A stretch of 64,000 nt of DNA from Anaspis maculata. Taxonomy: Eukaryota; Arthropoda; Insecta; Coleoptera; Scraptiidae. Positions 1 to 64,000 of the stretch are shown here, one piece after another. The notes below the pieces were generated by a model. The model saw only the letters and a program-made list of their open reading frames with translations. It did not search any database and was not told the DNA's origin. Location: contig OX421963.1 of NCBI GenBank assembly GCA_949128115.1, positions 58,585,306 to 58,649,305 on the forward strand, read 5' to 3'. How positions within the stretch are numbered: the first letter of the stretch is position 1; each line of letters begins with the position of its first letter. A program made the translations under genes and the position numbers.

Positions 1-1788
1 GAGCATCGAAAAATAAGTAGTTTCGCAAATAAAAGAAAAATAATAAAAAATAAAAAGTTACAATTTTCAAGATGTGACAAAAACCAATATGACCATCTTG
101 TATGCATACATCAACTTATGATGTGTACCAAATTTTATCAAAAATTCATTGATTGAACTCGAAGTAATAAAAAAAAATCCTTTGCAAAACTCAACTTTGA
201 AAACCTCTATCTCCGTTATAATGCGTTTCCGATGTTTTTTTTTTTCGAGAAAGTCCACATATTTTTTGATACTCTACTATCTCCTGAAATATTGACAAAA
301 AAAGTGTAACACCCTGTATGTGTACCTTAATTCTTAATTATCAAGACAAAAATTTAGTTTTTTTTTCAACCAATACTTTAATTTTAGATTCCCGATCAGA
401 GTTTATTACCGTAGGCGTAGCAAAAAAATAAGCTAGTTCGTATCTTACAATTTTGTCAAGCTCCTAACTTCATGGATAAGTGCAAGCCATTTGCTAAGCC
501 AAATCAAACAAGTTACCGGATGTGACGACCAGGACTTGTCATCGAAAACCAAAAAAATGAATGATTCTCAAAAGTAGTGAAACTTGTCCAATACAAGCTG
601 TAAAGGAGGTATAGGAAAGATAGTGAGAAAATCTTTTAATAATTTTGACAGAGCTGTTTTGGAGAATGTAAAGTCAATAAATTTTGAAACCCCACTAACT
701 GCCTTCATCAACCCAAGGAGACTTTTTTCCACTATTTTTCCTGTAATCTGGAGCTTGGTATTGGACCAGTTACGTAAATTACAAAATTTTCGCCGAATAA
801 CTGGAAATACACCTTCTCTCCGCCCTACTCGCTAAACTTGGAATCAATTAAATGGAATTTAGCTATAGGATCATCTGATACTTTATTGAATATCTACAAT
901 ATACTGGATTTTCAACCAAATCTACGTGTCAAAAAAACATTTTATACGAAATAATTTTTCCATGAGGTCTACGTGACGTTCTAAAACACATATTTTGTTT
1001 CTGTTCACAAAAAAAAGTTTTTTTTGTGATTTTTTAAGAATTACATTCAATCTAGCTATTTTAAGCGAATTCCTGCAAAAAAAAGTCAAAAAAAATTTAA
1101 ATTTAATTTTGTCCACGATTTTTTGAAATTCCGCCTGTGTGCGCCGGCTAGAAAGTTTCAGATACTTCGATAGATCAATGTCATTATTGAATCAAATAAA
1201 ATGCATGGCTTTTATAATTTTGATAGGTGTAACTACCTCATTAGATCAGCTAAAAAATTGTATGTGCTGTTCGTACAGAAAGTGACTTACAGTCCTCCGC
1301 TGGTTGCAGGCCTCGGCTGGCGCCTCGGCGACTGCAAGGTTCCGTCGTCGGTCAGGAATATGGCACTTCCTGTACTAACCACACAACATACTACCTAGAG
1401 TTCATAAATTAAATGGGTCAAGGGTGCCTGTGAATTCAAAAACGTCTGTCGTAACTAACGTAATCCTTTTGAAATAAATTTGTCAAACTATTTCGGAACC
1501 AAATGAAAAATATTTAGATAAATCGTAATGGGGAGGGAGTCCGGACCAACAGTCAATTAATGGTTATGATCGTTCCATACCATCAAAGTTCGCAGCGTAT
1601 CTCCTGTAATATTCACTGGAGACTTCAATTTCGGGTGAACCACAAACCCGTGAGAATTGGCGGAGGAGCCGTTTGACAGATTGCAGCATCAATCGCAAAG
1701 TTTTTGGAATTTTCTGAAGTTCCCTCGCAATATCAGACTTGCAAGAGAAACTGAAAACTGTCGAGATTAAGTGGTCGCCACAAAAACG
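1..1788. other. AT-rich stretch, no gene seen
   Basis: I see no convincing coding region. The short open frames, including one at 584-835, have no recognisable motif, promoter or splice context. A GC-richer patch at about 1290-1370 stands out from its surroundings, but I cannot name it. An ACACCCTGTAT motif at about 308-318 resembles the ends of the CAGGGTG-type MITEs found elsewhere in the window, with no partner end found nearby. Confidence 0.5.
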
Positions 1789-1876
1789 TTATTGGACTTT
1801 TCGGAAGAGTGCAGAGAGCGGCTCTGAACTACTTATTGGACTTTTCGGAAGAGTGCAGAGAGCGGCTCTGAACCGA
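1789..1876. repeat. 44-bp tandem duplication
   Basis: A unit beginning TTATTGGACTTTTCGGAAGA occurs at 1789 and again at 1833. The two copies run head to tail and are nearly identical until they diverge just after CTCTGAAC. No reading frame is associated with it, so it looks like a recent local duplication. Confidence 0.85.
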
Positions 1877-2219
1877 GGCAGCAGTCTGCAAACCACAAGT
1901 CGCGTCTAGCGAAAAGAAACGACGCAAACATTTAGGAGCTTGTCCCAAGTCACAAGTGAAATTTTGGATTATTTGCGAAAAGCTTACAATGCCATGACAT
2001 TGGTTTTTGGCATAAAATAGTGACAGTTTTATGATTTAAAAATGTAAAAATGCAACATACGATGCTGGCTGGGAACCCCTAATACTGATTTTGTGAGTCA
2101 GGTGTAACTGTTCGCTTTGGGTTCTGAAAACGGAGAGAATCATTTGACGAGTAGAGCTCACGCAAGATGAATTTCGAGTTATTCGGGTTAGTTTGGGATT
2201 GGTGGAAGTGCAGGGAGAG

Positions 2220-2497
2220 CAGTGCCGACCTTAGCAATTTTGGCGCCCCGGGCAAGAATGCGAAACTGCCGCCCCTACGTTGGGTCCGCGAGCGAAGCGA
2301 GCAAGAATGAAATATTTTTCTTCCAATAATGGAGCTTTGTGTGCTTTTACAGAAGCAGATTCGGTGATCGCCGCTGGCAAGTCTTTTTTTGCTTTCGTAA
2401 GTTATAAATTTTTTTGATTTCAACCGCGATTTTTTCGCCCCTATGAGCTGGCGCCCCGAGCGATCGCCCGTCTTGCCCTACCCTAAGGCCGCTACTG
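2220..2497. mobile_element. Short hAT-like MITE
   Basis: The segment starts CAGTGCCGACCTTAG and ends CTAAGGCCGCTACTG, so its ends are imperfect terminal inverted repeats. Just inside both ends a GGCGCCCCGRGC segment is also inverted. The 8-bp flanks (AGGGAGAG and AAGGGGAG) are similar but not identical, as expected of a decayed 8-bp target duplication. It has no coding capacity. The hAT assignment rests only on the CAG start and possible 8-bp duplication. Confidence 0.5.
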
Positions 2498-2599
2498 AAG
2501 GGGAGGGAGAGGGAGAGAGAGAATTTACTTCAACTTACCGAGACTCATTTCATGCAGAAAAGCTAGGCAAGTACTAGTAAAATATGACTGAATAATATA

Positions 2600-2718
2600 G
2601 TGTGTCCAACTCTAGTGTGATTCTAGTTGGGTGAAGGTCTCGCCAAGCGACGCATTATTTGGAATAGAGATACTTGGTAAACCATAGCTCACTAGAATCA
2701 CACTAGGGTTGAACGTAC
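2600..2718. mobile_element. 119-bp mariner-type MITE
   Basis: The ends GTGTGTCCAACTCTAGTGTG and the inverted CACACTAGGGTTGAACGTAC flank a short centre, with TA on both sides (2598-2599 and 2719-2720). TA target duplication with terminal inverted repeats is typical of Tc1/mariner-derived MITEs. No transposase is present. Confidence 0.7.
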
Positions 2719-2850
2719 TATAGTGCTAATTTTTCGCCTCTTTCTTCACCGAAATTACTGCAATAAACAGTTTGTTCATTTTGGTCCAATCGAATCGAAT
2801 GTGGATCCAATGTCGAGTTTGATGCTTCTTGCTTCTATCACAAAGTATAT

Positions 2851-3537
2851 ACAGGGTGATTGAAAAATGACGGATTTCCTCCCGTGTACGTTGAGGGAGA
2901 CGTTTACGGAGCACGGAAGAAATAGTGACAAAAATTGGCTCGTTTATCCTTCGAGTTATGAAGAGGTGAAGTTAAGAATTCAACTTCTTCAGTTTGGATG
3001 ATTTTGAAGCAAACATTGTTACTCGCGAAGAATCACATGTCTTTAATAGTTCCTGAATAAAAATTTCTCTTGCAATTAAGATTGGAGTCGCATTTTTAAG
3101 TTTCAAAATTCGCCTTTCACCTCAAAGGTGTTATGAAAATATATTTGGCAAGTATGTTTGGTATGGTATGGCAGGTTCTACGAAGTTTCCAGGGTAACAA
3201 TGCAGCTATGCTATTGTAATGTACCATTGCGGACAAAAAAAAGTAGGAAAGAGCCTGTCATGGAGTGTACCAAATTTGGCTTTATATCACAATGGCAGCA
3301 GGGCGAAATCAGTACACTCTGTGTCAGTCTCTGTTCTCCTTTTTTTGTCCGCAATTTACCTCTTCGATCTGAAGGTGCCAGGTAGGTACTAATGCGATGC
3401 TGCCAGATTGGACCGATTTGTTTTTGCTAATAGCTTGCAAATCAAAGCCGATTTTTTTTTATATATTTTTGCCATGCTCCGTTTACGTCCACTATGACGT
3501 GCCTGAAAGGAAATCCGCCATATTTGAATCACCCCTT
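2851..3537. repeat. Inverted-repeat element with AGGGTGATT ends
   Basis: The left end ACAGGGTGATTGAAAAATGA and following GGATTTCCT are matched in reverse by AGGAAATCCGCCATATTTGA and ATCACCCCT at the right end. A second inverted pair lies inside (GCGGACAAAAAAA near 3229 and its complement near 3343). The 75-residue open frame at 3158-3385 lies inside and looks incidental. Confidence 0.65.
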
Positions 3538-3862
3538 ATAGGGTAGGAAACCACGTATTTACTAACTACTAATACAAAATATGAATTATAATTATTCTCA
3601 GCAGGGCACATAAAACATATTGACATTAATTATTATTGTTTTGAAGGTGAATTTCCAACTTGACTAACTTTACTCGTACATTACTTAAAACTTTTCTTAT
3701 TGATATGTATAGGGTATGGACCCAAGTCAAACGTTTTTTCAACTAAGTTAGTTTGAGAAAGTTGATGCGAGATTTATTAAAGTTTCGACCACCAGGCGCA
3801 TCCACCATTAATTGCGCAGTTTATGAGTCAAGAAGAGTGGTGGTCTGACGTTGGTAGTTGGT

Positions 3863-3896
3863 TGGTGGTGGTGGTGGTGGTGGTGGTTGGTGGTGG
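3863..3896. repeat. (GGT)n microsatellite
   Basis: An almost pure GGT tract of about 30 bases. It accounts for the proline-rich stretch in the overlapping minus-strand open frame, which I do not regard as a gene. Confidence 0.9.
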
Positions 3897-4009
3897 ACTT
3901 GGGGGTGCGACAGACAGCATCGCAATCGCATCACACACACTAGCAGTTCGTTCAGTTTTAGAAGGTAGGTGGGTATCGTTACAGATGAGATGATGAGAGG
4001 ACACCCACC

Positions 4010-4260
4010 GTTAGGGCTGCGAGTCCGGCCAGGTCCAGGAGAGCGCGCCGAGCGGCGGCGCCGGATCCTGCGCCGCCGGCGAGGGCCGCGCTCGCTCCCG
4101 CGCCTCGCCGCCGCCTCGTCTGCGGCACACGCCACCCGCCAGTCAGCATCTGTTAGCGCAACGCGTAAGGCTGGCCCGAAGACTGTCTTGGAGCAACGGT
4201 CAGCAGACTTGGCCCGCCCCCGCGGCCCGCGAGGCCAACAAGGCATCCCCCACGTCCGAA
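4010..4260. other. GC-rich CpG-dense island, possible exon or promoter
   Basis: About 250 bases are markedly GC-rich and CpG-dense in an otherwise AT-rich region. Both strands are open (Arg/Ala/Pro-rich frames), as expected from composition alone. A good minus-strand splice donor (CTAACG/GTGGGT) lies at the low-coordinate edge near 4012. On the plus strand a TTAG acceptor-like site and an AAG/GTGATT donor-like site flank it. It could be a first exon or CpG-rich promoter, but I cannot choose strand or product. Confidence 0.3.
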
Positions 4261-4540
4261 TGATACAAAACAATATCAACGTAATATTTACCGCCACTTT
4301 TACAAGGTGATTTTTCTTATACTTGACACACTTATTTGACTGACGCTCTTTCGGCTGCTTTTTTTTTTAGATAATCGGAAACTATTAACTCTTATTCTAG
4401 ATTGATGCTAGTCTAAAGTAGAGGTAATAGAAAGGGTAGTTTGGCTTGGTATTACAGGTTCCAGGTTTGATTATGTTTTCAGATCAATTATAAATCACCT
4501 TGTTGAGTGACGCTAGAGAGAGAAAAAAAGAAAGAATAGA

Positions 4541-4702
4541 GGCCGGGATGGAGTCCTGCGGGACGCCCCGCGTCGGCTGCCGCGAGGCGGGGGAGCTTGC
4601 CTCGCACGTCGGAGGGGCCCGGGCATGGCTACATGCATGACTACACCGGAAAAAGGCTCACGCGGAGACCCCGGGATCGGACCCGGCCCGGAAACGCGAG
4701 CT
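4541..4702. other. Second GC-rich island; possible last exon of transporter
   Basis: A second GC-rich patch 0.3 kb from the first. Read on the minus strand, a CAG acceptor at 4701-4703 opens a frame of one base plus 14 codons, ending in TGA at 4658-4660. The phase would match the donor of the sugar transporter exon at 15892, giving a serine-rich tail of about 14 residues. The acceptor lacks a strong pyrimidine tract and the implied intron is about 11 kb, so this is speculation on phase and strand only. Confidence 0.15.
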
Positions 4703-4966
4703 GAGTGACATTTCTGATCCAAATTAATCTCAAATTATCATTGATAGTAGGTATAAAGGCTGCAAGCCATAAAATCCGACTGAAATGATATCCTCCTAAA
4801 ACTTGCCATTGGATTTAGGGTTTGACTATAACTAGCTCATATATTATATGACTACTTATTATAATCCTAATCGCGATAACGGCCTTTGATTTCATAACTG
4901 AAAATTTTTCAAGAAAAAATAGGATACATACGCATTGATAGTGCGGGCTTCACTAGTACCCAATCA

Positions 4967-6127
4967 AGGTATCAACGGCGTTATAAGTATAGCGCCACTT
5001 GAGGATGGAGTTAAATTGGTGAAATAAGGCATTACGGAATCAGAGGCTGTGGGCTTATTCCTTGACAGAAATTTTTCATTCAGCTCTCCGTCAAAAGCTA
5101 CAAGGATGTTCTTTAGTTTGAGATGATTGGCATTTCCAAAATCCCAAAAAACATCAAACATTTTTGAATTTGAAAAAAATATTTTATTTTTACCACGTAA
5201 TCACAATTCCAGATCTCAAATGCAAGCTGATTTTGAAGCTGATGACCTGGCAGATGAAATCACTTCTTGGTGTGTAACCCGTGCAAGTATGGCGTAAAAC
5301 GTTGTTTATTGTACCGGGGTGTTCACGATAAAATTCACTCCCCTCCAGTAGATTTCCTTTTGAGATATTCCAAAAAACTGAAAACCTCTTCTTCACGATT
5401 TTTTCCAGGGACCTTAAATGTATCTTCTGAAAATTTCTAGTTGGTACCGTATATAGGGTGTGATATGTAACTTTTTATTTCAAATGCAACACCCTATATT
5501 TTATTCCGTTATTTGGTGGAGCCTTTTTTTCTGATTACAAATATATATGACACTTATGATTTATTTTGACAAGTAAGTTGTCGGAAAAATAATAAAATAG
5601 GTAGTCAAATAATTTTGTTTCGCGGCAAGATGGCTTTGGATTCCACAGTTCATCAAAAAGTTATTCTCACAGAATTTTGTCTGCAGAATTCAACTCTGCA
5701 TGGATAAATGGTCTAATTCGTTCCTAATACAGGGTGTCGCGTAATTTTTTATTTTAAATTAATATATTTCTTTTGACAGCTTCCTTGTCAAAATAAACCA
5801 TAAATGTTATATATCTTTGTGATCAGAAAGAAAGGCTTCATCAAATGACGTAATAAAATATAGGGTGTTGCATTTGAAATAAAAAAGTTACATGTCACAC
5901 TTTGTATACGGTACCAATTGAAAACTTTTAGACGATCGATTCAAGATCCCGGGGAAAAATCGTTGAGAAAAAGTTGTCAGTTTTTCAAACTATCTCAAAA
6001 GGGAATCTCCTAGAGGGGGTGAATTTTATCGTGAGCACCCTGTACATAACTCGGGCCAGAGACCTTCGGAAAAGTACATCACCGTTAACCTGAGGCGTGA
6101 TTTTACTCATAACGCCTTGATACCTCA
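4967..6127. repeat. Long inverted repeat (foldback element)
   Basis: The left arm is clearest at 5311-5600 and the right arm at 5745-6046. They include the block TTGCATTTGAAATAAAAAAG and its complement, and the outermost AAGGTATCAACGGCGTTATA and its complement near 6110. TAGGGTGT motifs recur within. The arms have diverged by many substitutions, so this is an old hairpin-forming element. It codes for nothing visible. Confidence 0.75.
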
Positions 6128-6140
6128 ACTATTATTATGT

Positions 6141-7333
6141 TTTGGAAAAATTTGAATAGTTATTTTTCAAGTTTGTCATACACCTACATCAAGGGAAAAT
6201 CAATATCAGTTCAATTGAAGCCGGAGCATTTTTGATTTTTTTTTGCATCGATAAATTTGAACCAGAAAACTACCATAAAAGAAATGTAGTAATAGTAACA
6301 ATTTCGCACGTAACGACTGAACTTGTGCCAAAACCATTCCTTTCGATAACTATACCAAGATTTCTATGCGTTTTGGCTAAGCCCCGTCGTAGGCGTACCA
6401 GCGACACCACTGACAATAACAATCTCTTGAGAAAAGGGGAAAGGTTTTTCATGCGTGACTTATATGTGTATCGTGTAAAAAGTCATGAAACTGCACGAAA
6501 TCTTGCGACTTTGTTATTTTTATTGCTGGATAACTGGAATCATATCATAAGTATTTAGCGATATGGTAATTATGTATCTGTGTTGTATCTGAAGTTATTA
6601 TCCAATCATTAAATAGTTGAATTTCCGTACATAATCATAATTGAAAGTAAAATCATTATGCAATAACAGTAATATAATTTGTGAATGTGAACGAAACAAC
6701 TTAAATAATTAGGCGAATAAACTGAAAACGCTGTGTTCAAATGTTAATTTGTTCGTTGTTTTTTTTTTCAGTAATCAATAATAAACTCGATTCTAAGATC
6801 TGGCTCTATTCGTGTATAGAAGTCAGATAAAGTGGCGTGCACATGCATGGGAACAAAGATATGGGATTAAAAATCATACATGCTCATCACTCACCCGTAC
6901 AGTCGACTGTCTCGAAAACTAGTCCTGGGATTTCACAAATCAGTTTCAATTAAAGGCTCATCGAAAGGCATTAGTTTGTCATAGTCCATTCACTTTGGTA
7001 ATTTTTTTATTATTAGGTAAGAAAAAATGCAAAAGTAGGTAGGTACACCTGTAATTAAGATCACTACCAAGGTGAATTATCGGGCGATGCATGGTCTGAA
7101 AGGCGTATCTGCCCTCTGACCATTAGAGAATCAAAATTCAAACCGTTGTAAAACTTAAGAATCCATCTTTCCCATGAGAGCTTCACACATACCTGTAATC
7201 GTAGAACTAGCGGGCTGTAAGTAGTGGCTGTTTGTATTAGCGGGAGTCTGCGCTCACGGGTATGCCCGTGAGTTTTTTTTTGCCCTGCATCAACTACTAG
7301 GTTATTAGCAGGTTTTTCAGTGTTTTCTTTTTT
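6141..7333. other. No gene seen
   Basis: AT-rich sequence. The open frames at 6232-6558 (plus) and 6270-6452 (minus) overlap each other antiparallel and show no motif, promoter or splice context, so I do not call either. Confidence 0.4.
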
Positions 7334-7339
7334 TAATAA

Positions 7340-7583
7340 CGATAACAGTGAAGATGATAACAACGAAGACATGTTTGAATCAGTGGGGATTGATCAGTAA
7401 AGTTTTGTTTCAATGGCTCTCTCGTTTCGCCCCTTTTCCCGGGGCATCACTGCACGATAGTAGATGCTCCAGTACTAAGGAACGCGTGAAAAAGTCCATC
7501 TGGCCCAGTGCGGATTTGAACCCGGGACCTTCGCCTTTGAAAGCGAGGCCGAGCTCACTGTGCTAGTGCTACCGACTGGGTTT
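7340..7583 (-). mobile_element. tRNA-derived SINE, family A
   Basis: On the minus strand a tRNA-like head starts near 7583 with AACCCAGTCGGTAGCACTAG (A box). It continues to a B box GGTTCAAATCC around 7511-7522, then a body containing CGTGCAGTGATG and CGAAACGAGA. The same head and body occur at 9686-10015 on the plus strand (shared GGGCCAGRTGGA, TAGTAC, CGTGCAGT, GAAACGAGA). The head does not pair as a complete tRNA acceptor stem, so it is a SINE promoter and not a tRNA gene. Confidence 0.75.
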
Positions 7584-7788
7584 GTGAGTGATTTGTCTTA
7601 TGGGAAATTGCATCTTTTGGCATAAGATCTATGGCAGAATTCAGTCATACGGTTTCGAACTGTGGGCACAGCCGCTAGTTCGGAACGAGATGTTTGTTGA
7701 TTGAGAGTCTCCATTGGCATCAGTTGAAGTATCACATCGATCATTCTGATCTGTTTGACTCGCGTTTCAGATGCGCTGTCCTAATCCC

Positions 7789-9415
7789 TACTAGTCCAGT
7801 CAAATAAGGCAAAAATCGGGCTAAACCGGAAATAAATTCGGAAGTTGACAAAATTTGATGGATCGATGCAGAATTCAACGTAGAATAACATACTGAAATT
7901 CCTGAAAATTCGAAGGCTTGGATTTTTTTTTAGGACCAATAAAAGAGCACCATCCTTGAAAGTTTTCGATTTTTTCTGAATAACTTGTAAACTACCACCT
8001 TTAGAACACCAATACTCGCGAGGCAAATGTAGCCCGTTGAATTCCCAAGAGATCAGTACTAAACTCATTACTTTCTGATCAATAGCCTTCGATATACAGC
8101 GTCTGCCCGAACGCAGTGAAAATTGCTCAAAAATTATTTCCGGATTTTACGTAACAATTTGCATAGTGTCAGTTCACGGGTTGTAACGTGGACAGCAAAT
8201 GTGCGGATTTCAATCTGTTTTACGTGTTTGGAAAGCCAATTCAACATTCGGTATCACACTTTTGTCTAGAAGTCGCCAACTTCAAAATTGTACTTTTCCT
8301 CGACCTTTGAAATCGATACTTGATGTCCCGAAGAATCCCCAAAAATCGATTTTTTTCATACCATGCCATTTGCCTAATTTTCTAAGTAGGGCAAAACCAT
8401 CCAGGGAATATATGAAGAATTGAATACTAAAAAAATAACATGTAACGGGATCTTTTTCCCAGTGATGGTTTCTGAGTTATATGGATTGAAAGACTACAAC
8501 GATCTATTTGGAAGAAAGATAGGTAGTTCGGACACTAACTGCTGAATACTGTACGGACCTTGCATTTGATGATGCAAAATGCCACTCAGCAGACGTATTA
8601 AATATACTTATGTACTTTCCACGTCTGCCAAGTGACATCTTACACCTCAAATGCAAGGTCCGTACAGTATTCAGCAGTTAGTGTCGGACCACCCAGTTTT
8701 TTGTCCAAATAGGTCGTTTTAGTCTTTCAACTCATAAAACTCTGGAACCATCACTTGGAAAAAGATTCCGGAACATGTTGTTTTTTTGGTATTCAATTCT
8801 TCATATATTCCCTGAATGGTTTTGCTCTACTTGAAAAATTGGACAAATGGCATGCTATGAAAAAAATCGATTTTTGGGGATTCTTCGGGTAATCAAGTAT
8901 CAATTTCAGAGGTCAAGGAAAAGTACCATTTTGGAGTTGGCGACTTCTAGACAAAAGTGTGATACCAAAGGTTGAATTGGCTTTCCAAAAATGTAGAACA
9001 CGATAAAATCCGCACATCTGCTGTCTACGTTACAGCCCCTGAACTGACATTATGCAAATTGTTACGTAAAATCCGGAAATAAATTTTGAGTAATTTTCAC
9101 TGCGTCTTAGCAGACGCTGTATCTCAGAGGCTATTGACCATAGAGTGATAAATTTAGTACTGATCTCTTGAGAATTTAACGGGCTACATTTGCTTCGCTA
9201 GTCTTTGTGTTCTAAAAGTGATAGTTTACAAGTTATACAGAAAAAACCGAAAATTTCCAAGGATTGCACTCTTTTATTGGCCCTAGAAAAAAAGCCAAGC
9301 CTAGGAATTGTCGGGAGTTTCAGTATGTTATTCCATGTTAAATTCCGCATCGATTCACCAAATTTTGTCAACTTCCGAGTTTATTCCCGGTTAAAACCTA
9401 TTTTGACTAGACTAT
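7789..9415. repeat. Giant palindrome, arms about 0.8 kb
   Basis: The left arm (about 7789-8595) and right arm (about 8622-9415) are inverted copies separated by a 26-bp centre. Matching blocks include TTAGTGTCGGACCACCCAG against its complement near 8520, and ATTTCCGGATTTTACGTAAC against its complement near 9065. The open frames here at 7781-8068, 8199-8423 and 9205-9423 are the arms read in different phases. They are not genes. Confidence 0.9.
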
Positions 9416-9499
9416 ACGTGTGAATGCTACATACTAAAATGGGGCAACAATGAAAAGTTTACCTACAGAGCAAACGGCCTGATTTTGCTATTTTTGTGG

Positions 9500-9665
9500 A
9501 TTGTGGTGCTCGATAGAGTGGGTAATCTTTCGACTACAAGGTACCATCTTCGATCACCTGATCGTTGACCTGATGTACGATATACAGGGTGACAATGGAA
9601 GGATTGCAAAAATGATCTGATTTTTAAGAAGACAAGTCACAAAATTTTCTAGGTCACATTTTTTG
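9500..9665 (+). repeat. Dispersed repeat shared with 45.1 kb
   Basis: The order GTGGT..TCGATA, GACTA.AAG.TAC.ATCTT, GATCA, TGATGTACGATA, TTTTAAGAA.ACAAGTC is found again in the same orientation at about 45055-45225. The copies are clearly homologous but diverged. It has no coding content. Confidence 0.6.
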
Positions 9666-9685
9666 ATAGTTTACATCAATATCTG

Positions 9686-10015
9686 GTCTAACCCGGCTGG
9701 TAGCGCGAGGGACACCGTCTTTGGAAGCAATTCCAAGGATCGTGGGTTTGAATACGGCTCGGGCCAGGTGGAAATTTTCATGCGCTCTCTAGTACCTTGG
9801 CGTGTACTACCGTGCAGTCACGTTAAGGGAAAAATGGTGAAACGAGAAGGACATCGAACAAATGGTGCTTATGACCTCGCTGTTGATGCGTCCATAAAAT
9901 GGTGGGTGGTGTGAGAGTTACCCGGCGTCCGCCGTCTTAGACAACTAAGGCGACGCTAAGGAGGTACTGCCAATGACTACATGTAGAACCGCCCACCACC
10001 CCACCGCCAAAAAAA
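9686..10015 (+). mobile_element. tRNA-derived SINE, family A
   Basis: The head ACCCGGCTGGTAGCGCGAGG (A box) is followed by GTGGGTTTGAATAC (B box) at about 9742-9755. The body matches the minus-strand copy at 7340-7583. The 3' part, with CTTAGACAACTAAGGCGACG, runs to an A-rich end near 10015. The 83-residue open frame at 9663-9914 is this SINE read through and is not a gene. Confidence 0.75.
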
Positions 10016-10021
10016 TCTGTA

Positions 10022-13000
10022 ATAGTGCAAGCGGTACACCAGGATTGATCAAAAAAAGTGGCATTTGATGATACAAGCAAGCCACTTTGCATATTTGTTG
10101 TCTACACCCATTAGAAAAATTTGACCCGCAGTTCCTAAAAATTCATCCCTTAGGACCCGAGATTTGGGGAGGGGGAGGGAATACTATAAAAAAATACCAA
10201 ACTTTTTCATCCAAACCTGCTGAGGCGTGTTTGGTGTCAAAACTATATAACTCGGACCTCCTCGATACAATGACAATGTCAAAACTCTCGTGCGGTTACC
10301 GGAAGTCGAGTTAAGTTGTCATCTTTGAAAATTAGAGTTGAAGGTCAAAGTTACAAAGTGAGCGTCAATTACCCATAGGTTGGGTATCGATTCTTAGGTT
10401 TTCGGGGTCGCTGAAGACGTATGAAATGAAACAAAAACGATTGGGTACACCGTTCGCCCATATGGTCTACCCATGGGCCCAGAAGTCAGGCAAGCGAGAA
10501 AAATCCTACAAATTTTCGAAAATAGAAGTGAAATAATAATGTGAAATAGCTTTAGTCTGTACTTGGTGATGATGCTGTATCAGCTGTCATATGTGAGATT
10601 CATGATGTTCACCTGTGAGCTGTCAAAAATCCAAAATGGCGCCCATTTAAAACACTCAGGGGAATAATTTATCGTGATTTTCTTTAGAAAGCTCCTACGT
10701 GTCACTAGCTAATCACATGTTGTTCGTCAGTAAACAACGACTAAGAAAGGTCCTTACACTATTGGTGGTATCTTGCATCGTTTGAAAGATATATCCGCCG
10801 CGAAACTGTTTCGGAACCGTTTTTGGACAATAGATTGAATACTTGAATAGAAGGAAAAACTTTGCATGTAGAATTGAAATAACCGACCTAAAGATATTTG
10901 CTTTGTTTCATGTAGTCATGTTTTATGGTTTAGATTGCGTGATCTGTCATTCCTGGTATATAGAGGGTCATAAATCCAAGTTGTCCGCCGCTGTAGGGTT
11001 ATTCAGAAAATTTCATGCTAACTGTGTCCAAAAGCGGAGGGGGGGGGGGGCGGAAAAACTCAAACATGGAAGGTCTACAAACGATAGGTTAATGCATTTG
11101 ATCTAAAGTGCAAAATATCGAAAATACAAAAGATCCAAAACGCAAAAAATCTAAATTAAGTACAAAAGATTTAAAGTACAAAAATCGACAGTACAAAAGA
11201 GCTGAAATTCGAAAGATCTATTGCACAATTCGTACAATTTAGAAAATTTAGAAAATATAAATGGTTTTGAGTTTAGGTTCTTCAAATCCACCAATGAGAA
11301 AGTTGCTTTTTTTGACACACCAGTTGAGGAGCTGGCTTCTTTTGACTCAAGTTGCCTCCTCTCCAAACCTATCAAAAGGAGTTGGTTTTTGACTCAGATT
11401 CCTCCTTTCCAGACCCACCAGATAAAAATTGCTCAATGATTCAGGTTTATTCCTTTATCTTTTCAGACCCTCTAGATATGTCTAGACTCTAGAGTCGTCG
11501 ACTAAGTCTTGCTTAGTAAGTTTGAACAAAAAGAGTAAACTCGAGTCAAAAAGCAGCTTCTTATCTGGTGGACTTAGCACAAATGGAGGAAACTCAAGTC
11601 AAGAAGCATTTCCTGATCCAGTGGATCTGAAAAGAAGGAGGAAACTTGTGACCCTTTCTATTTTCGGTGGTTTGTATATAAATTTTGGACCTCCTGTATA
11701 TTAGACATACTAGATTTACATCTTAGGTACTGTAACCTTTCGTATTTTGAATATTTCGTGTTTTGGATCAAACGCATTAGATATTTTTTCAGATTTTTTG
11801 TAATTGGATCTTTTCTCCGCCACTCTTATTTCCTCCTGTTTTCTGCAACAGTGCAACATTATCGAATAAAACGGTGGCAGAGCGATAGATTTTTTCATTA
11901 GTTTTTATCATGTAGGTGTCATTTTTCAATTGAAATTTCACGTAAGTACATTTTTACTTTAGATAGGTAGGTAGGTAGTTGGTATATCTCTCAAATTATT
12001 GAAGAAATAAAAATGTGAGGAACTCTTTAGAAATATATAGATAAGTAATGTACAGGTGCGGTAGATAATTATTATTTATCGAAATCCAACAATAAAGTTG
12101 GTATGAAATTTTAAACTTACAGAAACGGACATCTTGGATTTATGACCCTCCATCACGAATACATAGACCAGGAATGACAGATCACGCAATCTAAACTATA
12201 AAACATGCCCACATATAACAGAATAAATATCTCTAGGTCGGTTATTTCAATTCTACATGCATAGTATTTCCTACTATTCAAGTATTCAATCTATTGTCCA
12301 AAAACGGTTCCGAAACAGTTTCGCGGCGGATATCTTTTAAACGATGCAAGATACCACCAATAGTGTAAGGACCTTTCTTAGTCGTTGTTCACTGATGAAC
12401 AACATGTGCTTAGCTAGTGACACGTAGGAGCTTTCTAAAGAAAATCACGATAAATTATTCCCGTGAGTGTTTTAAATAGGCGCCATTTTAGATTTTTGAC
12501 AGCTCATAGGTGAACATCATGAATCTCACATAGAACAGCTAATACAGCATCATCACCAAGTACAGACTGGAGCTATTTCACATTATTATTTCACTTCTAT
12601 TTTCGAAAATTTGTAGGATTTTTCTCGCTTGCCTGACTTCTGGGCCCATGGGTAGACCATATGGGCGAACGGTGTACCCAATCGTTTTTGTTCCATTTCA
12701 TACGTCTTCAGCGACCCCGAAAACCTAAGAATCGATACCCAATATATGGGTAATTGACGCTCACTTTGTAATTTTGACTTTCAACTCTAATTTTCAAAGA
12801 TGACGACTTAACTCGACTTCCGGTGACCGCACGAGAGTTTTGACATTGTCATTGTATCAAGGAGGTCTGAGTTATATAGTTTTGACACCAAACACGCATC
12901 AGCAGGTTTGGATGAAAAAGTTTGGTATTTTTTTTAAGTATTCCCTCCCCCTCCCCAAATCTCGGGTCCTAAGGGATGAATTTCTAGGAACTGCGGGTCA

Positions 13001-13090
13001 AATTCTTCTAATGGGTTTATACAACAAATATGCGAAGTGGCTTGCTTGTATCATCAAATGCCACTTTTTTTTGCGTACCGCTAGCACTAT
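10022..13090. repeat. 3-kb inverted repeat, arms about 1 kb
   Basis: The left arm (10022 to about 11000) and right arm (about 12118 to 13090) are inverted copies of high similarity, for example GGGTCCTAAGGGATGAATTT in the right arm against its complement near 10150. The interior (11000-12118) holds A-rich degenerate repeats around TACAAAAGAT at 11105-11220. It also holds a second, weaker inverted pair around TCAAGTTGCCTCCT near 11348 and its complement near 11640. The geometry is a single decayed foldback element centred near 11.5 kb. Open frames within it are arm read-throughs. Confidence 0.85.
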
Positions 13091-13384
13091 AAGTATTTTA
13101 GGACTTTTGATCGTCTTTTGTGGTTTTCAAAGAGTTATTGATTTTATGTGATTCATGGATTGTGAATTCAAGGGTAAAGAACCACCCATGGCGGAACAAA
13201 CTGATAAGTTCATAACTATGGCAATCTTAATTCAACGGATACTTGCAATTGGTGATTTTGAACCAGTCTGGGCTATTCAACATGTAGTGTGATGTCGCAG
13301 CATGCTTGATTTGCCATGCATAGTCCCAAAAGTTGTCCAGGTTCCCTGGCCAGGCCCAAGTCAATGGATCAAATTGTTTAAATG

Positions 13385-14465
13385 CAGGGTGGCCCAACGA
13401 AAAGAGAACAGAGGGGTTTTCGGACATTTCACCTCATTTTTTTGAAAAAAGCTCAGACAGGTCGATTTTTATATCGAGGGGGACATCTGAAACATACATT
13501 GGCAAATTTCTATCTTCAGCCCCCTCACCCCTACCCACCTCAACTTCAGAATTTCGAATGACACCATCTACTTTGCGATATATCAAATCAAAGAGAATCA
13601 AACTACCTTTCTGAACAAAATATTTGCAAAATTTTTAACCCCGCCCCTCCATCTTCCTAAATTTCTCTGACTGTCCCATTTTCTATTCTCGATCCTTCAA
13701 TTCTCTTCAATTCAATCAGCGTCATCCTAAATAGCATCTAAGAAGAAAATTTTCGGTGGAGAAAAGTGCTACCCAAATTCACCCCTTTCCTCTCCCCCAC
13801 CCCAACTTCAAAATTTAACAGAGACCACCTACTTTGTGATACATCGAATTAAAGAGAATTGATTTCTCTTTCTACAAACAATTTTGTTTCATATTTTCAA
13901 CCTCTCTCCTAATAAATTGAACATTCTGAGTATTTTAGGAGGAAAATGGCTTTTTGAAAATTCTGAAAATATTTTATTCAGGAAGAGAATTCAATTTTCT
14001 TCAATTTGATGTATCACAAAGTAGGAAGTGTCTTTTGAGATTTTGAAGTTGGGGTAGGGGAGTGAAGGGGTGAATTTGGGTGGCACTTTTTACACAGAAA
14101 ATGTTCTCCCTCGATGCTGTGCAGGATAACGTTGACTGTACTGAAGAGAATTAAGAGGTCAAGAATATTACATTGGAAACTCAGACAATTTTAGGAAAAA
14201 AGGGGGTGAGGTTTGAAATTATAGAAATATTTTATTCAGAAAGAGAATTCAACTATCTTTAATTTGATGTATCGCAAGATGGGTGGTGTCATTTGAAACT
14301 TCGAAATTTGGGTGGGTGCGGGTGAGGGAGCTAAAGATAGAAATTCACCAATGTATGTTTCAGATGTCCCCCTTGGTATCAAAATCGACCTGTCCGAGCT
14401 TTTTTCAAAAAAATAAGGTGAAATGCCCAAAAACCCCTCTGTTCTGTTTTCGTTGGGCCAGCCTG
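13385..14465. repeat. Palindromic MITE with CAGGGTGGCCCAACG ends
   Basis: It begins CAGGGTGGCCCAACGAAAA and ends TTTTCGTTGGGCCAGCCTG. Arms of roughly 0.5 kb match throughout, for example ACATACATTGG at 13492 with its complement near 14350. A fragment of one end recurs at 19880-19979. The open frames at 13333-13614, 14236-14430 and 14283-14546 are copies of the same arm sequence. Confidence 0.85.
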
Positions 14466-14469
14466 TATA

Positions 14470-15885
14470 TATTTGATACAGCTATTGTGTATGTTCCTGT
14501 TGAATTTCAAGGGTCAGCAAAACCGCTAGCAGAGTTTGCACCATAGAATCCAAAAATGAAAAAAAAACAATGACTCTTTGAAAAAACAAAATACAATCTA
14601 AACTCCAAAACCATCAAGAGATATTATTAGAATGCGTTTTCCGAAGATGTGCCGAAATTTTTTTCGACTTGTTCTCTCAAAACGGAATCTAGAGAAGTTT
14701 ATTCTGAATTGAAATGATATCGTTGCTGTTAACTTGTTGGAAAGCTTCTTGACTAACTGTCAGTGTCACTGAAAGAAACTAGCAGAGGTTAACCTGCTCA
14801 TCAGAAGCTCTCAAACCTTCTTGCGATACGTTCTTTGGGGCCAAACAAACCTGAACGCACGTTTTTGAAGAAACACATTGGTGATTGTATTTGACGTTTT
14901 TGTTGTATATTTCACCACTTTTTTCCTGTTACCATTGTTTTGTTATGAAGATGTGTTTCTTCGAAGAACAATAAATGTTGTTCTATTCTATTCTACTTTG
15001 TTGCACTGGATTGTATGAACTAGTATCAATACAAATACTTCATACAAATGCGAATTTCAAGTAGGCTTTTGAGAACTTTTCTTATGTTAGCTACTTACAG
15101 TGGTAGCGCCCATATCACCAGATATATTCCCAATTTTATGTCTATGAAGGTCCTCCCAGGGTTCTGAAATATCTTGAACCGTTTTTTCACTACTTTGACA
15201 AAGCAGAAAAATCGGCCTAATTACACTTTTTCCAATAAATTAGTGAGTTTTTCAGGTATTCGAGTGCGATGTAGTATTCCTACAAAAAAATATCATGTAA
15301 AAATGTAATGTGACCATCAGACATTTTTCAGGCCTGCTATTTTCAGAAATTAGGCAGTCAATTGTTTTTTCTCTTTAACCGCCATCTCAAATTCGCCGTA
15401 TATACATATACAGCTTTATTGCTAACGCCCTTATCTTGGGCCCTTTTTCAGAGAACCGACAAGTTTTATTGCTCCGGTTGGTTATACCATTGTTGCAACA
15501 ATGGCTTACCAAAACTACACACTTGTAAAATAGGACGTTTAGTTTCATAGTACGAACTTAGAATTAGTGTACCCAAGTACTTGATACATTTTGTTTATCT
15601 TTCGTAAATCATAGATACCATTTGTTTAGGTAATGTTCCCAAAGTGAAAAGACTAAAAAACTGGTCTACGAGTTCCACTCGATTTCGGGTTTTTTCAATC
15701 GAAATATTCAGTTGAGTTTTAAATTTCAAAAACTTTCGTTGCACAATCTTTTTATGATATTATGCCCAAGTATTTCACTCAGAGTAGAAATGATTGATAA
15801 TATTTTTCAACGAATTAACTACTAGTACTAGTGGAATTTATAGTTACATGTTTTTGAATTATTTTGTGATCATCTCTTCACCCAT
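14470..15885. other. No gene seen
   Basis: AT-rich sequence. A TTCTATTCTATTCTAC simple stretch lies near 14976. The frame at 15362-15550 has no supporting context. Confidence 0.4.
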
Positions 15886-15891
15886 ACTCAC

Positions 15892-16031
15892 CTTCCATTT
15901 CCGTGCCTGAACAAGGCAAGGATTTCCTCGAAGGTCTTGTTCTTCGTCTCCGGCACCTTCTTGTACGTGAAAATCCAAAATATGGCTAGGAACACGCTGA
16001 ATGGCAGGAACGTGTAGTTCTCGAGTGCGTT
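15892..16031 (-). CDS. Internal exon of a GLUT-type sugar transporter
   Basis: Read on the minus strand, this 140-bp exon is bounded by a pyrimidine-rich acceptor (TTTGTTGTTTCAG, 16032-16044) and a consensus donor (GTGAGT, 15886-15891). It encodes 46 residues beginning NALENYTFLPFSVFLAIFWI. This is the last transmembrane helix of a major-facilitator hexose transporter. It is followed by FTYKKVPETKNKTFEEI, matching the PETKG-type signature at the cytoplasmic end of class I GLUT proteins, and by LALFRHGNG. Such proteins move glucose or trehalose across the plasma membrane. The exon ends in phase 2, so more coding sequence follows. Upstream exons must lie above 16031 and none is visible before the cuticle gene, which therefore seems to sit in its intron on the opposite strand. 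No longer open frame reveals this exon. Confidence 0.88.
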
Positions 16032-16288
16032 CTGAAACAACAAACACGGTGATTAATCCCTTTTGCTCTGCAAAGCATATTTTGCATAAAGTACGCTTAT
16101 TTTCTACAGTTTTATGTATATTAAAGTGCGGCCGGTTGGAACCAGCGCCAAGTTCAATTATAATTATAATAAGTACTCAGAGAAATTATGTCACATTGTT
16201 TTAATTGCATAGTAATTGTAAAATTAAAAGTGTAAGTAGATAAATGTGGCAAATTTTAATCAAACTGCCCTTTCACGTCGTTCGCGAG

Positions 16289-16325
16289 TATAAAATGCCG
16301 GTTAGTGCCTTATGGATTTGTCAGT
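16289..16325 (+). promoter_or_regulatory. Core promoter of first cuticle gene
   Basis: TATAAAA at 16289-16295 is followed 34 bases on by the arthropod initiator TCAGT (predicted start A at 16323). The stretch from TCAGTTGTTC to the ATG matches the second cuticle gene at 20737-20764 almost base for base. Upstream blocks AATTATGTCACATTGT and TTTCACG.CGTTC are shared too, so the promoter was duplicated with the gene. Confidence 0.85.
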
Positions 16326-16345
16326 TGTTCAACGTCGACCGAAAC

Positions 16346-16987
16346 ATGAGGAAGTTCATAGTGAGTAGACAGCAAGCAACTGATTGAACATGTGTGAGAG
16401 CTTCTGTTTTTTTTTTCAGTTATTGTTGGGGTTGGTGCCCTTAGTGATGCCGCAAGGGCTTGGAGGCGGTTCTGCCGGAGGCCTGTTAGGCCACGGAGAC
16501 CAGCTGCACGAAACCATCATTGGTTTGAGCCGTGGAATTGAAATCCATCATGGCCATCATGGGGGTGGAGGTGGCGGTGGAGAAGGAGGAGGTGGTGGCG
16601 GTGGAGGCGGCGGCGACGAAGGCCACGGACACCATTCTATCGGTTTCACCGGATCTAATTTCAAAACACCCGTAGATGTTCACCATGAAGAAGTAGTGCA
16701 CCTTAAGGTAACACTTTTTACCTTCTACCGGCTAGTTTTCGGATTTCAATTTTTTTTTGTAAAATTCAATTTTACAGGCTCATCCTGAATACCACTACGA
16801 CTACCATGTAGCCGACCATAAGCACAAGGATTACAAGAGCAAGCATGAGGTGCGTGATGGATACAAAGTAAAGGGATCGTACAGCTTACTCGAGCCCGAC
16901 CACAAGACCATCCGTGTGGTAGACTACACCTCAGACAAGAAACAAGGCTTCATCGCCAAAGTTTCCTACAAGAAACATCACGACTAA
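16346..16987 (+). CDS. Cuticle protein, RR-2-like chitin-binding domain, Gly/His-rich
   Basis: Three exons: 16346-16360, 16420-16707 and 16778-16987, all in phase 0, giving 170 residues. Exon 1 holds only MRKFI; with exon 2 it forms the signal peptide MRKFILLLGLVPLVMPQG. Residues of about 60-85 are almost all glycine with His/Glu, followed by GHGHHSIGFTGSNFKTPVDV. Exon 3 is the chitin_bind_4 domain, from AHPEYHYDYHVADHKHKDYK through VRDGYKVKGSYSLLEPD to the end KKHHD. The domain resembles RR-2, but the usual DG-turn is altered (EPDHKT) and G-F-N-A is replaced by GFIAKV. This is a secreted exoskeleton protein. Both introns are under 75 bp with consensus borders. It is a tandem paralogue of the gene at 20762. 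Product class is certain; the stage or tissue of expression is not visible. Confidence 0.93.
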
Positions 16988-18017
16988 ATCTGTTGCCATT
17001 TCGTTATGTTAATTATTTTTTTAGTTATTGTACAAAGTTGACTTGTTTTGTTGCGAAATATATTTAAATAACACTCACACTCTGTTTTTATCATGTTCAG
17101 ATACCTACCTATTTTTTTCCCTTCAGCTTACATGTTCAACATAATATTATCTTTTCAAAGTTCAAATGGAATATTTTTTGAACGAAAGTGTGATCTTCTA
17201 AAACAGTTAATAAACAGAGATGTCCTAGGAACATACATTATGCTTATTAAAATATGCACTTCACCCTCGACTTTACCATAACAAGCGACACGGAGATAGG
17301 TATGTTAATGTTTTACAATTTTCGAAAAAAAAAATCTGAAATGAAATATACTTTTTACGAGAACAGGTTTTTCCATGGCATGTTCGTCCACTGGTGAAAT
17401 AATTTAGTGTGTCCTACACGTTTTTCACTACTGCGCTAACAGTTCAGTTAGAAAATAACATTTTAACCGAATAACCGAACTGCTATATTTAGCTATTTCT
17501 CTCTGTAAATCGACTTTATCTAAACATATTAAAAATGTCACTCCTAGTACAGAAAAAAGCAGTTTTCTCACTGTAAAATTACTGTAAATGCCTACTTTAT
17601 GACTACCAGGCTGTTGTTTTAACACGACCAGGGTCCCTAAGGTTTGAAGAATAAGTATGAAGAATAACGACACTTCTTTAAAAGGATAAAAGAGGCGTCT
17701 CAAAACTATTGCATTCCGAGAGTACTACGGATATATCATGGACTCTTCTTTGAAGCATAAGGTCCACAGGAAATGATTAAAAAATATATTGACTTCAATT
17801 TTTGAAGTTATAAGGATCAAAGAGTGGCAATTCGACGTTTTCTAAGCTTCGTTATCTCGAAAGAAATTAGATAGTGAAATGATTATGGCAGAGTTAGGAG
17901 TAAAAAAATATTAACCCCTCTAGATACTCGCCAAGATGTGAATACCGGGACGGACGGGGATAAAATGAAAATGGCGACGGGGGCTTTTGAGCGATCAGGC
18001 GCATATACAGAGAGACT
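16988..18017. other. 3' flank of cuticle gene, otherwise no gene seen
   Basis: Contains the 3' untranslated region of the cuticle gene (poly(A) hexamer not clear; AATATA and TTAAATAA variants at about 17056-17072). AT-rich sequence follows. The open frames at 17093-17281 and 17428-17703 have no supporting context. Confidence 0.4.
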
Positions 18018-18169
18018 AAAGCTGGATTCCCAGATGCAAATATGCGCCCAGAAAATGCAAAATTTTATGTCAAAGTCCTCATATTGGCCAATGAGAGCCC
18101 TCGAATTGAACATTTTACATACGAAATCGCATTTTCTGTCCGAATATTCGCATCTGGGAATCTAGCTTT
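18018..18169. mobile_element. 152-bp MITE
   Basis: The ends AAAGCTGGATTCCCAGATGC and the inverted GCATCTGGGAATCTAGCTTT frame the element. The pairing continues inward (AGAAAATGC against GCATTTTCT). It has no coding capacity and its flanks show no clear target duplication. Confidence 0.75.
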
Positions 18170-18189
18170 GCGACTTCGACCTGATTTCT

Positions 18190-18790
18190 AAAAAGAGCAA
18201 GCCGTTTCTTCTTGACACGTGTCATGATCTACTGTCAACCCCTTGACCCTTAGCCACCCTTAGTATTTTTTTTCAATGGCACCCTACGACCCAGCCTTCT
18301 CTAGGCTCGTTGGGAAGCTTGTCAAAAACTGTATTCAGAACTTCTATTGAAAATTAGATCGAGTGCTTCACCATGAAGATTTGAGAAACCCCAGGGTTAC
18401 TCAAAAGTCCTGAACAAAATTCATAATTTCTCACCATATTTTTTTCAAAAAAAAGCTCGATTTCCTCGCTCCGAAAACAGGTCGATGTTTGAAAACGGTA
18501 AGTCGTTTTTCCATGATACGTGTCATGATCTACCGTCAACCCCTTAAGCCCCAGCCACCCTTAGTGTTCTTAATCGCACCGTATAGCTTGTGGGGGCTCG
18601 TTGGAAAGCGTCCAACCATTTTCAATGGTAGATCTGAATACAGTTTTTGACAAGCTTTCCAACGAGCCCCCTCAAGCCATAGGGTGCCCTTAAAAAAATA
18701 CTAAGGTAGACGGTAGATCATGACACGTGTCATGGAAAAACGGCTTGCCCTTTCTAGAAATCGACCAGTTCGACCGGTTTTTCCAGAAAA
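18190..18790. repeat. Nested inverted and direct repeats around GACACGTGTCATGATC
   Basis: The block ACACGTGTCATGATCTACYG occurs near 18217, as ATACGTGTCATGATCTACCG near 18518, and inverted near 18712. The block GCTCGTTGGGAAGCTTGTCA near 18306 is inverted at about 18650. The arrangement suggests two overlapping copies of a foldback element. ACACGTGT is itself a palindrome. No coding sequence is seen. Confidence 0.7.
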
Positions 18791-18950
18791 AATATGGGTA
18801 AAAAATTATGAATTTTGTTCCGGACTTTTGAGTTATTTTGAGATTCCTCAAAACGTTAGCATTTATCTTGAAAAATTTGCATCAAATCGGAAGAAAAATA
18901 ACACCGCTATAAAGACAATTATTATTGAACCAGCTTTTCAATGATGCATC

Positions 18951-19753
18951 TAAGGCATCCAATCCCGAGACATAATCGAAATCCCGGGATTTCGGGATTT
19001 TCGGGATTTCTCAGATGATGCAATTTTTCACCTCAGTTAAGTGAAAAACAAAGTCAGTGCAAGAGACACCAGGTTATATTCAGGTAAGTACATCATCATT
19101 TGACCCATATGACACCAATTTTAGTATTTTTTTGTATTTATTTTGCATAAAAAAAAATATTGCTCGCATAATGCGTACTTCCTCCGAGAAAGCAAAACTT
19201 ACTTGCTGAGTAAAAAATAAATTGTTTTTTTTCAATTTAGTACAGTTTTGTTTTATTCAATGAGTTAGGACATGTTCTTTAGTTTTCAAGGGCCGCTATT
19301 CTCATTTCCATATAACTTTGCCTGGAAGTTAGATACCATAGATATCCATAGTGTTTTGTGGTATGGTAACCGGAAGGTATCCCGTGTGAAAATATTGGCC
19401 CTAAGCCCTAAGTGTAATGTACCTCACCTAATAATTTTAATATAAGTATGTATCAATACTATCAATTACCACCAATTATTATACAACAAATGAGGATTAG
19501 GTACTACCGAGGGTACTACTTAGTTTTTTTAGCAAAATGAATATGTATAACATCAATTTTTACTAATAATGGTGTCAAATTATGGTTTGCTTACTTGAAT
19601 AATCTGTGTTTCTTGCATTGACTCTATTTTTCATCAAATTGAGGTAAAAAGATGCATCATTTGAAAAATCCCGAGATTCCCGGGATCTCGGTGGAAAAAT
19701 CCCGGGATTTTCGGGATTGGAAACCTAACGGGATCCCGGGATTGGATGCCCTA
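18951..19753. mobile_element. Non-autonomous hAT-type element with 8-bp target duplication
   Basis: The 803-bp element starts TAAGGCATCCAATCCCG and ends with the complement CGGGATTGGATGCCCTA. The identical 8-mer GATGCATC lies on each side (18943-18950 and 19754-19761). Subterminal regions at both ends repeat a CCCGGGATTTTCGGGAT motif several times, as transposase-binding repeats often do. An 8-bp duplication and a TAGGG-type end fit the hAT superfamily. There is no transposase, so it would depend on a partner. Confidence 0.85.
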
Positions 19754-19879
19754 GATGCATCACTCAACCTCAGTTGTCATTTGAAATTTTCTAAGGGGCT
19801 GCTACCCTGGGGGCAGCCCCGGGGTGCTACGGCGGCTACGGGGGTAAAACTTCACGGTCAAATTAATAGCAGTTGAATA

Positions 19880-19979
19880 TCCCCCTTGAGCACAAAGTCG
19901 ACCTGTCAGAGCTTGTTTCGAAAAAATCAAGTCAGCTGCCCGAGAATCTGTCTCTTTAGTTTTCGTTGGGCCCTGTATG
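19880..19979. repeat. Truncated copy of the 13.4-kb palindromic MITE
   Basis: The order GTCGACCTGTC.GAGCTT.TTTC.AAAAAA, then TTTTCGTTGGGCCCTGTA, matches the right end of the element at 13385-14465. Only one end is present, so this is a truncated copy. Confidence 0.65.
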
Positions 19980-20166
19980 GTTTTTTTTCAACTGGAAAAC
20001 ACTAGGCAAATTCAAAAAAAGTTGAAAAATATTCAAGAATCAATAATTAAAATTGTTTGGGAAAAAAATTGGTGAAAATCGGTTAACGGGTTAAATACTT
20101 GCGGCGGAGTGAGATTTCTAATTATTTTTGGGTAGCCTATTTTAATTGGTGCGCAGTATTTGTTTC

Positions 20167-20350
20167 GACGGCTCCGCAGTAGAGGTGGTGCTGTGGTGCG
20201 GAGGCTGCGGGTTCGATTCCTGCTGTAGTCTGGGTGTTGGGTGTAGTGTCTTCTCACAATGCATTTTTTCAGCAATAGGTACAAAATGTAACTGTAAATA
20301 AAAGCGAGCTCGTATGGCCTTGAAAAAGGCGGATAGAGAGAAAACAAACT
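20167..20350 (+). mobile_element. tRNA-derived SINE, family B
   Basis: The tRNA-like head GACGGCTCCGCAGTAGAGGT contains a B box GGGTTCGATTCC, followed by AGTCTGGGTGTTG. The body ends AAAGCGAGCTCGTATGGCCT..GAAAAAGGC..ATAGAGAGAAAA. The same plan with the same TCTGGGTGTTG junction occurs at 48251-48446. The head cannot form a full acceptor stem. I therefore call it a SINE and not a tRNA. Confidence 0.7.
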
Positions 20351-20704
20351 AAAAAAAATACTTCATTCATTTCATGCAATAAAAGAATCTGAATGTAGTC
20401 AGTATTTCACGGCATGTAAAGTTTTAACTTCGCTTCTCTTGGGAAGCACAGACTGATCACAGTCTTCTTATAGTATGCAAGATCCTGGAGCTCAATGGCT
20501 ACCGGAAAGGTACAAGAATTGTGACTGTAAATTTTGCTCTAAATAAGTTGAAAACAATCCAAATACCACATTTAATTTTGTTCTCTTTTTAAGGAGAATT
20601 ATGTCACATTGTAATGTGCAGTAATTGTTTATTGAAATGCAAATACAGCAAATTATTAATATTAATTATGTTAAACTGGTTCTTTCACGCCGTTCACAGA
20701 AACA

Positions 20705-20741
20705 TATAAAGTCTAATTGTGCCCTATTAGAACATGTCAGT
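20705..20741 (+). promoter_or_regulatory. Core promoter of second cuticle gene
   Basis: TATAAAG at 20705-20711 and a TCAGT initiator (A at 20739) are spaced 34 bases apart, exactly as in the sister gene. The 5' leader is 23 bases. Upstream blocks AATTATGTCACATTGT (about 20597) and TTTCACGCCGTTC (about 20684) are shared with the first gene and are candidates for common regulatory sites. Confidence 0.85.
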
Positions 20742-20761
20742 TGTTCGACGTCGACCAAAAC

Positions 20762-21226
20762 ATGAGGATATTGATTGTGAGTAACCGAAACCGTTTCAAA
20801 TTGAATGAATGTAAATCAGAGAGTATTAGGTACTGTTAGGGTTGGTACCCTTCATCATGTCACAAGGTGACGACGGAGGCCACGGACATCACTCCATCGG
20901 TTTCACAGGGTCTAACTTCAAAACTCCCGTTGACGTCCATCACGAGGAAGAGATTCACATTAAGGTAGGCACTGTGATTTTGTATTGGGTTAGTAGTGGC
21001 TCACGTGCGTTCACTTAAGGCCAAACCCGAGTACCATTACGACTACCATGTAGCCGACCATAAGCACAAGGACTACAAGAGCAAACACGAGGTACGCGAC
21101 GGGTACAAAGTGAAGGGATCCTACAGCCTGCTCGAGCCCGACCACAAGACGATCCGTGTGGTCGAATACGAGTCGGACAAGAAGACGGGGTGGATCGCGA
21201 AGGTTTCCCACAAGAAACACCAATAA
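20762..21226 (+). CDS. Cuticle protein, RR-2-like chitin-binding domain, short form
   Basis: Exons 20762-20776, 20830-20964 and 21020-21226, all phase 0, encode 118 residues. The signal peptide is MRILIVLLGLVPFIMSQG, split after residue 5. GHGHHSIGFTGSNFKTPVDV follows directly, without the poly-glycine tract of the sister gene. Exon 3 carries the chitin-binding domain (AKPEYHYDYHVADHKHKDYK to KVSHKKHQ), which differs from the sister at few positions. Introns are only 53 and 55 bp and lack a good pyrimidine tract; acceptors are TATTAG and CTTAAG. I chose them by alignment with the sister gene. AATAAA at about 21289 is a fitting poly(A) signal. Secreted exoskeletal role is inferred from the family. 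Confidence 0.9.
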
Positions 21227-22094
21227 GTAATAATCATAATTGTTTTAGTTACTTGTTCCTGTACATAGTTGATTTGTTTTATTGCGAAAATAAAATGTTG
21301 TTTAAATTAGACCTATCTATGTCATTTTCTCGAAATAACCATGTTCCATCAAAGGTGGCGCATAAATGCATGTTGTTGTGAACATCTCACTACACAAGCA
21401 ATTAATCATCAAACAGAGCGTGCTTATCTGAATTATCCAATAAAAGGAATCGCTTGCATAAGATACGATATACTGGAAAGATAAGGCTCGATTTTCTTTG
21501 TTTTCCGGTAATTAATCCTTGATCAAGTTATTTTCTAACGCGCTGAGAAAGTCGGTAGGCAATCAACAATGCTTGAGATTTGGTCAGTGTGTGAAGAGAA
21601 AAGCGGCTTATGAAGAATTTTCGTACATTTGGGAGAAAATCAAAGGAACATGATACCTAAGAATACCTAATTGTTATTATGATGAATTAATGAATAATTA
21701 CACCGTAATAGGTCATGCCGTGTGTAGCTTTGTGAAAATATATAGAGCTCAATCGATTTCTGGGCCATCAAGGATCATGAAAAATTACATTGGCATCCGC
21801 TGCAGGCAAATATGGTGGAGGCGCCAAAGTGTACGTCTTCTAGTAATAAAATAAGAAAATGGCTTAAGTATCTCGTTGTTTTTTATTGGACTCCGAAACT
21901 TGATACTTCATATTAAAAAGAAATTCTCTCATTATCCCATACCTTGATTACAAAAGAGCATTCTGAAGAACTTTCAAAATAGTCTTTTCATGATAGGCTA
22001 AAATATGGCGTTTTTCAAAGGTTATAGATTTTGAGATGCCTTTTCCGACTTTCCACTCTTTCACTTTGTATCTCTGCCGTTCTGGTTGCCATAT
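21227..22094. other. Intergenic; holds a dispersed repeat
   Basis: No gene seen. At about 21712-21855 the order GCCGTGTG..AGCTTTGTGAAAA, AATCGATT.CTGG.CCATCA, AAAATGGTGGAGGCGCCAA matches 58726-58880 in the same orientation. The shared unit is about 145 bp and I cannot assign it to a class. Confidence 0.5.
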
Positions 22095-22863
22095 TGTTAC
22101 GATATCTCGCGTACGGGTTCGAATATAATTGAGACTATCGTTTTAAAACACACACTGTTTATTTCTGCGTACTACAATGAATATACGCCAACAATTATCT
22201 ACTTGGAATTATATCGCAGGTACTTCGCTTGTTTTGCACTCGTTACCACTTCGCATTCCAATTTAATACTGCCGCGAGCTGCCGACTGATGCCTTATATA
22301 AGGCCTCCGAATAGTGTTCCCGAACTTTCTGTCTACTTCCAGCAAATTCCATAGCGGTCTGGCATATGCGGTTTCTAGACCATTCCTGAATAATCATACA
22401 CATTACCCGTATAATTCTGCCAGGTTGAGGAACGGCGCCTCCGCCAAAATGAACAGATGTGCCCTGATCAGGCATTCGAGTCTCCATTCAGTTTCACATA
22501 CACGAACGCTCTGGAATGCACCAGATCGCTCCAGACTTCTACACTGCGATCTAATGGATGGAAGAATCCAGAAAGATCTAAGCCTGTATTCATATCCCAC
22601 TTTTAAGCTAGAAGCGCTTTTAGTGCGATGCGCATTTAGGGGCATTTCTCATATTTCAGTGTTCAAAAATGCATTATTGCGATTGGGAGCGATTGTATGT
22701 ACTTGATTGCAATTAATTTGCGAGTTAATTTGTATTTTTGAACACTAAAATATAAGAAATGCCCCTAAATGCGCATCGCACTAAAAGCGCTTTTAGCTTA
22801 AAAGTGGGATATGAATACGGGCCCTAGTGTTTACCAATATGTTCGGGATCGCCGCTCGTAGCA
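22095..22863 (-). repeat. 3' LTR of the gypsy-type element, split by a MITE
   Basis: Removing the MITE and one copy of its CTA duplication leaves 523 bp, exactly the length of the other LTR. In coding orientation it begins TGCTACGAGCGGCGATCCCG and ends ATATCGTAACA. A TATATAAGG promoter-like motif lies near 22297. Confidence 0.9.
22581..22823. mobile_element. 243-bp palindromic MITE inside the LTR
   Basis: Its ends are AGCCTGTATTCATATCCCAC and the inverted GTGGGATATGAATACGGGCC. Arms of about 95 bp are nearly identical. It is flanked by CTA (22578-22580 and 22824-22826). The other LTR shows the empty site AGATCTAGTG. A 3-bp duplication with GGCC-type ends points to a PIF/Harbinger-like parent. 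It accounts for the open frames at 22314-22706. Confidence 0.9.
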
Positions 22864-22874
22864 CTGTCTCCCTC

Positions 22875-24541
22875 TTAGGCCTGTTCGTCCCGAATAGGCT
22901 CATCGTTACTTCCGGAGTAACGTGCAAGGCGATCAAGGTGGACAACTTTCATCTTGGCTCTCGGGGCCCGCTGGATTCTGTACACGACGTCATTGATCTT
23001 CTTGACTACCGTGTACGGTCTTTCCCACGACGGATGTAACTTCGGAGACCTTCCCTTCTTGCGTTGAGGATTGTACAGCCAGACCAGGTCACCAGTCTGA
23101 AATCCCGTGGAGTTCGCCTTCAAGTCGTAACGGGTCTTCATTCGGTCGGTCGCGATTCGAATCCGGTTTCGAACCAACTCGTGGATGTCACACATTCTTT
23201 GCCTCAGGTCGTCGACGTATTCGGGGATGTCTTTAGGATCATTCTCCGGCGTGCCAAATTGCAAATCACAGGGGAGGCGAGCTCTCGGCCAAAAAGAACA
23301 CGTGCTGGTGTTTCCCCTGTGGTGTCGCGAATGGCAGCGCGATACGCCATCAAGAAAATCGGCAGATGACGATCCCAGTCTCGCTGATGCTCGTCGACGA
23401 CCTTTGACAGGTGCTGCTCCATCGTCAGGTTGAACCGTTCAACCATTCCGTCGGACCGTGGGTGAAGGAGCGTCGTCCTGGTCTTCTGTATTCCGAGTAG
23501 AGTACAGATACCTTGGAACACGTTGGACTCGAAGTTTCGTCCCTGGTCTGAGTGTAGCTCCAGAGGTACTCCGAAGCGGCTAATCAGACTGTCTACTAGC
23601 ACTGTTGCCACCGTAGAAGCCTCTTGGTTGGGTAGGGCGTACGCTTCCAGCCACTTGCTGAAGTAGTCCATGGCAATCAGAATGTATTTGTTACCATCTT
23701 CCGTTGTCGGGAACAAGCCAGCCACATCGATCGCGATGCGTTCAAAAGGCGCTCCAACATTGTAAGTCTTCAGCTCCCCTCGGCTGCGAGTTCTTGGTCC
23801 TTTGCTGGCCGCACAAACCTCGCACTGGCGACACCATGTTTCCACGTCGTTCCGGCAGTTCACCCAGTAGAACCGCTCGCGCACCTTGGCCAACGTTTTG
23901 TTCACACCAAGGTGCCCTCCAGTGACGCCATCGTACATCTCCTTCAGGACCTCTCTCACTCTCTTCTTGGGAAGCACCAGTTGAACCATCTCCTTCTTCC
24001 CATCAGGACTCTCCCAGACTCTCTTCAGCAACCCGTTCTCTATTTTCAGAGAATTCCACTGAGCCCAAAGAGCCTTGAATTCGGGCCCTTCATCAGAAAT
24101 CTCGGCCCATTCCGGTCTATCCTGGCCAAGTTCCTTTGTTTCAGCAAGCGTACCGATGGCTGAGTCCTCACGCTGCTCCTTCTTGAGCTCAGCCGTAGTC
24201 CAATTTCTCTGAGTTTCGACAACGATTGCCTTGATTTCGACGTTCCCATTCTGCTGGTCTACCCTCTTGCAGTGCTTACAGTCCTCGTTGCATGGTCTTC
24301 GAGAAAGAGCATCCGCGTTGCCATGACTTCTTCCAGGGCGGTGTTGGACCTTGAAGTCATATTGTTGCAGTTTCTCGATCCACCGTGCCAACTGTCCTTC
24401 GGGATTCTTCAAGTCTTCTTTTTCTTCCAGACGTTTCTTTTCCTGTTTTTGCAAAATATTCTTTTGCTCCTGCATCATCCCCATGATGCTCGCCAAAGCG
24501 TCTTCGATTCCTGTCTTCGACATGCTTCTCGTCTCCGGCAT
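22875..24541 (-). pseudogene. Fused gag start / RNase H end / integrase of gypsy-type pol
   Basis: The frame from 24541 starts with about 50 residues of gag-like coiled sequence (MPETRSMSKTGIEDALASIM). It jumps in frame to the RNase H tail (FKVQHRPGRSHGNADALSRR), then integrase. The zinc-binding region has H and C-x2-C (GGHLGVNKT, CRQCEVC), but Tyr stands where the first His is expected (MYDGV). The catalytic triad is present (AIDVAG, HSDQGRNF, GMVERFN). At about 23204-23264 the frame shifts, and the rest (GPY/F-type module, LVWLYNP, SWERPYTVV) continues in another frame to a TAA in the polypurine tract. An internal deletion has removed most of gag, the protease and RT. It is a broken copy. 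Confidence 0.92.
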
Positions 24542-24595
24542 TTATTAAATTACGAATGTTCCGAACGTCCTGTAGTCGCAGGCCCAATTACTCTC

Positions 24596-27500
24596 AATGG
24601 GGTACTTGCCAATGGAATAGATTTAGCTGGAAATACTTTTGATTGCTAGTATGAGTGATAAGGGGACTCTACTGAGAATTTCACAAAAATCCCGTCGTTT
24701 TCTACAAAAAAAAACGAATTTGAAAAATCCTCCTAAAAGCTTCGCGCCAGGACAGGGATTTTGAGTGGGGTTGGTCTGACTGTGTGACAATGAAATAATC
24801 AAGAATGTCAGGGATGTCACTGTGACACTGTCATTTTGAACATGCTATCGCAAAACCGGTTTCCAATCGAATTCTCTTACCATGAGCATTTAGACAATAA
24901 AGTCGAACAAGGTTTCGAAGAAACTGACTCCAGAAACCTCTTATAACACTGTCTCAGTCGAGATAATTTATTTCGAGGGGAAAATCTGGAGGATCACCAA
25001 TAGCACAGAAATAAGAGGCTGAAAATGAACAGTGAGCTTTTATAGGTTCATCATTAGCATACAATTCCGGATAGGTAATACTCTAGAGCTACAAGAGATC
25101 CATGTGGGGAGGACGCGATGGATCTCCAAATAAAATGTGGGAAGCAGGAACACTGATGTCCGAAATGAAGCCGAGGGTCAGCCAGGTCAGAGCACGGGTG
25201 ACAAACATGCGAAAGGCTTTTAGGTGGACAGCACTGAAGAGTAAAGAAAGAGACTAGTTAGGTTGAACAAGGAATGAACAAAACGAGTAGGTACTTACCG
25301 CGTAGATCAAAGCCTCGATCAAAGCAGTCAAAGGCAAAAAAAAGGGCACAGGAAGAAATTACGGTCGGCGCGGCGGTTTGACGTTGTCAGTCAGACTCAG
25401 ATCCAGGGGTGGTCAAGTCAGATTGTTAGAGCCGTGCCAGTTAGACAGAGAGCAAAGAGACGAAGACGAAGTAATTTTGCTAGATGCAAATAAAAGATGG
25501 CGCCAGTATATGCAGCGTTTTGCAGCGATCTCCAACTATTCAAATACAAAATCAAAGCAGTCTCATGTCACGAACGAGGATGACAAGTTTCAAACGTTTT
25601 TAAAACGGTGGTTCCGAGTGTGGTTTTCCTTCGAAATCGATAGAAGGTGAATGGAAATGGACAATAATGGATGCTACATCGGTGCAAAACAGTATCACAG
25701 AAGGTATGCTGATGAATTAAAAATTCCATGAACTTCTGAGCGAACTCCTACAAACGGTCCAAGTTTCATATTGCGAATGTTACAGATGTTTCAACCACGG
25801 AAAAGAACTAGGACTGCGAATACCTTCTTGTGATGTTCCTGGATGCAATTCAAAGAATAAAGACCTCTAGGTACCCCGAGAATCCCGAGATCTATCCCAA
25901 CTTCCAACTCCCCATCCCAGAACAAATATTCGCAGCAGCTCTTGAAACGGAAATCAACAAGTACGAGCATATACAGAACTTTGAACATTTGAACATGCTT
26001 CCGACATGTCTGACAAAATAATTTTCAAATGGAGCGTTCTTTGCATGGAACACAAAGCCAGATGACTTCAAACTAGATGCACAAAAAATCATAGCTTTAA
26101 AGAAGAAGCAGTACATACCGGCTGCAGCTTACAGCACAGGTATTTCAAAATCATACCAAACATTTTGCGATCAACTCTAGGTACTCAAATGCTGTATTTT
26201 TGGAATTTCAGAAAACCCTTGAAGGAGACCACTACGTTATTTTATGCCCCCTTCGAATATTGAACGGCAAGAAGGCAAGGTCGTGACTCGTACTTCACCA
26301 TCACAAGAGTAGTGCAGCTCTAGGAAGATCTTCAGGAACAACAAAAAATGGTAGTGCATGCTGAAGCTACGGTATAGCTTCAACTTCAACAGCTGCTTTC
26401 TTCGCCTGTGAAATTGTCATCCCATACGGATACGGATCCAAATGAAGTTGTGCACTGAGCACTGAGCTGTTTTCTCATCTGTATATCAATCCCCACTTTC
26501 TGTCGTATTCGAGGTCCCATTTGAGTCAGGCTCTGCAATCTCCTTCTAATTTTAAATGACATAATCTAGCATTTTTGAGATTCGGCTGGACTGAATCGAA
26601 AAACTTGAGGATCATGGGCCTTATTCATAAAGCTACTCTACAACTTTATAATTTGCACTTTGCAAAAGCTTGAGGAGTTGTTAAGCAGTATTTTCGGAGC
26701 AATACCTTCGAATTTTGCCAAGTGTAAAGTAAAAAGTTGCCAAATAGCTTCATGAAATAGTTCCGGGCATTGAAATATTTTGGCGAAAGCAGTCAACTAA
26801 TACAACTAATCAAATGTAGAGATGACTGAATTTATAATAATCTCAAAATTCTTATTGTTTCTTCTGTTTCAACTCACCAGCATATATTTTAGATGGTTAG
26901 TTATTGTAGTATGTTTAGATGACGATAACTTTGAATTGTGAACAATCTGTGAATTCATTTGACTTGCTTTTGATATACCACCTTATCAAAATAATGTTTT
27001 AGTACTTAAATTTCCTTTTATTGCCATGTTAAACAACTGCAGTATAAATCCCTTAGAGGTGGAAGCTTGACTTCTTGCGGTCAATTGATAAAACAAAAAT
27101 AAAATTATGAATTACGTGAGCAGGTGCCTACCTACTCAGTATAGGTAGGTATATACCCAGGCAGCAATTTTATTTTGAATGTTCATTAGTATTGAGAACG
27201 TATATTGTAAAATTGTGACATTGCCTTATTTTCATTACTTATCTTACAGATATTATTTTCATAAAAATAAAAGCTGCTATGTTACACCTCATGACTTTAA
27301 ATTCTTAGGACATAAAAAGAAGCCAGCAATACAGCTTTATGAGGTGTATATTGATTAAATAGATATTAACCTAACCACTCAACTATGTAATGTAGTACCA
27401 TATTCAAACAACAGTTTTTTTTCCCAACAGGTACCTCAGATAAAACTATTTTTGTGAGACACAAAAGTTTTAAAGTAAAAGGACCGTTGGGAAAAATTTG

Positions 27501-27973
27501 TTCGCTTCACTTACATGTATATTATTGTTGAAATTCAACGTGGGCAAAAACTTAGTGGTTAGTTTGATCTCTTTTTAGTCTCTACATTTCGTGAAAGGAA
27601 AAATTTCGGATTCAGCAATAGGCTATTTCAAATTTCCCGCCTGTGATAGTTCCTGGATGCAAATAAGAGATGGCGCTTTGTAGGAACAGCGTAAACCCGG
27701 TAACTTGGCTTTCTATAATGAGGCTCTTCGCTGCTCAGATCTTGTTGTTTGAAAACGGCACCTTGGCGACGTTATATCATTGCCAACCCAACGAGGAAAA
27801 AGAGTCCTTCTATGTTCTATATCTAATATATTTGTGACGTCACAAATATATTTTTAAAACACGCATTGCGGTCGCAATTTTGGGAATTTAGGAAAAAGAA
27901 AAAATACGGGTACATTATTTTTCACCATACTATCGATTAAGCCAATAAAAAAAAATTAGGCAAGTACCCCATT
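24596..27973. mobile_element. 3.4-kb DNA transposon, class unassigned, decayed
   Basis: Inverted ends AATGGGGTACTTGCC (24596-24610) and GGCAAGTACCCCATT (27959-27973) bound this segment. A 614-bp relative at 47620-48233 shares about 145 bp next to one end (including TTTGTGACGTCACAAATATA) and about 45 bp next to the other. This shows it is a separate element inserted in the retrotransposon leader, with AT on both sides. A stretch at 25800-26160 looks like decayed coding sequence: PSCDVPGCNSKNK, weakly THAP-like, then a frame with one internal stop running from RYPENPEIYPNFQLPIPEQI to KKKQYIPAAAYSTG. I cannot name its transposase family. Confidence 0.65.
26613..26766. repeat. Possible small MITE within the 3.4-kb element
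   Basis: GGGCCTTATTCATAAAGCTA and, inverted, TAGCTTCATGAAATAGTTCC lie 115 bp apart. Only the outer 20 bases pair and no target duplication is clear. Confidence 0.3.
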
Positions 27974-27993
27974 ATCCCACTTCTGACACCAAA

Positions 27994-28516
27994 TGTTACG
28001 ATATCTCGCGTACGGGTACGAATATAATTGAGACTATCGTTTTAAAACACACACTGTTTATTTCTGCGTACTACAATGAATATACGCCAACAATTATCTA
28101 TTTGGAATTATATCGCAGGTACTTCGCTTGTTTTGCACTCGTTACCACTTCGCATTCCAATTTAATACTGCCGCGAGCTGCCAGCTGATGCTTTATATGA
28201 GGCCTCCGAATAGTGTTCCCGAACTTTATGTCTACTTCCAGCAAATTCCATAGAGGTCCGGCATATGCGGTTTCTAGACCATTCCTGAATAATCATACAC
28301 ATTACCCGTATAATTCTGCTGGGTTGAGGAACGGCGCCTCCGCCAAAATGGACAAATGTGCCCTAATCAGGCATTCGAGTCTCCATTCAGTTTCACATAC
28401 ACGAACGCTCTGGAATGCACCAGATCGCTCCAGACTTCTACACTGCGATCTAATGGATGGAAGAATCCAGAAAGATCTAGTGTTTACCAATATGTACGGG
28501 ATCGCCGCTTGTAACA
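27994..28516 (-). repeat. 5' LTR of the gypsy-type element
   Basis: Uninterrupted 523-bp LTR. In coding orientation it runs TGTTACAAGCGGCGATCCCG to ATATCGTAACA, followed directly by the primer-binding site. A diverged solo LTR of the same lineage lies at 45646-46075. Confidence 0.92.
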
Positions 28517-28520
28517 ATAT

Positions 28521-29684
28521 TCAAAAAATGGCGCTTGAAGAACTTTAGGTCTTTAGACAATATCTTCAATTCAATTGATCCAAAAGTGGAACGCTTATAT
28601 GCGGATGGAAGCTCACTCAATTCTCTATACAACTTGATATTTTTAGCGCATTTTCATAGGAAATACGCTCTTAGCTGCGCTTTGATGTCCATCCGTCTGT
28701 CCGTCTTGTAGTTGAACTCCTCCTAAACGAAAAGTCGTAGCGGTATCGGGTTTTTTGCAAATTAATGCTGATTGTCTGTGGATGGGAAGAGGCACAAAAA
28801 ATATTTGGTTGGACCGAACGATTACAAGAAAAAAATTAAAATGTCTAAAAAGTCGGTATTCAACGCTACCTACGGTGTAGACTTCTACATGAAGGAATCT
28901 TGCGAACCGTTCTAGATACATGCTTACATGCAGCGAACGAAATATGCACGAAGTAATGGAGACATTTTTAGTGGAAGAATCATTTCGATTCCTTTATTGC
29001 AATAGAAGGTATAATTTTTTTAAGAAACGGCTTCGCCCCGCGATTTTACATTTTTTGGTATTTAACGCTACAGTGTGAACTTCTACTCGAGGAATCTTGT
29101 GAACCGTTCTAGATACATGCATACATCAAGCGAATGAAAGATGCAAAAAGAAATGGATAAATTTTTAGTGAGAAAATCAACCTGATTGATTCATTCTCAA
29201 GAAAAATATTTCTATTCATATGCGGAGTCTATCCTTTATGCACTTATATGCGGATGCGATTTTCAAGTCGCGGTGCTGCGGTTCATCAAGCTTCTGGCTC
29301 CGTGCTTGTGATCGATATAGGACATTTTCTAGTTTTGGTTGATGTCATTCTGTTGTTTTCATTTATTATTGACTACTCGTGTTTTCATGAAGATTGATGA
29401 TTTCTTGTGGTGCTTTTGGGACAACCTGTTTACAGGTAACAGTAAACAGTGTACTCATCTGCACTCTGAAAATGCGCTCATGAGATTCACTCCCGTGAGG
29501 ACTTTGCTGCTTGTTTACCTGTCTATGTACGACTTAATGTAAATGTCTTGGCTGTGGCCTCCAGAACTTTCGGAAGCATAGACAATAGACATGCCGCAAT
29601 AATCAGCATGCCAAGTAGGTACCACAATCATGTGGTGGTCAAATCACCAACAAAGTGACGAAGCTATTGCCTCGGCAGGCCATT
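28521..29684. repeat. Two diverged direct repeats, no gene seen
   Basis: The block GAACTTCTAC..GAGGAATCTTG.GAACCGTTCTAGATACATGC begins near 29066 and also near 28872 in the same orientation. The order then continues GCGAA.GAAA.ATGC, ATTTTTAGTG, ATTCATT or ATTCCTT in each, a period of about 200 bp. The sequence up to 29684 holds nothing I can name. Confidence 0.6.
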
Positions 29685-30032
29685 AAGGACGGCATTTCCT
29701 AGCATAAAAAATGGCTGAAAGACTGCGGATAAGCAGCAGAGCGAAAGAGAAACAGAGATTCTTGTGGCGTGAGTTTCTGCCAAATCTGAGCAGCTAAAAA
29801 TGTAAGAAAAAAAGAGTCATTCAAATCTGGGCTGGCAAGAGAACAAGAGACTTTTTTCGAAAAAAAGATGAAAAATTTAGAAATTTTTTTATTGAGCTTT
29901 TCGAATCTTGAAATTTTTAAATACTTGATAATTTTCATCCTAGATTTTAGATTACTCTGCTTTTCTTCAAGTATCTTCACTGATTCTCATGAAACTCACG
30001 TTTAAAGAAAAACACTAGGAAATGCCGTCCTT
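29685..30032. mobile_element. 348-bp MITE
   Basis: It starts AAGGACGGCATTTCCTAG and ends with the exact complement CTAGGAAATGCCGTCCTT. The interior is AT-rich; the minus-strand open frame at 29699-29980 is incidental. Confidence 0.75.
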
Positions 30033-32974
30033 GAGCACGGATCCACCGTGAAGGGGTAGAGCGGACTGCGACTTCACCGAGTGGTCAGACTATGATACCT
30101 ACGCACTGGTGAGCCTCCAAGAAGGATGAAACACGTGTTCATGTAATTCTGGTCCGATGTTGTGGTTTGTGGTAGTCGGGTCGGAGAACCTTGTTACATT
30201 AGAATTGCTGATTCGCTATACTGTATATGGCCCTAGGAGGTGCATCAATTTACGTGTTTGTTTTTCCTTCCATTAATCTTGTATAGAATGAAAGGATAAA
30301 GACAGAACTAGCTTTATGCTTTGTAGGGGCTTCGCCCTTGGCATCACACCTGTAGAACTTGAGGGAATCTTTGGCCAAAACCAGGACGCTGTATAGAGAA
30401 TGGTTGCAGTCTTATAATATGGGCTATTGGCTAATAGTACAATCCCTGTTGAGATTAGAGCTCACGTCTACCACTTCCATTATTTTTGCTTCAAAATTAA
30501 AAGGTTTATGATGGTGGATTTATAGTGGAAGTCGGGGTCCAAGCAAAAAGGTGCATATGATGCGTGCATACGCAATTAAAAAGAAAGTGAATCGAAGAAA
30601 TTTCGAAAAGACAACATGAAAACGCGCCACGAGGAAAATATATGTACCGAGTAGGCACCTATAAGTACAAAACATAGAAAGTAGAGTAGGTACCTCTACC
30701 TCATATAAATACGAGTATGATACACAAGATTCGTGCTAAGATAAACAACGTCCAACTGAGCGAATAGCGAGTAAGTACCTACCACATTTCCAAACTAGGA
30801 TGAAACTTGGCATCTCACAAAGGTGATTAGTCATCCTCTATGCATTTATTCCAATTTCTTCAAGCTGGGAATAACCAGCTGAGAGCGAAAGTCCTACTAA
30901 CTCTGCATTTCTTTAGTTCGGCCCAAGTCAAGGTCCCGCGCACGTTTTACAACTCCGCAAATGCACCTCAGCGCGCGCTTTTAATAGCTATCACTGACGA
31001 AAGCAAAGCATTTTCGTTGTAATCGCCACCATCAATCATTTCTCCTTCGAACATTATACCAACTTGACGCCCCATTATCCGCCGATTATGATTGTTGTAT
31101 TGGTAAATATGGTTTTACTGCTCTTGCATTTCATGGCTTTATAGGAATCTCTTCGGCGTGTAGGTATAATACCTACAACCTACAATGGAAAGTAATGTTT
31201 TGGCTTTTTTTGCAGTTCGAGGAGGGAGTTTCGTAATGAGATCAAAGAATTTTCGATCTTTTAGAATGCAATTGCTAAGGGGCATAGCGTTACGTATTAC
31301 GCGACTTCCTATGCGCTATGGTACAGGGTATAGGTATGCAAAGCAGGAGAGACGTCTGCTATGGATGCAGTGAAGGTGCACAAACTGCATTGTCTAGACT
31401 GCAATAAATAACATGAGCTGGTTTACTGGGAAAAGTTTTTTCACTGCTCCTGCTGAATGGGGCAATTAATTGTGGAGACTCCAATGATGGGTTCCACGCA
31501 TGCTATTTTAGAGTTCCTATCTAGAGTCACAGCAATATATTTATTTGGATTTCCTATAAAGTTCCATATTATGCTGCAGGGATTATGCAATTAATGGTCG
31601 CAGGTATATGCGTGTTCCAAGTGATATGTGTAGATCAAACAGAGCAGAACATTCCTCCGAGTCAGGCAGTCAAAGCTTCAATCAGAGATATTAAAGCTAA
31701 GCTCTGTAAAATAATTGGCGCGTGTGTGTAATATGAATATGAAAGTGAAATTCGGAATTTCGTCGCCAATACATTTCGTCAACGCTGCCGAACAATGCTC
31801 GATAATTTGTAATTATTTGAGCCGCATGATGGGAACAGCTAAAAAGGTAACTTCACCTGAGATTGATCAAATTCACGCCGATACAAAACGTTCCGACCAA
31901 CAGCGTCCCTATTTTCTGTCAACTTTTCTTCATCAGAATCCTGCGCTTGTCAGCAAGGCACACAACCGAACCATGTCATCTAAAAGTCCCGAACTGGAGA
32001 GTTTCCGATTCGTTTTAACCCATTTTTGTCAGAAGCTAGTAGCCCGGGTCTTCACGAAAACCACACGCATGTTGTGGTTTTGGATGAAAAGCTAGACTTG
32101 AAGTGAATTACCAATAGACATCAACGTGAAACGACAAAGGCAAGGCACAAAATGAGCCACAAAATAAAAAACCAGAAATGCATGCATGCCAAGCTGATGC
32201 TCTCGATTTCAAGCTTGATATTTTTTTCATTTTCTTTGCCAGTCAGAGTCCTTTTGGTTGCTTGCTGACGGCTTGGTCCAACCGGTCTAACTCTATTCAA
32301 GAGAGTGATCGTGGTAATTTTTGGTTGTTGTGTTCGCGGTGAAAATACTGTGGTTAATATACCTCGTGTCCCGCTCTGATCTGTAAAAAGAAAATGAGGC
32401 AACTTTCAGGCACGAGCTGCAAATTTAACGTATATACCCATACCGTATGGTTGCACAGAACAGCCTTCGTTTGTATACACGCCTGTAACTACACAATAAT
32501 TTACTCTGATATCCTGAAGCAATATCATAAGAAAAGAGCACCCCACACTAGAAGTAGAAAAAACAGCTTGTATCAAAGTAATTAGGTACCGTGAGTGACA
32601 TCCGAACGGTTCGTGGAGCAAATTCAATGTCTCGGTGTTGTCACAAGAGGGGCAAAGATATTGCTCAGCTGGTGTAATGAGCATAATGAGACATTACAAA
32701 ACGGATCGTGCAAATTTCAGATCACGTTTCCACACAGAAACCCAATTTGTCAGCGTTCATGGTTCCAATGGATATAAAGAACAATACGGTTTGCAAACTT
32801 GGGGACTTGCAAAATGGACCAGGCTGTGCAACCCAGGAAAGGTAAATATTTGACTTTGATGTTAGGTCAGTAATGGAGTTTAAAGTTGAGCTCGAACTGA
32901 GTAACTGAGCCTTATTTTAAGCTTAAAACAAAGCCAATTTGGAAAATCTGTTGTGGCACCACAATACTTTCCCA
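30033..32974. other. No convincing gene
   Basis: Open frames at 30840-31022, 31185-31373, 31715-32095 and 32121-32402 show no recognised domain, promoter or splice partner. The patch at 30900-31010 is slightly richer in GC and could be an isolated exon, but nothing fixes a frame. No clear repeats were found. Confidence 0.35.
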
Positions 32975-34018
32975 ACTAAACTGCTGGACAACGAAGTTGT
33001 CGGTATCGGAAAAATGGTTCGACTTTGCAGACCAATAACTTCCGATTGCCGGATGTGATTCCCATTTTGTTTGTTGTGTTAATTAGCCTCACGTTTCCGT
33101 AACCTATCCTGTAAAGGTGAACGATAGAAACTCCATGTAAAATTTCTACAGGGTGATACGCAGAACGCTGCAAAATTGCACCGACTTCATCGTACCACCA
33201 TTTGTCAAACATTTTTTTTATGTATTCTAATACAAAATCATGAAGTGTAGTGTATAATCTCGAAACGGTTTTGAATTAAACCAGATTGGAAATCTAACAT
33301 TGAAGATATAAATTTTTATGCTGAATGTTACAGATCTGCCCTGTGGCACGCGATATTAAATCACTTTTGACGAATGGATGTTGACACTGAGCAAGATTGT
33401 TCGTACAACAGTCCAGGACAGTTTTACTCTCAACACAACCCGAATATTTGGTCTGGGGCCAAGCAGGGGGCACTTTCTTGAGTTGTTGTCACTGCCTGTT
33501 TTTCGTACGTTGAATTTAGTCAAAATTTCATCAGAATTTTAGATGTGAAACATGTTCTATTTGCAAGTTTAAGCCCCTGAACATGGTAATGATGTGGAAC
33601 TCCAGTTTCCGAGTGAAGCAAAGTCCCCCCGCCCGGACGTTATACTTTTTGTGCTTGTGATATGCCTGAGTTTCGTGAATCTGCAACATTCAACATAAAA
33701 ATTTATATCCTGAATGTTCGACGTCCTATCTGGGTAATTTTAATACCGATTCGAGATAAGACACCACACTTCATGATTTTTGTATTAGAATATTGAAATT
33801 ATATATTTTTGAAAAATGGATTGCAACTTTGCACCACTTTACGTATCAACTTGTAGAAAATTTACATGAAGTTTGTCAACATTCATTATTATATGTATGA
33901 TGGGTTACGGAAAAATTGAGCTAATTAATCCAATAAACAAAATGGAGATCGCAATCGGCAAGCCGGAGATATTGACCTCCAAATTCAAACCATTTTTCCG
34001 ATACCCAGCAGTTTAGTA
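32975..34018. repeat. 1-kb foldback element
   Basis: It begins CTAAACTGCTGG and ends CCAGCAGTTTAG. Arms of about 350 bp match with divergence, for example CAAAATCATGAAGTGTAGTG near 33234 with its complement near 33765, and ATATAAATTTTTATGCTGAA near 33307 with its complement near 33700. No coding sequence is seen. Confidence 0.8.
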
Positions 34019-34224
34019 TCCAGGAACCTATGGAAATCCAACCCTTCGGGTGGGAAGTTGGAGTTTGAGGATGAGATCAAAATAAATTTGCAGTATATTC
34101 ATAATAATTTGACAAGAAATGGAAAAAAAAATTGCAGAAGAAGGCTTCATTTCAAGCTCCATCATTCAAGACCGGCCGCGATATGCCGTGCCAGTTTTGC
34201 ATTTTACACTGGTGACCGGTGAAC

Positions 34225-35000
34225 TCTCGGAAAATTGTGGAAAAACCTATTTTTTCTCCAAAAATACTTCAATTTTCGCTCCAACTAATATTTGCAGTAT
34301 GTCTGCACTTGAATGATTTGTAGGGCTTACTGCAGATCGAAGTTTGCACTGCAGTTTTTTTTTTAATTCACGGAATGTGAAGTCCCATTTTGAAAAAAAT
34401 CGCCATTGAAAGAACCGAAACCGTGTCCGCATACGAGAACGAGCCTACAGGACGCCCAATGCAATTTTCTTTTGATATCACTTCGAATTTTCAGAAAGAA
34501 GTCAATCCCACAGGAGGAAAGGACGTCTAAGTTGAGTCCTGCACCAAACGCTGGTCGTCCTGGTCAAACCCGGGGGGGGGGGTCGGGAAAGTAGAAAAGG
34601 TGAAAATCAGTTCACGGTGTGAAAAGAAAGAAACTTGCAGGGTCCCAAAACTCGAGAATAGTTTGTCCACGGATTTCGAAGATTTTTAAAAATTTATTCA
34701 ATCTTCTATTCAACTTTTACTAGCAGCAACTTTACTACAACAAAAAGTAATATTTGGTGGTGCTTATCACAGGTCAAAGTTTGCGTTGTAGTTTTTCGAA
34801 TCCATGGAATTTGCATATAGTGAAAAATAATAAATCGTCGGAAAACCAAAACCGTGTCGCATTTAAGAATGAGCCTATGCGACGCCCAATACAATCTACT
34901 TTCAATATCAGTTAGAATTAGTCTAGAAAACGTCAATTATTCCCTAACAGGAAATGTCGCCCGAGGTAATTTCAGCACAGAGTCGAAATTCCCGGCCAAA
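34225..35000 (+). repeat. Diverged tandem duplication, period about 0.45 kb
   Basis: The order GAAACCGTGTCCGCAT, GAACGAGCCTA..GACGCCCAAT, TTT.ATATCA, CCCGG.CAAACCCG occurs at about 34418-34570. It occurs again at about 34848-34995 in the same orientation. Preceding blocks (AAGTTTGC..TGCAGTTTTT) are shared too. A poly-G run of 10 lies at about 34570. No coding sequence is supported. Confidence 0.6.
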
Positions 35001-36392
35001 ACCCGCGCGAACAGCTGTCCCAAGTAGTATCAACCAGGGAAAATACTGAAAATTGTAAGTGGTGTCCAAATGAGTAATGGGGAGAACTCCAACTGCAGAT
35101 TAATTTTGGCTTTTCGTGGTGCTGCTTCCTGTTGAATTTGGTTCTAATCCACCCGGCAGTTTTTCAGTTTTGAATCGTCAACGTTTTCAAATTTGTCATT
35201 TCAATTTTTGACAGATGACAGATGGAGAAATACTTTCAACTGTTTTAAATACAGTTTTTCAAGGGCTTCTCTGATATAGGTTGTCTGATTTCTACTTGAC
35301 TCGAGTGATCTGAATCGCGGATTGAATCGCAGCCCACTCGAATTACGTGTAGGTAATAATGTAGTATGTGTATCGTGTGATCAAATGAATTCTTATTTTG
35401 AGTAGGCTGTGGCCTGGTCAAACTCAGGGGTGCAAAGCTGCGTTCGGCTAGGCCACAGCCTACCTAAAATGAGAATTAATTTGATCACACGATATAATTA
35501 GCCAGGGTTGTGAGTTGCCAATGTGAATTATTCTGTAAGTAGGAATGTAATCGAAAACGGAACGCCAATAAGCGCAAGAATTTTGTGTTTGGTTGTCACA
35601 CAGCTTCCCATTAGGCCCAAAGTACATAGCATAAGTTAATCTAGGTAACTCAAACCAAGATTTAAACACAAACGCGTGTGGAAAAACCATTCGCGACAAC
35701 AAACCGATGAGTTAAAACCTCAAAATAAGACTTGGCAGTTTGACTTTGTATGACGACAAACTGAGTGACTTGAAAAAAAAACTAATGAAACCTTCAGAAA
35801 CATGTAATGACGGTCCAAAACCTGTTTCCTGGAGACCCACTGGAAAGTTATTCACATGACAACTATTAGCAGTCCAGCTTGATTAAGAGGTCGTGGGCCT
35901 GAGGCATCAGGCATAAGTCAAATGATATCGCAATCATGCGATTGGTCAAAATTTAAATGTGTCAATTGATGACTCCCACTGAAAGTTCGAATTCTGATTA
36001 ATCGCATAATGGCAATACCTATCATTCACTTGACATGAACGTCACCATCGCGTTGTGTCAGCTGACACAAATTGACAGAGCCTGATTAATACTGAGACTG
36101 ACTGATGTGACAAGTGATTTCTAGGAATTTTTACTTTAGGGGAACATTAAAACAAAATTCCAGGACCTGCGGTGTAGAAAATAGAAGCTGCTTATTGGAT
36201 AATAAGTATCAGTGGTATCATCATATCAAATATTAGTAAATCCCCTATACCATTGTTCCTATACTCAGGCGCGTTATCTGTACCTACTTGGAAATTATTA
36301 GGTACAATCAAATATAATTGAAAAATATTACTCAGTTTAATAGTAATCAGACGTTATTGAAGTAAAAATAGTAATAATACATTATAGAAACA
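35001..36392. other. Intergenic with one small palindromic MITE
   Basis: At 35371-35493, ATCGTGTGATCAAATGAATT..GAGTAGGCTGTGGCC is matched by its complement around a 30-bp loop, giving a near-perfect MITE of about 120 bp. The open frame at 35460-35702 has no support. The rest holds nothing I can name. Confidence 0.55.
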
Positions 36393-36659
36393 TCACTCGA
36401 AAGCTTCAACTTCTTCACCGTCTAATCCAATACACAGTCTTTGAGGCACGTCCATCAAACACCTCTTTCGCCTGCTCAAAACTGGAGGTTCAGGTTCCGG
36501 TTCATCTTCTTCTGGTTCATCAGAAGGTTCTTCCTCCTTATCTTCAGCTGCATCTTCGTAAGTCTCATTGGCACTCTCTTCATTTTCAGTATTTCCGTTA
36601 TTTTCTTCCGGAGGAAGATCTTCCTCGTATTCTTGCTCTTGGTCGGAGTCTGTGCTCAT
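36393..36659 (-). CDS. Small acidic protein with conserved 19-residue C-terminal tail (member 1)
   Basis: 88 residues from ATG at 36659. Residues 1-60 are strongly acidic and Pro-rich (runs such as EEPSDEPEEDEPEPEPP), surely disordered. Then RRKR (63-66), CLM, and the family block DVPQRLCIGLDGEEVEAFE (70-88), which ends at the stop. No signal peptide or domain is recognised. The frame stays open upstream to 36911, where a hydrophobic stretch (LISVRLLLCVLF) precedes this ATG, but that region has promoter-like composition and no clear start, so I chose the ATG that gives a hydrophilic protein like its relatives. The gene is divergent from member 2, with 356 bp between start codons. Function unknown. 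Confidence 0.75.
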   Translation of the reverse strand: MSTDSDQEQEYEEDLPPEENNGNTENEESANETYEDAAEDKEEEPSDEPEEDEPEPEPPVLSRRKRCLMDVPQRLCIGLDGEEVEAFE

Positions 36660-36947
36660 CTTTTGATGCCTACTTTCGCGTGAATACCAACACTCAAATA
36701 AGACACATAATAAAAGTCTAACCGAGATAAGATAAAAGTGTTTATCATTTTTAATAAACAGTCGTGCAGAGTGTGTCCGAAAAACCATTTCCGCTGAATA
36801 CACCCAATACATTAAAAATAGAACAAAGGAGAATTCTTGTTTCCATATTTCATAACTTAACGACCCGATAATATTTTGTGCATACATACTCGCAAAAATC
36901 GGAAATAGCACTACCTACATTGACATAGGAGAATTTATGCATTTGAA

Positions 36948-36985
36948 TATAAACAGGAGTCGGCTAATTTTCTAATATTCAGTTT
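36948..36985 (+). promoter_or_regulatory. Core promoter of member 2
   Basis: TATAAAC (36948-36954) is followed 33 bases later by the initiator TTCAGTTT (A at 36981). The predicted leader is 35 bases. It contains an out-of-frame ATG at 37000 that opens a 10-codon upstream frame ending at 37032, overlapping the main start at 37016. The upstream ATG has a poor context (T at -3); the main one has A at -3 and G at +4. Confidence 0.7.
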
Positions 36986-37015
36986 CGTCTTGAACTTGCA
37001 TGGTGGAACTTGAAC

Positions 37016-37198
37016 ATGGGGTCTGGATGTAGCAAGAAAGCGGACTCGCCTGAAGAAAATGCGGGCACTCCAGATGGTAAAGGTGACAATGGACAACAAG
37101 AATCGAAAGTGTTGAAACGTAAAAAAAGGCATCTGTATGACACACCAGATAGGAGAAATATCGGGCATGACGGCCAAGAAGTGGAAGAATTCACCTGA
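37016..37198 (+). CDS. Putatively myristoylated small protein with conserved C-terminal tail (member 2)
   Basis: 60 residues. It starts MGSGCSKK: Gly2, Ser6 and Lys7-8 fit the N-myristoyltransferase consensus, and Cys5 could be palmitoylated, so a membrane-anchored protein is likely. A hydrophilic linker is followed by KRKKR (34-38), HLY and the family block DTPDRRNIGHDGQEVEEFT (42-60) ending at the stop. Intronless. AATAAA at 37381 is a plausible poly(A) signal. The start is ATG 37016; an in-frame TTG two codons earlier is not a likely start. Binding partner and function are unknown. It is the only family member with a lipidation motif. Confidence 0.8.
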   Translation: MGSGCSKKADSPEENAGTPDGKGDNGQQESKVLKRKKRHLYDTPDRRNIGHDGQEVEEFT

Positions 37199-37386
37199 TC
37201 TGACCATTTAAGTGGAAATGCACGCACCGTCGTTAACATTCAGATCATCGAGTGCTAGGTTCGATTTCAAGGAGCGTGTGAACTTTGAGGTCGTCCACGG
37301 TATGAAATTGACAATTCAGACTATGGTGGTGTGTATATTGTGCATTTTCTATTTCATTAAATTATGCTATTTATAATTTGAATAAA

Positions 37387-38576
37387 CAATACAAATTCCT
37401 ACTTGTGAAAAATATCTACTACTGTTCTTAAATAAACAAAATGCCTTGCGTTGCCTCTCAATCATTGTGGCTGGTATGGAATGCTAACATCATTTTTGTA
37501 ATGAGCCACCATACATAAATTTAGAAGAGGTGTTGTTACATTTTCATTTTAAACTGTTTTGAAGAGAATCAAGACCTTCAAAATGACATGCAACTTGACC
37601 CCTATTCGCAACGCAACGCAGGCTTTGGAACTTTGGAAACCATTATGAAACACCAATGTAGAACATTCCTGTGTCTGCTTTTAATCTTCGAATAATTTGT
37701 CAGTAACCATCATTTAGAATGATGAAAAAATAAGGACTCTTAACTACCTACTTTCACTTCTTACAGGGTAGGTATCTATCTAACCTCCAGTTCCACCAAA
37801 CTTTTATGAACGAATTAACTCCATCACTTTCATAGTAACTAAGCAACTGGTAATGCCATTGGCTGTTGCAGAGCAACTATGAGCGTGATAAAGTTAATTC
37901 GCTCATGAAATTTTGGTGGCAGTGAGTAAAAAAACAGCAAAAGAAGTTCTGACGGAACAAATCATCTTGTTTTCTGCCCTACTTCGCTTTACCCTGACAA
38001 AATGTTCCACAGTGTTTTTGAAAAAATAATCCAAGTTTGTCAATCTTCGTGTAGGTACTTATAATTCCTGACCGCCCTTACCAATTTGGAGTCAACAAGT
38101 ATAAAAAGAAATCCCTTAGCCTGTTCTGATCAGTTTACTTGGACCTTTGAAAATAACGAACATAAACGACAATAAAACAGTTATCCTGCCATCCATATTT
38201 GCAACAAGTCCTTATTTTTTCAGAAATTCCTTCGCACTTCTGCAACACTACTCCACCATGCTATACCCGCAAATTGCGCTCAATTTGCGACACCCTGCAG
38301 ACCTGTAGTAATCTTAAAAAAACACATGCTGGGAATAAAACTAAAAAAATTACGTGGGATTTCATGAAATTCCCCAGAAACTCCTCGTACATCATTTTCA
38401 ATAATAGCTTTCTGGAGATCTTGGAAAAATAATCAAATATTTTCACATGCTCATGTAAAACCCGGAATATTAATAAAACAAACAAGAGCCCGGTTTGGGA
38501 TCCTCTTTAAATAGATGAAAATTGCGTTGTACGTTTTACTACTTCAAGTTAGTTTCGAGCTGCCAATGAATCAAAA
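37387..38576. other. Spacer between members 2 and 3, with an orphan promoter-like site
   Basis: TATAAAAAG at about 38100 is followed 31 bases later by ATCAGTTTACT, a textbook TATA-initiator pair, but no credible protein follows directly. It may drive a spliced leader of member 3, since an acceptor-like TTTTACTACTTCAAG lies at 38536-38550. A second TATA-like TTTAAATAG lies at 38506-38514. Two short inverted blocks around CGAATTAACT..CATCACTTTCAT (about 37811 and 37885) form a small hairpin. Confidence 0.4.
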
Positions 38577-38729
38577 ATGAGTCAGGGGGCCAAACAGTGC
38601 GAACAAGACCAAACCAAAGAAAACGAAAAAGAACCGGGAAGTCGCACGAGGGCGAAACGGGAGGCTTTGGACGTCCCCAGACGAACAAATGTTGGAATGG
38701 ATGGGAAACAAGCCAAGGAGTTCAAGTGA
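38577..38729 (+). CDS. 50-residue protein with conserved C-terminal tail (member 3)
   Basis: The shortest family member, begins MSQGAKQCEQDQTKENEKEP. A basic RTRAKR (23-28), EAL and the family block DVPRRTNVGMDGKQAKEFK (32-50) follow, ending at TGA. Intronless and hydrophilic. A 21-codon frame at 38515-38580 (MKIALYVLLLQVSFELP...) looks like a signal peptide and ends in a TGA that overlaps this ATG (ATGA), in a different frame. If transcription starts about 30 bases after the TATA-like site at 38506, that ATG is not in the mRNA. The arrangement is odd and is reported separately. Function unknown. Confidence 0.72.
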   Translation: MSQGAKQCEQDQTKENEKEPGSRTRAKREALDVPRRTNVGMDGKQAKEFK

Positions 38730-39152
38730 TTTTTTTATTTTTGTCAAAGGTAATCATTATTTAATCATTCAGTACTTTTATTCTTATCATTAACGGTGTT
38801 TAATGACAGTCATAATTCATGAGCACAATATTTGTCTAGAACCTTGGCACAGCCAAATATTTACTACGAATTCATAACCAATTGACAAAGTTATATCAAC
38901 GTGCGCATTAATTAGTCTAATTTAGCGTGATTCACACCTCATTCACACCAATTCAGAATGATGAAAAAATCTGTATTTTTCATGTTTATACCTATATAAT
39001 TGATTTATATTTTTTCAATTTTGAAAGAGCTGCATTTGGCCGATGTATCACATTTCAGTTTTAGACAGGAACAAAAACTATCAATTTTTATAGCTATTAG
39101 TCTGTTTACTTATGATGCGGTCTTGAATCTTGTGTTTATCTAAAATCCTGCC
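38730..39152. other. Spacer between members 3 and 4
   Basis: AT-rich, no gene or repeat recognised. Confidence 0.4.
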
Positions 39153-39192
39153 TATAAATAATAGAGCTGATGGTAGCGGAGGACTATTCAGT
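39153..39192 (+). promoter_or_regulatory. Core promoter of member 4
   Basis: TATAAATA (39153-39160) and an ATTCAGTC initiator (A at 39190) are 37 bases apart, slightly long. An ATG at 39170, in frame with the gene, lies between them and would be upstream of the mRNA start. The leader would then be very short before the ATG at 39197. Confidence 0.6.
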
Positions 39193-39196
39193 CATC

Positions 39197-39397
39197 ATGG
39201 CAGATCAACCTCAGAGCTCGAAACCATCATTACAGCACAATGACGAAGAAAAAGATGTGACTTCTAAAAGTATGACTGAAGTTGAGAAAAAAGAAAAATC
39301 ATCTGAAAAACCGATAATGAAGACGATGGCGCTGAACGACGTCCCCGATCGCAACGACATTGGCATGGACGGCAAGCAAGAAGAAGAATTCGAATAA
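39197..39397 (+). CDS. Small Lys/Glu-rich protein with conserved C-terminal tail (member 4)
   Basis: 66 residues from ATCATGG. The Ser/Lys/Glu-rich N-terminal region (VEKKEKSSEKPIMKTMALN) is followed by the family block DVPDRNDIGMDGKQEEEFE (48-66) up to TAA. It lacks the RxKR motif of members 1, 2, 3 and 5. AATAAA at 39468-39473 is a good poly(A) signal. An in-frame ATG nine codons upstream is judged to lie inside the promoter. Member 6 is its closest match in the tail (DGK.EEEF). Intronless; function unknown. Confidence 0.78.
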   Translation: MADQPQSSKPSLQHNDEEKDVTSKSMTEVEKKEKSSEKPIMKTMALNDVPDRNDIGMDGKQEEEFE

Positions 39398-39479
39398 GTT
39401 TGTAAGCTCGTTTGTGAGTGATGTTACCAGTTAAATGTTTCATGTTCATTACAATACTTGTAAAAGAAATAAACGACAT

Positions 39480-41373
39480 TTTGTAGGTACTTCAAGTACA
39501 TTGGACACTAATCACTAATGAGATTAAATACCTTGTGCAATACGATCTGACTCGTGGAATAATTAGGTCTTGAAAAAACCAACAACACGAAGAAAGTTAC
39601 TTTGTGTTCACCCAGATGGGATTGCGCTTAGAATTCTTATTTACTTACTTCTGTTATGTGCATATTAGTGTGAGTAAACGAAGAAAGTAAAAACGAATAC
39701 CTATACCCACACACACCAGATAGTACAGATACCTACTCTATGCTGGTGGTGTTACAAAATTTAATTGTTACTAATAACTCAGATCGAAATATAATAATTA
39801 CTTATTATAAAAGTAACAGAGCATGAACGGCTCTTGGCTCTTTTGAGTAAAGTACTTACCTACCTAACTATACCTCTTATGACATGTCATGATATCATTT
39901 GCAATTAAATCTTATAAGCAGCAGTGAAAGATAATTTTCTCGTGTTAAGTAAAAATAGGAGGTAAGACTAAGGATATAGGTGGGTATGTAATAAATTATT
40001 CAGAATTTAGATCGACAAATTTCTCGGGTTCACGGCAGAGTTAGCAGGAACAACTTCCATCTGAATAAATTGTTATGCACGCTTTATTGAATTTGAAAAT
40101 CGGTAGGTAATCTATACGCAATTAGCGAGATGTTAAATCGATTGGCAATAAAGTGCAATCGGTTGCGTAAGAGTTGTGATAATATAACGATTCTGCGATG
40201 GGAAAAACGGAAACGGAAACGTTCGGAAAAGTGGATGGAATAGAGATTTTTCGATTTACCTCCACAACGCTGTAAGATAAAATAATAATCATCATAATCC
40301 CAAGATTACCTGATTGTGTATGTCATAACAGTCATAACTGGTGCTAACAACTGAAGGAAGCCTTAACATCCGGCAATCGCGTAAGTTATTTACACAGCGA
40401 GTACCTGTAGGAATGCGTGCATAATGAACAAAGATAAAACGAGACAATTATTTGTTCTTAATTAAATTTCTCTACGTAATTTATTTTCCAACCAGGCTTA
40501 GATGTCAGGGTTTTGATAATTCAAATCTCACGAGTCTCAAGCAAACGCAATTATTCAACAGTAATATCACAAGTGCTTAGATTTCCACGATAATTTTGGC
40601 CTAGCGATCGCGAGTGCTGGTTGTAGCGACTATTCCACACAACATACTTCGGACCAATCAATACGTTCGAAAACCTTCGAGTTGAACCAATGAAATCAGT
40701 TTTATACTGATAAAACACGACCTTCGTACAGTTTTATACTGATAAAACTGTGCTTCCTTTTTATATCCTGACCGGGGTTCCGGTAACGAACTGAAGAATT
40801 TTTTTGACATTTCCCTTTTGATTTTAATTTTTTTGGTCATTTAGGTCTCAATTCCAACATATATCTGTCACTGACGAGAGCTAACAAGCTCGAAACAAAC
40901 GTTTGTATGCCAGTTATGGGGGAATTAACGGTTTTTTTTCGGTGAAATAGTCAATGCGAATTGACATTTCATCTTACCTTTTCTACCTTTATTCTTTCCA
41001 AAAATGAGTTTTGTTGTCCCAGTAAATTCATGTAATTTCTATTTGTTATAATTGCCGCATTATTATCATTATTTTTGCCACAACGGCACCGTACGTCACC
41101 GTAGGTAGGTTAGGCAGCCCAGGTTACCCTCCTGCATAGTTGACACATTGACAATTAATGACATCCGCAATCCGCGCGGGGCACAAAATCGCAGATTCAG
41201 CCACAAAAAGGACCAGTTCTGTAAGGCTCTGGTTATAGTTTGCGGCCAATGTGTTTTTTTTTTCAAAGGCAAAGCTTTGGAAGACGTTTTTACGTTGAAA
41301 AGCACAATAATAATTGAAATGTTAGCTGTTCGTTAGACTGTAAGTGCACTTGATTTCCAAAACAACTTAATTG
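39480..41373. other. Intergenic, no gene seen
   Basis: AT-rich sequence. A 20-base unit CAGTTTTATACTGATAAAAC is repeated at about 40697 and 40729. The frames at 40658-40840, 41096-41305 and 41148-41336 have no support. Confidence 0.4.
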
Positions 41374-41705
41374 AATAGGGTGATTGCATGTAGAGGGAGT
41401 TTCTGGCAAAATGTCAACCGTGTCATTGTCATCTGTCAAGTTTCATCCATGTCGGAGTCAGCGTCAACCGGACTTACTTCACTGAATACTGTCATGTTTA
41501 CGTTCTTACGTGTTTTGATCACATACCGTTTTGTTCGGCGTTTACGAAATTGATATTGTGATTTCTAATCATTTTAACAAAACAATGAATGCCTTACATC
41601 TGTTATGTGCCCCATTGCAATTCCATAACAAACGTCAAAACATAACACGATCCTTGCGCTGCCTGTCGGTGATCAGGTGAACGAATTTCATGCAATCACC
41701 CTATT
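41374..41705. mobile_element. 332-bp MITE
   Basis: It begins AATAGGGTGATTGCATG and ends CATGCAATCACCCTATT; the ends are exact complements. The interior has no coding content. Confidence 0.8.
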
Positions 41706-42683
41706 AGCATGACCGCATGACGGTGTCACAACGCCAAAAAACAATTCCTTATTTGGATATGGGGTGGATTTGGGATCGAAACGTTTTCATATTTTGATAA
41801 ATTTCAAAGTTCATAATTTTCAGATAATAAAGAGACCATTTCACACTCGGTGAATTCCTTGAAAACAAAGCTTTCGAGATAGTTCGAAAATTTTATTGAT
41901 AAAACTCATAGCTCTTGTGGTATTATAATATACGATAAATGCACGACTCCGTAAGAGGACAACCAGCCCAAGGGAAACGCTTGGCCAAAATTATCTGGAA
42001 AAATCTTGAGCACGAGTGATATTTTGATGATTATTGCAAAAAAGAAGTCCACAGTGACAGCTGTCAGATTTTGTTGTTTACATCAATTTTCTTCCGTTTC
42101 CATTGACAGTGTGATTTAGATAAGTGAATATTATCCTTGTAGGTCTAATAATTGAGGGCACTGTATGTAATAATCAAGAATATTTTTGATATCTCTCCCC
42201 CATGTGGGCACGTGTGATCTCACAGGAGTTACAGGTCAAAACAAAAATTACTGAACATACAAAATTCTCAATCTCTCGATAATTCCGCTAGTTTTTGGTT
42301 ATATCCGCTGTTGTTATCTTAGTTTTGAGTAATCACACAGGTAGATTTATCAAATAAAGTCGCACAAGATAAAGTCATCACTCATCGCACGAGTAACCAA
42401 CTTCATTTGGGTACCTATCGATTTATTTATATATTTATTAAAATAATATATCTACACTAATTCACGTAATATAAATATTGGAGCTAAGGTAATTGATAAT
42501 GAGCATGGGGAGATCCCTTAGCAGCTTGTTACACTAATGTTGATTGATGATTATTCAGTTCGTTAAGAATTGAGGATATCTCCTGATGCAGTTGGTAGAA
42601 AGTCACCTAAAATGTATAATTTTATTAGCGTTTACGAAATGAAACTGGTAAGTTGTGTGACAATACCAACTTGTCTTGCACTC
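41706..42683. other. No gene seen
   Basis: AT-rich intergenic sequence without recognised repeats or frames. Confidence 0.4.
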
Positions 42684-42742
42684 TTTATTTTTTTTTAAAT
42701 TATTTTGTTCAAAGTACTTGTAAGAAAATGCTTGCCTAGTGT

Positions 42743-42922
42743 TCAATCGAACTCATCTTCAGCGCTTCCGTTAATCCCAACGTTTCCTCTCTCGGGTGCA
42801 TCGCCGATTTCTCGCTTTTTTCTCGACTTGGTTTCTTTACTTGCTTGAGAATCCGGTGAAGACGTGCAGTCATCTTGACTTGTTTGACCATCAGTTTGAT
42901 CGTTCGAACAGTTATCGCTCAT
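42743..42922 (-). CDS. Small Ser/Asp/Gln-rich protein with conserved C-terminal tail (member 5)
   Basis: 59 residues: MSDNCSNDQTDGQTSQDDCT, more Ser/Asp/Gln, then RKKR (34-37), EIG and the family block DAPERGNVGINGSAEDEFD (41-59) to the stop. It carries Asn in place of Asp in the G-x-D-G step. The open frame extends to 43027, but a TATAAATT box (42994-43001, minus strand) and an ACCAGTC initiator 32 bases on (A at 42969) put the mRNA start downstream of that ATG, so MSDN is the start, with a leader of about 47 bases. AATAAA lies at 42684-42689. Intronless; function unknown. Confidence 0.78.
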   Translation of the reverse strand: MSDNCSNDQTDGQTSQDDCTSSPDSQASKETKSRKKREIGDAPERGNVGINGSAEDEFD

Positions 42923-42965
42923 TTTCACTTGCGGTATGAATGATGTAATGTTATGTACTTTTTTT

Positions 42966-43001
42966 GACTGGTGCTCGGTGTTCGAATAATCTGAATTTAT
43001 A
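42966..43001 (-). promoter_or_regulatory. Core promoter of member 5
   Basis: TATAAATT (42994-43001 read on the minus strand) with an ACCAGTC initiator 32 bases downstream. It decides the start codon of the gene at 42922. Confidence 0.65.
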
Positions 43002-43212
43002 TTGAATTTGAAGTGCGGTCTTTTCATACGAGAGATATGAAAGGTTCACTTTGTCTGATCTGATGCTTACTTTACGTACTTAAATATTTACTTTCGTTGG
43101 GTTTTCATACATTCTGAAAAGCACTTCCTAGAAGGAGCAAGATAAGCTGACTAACATGCCTAGTCTGTATCTCGTAAACGCGCATGTAATGTGCATGGTA
43201 TTTGTCTGTATA

Positions 43213-43788
43213 CAGGGTGTCAAATTTAAAACTTACAATTGCCTGTAACCTGTAAGTCTGAAACAAAAGCAGATATCGGAAGTCGCCTAAAACCGTTTGG
43301 ACATAATGGAGGATGAGCCATAATAGTGAAGTCAGTGACTCACCCCCATTCACTGTATGAACCCCAGCCCCTCCACATTTTTTTCTAAATAGCAACTTTC
43401 CACTCGTGTTAATATATTATTGGGAAGCCTTTGAAAAATGCTTTCCAGTCACGTGTGTGCGTAGCCTGGTCGCCAAATTTGAGGCAACGGAATCTGTTAA
43501 TAATAAAGTAACTATTAATAATATAAAGACTACTCAAACAAAATATGAAATAATTGGTACCACTGGAAAGCATTTCCAAGGGCTTTCGGCTGATGAATCA
43601 CAAGTGGAGGGTTGCCATAAAAAAAAAATAGTGGAGGGGGCTGGGGCTCAGACTGAGTGGGGGTGTGCCACTGACTTCACTATTATGGGTCCTCCTCAAT
43701 TTTGTCTACAGAGTTTTGGGCGATTTTCGACATTATCTGCTTTTGTTTCAGACTTAGAGACAACTTAAGTTTTGGATTTGACACCCTG
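43213..43788. mobile_element. Palindromic MITE, CAGGGTGTC ends, TA target
   Basis: Begins CAGGGTGTCAAATTTAAAAC and ends GGATTTGACACCCTG, with TA on both sides (43211-43212, 43789-43790). Arms of about 0.25 kb match with divergence (CAGATATCGGAAGTCGCC against its complement near 43720). The open frames at 43105-43395 and 43406-43768 are this element. Confidence 0.85.
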
Positions 43789-43982
43789 TATATGAATTCT
43801 CCATACCTCCCTTTTTGGCTATCTGCGTTAACATGAACGTTACGGAATAACCCTAGTGCTCACCAAAAATGAATATTTCACATGACAGCACGATGATTTG
43901 TCTTTGATCTTTAATTTGAATTATGATCTTTGTGAAGCTTGAGTGTCACGGTACTACTATTTTCGTTATGTGTATATATATA

Positions 43983-44727
43983 CAGGCTGTCCCGAAAATA
44001 CACCGACAACGTTCCAGGGCAGCTTCCTCTCATCAAAACAAGAAAAAAAGTTCCCATAAATATGGGTCCGGAAAAGCTTCCTAAGGGAGCTACATGCCCC
44101 CAAAGGTGGGGCCCTGAAGATGGTGCGTTTATTCAATATTTCCGAAACCCTTCAAGAGAAATCGATCAAACTTAACACATTTAATAACCTTCTTATGCCC
44201 AACAAAATTTAAATGCCAAACAAAAATGAAGTTGCTTTGAAATAGTTTTTCTTTCGTCTTGAATATTGTAATTGAAAAATCAGCATTTCTGACCACGTTT
44301 TCATACATTCAAACTCAAATATCTCAAAAACGGTGCAACTATCGAGGTTGAACAAAGAGACCTTTTTTTGGAAGAAAACTCCAACATTCCATAATTTCAT
44401 CTTAAATTTGGAAAAAATTCACATTCAAAAAAGTTAGGGCTTTTTTACACCCACACCTTACCTGACCCACCCCTGGTAAATTATTTCTGAACTAATCTTG
44501 CCTCATTTTGCTGAACATAAGAGGTTAGTGGATGTGTCAAGTTTGATTGATTTCCCTAAAACGGTTTCGGAGTTATTGGATAAAAACCATCTTCAGGGTC
44601 CCACCTTTAGGGGCCTGTAGCTCCCTTAGGAAGCATTTCCGGACCCATGTTTATGGGAACTTTTTTTCTTGTTTTGATGAGAGGAAGCTGCCCCAGAACG
44701 TTGTCGGTATATTTTCGGGACACCCTG
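43983..44727. mobile_element. Palindromic MITE, CAGGCTGTCCCGAAAATA ends, TA target
   Basis: The ends CAGGCTGTCCCGAAAATA and the inverted TATTTTCGGGACACCCTG sit between TA dinucleotides. Inner blocks such as GGAAAAGCTTCCTAAGGGAG (44073) pair with the other arm near 44612. The open frames at 43939-44175 and 44547-44762 are the two arms. Confidence 0.88.
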
Positions 44728-45645
44728 TATATATATATTTTTATACTAGAAATCTAGTATAAAAGGGATACTAGGTTGTTAAGGAATTTCTGAATTTGTA
44801 GTTTCTGGTCATATATTTCTAGCATCAAAATAGTAAGAAAATAGTGTCGTGATACTCAGGTTTAAGACTAGATGGTTTATTAGGAATTCGGGCTTTCTCG
44901 GCAATTCTTTATTGAACGGTAGGTTCGAAAACGAGTTTGAAAACAATGAAAAACCTACCTAAAGTGGGACAAAATTGAAGTGGATCACCCCGAAATTTGG
45001 CTTTGGTTGAAATGAGGATATTTCGAGTCAAAATTTCCCGATTTCCGGAGTTTTTGTGGTGTTCGATACAGTAACGTTTTGACTATAAGATACTATCTTA
45101 GAGTTGGATCACCCACCGATTGCTGACTTTATATACGATGTGAAAAAAATGCAAAAAAGACCTGACTTTAGCAAGGTGCCGTTTTAAGAAAACAAGTCGC
45201 AGAATTTTTTCAATCACATGTTTGAAAAGTGTGCTTGAATCAATAACTTGAAAAAGGTTTTGAGCCCTGGATCGTATTTTGTTTTTGCAATTTTTTGTAG
45301 AAGGTGATGTCTTGAAACATTGAAAAAAATCGGATCAAAATCATATGCCATGAGTTGGAGGAATCTTAATAGTGGAAGAGGATGATTGGGAAGAAAAATG
45401 GGTCCAAATGTCGGTGTCTTTGCATATCGGTTACTCTGGATTCTGGACTTCATTTGGGAGTTGGTGGAACATGGGCCTTATTATTGGACCCATTGTGCCC
45501 CTCTCTCAGACCAGCCGGACTCACCGAGCCACAAACATCAGTTACTCATTTAACCCTCTAACGGCGGAATAATTATGAGTTTCTCAAAATAAAAAAACTG
45601 ATGATATTTCATAAGTTTCTGTATCCTCTGGCTCAATAATGATAT
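44728..45645. other. No gene; holds dispersed repeat at 45055-45225
   Basis: The segment 45055-45225 is the diverged second copy of the repeat at 9500-9665. The open frames at 45214-45453 and 45372-45572 have no support. Confidence 0.45.
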
Positions 45646-46075
45646 TGTTACGGGCGGTGATTCTGCATAACACGCGATCTTTCTAGACTTTTCCCATTAG
45701 GTCGCAGTGTGCAAATGCGGAGTTCTGGTGCGTCCCAGAGCGCGCGTGTAGGCTTTTGCCCGTGGAACCGAATGGGGAGATTTCAACGGTCGACCAGAAA
45801 ACATCAGCCGAATTGGCGGAGGAATTTGCTGGAGGATTCATGGAAGGTTTGAGAACACTATTCGAAGGCATATTTGTGTATAAGGACCGTCCTCAGCCAA
45901 CGCAGCTGTTATGAATGCGAAGTGGTAGCGAACGGATTAAAAGCGAGGAGTGATCACAGCGATATTACCAAGCAATAATTGTTGGCGTGTATTTATTGTA
46001 GTACGCAGTAATAAACAGTGTGTGTTTTAAAACGATCGCCAATTATCAAAGAACCCGTACAAGAAATACGTAACA
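45646..46075 (+). mobile_element. Solo LTR of a gypsy-type relative
   Basis: 430 bp from TGTTACGGGCGGTGATTCTG to AGAAATACGTAACA. ATAT flanks both ends (45642-45645 and 46076-46079), the same 4-bp target duplication as the element at 22.1-28.5 kb. Blocks CGATCTTTCTAGA, TAGGTCGCAGTGT, TCTGGTGCGTCCCAGAGCG and AATAAACAGTGTGTGTTTTA line up with that element's LTR in coding orientation. No internal region remains, so it arose by LTR-LTR recombination. Confidence 0.9.
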
Positions 46076-46676
46076 ATATTTTACAACAATGACTTTCGGT
46101 TTTTGCTAAAATTAGTATGTTATTATACGGGTTTCAAAAAAACGAAGTTTGTCACACGACTCTTTTTGGGGAACAACGAACACAGTGAGGGTCAAAAAAA
46201 AGGAGTGTGACTGAACGTCTTATTGAACGAGTGTGATATAAGTACCTAACTAGTGGGGACACTTACTAGGTGAATGAACCTTACAAATGGTGATGAAAGC
46301 ATGGAACTCGGTACACATACTTAGAATGAGCCCCTCTTTCAGATAAGAGGTGGAGCCACGCAGAATTTTCACCGGAAGGGGACTCGGGGGGCTCCTGAAA
46401 GTTGAAGGTGCTAGGACTCCCACCAAACCGCTCATAAGTTCGTTTTATCAAATAAAAAGGAAATTTATGTATATACCGTAAACATTGACGGCGTTTATCG
46501 CCTTGTCCCGGGATTTTCCATCATGAAAAAAAAGTTCTTCGGCAGATCACAAAAATTGGTTTTATTTTATTTTCACCTACAAAGGATTAATAAGGAGATG
46601 TACAGCAGGTTGATTCCCACAATAATTCATATCCTCTGAATTCGTTTGTAGAATCGAAATTTTGATGGTGGTATAT

Positions 46677-47125
46677 ATTTTTTCCTCTGTTTGTGGCCTT
46701 GACTGCTTATGGTCTTTAGCCAGTTTTCGTTGTTGATCTCCGTGAATTACACGCTTCACTTATAGAAAAATACCGGACTCTATCGCAAATTCAAAAAGTC
46801 CCCTGAGAACTTCACCTCCACCTGCTGCCAACAATGACATTACCGAAGTCGGAAATTCCACGCCCAGATCCGACAGAGCTAAAAGAAGATTTCCTACAGA
46901 AACAGAACGTTCTCGACATCCCAGAAAAACGTGCTCCAAATCTCCCAATTCCCCACAAGTGCAAAGTGGTGAATCACTTACGCCAATTCTATATAAATGA
47001 GCAGAATAAGCTCCGTGACCGAGTCTTAGACGAACTATGAAACCAGTAAAAGCTCTTTCGCCAGGAAAGCTCCCGAACCATGGTTTGTTTCGAAAATCTG
47101 TCTGAATTTTACAGTACCAAGAGCC
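46677..47125 (-). mobile_element. 5'-truncated LINE, 3' end of ORF2
   Basis: On the minus strand the frame encodes about 120 residues from WYCKIQTDFRNKPWFGSF through FIVRLRLGHGAYSAHLYRIG to LPLCTCG-type sequence (SPLCTCGELGDLEHVFLGC, a C-x-C-x7-H-x4-C motif). This is the usual tail of I/Jockey-group ORF2 proteins after the endonuclease and RT, typically followed by a short 3' region. The low-coordinate edge is T-rich (poly-A tail). TTTGATGG(TGG)TATAT flanks both sides (46661-46676 and 47126-47138). The rest of the LINE is absent. Confidence 0.82.
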
Positions 47126-47619
47126 TTTGATGGTATATCTTCTTGAAGAGGGGCATTCCAAAGAGTAAGCCATTTTCAACATTCAGTTCATACAGAATTT
47201 TTTCAATGTTCTGAATCGAAATCACTGAATTCCTCGCAGCAAAACATACCCTGAACCGTTATTTGGAAGTACCGCGTGCCATTGAACGTGGAGTGGGTCC
47301 TGAAACACAATCAGAATTTTTCTTCTATGATGCTGCGCTCTACTCTCTACCGGAGCAATTAGGTTCCTACATAGCATGCGCGGAGTGTATACACGATGCA
47401 GGGTATTTTCTCGGTTCAGTCAAATTTTCCATGATTGAAATTGTGTCATAATATTGAAATTACGTATATATGCTCCGCGCATGCTATGTAGGTTACTGAG
47501 TGTTCAAAATAGCTTACTCTGGAATGTCCCTCTTCAAGAAGATACACCATCAAAATTTTGACGAACGAATTCAGAGGATACGAATTTGTGGGAATCAACG
47601 TGTTGCACATCTTCTTATT

Positions 47620-48233
47620 AATGACGTACTTGCCCAATTTTATTCTATTGGTTTAATCGATAGTTTGGTTGAAAATAATGTACCCGTATTTTTTCTTTTT
47701 CCTTAATTCCAAAAATTGCGGCCGTAATGCCTGCTTTAAAAATATATTTGTGACGTCACAAATATACTAAAAACTAAACAAAAAGCACTGTTGGATTGAA
47801 AACTCGAAAAATGTTAGAGTGGCATCACAATATTTGAAAAATACAGACATGAAAACTCCACTGAAGTTTCCCTACTGTTACCAACCTTTTGAAAGAAAAC
47901 ATCGAAAAAATAATCTTTTAATAAGATTTTTCAAATAAAAAATTCCCTTGCCATTCAACGTGGAAATGCTGCAAGCATTTTGGGCACCTTGCGCTCAATT
48001 TCATTCCAAAAAATGGAAGAAATATTTCATATTGTTACATAAATGTTATTATTTATTTGGACTTTTTTTTATTACTACATTATCTTTGTAAAATTTACCT
48101 ATTATTAAATGTTCTATATATTTTTAACCAATGGATATATTTTCCTAAATATTTCAGGAAATACTCTTTATTACTTTAGTTGATGATTAGAAGTATTTTC
48201 AGTCAAATCTGTTTCATTGACAAGTACCCCATT
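47620..48233. mobile_element. 614-bp deletion derivative of the 3.4-kb transposon
   Basis: Starts AATGACGTACTTGCC and ends GACAAGTACCCCATT. About 145 bp inside the left end match the right end of the element at 24596-27973 in reverse, and about 45 bp inside the right end match its left end. Compared with the intact arm at about 46580-46600 the insertion adds exactly an AT dinucleotide beyond the element, suggesting a 2-bp AT target duplication. Confidence 0.78.
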
Positions 48234-48250
48234 CTATGTAGGTGAAAATG

Positions 48251-48446
48251 ACGGCCCCGTGGCGCAGGCGGTCGAGTGGTTGCCTGCGACGCGGAAGTCC
48301 CGGGTTCGATTCCCGGTGGAAAGTCTGGGTGTTGTGTTGTCCGAAATGTTCACTTTTCTGAATTTGTAAATTTGTGATAAATAAACGGGCAAACTCCTAT
48401 GACGAGAAAAAGTCTATAAGGAGAAAAACATTTATTTATTTTTTTT
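48251..48446 (+). mobile_element. tRNA-derived SINE, family B, with target duplication
   Basis: The head ACGGCCCCGTGGCGCAGGCG has a perfect T-arm (CCGGGTTCGATTCCCGG) with a B box, followed by AGTCTGGGTGTTG and a body like the copy at 20167. TAGGTGAAAAT flanks it on both sides (about 48239-48249 and 48446-48457). The acceptor stem does not pair, so it is not a tRNA gene. It interrupts the palindrome arm. Confidence 0.85.
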
Positions 48447-48741
48447 AGGTGAAAATAAAATAAAACCAATTTTTGTGATCTGCCGAAAAACTTATTTCTT
48501 TTCATAATGAAAAATTCCCGGGACAAGGCGATAAACGCCGTCAATGTTTGCGATATATTCATAAGTTTCCTTATAAATTATTCAAACGAACTGATGAGCG
48601 GTTAGTGGGAGTCCCAGCACCTTGAACTTTCAGGAGCCTTCCGAGCCCTCTTCCGGTAAAAATTCGACGTGGCTCCAGGGGCTCATTCTGAGTATGTGTA
48701 CCGAATTTCATGCTTTCATCACCATTTTTAAGGTTCATCCC

Positions 48742-51149
48742 GATTTTAGCTCCAAGCGCCTGCATTTTCTTTGCCTCAAAGAAAGAAATCAAAAAATCCT
48801 AGAGGTAGCAATGTCTTTCAGTGTCATAAAAGTCAAGCCCTAGTACGACAGATCGTGATGGAAATTTTCTTCTGCAGCTCGACGTTACCAATGCTCCAAA
48901 TACAAAAAGGCAAACAATGTATTATAGCACTGAATTGGCCACAAAAAAACTATCATCAATTCCACGGCTTTCTTCATTAGAGTAAGTTATGGAGATAATG
49001 TGTTGTGCTGGTACGAATGATACGATGACGACTTGATGGTAACGTCTTGGCAGCAATTTTCAAGTATATGCGAAGAATCGTGAGTTTCCTGGAGTGCTTT
49101 GCAGTGTGGACGATAAGGGACATTTTCTTTACAGGTCGGTGGCTCTTCGCCAAGGCCCAAGACAAAACGTCCTGAGATGAACAATAGGGACATCAATTCA
49201 TGCAGGTGAACTGCACAAGACGACACACGCGCGAGGATGAAGATATACCTATTCTTCATATTACTTAATTAGGTAGGTACCGTCTTACCTTGGTAAGTAT
49301 CTACGCATACCACCTATACATGGTTAAAAAATTTAAACTTTCTTCAAGAAAAATGCACGCTCACAAAAAAGGTGGGCGTAGCTGTTCTCAGATCTAATTA
49401 GCGACGCAGAAGCTTTTGTATCTCAGCGCTTCAAGTTATTGTTCTCATATCTATATTTATTATAATTTCGCACTTCTTAATTCTGGCTGTCCGTGACGCG
49501 ACACGCAATGTGTAAGTAGTGTGATCCTTATAATTGGTGAAAATTTTGTGAAAATTTTCTAAATTTTCACCGAATAAACGCCGTTAAACACATGTTGTTT
49601 ACTCTTTTATCCGAGCAAGCACGGGTACTCACGTGTAAAATTAAAAGTAGCAAAGGTATTACTCATGGAGTCATGGCATGGAAGGCTTACTTGAGTTATT
49701 GAGGAAGTTATCTCCCACCAGAGGTCGATGAACATTAATGTTGCACTGATTATCAGCCAAGTGGAATTTTAAAAACAATGCCATACACCGAATATCATAC
49801 CTACCTCCATCCACCAGACAAAATTTTTTCTTTCGATGCTTCAGTTATGAAACATTGAAACGTTCTGTGAGCAATATAACACGCTATAGCCAACAACGCA
49901 AGAACAATAAATTCGCGTTTTATTTTGTTATTATTACGATCGTCATTGTTACAATATAATATAATTTATCATTAAACGATTATGAGATGGGCGTTGCACA
50001 ATGTGTGACACTTGTGCGAATACCTGCATAATTTTTCAGTCGAATGGACAGCAAAAGATCGAGAAAAAAATTAGTTTAATACGCTGTAAAGTTAGGCATG
50101 CATCGTTATGCCTGCACTACGAACACTGCTATTTCAGGAGTGACTGAACGCAATTTCACAGTCATTATTACAATGATGATATCTAGATATCTCTAAGATC
50201 GAAAAGATTGAATTTTTATAATTTTAATTTTTGTTTTCGCATATTTTTCCAAGGGATTTAGGTGAATTGAGTATTTGAAAGCAGTTATTCGAAAGTAAAT
50301 TTTTCAAAGTCAGTTCTACGAAAAATAATTTTTCGAAAAGCAAATGGTTCGAAATGCAGTTAGTTATTTAAAAGTAGAATTTTTCGAGAAAATAAATGTT
50401 ATACCGGGTGTTTATAAACGTTTGTCGATTTTTTCGAAAGGCAATTGTGTGTCCATGTGCAAGCATCTTTTTTGCGTCCATGTGATTGTTCAACCAAAAA
50501 GCGATGGTACAGCCGGAAGCTGCAGCTCTTTGGGCACCTGTCCAAGGTCCGTGTGCACTGTGACTCTTTTTTCGTGACCCCACTTAACCTAAATAAAAGA
50601 GTGAGAAAGGAAGAAGGAAGAAAAAAAAAAGAAATAATGTAAGAAAGGATGACGAAGAAAAGAAAGGGGTGCTAGGACGATTCGTCGCACGGAAAATATG
50701 TCGCTGACAATCATCATTCGTCGCGGGGACAAAGGGGCTCAGCAGGGCTTCGAACGACATTAGAGACAGAAGGAGACCCAATGAAGCTTTGAGTAACAGA
50801 AGAAGGCAACAGGGGGCTCACCTAGAGTTGAAGAAACTCAAGAAACACATGCATGTGTAGATCTGAATAAAACAAGAAGGCAAATGTTGCTTACTGGGAA
50901 TGTGAAAGCCATGAAAGAACAAGAGGAGGATATCATGGCTCCAAACGACACATCAGAACACAGGGGGCCCGATATAAGGCTCCGAATACAAAATGAAGGC
51001 TGCTTAATAAAGCCCCGAAAGCCAGGGAGAATGCAAGAGGCTCAGGAGAGCTTCAAACGACATTGAATAAACAAGGCGGGGGGGGGGAGGTCAGTAGGGC
51101 TCCAAACAGCACAATAATGCATGAGGGGGGGGGCGCTGAGAATGTAATA
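48742..51149. other. No convincing gene
   Basis: AT-rich to about 50.6 kb, then purine-rich to 51.14 kb, including G-runs at 51078-51087 and 51126-51133. The short plus and minus frames at 48.77-49.26 and 50.34-51.28 kb have no recognised motif. Confidence 0.4.
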
Positions 51150-51720
51150 AATGGGGCCTTGCACTGCCACTTTTACACACCGAGGGCGCCACGACCGTTG
51201 GGGGCAAATTCGACGATTTTGACGGCGTTGACGCTTCAGCGACCGACGTCCGTCATTTTATGTCTTGATTTGAAATTTGGATAACCTCTGTTTCTTGCTT
51301 GACGTCTCCAGTCACTGTCAGTTACTGGTCAAACTACTCAAACTCCCCTGTTTTTCGCGTCGTTACGGCCGCTTTATCGAAGTAGGCGCCCCCTACAGTA
51401 GTGGCGACCTCACGTTGAGTTTTTCAATTGCAAGGCCCCATTGAAAAACTCAACGTGAGGTCGCCACTACTGCAGGGGGCGCCTACTTCGATAAAGCGGC
51501 CGTAACGACGGGAAAAACAGGGGAGTTTGAGTAGTTTGACCAGTAAATATGACAGTGACTGGAGACGTCAAGCAAGAAACAGAGGTTATCCAAATTTCAA
51601 ATCAAGACATAAAATGACGGACGTCGGTCGCTGAAGCGTCAACGCCGTCAAAATTGTCGAATTTGCCCCCAACGGTTGTGGCGCCCTCGGTGTGTGAAAG
51701 TGGCAGTGCAAGGCCCCATT
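51150..51720. mobile_element. Near-perfect inverted dimer of a 280-bp MITE
   Basis: The left unit starts AATGGGGCCTTGCACTGCCA. A TTGCAAGGCCCCATT terminus sits in the exact middle (51428-51442). The right unit is the left one inverted and ends TGCAAGGCCCCATT at 51720. The arms (51152-51427 and 51443-51718) differ at only a few positions by eye. It is GC-richer than its surroundings and has no coding frame. Confidence 0.9.
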
Positions 51721-53322
51721 GGATTGGATATTTTGAATGAGAACCTCCCACTGATCATGTGGTGTGGACTTAATTTGTGTTGGACCTCAATAGAACCAGT
51801 TCACATTGTGTCACCGGTATCATTTCAGTGAAGCACTGAATACAAGGAAGCTTCAAAAGTTTGGCCAATATATTTCTTCACTGTACAAATGAGAGTGACA
51901 TGTCGTCTAGAGAACATATTATTTGTGAGCTCTATTATTCCTTGCTAAAATTTTACGAAATTTCAAGTAATTTTTGATATATATTTAAGAAAAGAAAAAA
52001 CACTGAAATTCACATTTCATTCAATCCTATTGGAATAATGCACGCATTATCACGCGCATACATGCTTGTATTTTTCAATAAGACTGGATGAAGCATAGTA
52101 TTCTACTCGCGGGTAATGACTATTACTCATTCGGATGCTTTACGACACTCGCCAAGCAAGGCTCGTGTCGGCAAACTGCATCCTCATGAGTAAGAAGCAA
52201 TCATTACCCGCTTGTTGAATAATATACTATTATTGGATAGAACGATAACCAAGTATTCCAATTGAAGTTTTTAGACAGTATCAATGTGATACTCTTCTTC
52301 CTAATATTATAGTTGAATTATCACGTAGGTATTGATTGAATCATTAGTATTAATACATAAATTAGGTTGAACAAGATCTTAGCGAAGAAGAATGGAACAT
52401 AAACACATGCCTGAATAGAGATCGTGCGATTTTTTATTTTTACAAGTGACACACATTATCGCGATTGTAAAAATAATTATTAAAAAATGCAAATCTAAAC
52501 AAACTACCAAATTTCTCGCGAGCTTTCGCTTGCAGCAAGTTGTTAGTAACAATGATTATACCCGGCGATAAAGAAAATCTCTGAAATAATTACATATTGA
52601 AGATTACCAGAGTAAACTGAATTCATCATGCGAAAAACGCCAGTGATGAAAGGATCATTTACTTCATCACTCACACTTCTTGATTTCATTAGTAAATTTA
52701 TGCAGAAATAATGGTAGTAGTTGTAAGTAGGTAAGTGATGTATGTAATTGCTTCAGGCTTCAGGTTTAATTCTATCACTATCGGAAATGGCTAATTAAAA
52801 TGATAATGTGACTGGTTCGCATACCGCACGTTGCTGAAATCTCAGATCTTTGGAAAAAAGCTGCATAATAATTATAATAAAAAGTAACGAGGCGACATAA
52901 GGTGCTATTACTTATACCATAAAACGCTATGTACTGAAACTTGATCGAATATGTCTTTTTCTAGGCAAAGAGAATCAAGAGGTATTCTCACAATGCTCCA
53001 CAATGTATCGCCTTTGATAATCTAGTTAGTAACTCTTGTTAAAATAACTCGGTAGATAACTTTTGTAATTTCAACCGTAAAATACAAAAACTGTTGTGAT
53101 GTGAGGTGTAAACATTAGTATGTACTTATTGATAAATATCTAATGCTCAATTAACGAAAAACTTCCCTAGCAGCTACTAATCGGGTACCTATATTGAAAA
53201 ACCTAGCCCGGGAAATGGGGGAGTAAATAAAATTCCCTGCATCAAGATCAAGGGAAAGCTGCGTGGATGATGATGGTGGGTTCAGCTGAAAAGCATGGGG
53301 CTCCTTTCACGATTAGCGCGGC
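51721..53322. other. Upstream region of third cuticle gene; one small MITE
   Basis: At about 52096-52231, AGTATTCTACTCGCGGGTAA is matched by its complement around an inner hairpin (ACTCGCCAAGCAAGGCTCGTGT). The remainder is AT-rich and without recognised frames. Confidence 0.5.
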
Positions 53323-53358
53323 TATATATTCCAATTCTTCCTCAGGACGACTCAGTCT
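53323..53358 (+). promoter_or_regulatory. Core promoter of third cuticle gene
   Basis: TATATAT (53323-53329) and a CTCAGTCT initiator (A at 53354) are 31 bases apart. The leader is 36 bases to the ATG at 53390. Confidence 0.75.
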
Positions 53359-53389
53359 GTCAGTTCAATCCTTTCGTCCATCCTCAGCC

Positions 53390-56300
53390 ATGCAGTTCTA
53401 CATTGTAAGTGTGTGACAGTGTGACCGATTTTCAGGAAGTGGAAAACTCTCGGATTATACCTTTGGGCAAAAATTGAATTTAACACACGTATACATTGAT
53501 ATGGGTCGTATGATTGAAAGAATTATCTGCTTCTACTTCACCTTTTACTGAAAGTTACTAGGAAAAATTTGCTTAGTAACTCACTGTAACAGGTGAAGTA
53601 AAAACACATGCTTCTTTTAATCATATGACCCATTGGAAGTGAAACTAAAGAACATTTCTGTGCAGGTCTGTTCCGCTGCAATCTTTGTGGTGGTTGGGGC
53701 CACTGGAGGCGGTGGATATGGTCAGTATGAAGACGTTGGCTACTACGGGGGCGGAGGTTATGGGGGTGGTGAATACGAAAGTCTAGGTGGCGGCTATGAA
53801 GCCAACGAAATTGGACACGAGGGTGGATCGGAGGAAGAAGCATCACACGAACATGAACATGGACACCAGGAAGAATATGTCGACTATCACGTAAGTAGTA
53901 CCTAGTTCAAAATAATAATATTTCCAGCTGAAGCAAACATGACAAAAATAGTGAAACCTTCATGCGAGCATAAGAAGTATATTAAACTTGACATTAGAAG
54001 TGCGGAGCCCAACTTCTCGAGCTTTACAGCAGTAGCAGCTTGATCGGTTTTACGCAAGAGTTAACTTGTCACGACCATAAAATATCACAATTGTCCAATT
54101 ACTGGCAGCAGGCAATGTTAATAGGAAGTTGCATAGGATCACCTGAGTTATTATCAGACAAGGGAGTTATTCATTAGACAATACTTCGTATGCCCTCCTT
54201 TCAACAGTTCACTACTGATCTAGCCAAAAGCTGACACAATCAATTCTAAGCTTTCGCCCAAATCAAAACATATAATTCGAAATCAAATATTTATGATGGA
54301 AAAAAACGTCGACAGATAATAATTAAGTATGTCGAATCAGCTTCTATAATGATATCATTTAAATTCACTAACGTAAGTAAATACATGACTCTGGTATTTT
54401 TAATTTATGAGGATCAGATTTTTTTGACATTTCCATTATCTTTTCGTTGAATGAATATCTTTTGATTGAATATATCAAGAAAGGATCCATTCTGCGCTCG
54501 TAGTGGAGTGGTTCTTGATAGAATAAAAGTGCTTGTTTCTCCACGAAGGTTTATTTTTATGTAATGTTCCTCGAGTTTCGGCCCTCTTGATACGTTCGGG
54601 CAATTTCAAAAATTCTGAAAGTAAATATACATAGTGAATGATAATTGTGAAGAGAACCACTGAAATTATTATTGAGAACATTGTCTAAGGGTAGGGTCTT
54701 CGAATTTAGCCTATATGTAATAGGAAAAATAACAAAAATATTGTCGAAATGAGGAAGTTCATTCAAAAGAACACCTTGATTAGATTTATGTTTTTTCAAA
54801 ATTTAAAAAAAATTAAAAAGGGCCGGAACTTGAGTAATATTACTTAAAAATGAACCTCCGTGAAGAGACAATGACTTTATTATATTAACGGTTGAGTATA
54901 AGCTGTGGGATAAAAATGTACAAACACAAACTGATTCATTTCATTTTCTGATGATTGATCTTTATCTCACGTCTAGGCAGGCACATATATTTTTATTACT
55001 AGGTACAGAGTGTCTGTCTTCATAATGTTCAGTACCTATTGGAAAAATCTTGTAAATGGTAATGACATAAAAAGTTGAGATAATGGTACCGATCTAAAAG
55101 ATTTCAACATATTTCTAGTTGGACTAGAATACGAGTATAATAGAAATTTTCACTTTTCATGACGTTAGGTCATAATGAGTATGAGTGATGTCAAAAATTG
55201 ACAAAACCTGCCCAATTATCGTTATTTAAATTTCTCTTTTTGCAAAAAATTCATTAAGCATTGATCTAGATTTTTTCTGCGTGCGTTTTTAAATTTCGTG
55301 GTGTCGGGATTGAGATTGTAGATTATCCTTCTCTATAACTAAACTGCTCAACGATTGAAGTAAGCCACTCGAAAATCTCGCTTTACTTCAAATGACACTA
55401 GCTGTATTTCTTTTAAACAAAATCCCAGATAATCTCACCTCAGTTGGAGAAAGAAAAAGCGAGAATGGCTTGAGAGGGAGAGAGACACAACTAGCAATTG
55501 GAGTGAGAATTCTTAGTTCAGATGATAGAAGGAACGCAGCTAATATCTCAGAAAAAATCAACCTACTTTAGAAAAGGCAGTATATTGTCGTTCTCAATAT
55601 TTTGGCTGAAAGACACGTCCGTTGTCTAGAAGATTGATAGATGCAATCATGATATACAGGGTGACAACCAAAGATGTTTTCTGGTGGCACTTTTGAATAG
55701 CCTCCATCAATATCTCGAAACGATAATTGTGAAATTTTGACCGTATTTTTGTTTTACAAGAAAAGTTTTGATATTTTTTCTGGAGATGTGCATTCTTCGA
55801 AGCCTGCACCGATATTTGAGGTAAGTTCACGGTCAAAATGTTTTCGATGAGAAAATCTGACCACAACGACCCTTGGGGGGGGCTACTCCTTCTCAACTCC
55901 ACGAACCTTCTCAAGGATGAAAGCAGCTGTAGCATGTTGCAGTAGTAATGCACAGCTTTATCAATGCAGAATAAATAAAACTGTATTTAAACTCGCATGA
56001 TAATCCCATACGAGTTACGAAATACGTTGCACAGATACCGTATCAGCCCCGCATATTGCTATTTTCCACAAAGTCCCTAAGTTTGAAAGTTCCGAAGCAA
56101 TATCTCAAGGACGAGGTACCTATACAGTAAAAATTGTATTTTGCCTTGAATCTGATACAATAGTGCACTTTCGAGCATCCGAACCAACGGTTTTACATGT
56201 TTTGATTGTTTGAAATCAACAAACCGACTAGCTGACAAAACCATTAGAAGGCATTAGAACTGCAGCATCCTAGAGTTCTTTACAATTCTGACGAAAGTTC

Positions 56301-59300
56301 GAAGGGTTGAAAAGGAGTAACGCCTCCAAGGGCTGTTCTGGTCAGATTTTCTCATAGGAAATACTTTGACTTTAAATTATGCATTTCGTTCCAATTTCAG
56401 TGGAGAAGCAAGAGACTCATCGGCATCAAAAAATGCATAGGTATTTCCAGAAAAAAAAAACTCTCATAAAACAAGGTACGGTCAAAATTCCAAAACCGTT
56501 ATACTAATGATTATTGATATCCAACAGTGCAATCAGAAAAAGCTGATTTTTTCCACGCAAGGGACAGGATGCTAAAAATGGATAATTTCGACAATCCTTT
56601 AGTTATCACCCTGTATATCATGGATGCAGCTATGGGGTTTGCAGTCAAAAGTAACGCCTATCCAGCAATAGTGTCAGTCATCTTTTCCTGAGATTTTTAT
56701 TCGAAATGAAGCAAGATTTTCGAGTGACTCACTTCAATCGTTGAGCAGTTTAAACGGGGATTCTATAGTCGCTTTCAGGAGCTTCATTACACACCTAACG
56801 GTGTCTCAAAATTCACGCCTTCGGAGTCTAAGGCAGCTTACGGAAGTGTTTATTGCTTGAAAATGCAAGAAAAATATTGAAAAAAATTGGTCTTTTATTG
56901 TGAAGGCATGGACATGGAGAATCAAAGGAAGGTCCTCCGACCCCTTATTCTAGTTTAGTTAATGAAAATATGCAAGTGACCTGTTGATATCAGAATTATG
57001 GATAAAAAATATCCACTAAAAACTGAGTGGGTACCAGATCCCTATTTACTATGAAGGATGAGTCTTGAAATAGAAAAAATCAATTTCTGTAAACAAAATT
57101 CATTCGAAAAAAATTTTTGGTTCACAATTATGTGATCTTCTACTTGACATCAATTCAAGGACCAACCAAGGACGGAGGTTTCCGTTAGTATTTTCCAAGA
57201 TTTTGGTATTCAGTACTTGCAGGAAATAGTGTTATACAATTGAGACGTTTTTTCTTTTTTCCCATCACGTAGTATCACCTTTCCTTTAATCAAAGAAGCG
57301 ACAATTCCTAAGTCGTCGTAACCGCTCCAACTGCTCACCAAACGAGATGTTTATTCAAAAAAGGCATTGCACGTCCTCAACTAGAGCCATCAGCATGCTT
57401 ATAGATGCGACCGGAAGTGAAAGTATCTGCCATTATTTTCATAAATGTTTTAATTTCTAGGTTTTGTTTACCTGATACAGATCGAACAGATTTAAGGTGC
57501 CTAAACGCATTGCTATGTAAATAGACCCTCCATTAGAAAGTCATTAACCTAAAGCTAGTAATTAAACAATTATTTAGAAGCAAGAAACCGGCAATTTTTC
57601 AGTTTCTGCTCTTTTTCTCAATCGGTAGCGTGAGCGTGGTAAACTACCGGCGAGCGTCTCGTCCATGGACATCCAGATCGCGGTGACAACAAAGATTATA
57701 ATAATCCTATTGTTTACAATTCTGGTGCCCATATTTCGTAACCCCGTTTCACTTTCTACGAGAATAATGAGACATGTGAGCATCTATGCAGAGGGAGCTT
57801 GAATATGTATGTGCCGGAAGCCGGGAAGACCGTGCCGGCATTTTACGATACCAGAGCGCGAGCGATTTTTCCAAGAGACTGCTCCGCCGTTGAAAGTTCC
57901 TCAGTTCTTCTGATAAATATTTATGGGAAACATTACTGGAATTGGTATGCTATCGGTCGCGTGGAAAAAAGTGAAAATAATATCGGCATTTTCGCGCTTG
58001 CTGATGTTCTTAGGACCAACAGATATCTACTTGAAGCCTACACGATAGTACATTGTGTATTCCTTTGGTGCAAGAAAATATATGTTATAAATACATATGT
58101 TATATGTTATATCTGTTACTTATGCATGTTTCGAGAAATTTTGAAAATGTTGACGTGACAGAAACAATCCAAGCTGTTGTGTGTGCAGAATTCATAGAAG
58201 AAATTGTCAGTATATCTATACCATACCCTCCTGGCTAATTGCTGCCATGAAAAAAATAATGATAAATAAAATGAAACGTAATGAAATACATGAGAGCAGA
58301 GATTTATAAGTTGAGAGAACACATACTTACAAAATCATAATGTCCGGTAGTTGGTTTTATTGGATTTTATTGATGATACATTGATACAACAATTACAACA
58401 TGAAATATTCATCAGCCTGACTCAACTTACAGGTCCAACTTTCTTGCCTCAAAATTATTTCCTGAAAACGCGTTGCTGAACATCGCTTATTCTCCCAGAG
58501 CCAAAAGAAGTTTCGAGCTACCCCTAATTAATGCAATGGTACGATTTATCCTTGAAAGGTGTTGACAAGATTTCAGATGGTCGGTCTACAGCAGACCGAG
58601 TCAAAAGTCTCTTAAGCAAGATTTGAAACGCAATAAACAATCCTTCCATCCAAGTACCTACTTATCCCTTGACAGCTTCTCTGTAATAGTGCTAATTATA
58701 GTCAGGGGGGGCCAGGATCAAAAAAGGCTTTGCCGTGTGCGACTTTGTGAAAAGAATACAGCGATACTTTAATCGATTCCTGGACCATCACGGATGATAG
58801 AGAATTATAGTGGAACATTGACATCTACGGCAAACAAAAATGGTGGAGGCGCCAATATGGGGCTCCGTCTGGTAATTAGAAATTGGCTGTTCCTCGTCTG
58901 TTTTTTAAACAGATTTGAGGACACTTGAACGTCATTTGGGGGGGAAGGAAAGAGAATTTTTGAGTTTTCCACCCTGGAAAAACTGCGAATTTCTAACTTT
59001 TTATTCCTTTAACAAATTTTCACCATTATTTTTTAACAAGAGTTACCCAACTAGTTCTGAACATTTTATATCAATTCATTCCCAATTTTCCGACAGTTAA
59101 AGTCCGACGACAGTTCTCAGTTGAAGATGCAAAACCGGCGTGGCGTATCGAGACCGGGCTCAAATGTCGGAGCTCAAAAATATGAAGTTGTAGTCGGCAG
59201 TTGCGATTTTATACCATTTCCCGTTCGGCTGCTGTGAGTTTTTTTTACTTAGTATTAGGAATGCAAACTTTTTTCAGTATTGCAATCAAGTTCCAAATTT

Positions 59301-61758
59301 CCACCCGAAAAGACGCTGTCTAGAACAAAAGTTTCCAGACTTTCCTGAATACTAATCGTGGAAGGAGTATTGTGGTGCCACAACAAATTTTTTGAAGGAG
59401 TTGTTGGTGAGATTATATATATTTTCTTGCTTCTAGTAGTGAAGTATTTACATTAACTGTTAGCATGTTCCTGAATAAAATCCAAATCAATCAGATGGGA
59501 AAGTTCAATACTGCAATCCAAGATATCATCGGATTGCAAAACCAAGCATTCAAGCAAACATATCTATTAAAGATACGACAATATTGCAAATTTCATCAAA
59601 ATCGGCCAGTTATTACAAGAATGCAATCTGGCGAGCCAAGACAGCGTTACATGCAAGTGTAAAAAAAACCACTGTCCACTCTTTTGAGTAAAATTTGTTC
59701 ACAGACGGGCAGACAGACACACAGATGTTATCATAGAACTACAATGGGAGCCATGGGCGGTTTTGCTCCCGCTAGAGAGCGCTGGGATGGGTGGGGATCT
59801 CTAGAAATTTAATCTTTGATTAACTTCCATATAAATACAGGTGGTCCAGTTTTTGATACAAGATTTTGAGAGATGATAGAGAATCAAAAATGAAAGAGAC
59901 TTCCACAAAAAAGAATATTTCAGAAGTACATAATAACGCAGATATAGTCCTTTAAAGTTGGAAATAAAAAATCATTTTTTTTGGCATAACTTTTGAACCC
60001 TTCAACCAATGTTGTTCAAATTGGAACCAAAGTTCACTTAGGCGAGTCTCTATCGAACGGTGATAACGCGTTTTATTAAAAATATCCAAGAGCGTAGATA
60101 ATAGTTGGCACCCCTTTTTTGCCCCCTAATTTTTCTACCCCCTTGAAAATTTTCCACAATTGTTCATATACTTTCAAGTTCTATGTTCAATTAAAAAAAA
60201 AAAATTACTGTTGAAAAATTTTCATTAGAGGCTTCGTTTTCGAGATACTTGAGTTTAAAATTTCAGAAAACATCTCGGAAACACCACTTTCAAACGCTTA
60301 AAAATTAAAATCCGAGAAAACTCATGATTTATCACTGAAATGAGTTCTCTACGTGTTTTAAGTTGATAACCAAAGTTATCCATCCTGTTAATGGTTTTAT
60401 CTGTTGGATGTTTTCTTGCTGGAAAATCAAATAAATAAAATAAAATAAAATAAATAAATAAACCATCACGTTTGCTGATGAACAAGAAGTTTTCAGGGAA
60501 CAAAACATTTAGGGTCTTAAAAGTGAGGGTTTCGAGATGTTTTTCAAAGTTTCAAACCCAGATATCTCGAAAACGAAGCCTCTATTCAAAATTCTGCAAG
60601 AGTAACTATTCCTTTAAAATTGAATATAGAACTAAAAAATATCAAGTTTTGAAAAATTTTCAAGGGGGTAAAAAAAATAGGGGACAAAAAGAGAGGTGCC
60701 CCTTATCATCTACACCCCTGGATAATTCTGATGAAACGCGTTATTATCGTTCGATAGAGACTCGCTCAAGTGAACGCAAAAAAAAACTGATTTCTTATTT
60801 CCAATTTTGAAGGGATGTAGGCTCTTCTGAATTTTTTTTTCGGGAAAGTGGTCTTCAATTTTGATTCTCTATCATCTCTCAAAATTATGTATCGAAAACT
60901 GGACCACCAAGGCTGGATAGAAAGTTTCGTCGATAAAGTCAAGTTTCATGATTAGTTCAACTTTTGAAATGACACTGACATTGAATTAGGTTAGGATACG
61001 CTGACAGGAATGAGAAGAGCTTGACGCCTAACGTGGTCCCCAAGGTAACAGTGGTCCCCAGAAGGTCCCCAGCTCATGTTGCGCCCTCTGCAATTCGCTC
61101 AGACAGACAAACCGGCCTCAATATAGCACTTTTTTCGAAAATATGTTAAAAAATAAAAAAAAAGTGACCACAAACAGTCTTCGCCACTACGTCTCGCGAG
61201 GCTCAAGAAATTTTTTTTCACTACTAGCCGTGAAGTAGGTACATCATTATTAACCTGCTCCTGAATTAGGATGCCGATTTTCTAGTAGTAAAAAAAATAC
61301 TATATAAACCACGGTCGAGAAGATCATTATAGCTTCAGCGCCTTATATCCCTCAGCTACGCTTCGGGATCTAAACTGGCGCTTCAGTTATAATAATACTT
61401 TCTCAACCTTGGTATATAATATACTATTTTACCACGACTGAGAAAACCATTATCGCTTCAGTGTTTTAGATCCCTCAGCTCTTTCTTAACCTTGGTATAT
61501 GTATAATGTATACTATTTCAAGTGAATACACTAACAATATAAAAATTCCAGGCACACCCCAAGTACCATTACGACTATGCCGTCCACGATCTCCACACCC
61601 ACGACATCAAGAGCCAGTGGGAAACCCGTGACGGCGACAAGGTCAAAGGAGAGTACACCCTGGTCGAACCAGACGGTTCCAAGAGGATCGTTCAGTACAC
61701 GGCCGACAAACATAGCGGTTTCAACGCCGTAGTGAAGAACATCAAAGCCGGTTACTAG
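53390..61758 (+). CDS. RR-2 cuticle protein with 7.7-kb second intron
   Basis: Exons 53390-53404 (MQFYI), 53666-53890 and 61552-61758, all phase 0, encode 148 residues. The signal peptide is [20 protein letters not shown], split after residue 5 like the other two cuticle genes. Exon 2 continues with Gly/Tyr-rich repeats ([18 protein letters not shown]) and an acidic, His-rich stretch. Exon 3 is a full RR-2 chitin-binding domain: [52 protein letters not shown]. It keeps the DG-turn and GFNAVV that the other two have lost. Introns have GTAAGT donors and TGCAG / TTCCAG acceptors. Intron 2 (53891-61551) holds hairpin MITEs and an antisense small-ORF candidate. The joining of exon 3 to exon 2 rests on phase, strand and the shared domain border (AHPxYHYDY). 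Confidence 0.88.
55657..56613. mobile_element. 957-bp palindromic MITE in cuticle gene intron
   Basis: Starts CAGGGTGACAACCAAAG and ends CTTTAGTTATCACCCTG, flanked by TA on both sides. Arms show patches of pairing (GACCGTATTTTTGTTTTACA with its complement near 56468). It lies on the transcribed strand of the third cuticle gene and accounts for the 119-residue minus frame at 55594-55953. Confidence 0.78.
57574..57768 (-). CDS. Candidate secreted peptide precursor, antisense in cuticle intron
   Basis: On the minus strand, after an acceptor-like TTATTCTCGTAG, an ATG (57732) opens [29 protein letters not shown], a good signal-peptide shape. It is followed by [12 protein letters not shown] and a final [11 protein letters not shown] before TAA. 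RKR is a prohormone convertase-type cleavage site and the last five residues PVSCF resemble the PISCF end of type C allatostatins. The second cysteine needed for their disulfide ring is missing. An earlier in-frame ATG exists at 57783. A GCCG/GTAGTT donor just after the signal peptide leaves open that it is a signal-peptide exon spliced elsewhere. No promoter was identified. Confidence 0.3.
   Translation of the reverse strand: MILVESETGLRNMGTRIVNNRIIIIFVVTAIWMSMDETLAGSLPRSRYRLRKRAETEKLPVSCF
58726..58880 (+). repeat. Dispersed repeat shared with 21.7 kb
   Basis: GCCGTGTGCGACTTTGTGAA..TTTAATCGATTCCTGGACCA and AATGGTGGAGGCGCCAATAT match 21712-21855 in the same orientation. Unit about 150 bp, class unknown. 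Confidence 0.6.
59840..60908. mobile_element. 1.07-kb palindromic MITE in cuticle gene intron
   Basis: Begins GGTGGTCCAGTTTTTGATAC and ends AACTGGACCACC. Arms (59840-60260 and 60500-60908) match with divergence, for example GATGATAGAGAATCAAAA near 59873 with its complement near 60858. The centre holds an (AAATA)n stretch at 60427-60460. Open frames inside are arm read-throughs. Confidence 0.82.
61290..61512. repeat. Small palindromic unit, 1.6 tandem copies, just before cuticle exon 3
   Basis: ACTATATAAACCACGGTCGA..ATTATAGCTTCAGCGC is paired with its complement near 61385-61430. Part of the unit starts again at about 61428 (ACTATTTTACCACGACTGAG). It lies about 40 bases upstream of the splice acceptor of exon 3. 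Confidence 0.65.
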
Positions 61759-63173
61759 TAGAAACCTATCAAAGAACTCCCGAAAGCCTGCGAAAGTATT
61801 TATTATTTATTTTTAAGTACCTACCTACCCTAGTTGTTGTACTTATACAAATGTTTATTTTTATTGATTGTTATCAATTATTTCATACATTACTGCCACT
61901 ACATTCACTACATTTTATTGCCATATACACCGCGTGCTTGTTAGATACTCCCACCTGTGTTCATGGTATTCCATCATCATCCCCTGTCATATTATTTTTA
62001 TGATAATGTGCTTGCAATATTTATAAGTATATTTTTTGTAAATATGTAGTTTTGTACTGCTTGAAAATATAAAAAAAAGTTAAGAAGTACCTAGGTAGTC
62101 TGACTTCAATTTTTTACGAGGTGAGTTTATTTAAATTCCATGTTTTTGTGGACATGATCAATCTTGTTAAGCCTAGGTAATAATAATAACACATGATAGT
62201 GAAGTTCCTGGTGTAGTATGCTCTGATTGGTTCGCGCCAGTTCCCGTTGCACCATCGTAGGAGTTAATTCAATAATAATTGCTTATATGACGAATGCTCC
62301 GAGTTACTTCCTATCTTTGAACGTAGGCAATCAATTTTAATTTAGGCCTTTCGGATTAATGAAGCATATAATGTATGTGCATGGAATATATGCATACGCA
62401 TATTTTGATATTTGTAAGTAATGACTAGCAACTGGAGGAGTTTAAAGACCAGAAGGAACATTTAGCATGGAATTTGCATTATATCACCAGATGCGGATTT
62501 CATTGCCTATTCTCAGGTCTTACGGCTCGTACTCGTGCAGAAATCAATCAAAAAAGTGTTTTTTCTTTTTTTTTTGCCGTTCTCACCAAAAAGACATCTA
62601 ATGACGTGTTAAATCTTTCGCTAATAATTCGTGTCAAGTACAGACAAAGCACAAGTAACAATGTGCCTTAGACGATGTGTGCTTCAAAATTGAAAAATTA
62701 TGGTTTATTCATAGTCACAAATTTACAAAAACCAATTTTGAATCTGAATTTTGAAACACATTTACCAGATTATGCATGGTTAAGATCATAGATCACTTCA
62801 ATTCACCTCTAAAATGACCCGAAAACAAGTAGCCGGTAGACAATTATCTTGCTCTTGATAACATGACTCAACATGACTTTAAGGGTTCCAACACTGACAA
62901 TAATAGCCCTGTATAATATGTGATGGTCAATCTTCAATAAAAACACTTTGGAAAATTCAACATTATGTAGGATGTATTGGGTGGCTGCTTCCATGTACCT
63001 GCTACTGAAGTGAGTGCAAGACTTTTGTAGTAATCACACGCGGTCCAAGAAAAACTGGTTCTATTTGTAAGACACTTCTAGTTGAAGGAGTCTTCATTCA
63101 GAGTTGAGTTTGTACAGTCATCAAAAATAACTTGAAAATTACATGTCTCAACTCTTGCATCTGAATGCGACTT
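61759..63173. other. 3' flank of cuticle gene and intergenic
   Basis: The 3' untranslated region probably extends to about 62070. No other gene or clear repeat is recognised; the frames at 62474-62671 and 62809-62994 lack support. Confidence 0.4.
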
Positions 63174-63374
63174 TCACGAAAATTCCTCTTCTTTCTTCCC
63201 ATCCATTCCAATATTGGGCCTTGATGGCACATCTTGAAATACACTGGGTGTTGCAGAGGCTAGATTTTCGTGGTCTCCGAGTTTCGCTTTACAACTGTGC
63301 ATATCGTGTTGTTCTGGAGTTTCTCGTTCGCAAGCTTCGTTCTTCTTCTGGTCTTTTTTACTTTCGTCGCACAT
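63174..63374 (-). CDS. Small Lys/Glu/Cys protein with conserved C-terminal tail (member 6)
   Basis: 66 residues: MCDESKKDQKKNEACERETP, a charged middle with three cysteines, then SATPSVFQ and the family block DVPSRPNIGMDGKKEEEFS (48-66) to TGA. No RxKR motif. The frame extends seven codons further to a GTG, which I reject as a start. On the minus strand TATAAAA (63439-63445) lies about 70 bases before the ATG, giving a leader of about 40 bases. It is 20 kb from member 5 with a cuticle gene between, so the family is dispersed or extends beyond this window. Intronless; function unknown. Confidence 0.78.
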   Translation of the reverse strand: MCDESKKDQKKNEACERETPEQHDMHSCKAKLGDHENLASATPSVFQDVPSRPNIGMDGKKEEEFS

Positions 63375-63438
63375 TTTCAAAATCTCAAGAGTCACGAACT
63401 AAATACTTGAATATTCAGCACCAATGCTACGAAGTGAA

Positions 63439-63445
63439 TTTTATA
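63439..63445 (-). promoter_or_regulatory. TATA box of member 6
   Basis: TATAAAA on the minus strand, correctly placed for a start near 63413. No clear TCAGT initiator is seen, unlike its relatives. Confidence 0.5.
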
Positions 63446-64000
63446 ACTGAATAATAACATACCTAGGTACAAAATATACCTGTAATATGTTTAGGAATAA
63501 ATCAAAGCGTTATCTATGTCCGCGTTATCAAATTCTTGTTTTGATTGAAATCTGGAGCGACGGTTTCTAGAAAAAGCATTTTGCTTTTGAAAACGATAGA
63601 ATTGTAAAGAGTGAAATTCCAGAAAAACTTCATCACCAAATTCCCCGAATCTACATGATACGTAAATAAGTACGAGTAGATACACCGCTCTGAAATTGTC
63701 AAGTAGATCTATCCAGGTTCCAGGTAGTTGAGTAGGCACTATAGTTCAAGAGGTTATTTATCATCAGATCATTCAACTTGCGATGGAATTTATATCATTC
63801 AATAATAATAATAATGGTTTTGTATCTCTGTCTTCTTATCTTCAGTCCGAGAAGACATCATATATTATAACACTTACGTATTATTGCTATTGATTATCGA
63901 AATGCGACTTAATTATGAGTACTCATACATGAATGGAAATATAAAATACGTGTACTCACTTTTAGACTTTGGAAACCGATGCCGACGATGAAGTTAGCCA
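63446..64000. other. No gene seen
   Basis: AT-rich end of window; overlapping minus frames at 63491-63739 have no recognised motif. Confidence 0.4.

Follow-up and report, generated by a model that had tools for sequence, protein, structure and literature searches.

Six small open reading frames (ORFs), numbered here g1 to g6, were examined in a 64-kb stretch of Anaspis maculata DNA; the whole of this stretch is called the window below. Very probably the six make up a genuine family of small proteins in this beetle, and they are held together by a C-terminal block of 19 residues that runs to the stop codon. Our preferred reading, which we put at about even chances, is that they are small disordered intracellular proteins that dock one shared partner through this block.

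Six ORFs end in a common 19-residue block

A preliminary description of this DNA had listed six ORFs, and translation confirmed that each of them runs uninterrupted from ATG to stop. On the minus strand these are g1 at 36393..36659 (88 residues; tail at 36396-36452), g5 at 42743..42922 (59 residues; tail at 42746-42802), and g6 at 63174..63374 (66 residues; tail at 63177-63233). The plus strand carries g2 at 37016..37198 (60 residues; tail at 37139-37195), g3 at 38577..38729 (50 residues; tail at 38670-38726), and g4 at 39197..39397 (66 residues; tail at 39338-39394). All six close with the pattern D-x-P-x-R-x-x-[IV]-G-x-[DN]-G-x4-[EA]-F-x followed directly by the stop, and from the D to the last residue there are 19 residues in 6/6, exactly as had been claimed for both the pattern and the distance. 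Six positions of the block (D, P, R, G, G, and F) are the same in every member. The residue before the invariant F is E in five members and A in one. The position after that F varies, the chains ending, from g1 to g6, in E, T, K, E, D, and S, respectively.

The window was scanned for the block in all six frames with a gap-free, position-specific profile. The six tails scored 70.2, 68.3, 65.2, 62.8, 57.8, and 57.3 (g5 being the lowest), and the next-best place in the window scored 19.7; the maxima from five order-2 Markov shuffles, used as background, were 22.8, 18.3, 15.8, 18.7, and 23.5. No seventh copy of the block was present at that score level in any frame of the 64-kb window. A candidate near 39711, suggested by a 21-base DNA repeat, was ruled out by the same scan.

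The claim that constraint is concentrated at the C terminus was borne out by pairwise comparison. The tails were similar in all 15 pairs, with a mean identity of 52% (range, 32 to 74%) and not one pair matched by any of 300 shuffles, while the N-terminal parts, aligned with the last 27 residues excluded, gave no significant pair among the 15 (lowest p, 0.137). Dissimilar N termini joined to one common C terminus would also be expected if the genes arose from the terminal coding portion of a bigger beetle protein with this C terminus. The block would then have retained its ancestral binding function, and the short products would compete with their parent. However, the block has no other copy in the 64-kb window, and we regard such a descent as unlikely.

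Codon positions and gene signals

Pairs of tails differed on average by 0.36 at the first codon position, 0.26 at the second, and 0.66 at the third. Values of dN for the tail ranged from 0.24 to 0.61, and a dS by the NG86 method was obtained for a single pair of the 15 (1.44), silent change in the other 14 being too large to correct. The protein sequence of the tail has been kept while the silent sites have been largely randomized.

A TATAAA element was found approximately 25 to 110 bases upstream of the ATG in 4/6 genes versus 93 of 2,200 control ATGs from the same window (binomial P = 4e-5, a value that is optimistic because the test was chosen after the sequences had been viewed). On the plus strand, the element begins 68 bases 5' of the ATG in g2 (36948..36953), with an initiator-like TCAGTT whose A lies 33 bases on, and 44 bases 5' of the ATG in g4 (TATAAA(TA), 39153..39158), with TCAGTC at -9 to -4 and its A 37 bases on. 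On the minus strand, it begins 79 bases 5' of the ATG in g5 (42996..43001), with CCAGTC and its A 32 bases on, and 71 bases 5' of the ATG in g6 (63440..63445). A weak TATA-like TTTAAA(TA) starts 71 bases 5' of the g3 ATG (38506..38511, plus strand), and neither TATAAA nor the weaker TTTAAA was found upstream of the ATG of g1. All six genes have A at -3, compared to 34% of control ATGs. Downstream, AATAAA or ATTAAA occurs within 300 bases past the stop in 4/6, being absent in g3 and g6. The genes had been called intronless. Of this claim, the continuity of the ORFs stands as observed, and the absence of introns is what we infer from it together with the TATAAA and AATAAA/ATTAAA signals.

Two further promoter measures were set aside. 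A TATA plus initiator pair score of ≥12 was reached by 5/6 genes versus 295 of 2,196 control ATGs, but the score took unexpected pairs in g1 and g6, and the simpler TATAAA count was therefore preferred. Words common to the upstream regions of the genes were also commoner there than in controls, but the upstream DNA of g1 and g2 is partly one and the same, and the control set differed in composition.

The genes g1 and g2 are divergent, and the spacer between their ATGs (36660..37015, 356 bp) is possibly a shared promoter. The start of g1 is less sure than the others, since its reading frame is still open 5' of the ATG as far as 36914 (36660-36914, minus strand), with a hydrophobic stretch within this extension. 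A longer g1 product or another start is possible.

Age of the copies

In a comparison of the DNA flanking the copies (400 bases on each side), the best flank-to-flank match had E = 0.28 or worse, overlapping stretches of neighboring genes aside, and the idea of transposon cargo was rejected on this lack of shared flanking DNA. Saturated silent change in the tail together with the absence of shared flanks argues for old duplications, and the copies look like old duplicates whose N termini have drifted rather than a recent burst or the cargo of a mobile element. The "rapid birth" proposed in the preliminary description finds no support in the uncorrectable silent change or the unmatched flanks.

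The view that the ORFs are not genes at all, and are instead chance ORFs or copies of mobile elements, might draw on the retroelement remains in the window and on an inverted-repeat element near g5. Against it stand the tail scores, the codon-position pattern, the promoter signals, and the lack of common flanks beyond the overlapping stretches, and it is almost certainly wrong.

Variable N-terminal parts and the R-x-K-R patch

The N-terminal parts measured 31 to 69 residues. They had been described as unalignable, charged, and 30 to 65 residues long, of which the first two properties stood and the length required correction. The charged fraction of any member was equaled by 0 to 2 of 129 control ORFs and the disorder-promoting fraction by 0 to 4 of the 129; in g1 the N terminus is very acidic. 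No hydrophobic stretch was found in any of the six called proteins, the highest 15-residue Kyte-Doolittle mean ranging from -1.36 to 0.64. The protein g2 begins with MGSGCSKK (37016-37039, plus strand), and none of the five other members begins likewise. This start resembles the consensus for N-myristoylation and palmitoylation.

Immediately ahead of the block, R, K, and R occupy residues -26, -24, and -23 from the C terminus in four members (g1, g2, g3, and g5) and not in g4 or g6. The same four-of-six count was obtained for a furin-type R-x-[KR]-R site. The usual single-part nuclear signal pattern was missing in g3 and situated elsewhere in g4. The fixed place of R-x-K-R in four members is what would be seen if the proteins were precursors of a 22-residue peptide freed by furin-type cleavage at this patch, and the hydrophobic stretch in the open frame upstream of the g1 ATG also fits such a precursor. 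However, the patch is missing in 2/6, the six called proteins lack a hydrophobic leader, and inspection by eye showed none in the open frames that precede the start codons of g2 to g6. We judge a peptide precursor very improbable.

Predicted structure and the free carboxyl end

The protein g4 was the one member modeled at full length with AlphaFold. In this model, the block was the best part, with a pLDDT of 88 for residues 51 to 60 and 81 for residues 61 to 66, compared to 55 to 66 for the other ten-residue blocks; the pTM was 0.22. The sole strand or bridge residues were block positions 8 and 14, which flank G-x-[DN]-G. In a model of the g5 tail, bridge residues again fell at block positions 8 and 14, with moderate confidence (75 for residues 21 to 30 and 69 for residues 31 to 34; pTM, 0.18). 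Both models were built on the same six sequences and are not independent. Positions 8 and 14 may pair with each other. A Foldseek search with the g4 model returned no match.

The preliminary description had taken the fixed distance to the stop as a sign that a free carboxyl end is needed. Inheritance without insertion or deletion is enough to keep the distance from block to stop constant, and the last residue itself is not conserved, so the fixed distance is no proof that the free carboxyl end matters. The invariant F beside the last residue keeps the idea alive. A pseudosubstrate role had been suggested as well, and no finding here was in its favor. In its full form, the proposal would make these proteins undescribed beetle inhibitors or adaptors with interchangeable N termini, whose hairpin-like 19-residue tail binds one partner only with a free carboxyl end, and this combination appears distinctly unlikely.

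Comparison with known motifs and systems

The C-terminal patterns for PDZ, HbYX, EEVD, PTS1, CaaX, and WRPW were found in 0/6 proteins, and a relaxed HbYX pattern permitting Phe was found in one. These counts bear on the reading of the block as a localization or turnover signal, i.e., a C-terminal degron or targeting tag, with the N terminus as cargo or dispensable. A conserved extreme C terminus behind an unalignable N terminus fits a tag well, but 19 residues with six invariant positions is long for such tags, and the PTS1, EEVD, and PDZ patterns were found in none of the six. We consider a tag unlikely.

The next-to-last F prompted a comparison with proteasome-docking tails. According to PMC8907193, HbYX/Y-Phi tails likewise place an aromatic residue adjoining the C terminus. 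The present proteins do not fit, however: F replaces Y, the preceding residue is the E or A noted above, and no member has F or Y at its last position.

The APC/C D-box of the cyclin type has the form R-x-x-L-x-x-[LIVM]. The R-x-x-hydrophobic-G spacing of the block is reminiscent of cyclin B, but I or V replaces the L and D or N replaces the second hydrophobic residue, and the D-box pattern was found in 0/6. A KEN triplet was present in g3 only. The tankyrase-binding pattern R-x-x-[PGAC]-x-x-G occurred in g2 only, starting from the R after the invariant R; separately, the Pfam model Tankyrase_bdg_C matched g1 below its threshold (E = 0.089; 13.6 bits versus a cutoff of 27). The CRIB pattern I-S-x-P...F-x-H-x-x-H-[VI]-G and the 12-residue EF-hand calcium loop were found in 0/6, with no Pfam match to either family. 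One LIR pattern was seen, in g6, ahead of the invariant part. On such pattern tests, the EF-hand loop, BH3, CRIB, D-box, tankyrase, PDZ, HbYX, RVxF, and PP2A-B56 candidates were dropped.

Two gene groups, the Bearded family of Drosophila and the E(spl) genes of Drosophila and other insects, offer a likeness at the level of arrangement. Bearded (Brd) proteins carry an N-terminal amphipathic helix. No N-terminal helix was predicted in the g4 model, in a part with a pLDDT of 55 to 66. The Brd genes are clustered and encode proteins with similar C-terminal ends, according to passages in PMC1310631, but the present N termini are charged and disorder-like and the ending is another one. The same passages describe the bHLH-WRPW genes of the E(spl) complex as clustered and intronless in Drosophila, with a WRPW end that recruits Groucho (PMC1310631). 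The likeness here is one of logic only, i.e., clustered genes with a stereotyped C-terminal motif for a shared partner. E(spl) proteins contain a bHLH and an Orange domain and close with only four residues, WRPW, whereas the present proteins have a 19-residue end of another sequence and no such domain; no bHLH Pfam match was obtained among the six proteins at E ≤ 1. The E(spl) cluster is the nearest analogue in logic, with no sign of kinship.

Searches for relatives

No member matched a Pfam or NCBIfam model above the curated cutoff. Sub-threshold Pfam matches numbered two for g1 (the best being an EspF repeat; E = 0.0082; 17 bits versus 20.2), one for g3, and one for g5, and two sub-threshold NCBIfam matches were obtained for g1. 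By sequence, the PDB gave no match with the full alignment or with g4; the one match of the tail profile (E = 1.4 over nine residues) was taken as chance. When 5.8 billion proteins were searched by profile with all six members together, 62 candidates with common words were retrieved, none at E ≤ 10, and g4 alone gave no candidate with three words in common. This collection includes ladybird and other beetle proteins, but with its size and the word filter a match of 19 residues would easily escape notice, and the result is weak evidence of absence. The searches considered only proteins of 0.55 to 1.75 times the query length, a range that puts a larger parent protein outside their reach.

Pattern searches of viral and prokaryote contigs matched 15, 0, 237, and 181 stretches, among which no relative was confirmed, as expected for a beetle gene. 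The tail letters and near variants gave no match in the text of open-licence literature, and among the titles and opening abstract lines listed from open-licence papers on such families, none dealt with this 19-residue-tail family. The claim that no known family carries the tail signature thus agrees with the absence of matches in Pfam, NCBIfam, the PDB, and the protein collection; the check proposed with it, a search that might place the block in a characterized family, matched no such family in the collections searched. As far as these searches reach, the family is undescribed. Intronless genes of 50 to 88 codons are easily overlooked by annotation, and searches with whole proteins will hardly ever reveal a family in which only a short C-terminal tail is conserved. 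Lineage-restricted families of small genes of this sort are common in insects, and the surprise is therefore moderate.

A proposed docking model for the family

Under the docking reading, each gene would yield a small, largely disordered intracellular protein, there being no hydrophobic stretch that could serve as a signal peptide or membrane anchor. The C-terminal block would dock onto one common partner, perhaps by way of a short turn or hairpin formed around G-x-[DN]-G, and the variable charged N terminus would act as a tuneable tail. In the four members that have it, the R-x-K-R patch just ahead of the block may help direct the protein to the nucleus or let it touch an acidic surface. Different expression programs could then act on one partner through the paralogs, which would either compete for it or link it to other proteins. 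Counted in favor of docking are the tail scores, the codon-position differences, the TATAAA and -3 A counts, the charged and disorder-like N termini, the low hydropathy, and the placing of the best-modeled part and the bridge residues in the block. Counted against docking are the low pTM and common input of the two models, the moderate confidence of the block in the g5 model, the empty Foldseek result for g4, the absence of R-x-K-R in 2/6, the nuclear signal pattern that is missing in g3 and lies elsewhere in g4, the absence of a TATA element and the open upstream frame with its hydrophobic stretch in g1, and the absence of AATAAA/ATTAAA in g3 and g6. If the tail is a docking motif, it would be a ready-made peptide probe for the partner in beetles.

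Genomic surroundings

Genes g1 to g5 are flanked by two cuticle-protein genes, and g6 lies just past the second. The first is an ACP-22-like cuticle protein gene on the plus strand with exons at 16384-16785 and 20978-21223, the latter carrying Chitin_bind_4. This second exon showed 88 to 91% identity over 85 to 90% of its length to a hypothetical protein of Henosepilachna and to proteins of Coccinella and Harmonia named adult-specific cuticular protein ACP-22-like; the three other organism-named matches were to beetles as well. These similarities put the window in Coleoptera and were read as pointing to a beetle apparently close to the ladybirds. The open stretch at 16384-16785 matched the preceding part of a Zophobas protein (36 residues; 64%). 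The other is probably a second cuticle-protein gene, also on the plus strand, composed of a glycine-rich exon candidate at 53621-53902, which had no Pfam match, and a stretch at 61402-61998 with a Chitin_bind_4 exon, the two being paired by eye.

Retroelement remains were found at 22878-24541 on the minus strand. One frame there encodes the zinc-binding and core domains of an integrase, and an open stretch that overlaps it carries integrase C-terminal domains. Two plus-strand open stretches, at 22302-22703 (without a Pfam match) and 28201-28545, appeared very similar by eye and represent a dispersed repeat. A MITE-like element of 584 bases lies upstream of g5 at 43209-43792, at a distance of 287 bases from the ATG; its 27-base terminal inverted repeats are 93% complementary and start with TATACAGGGTGTC.
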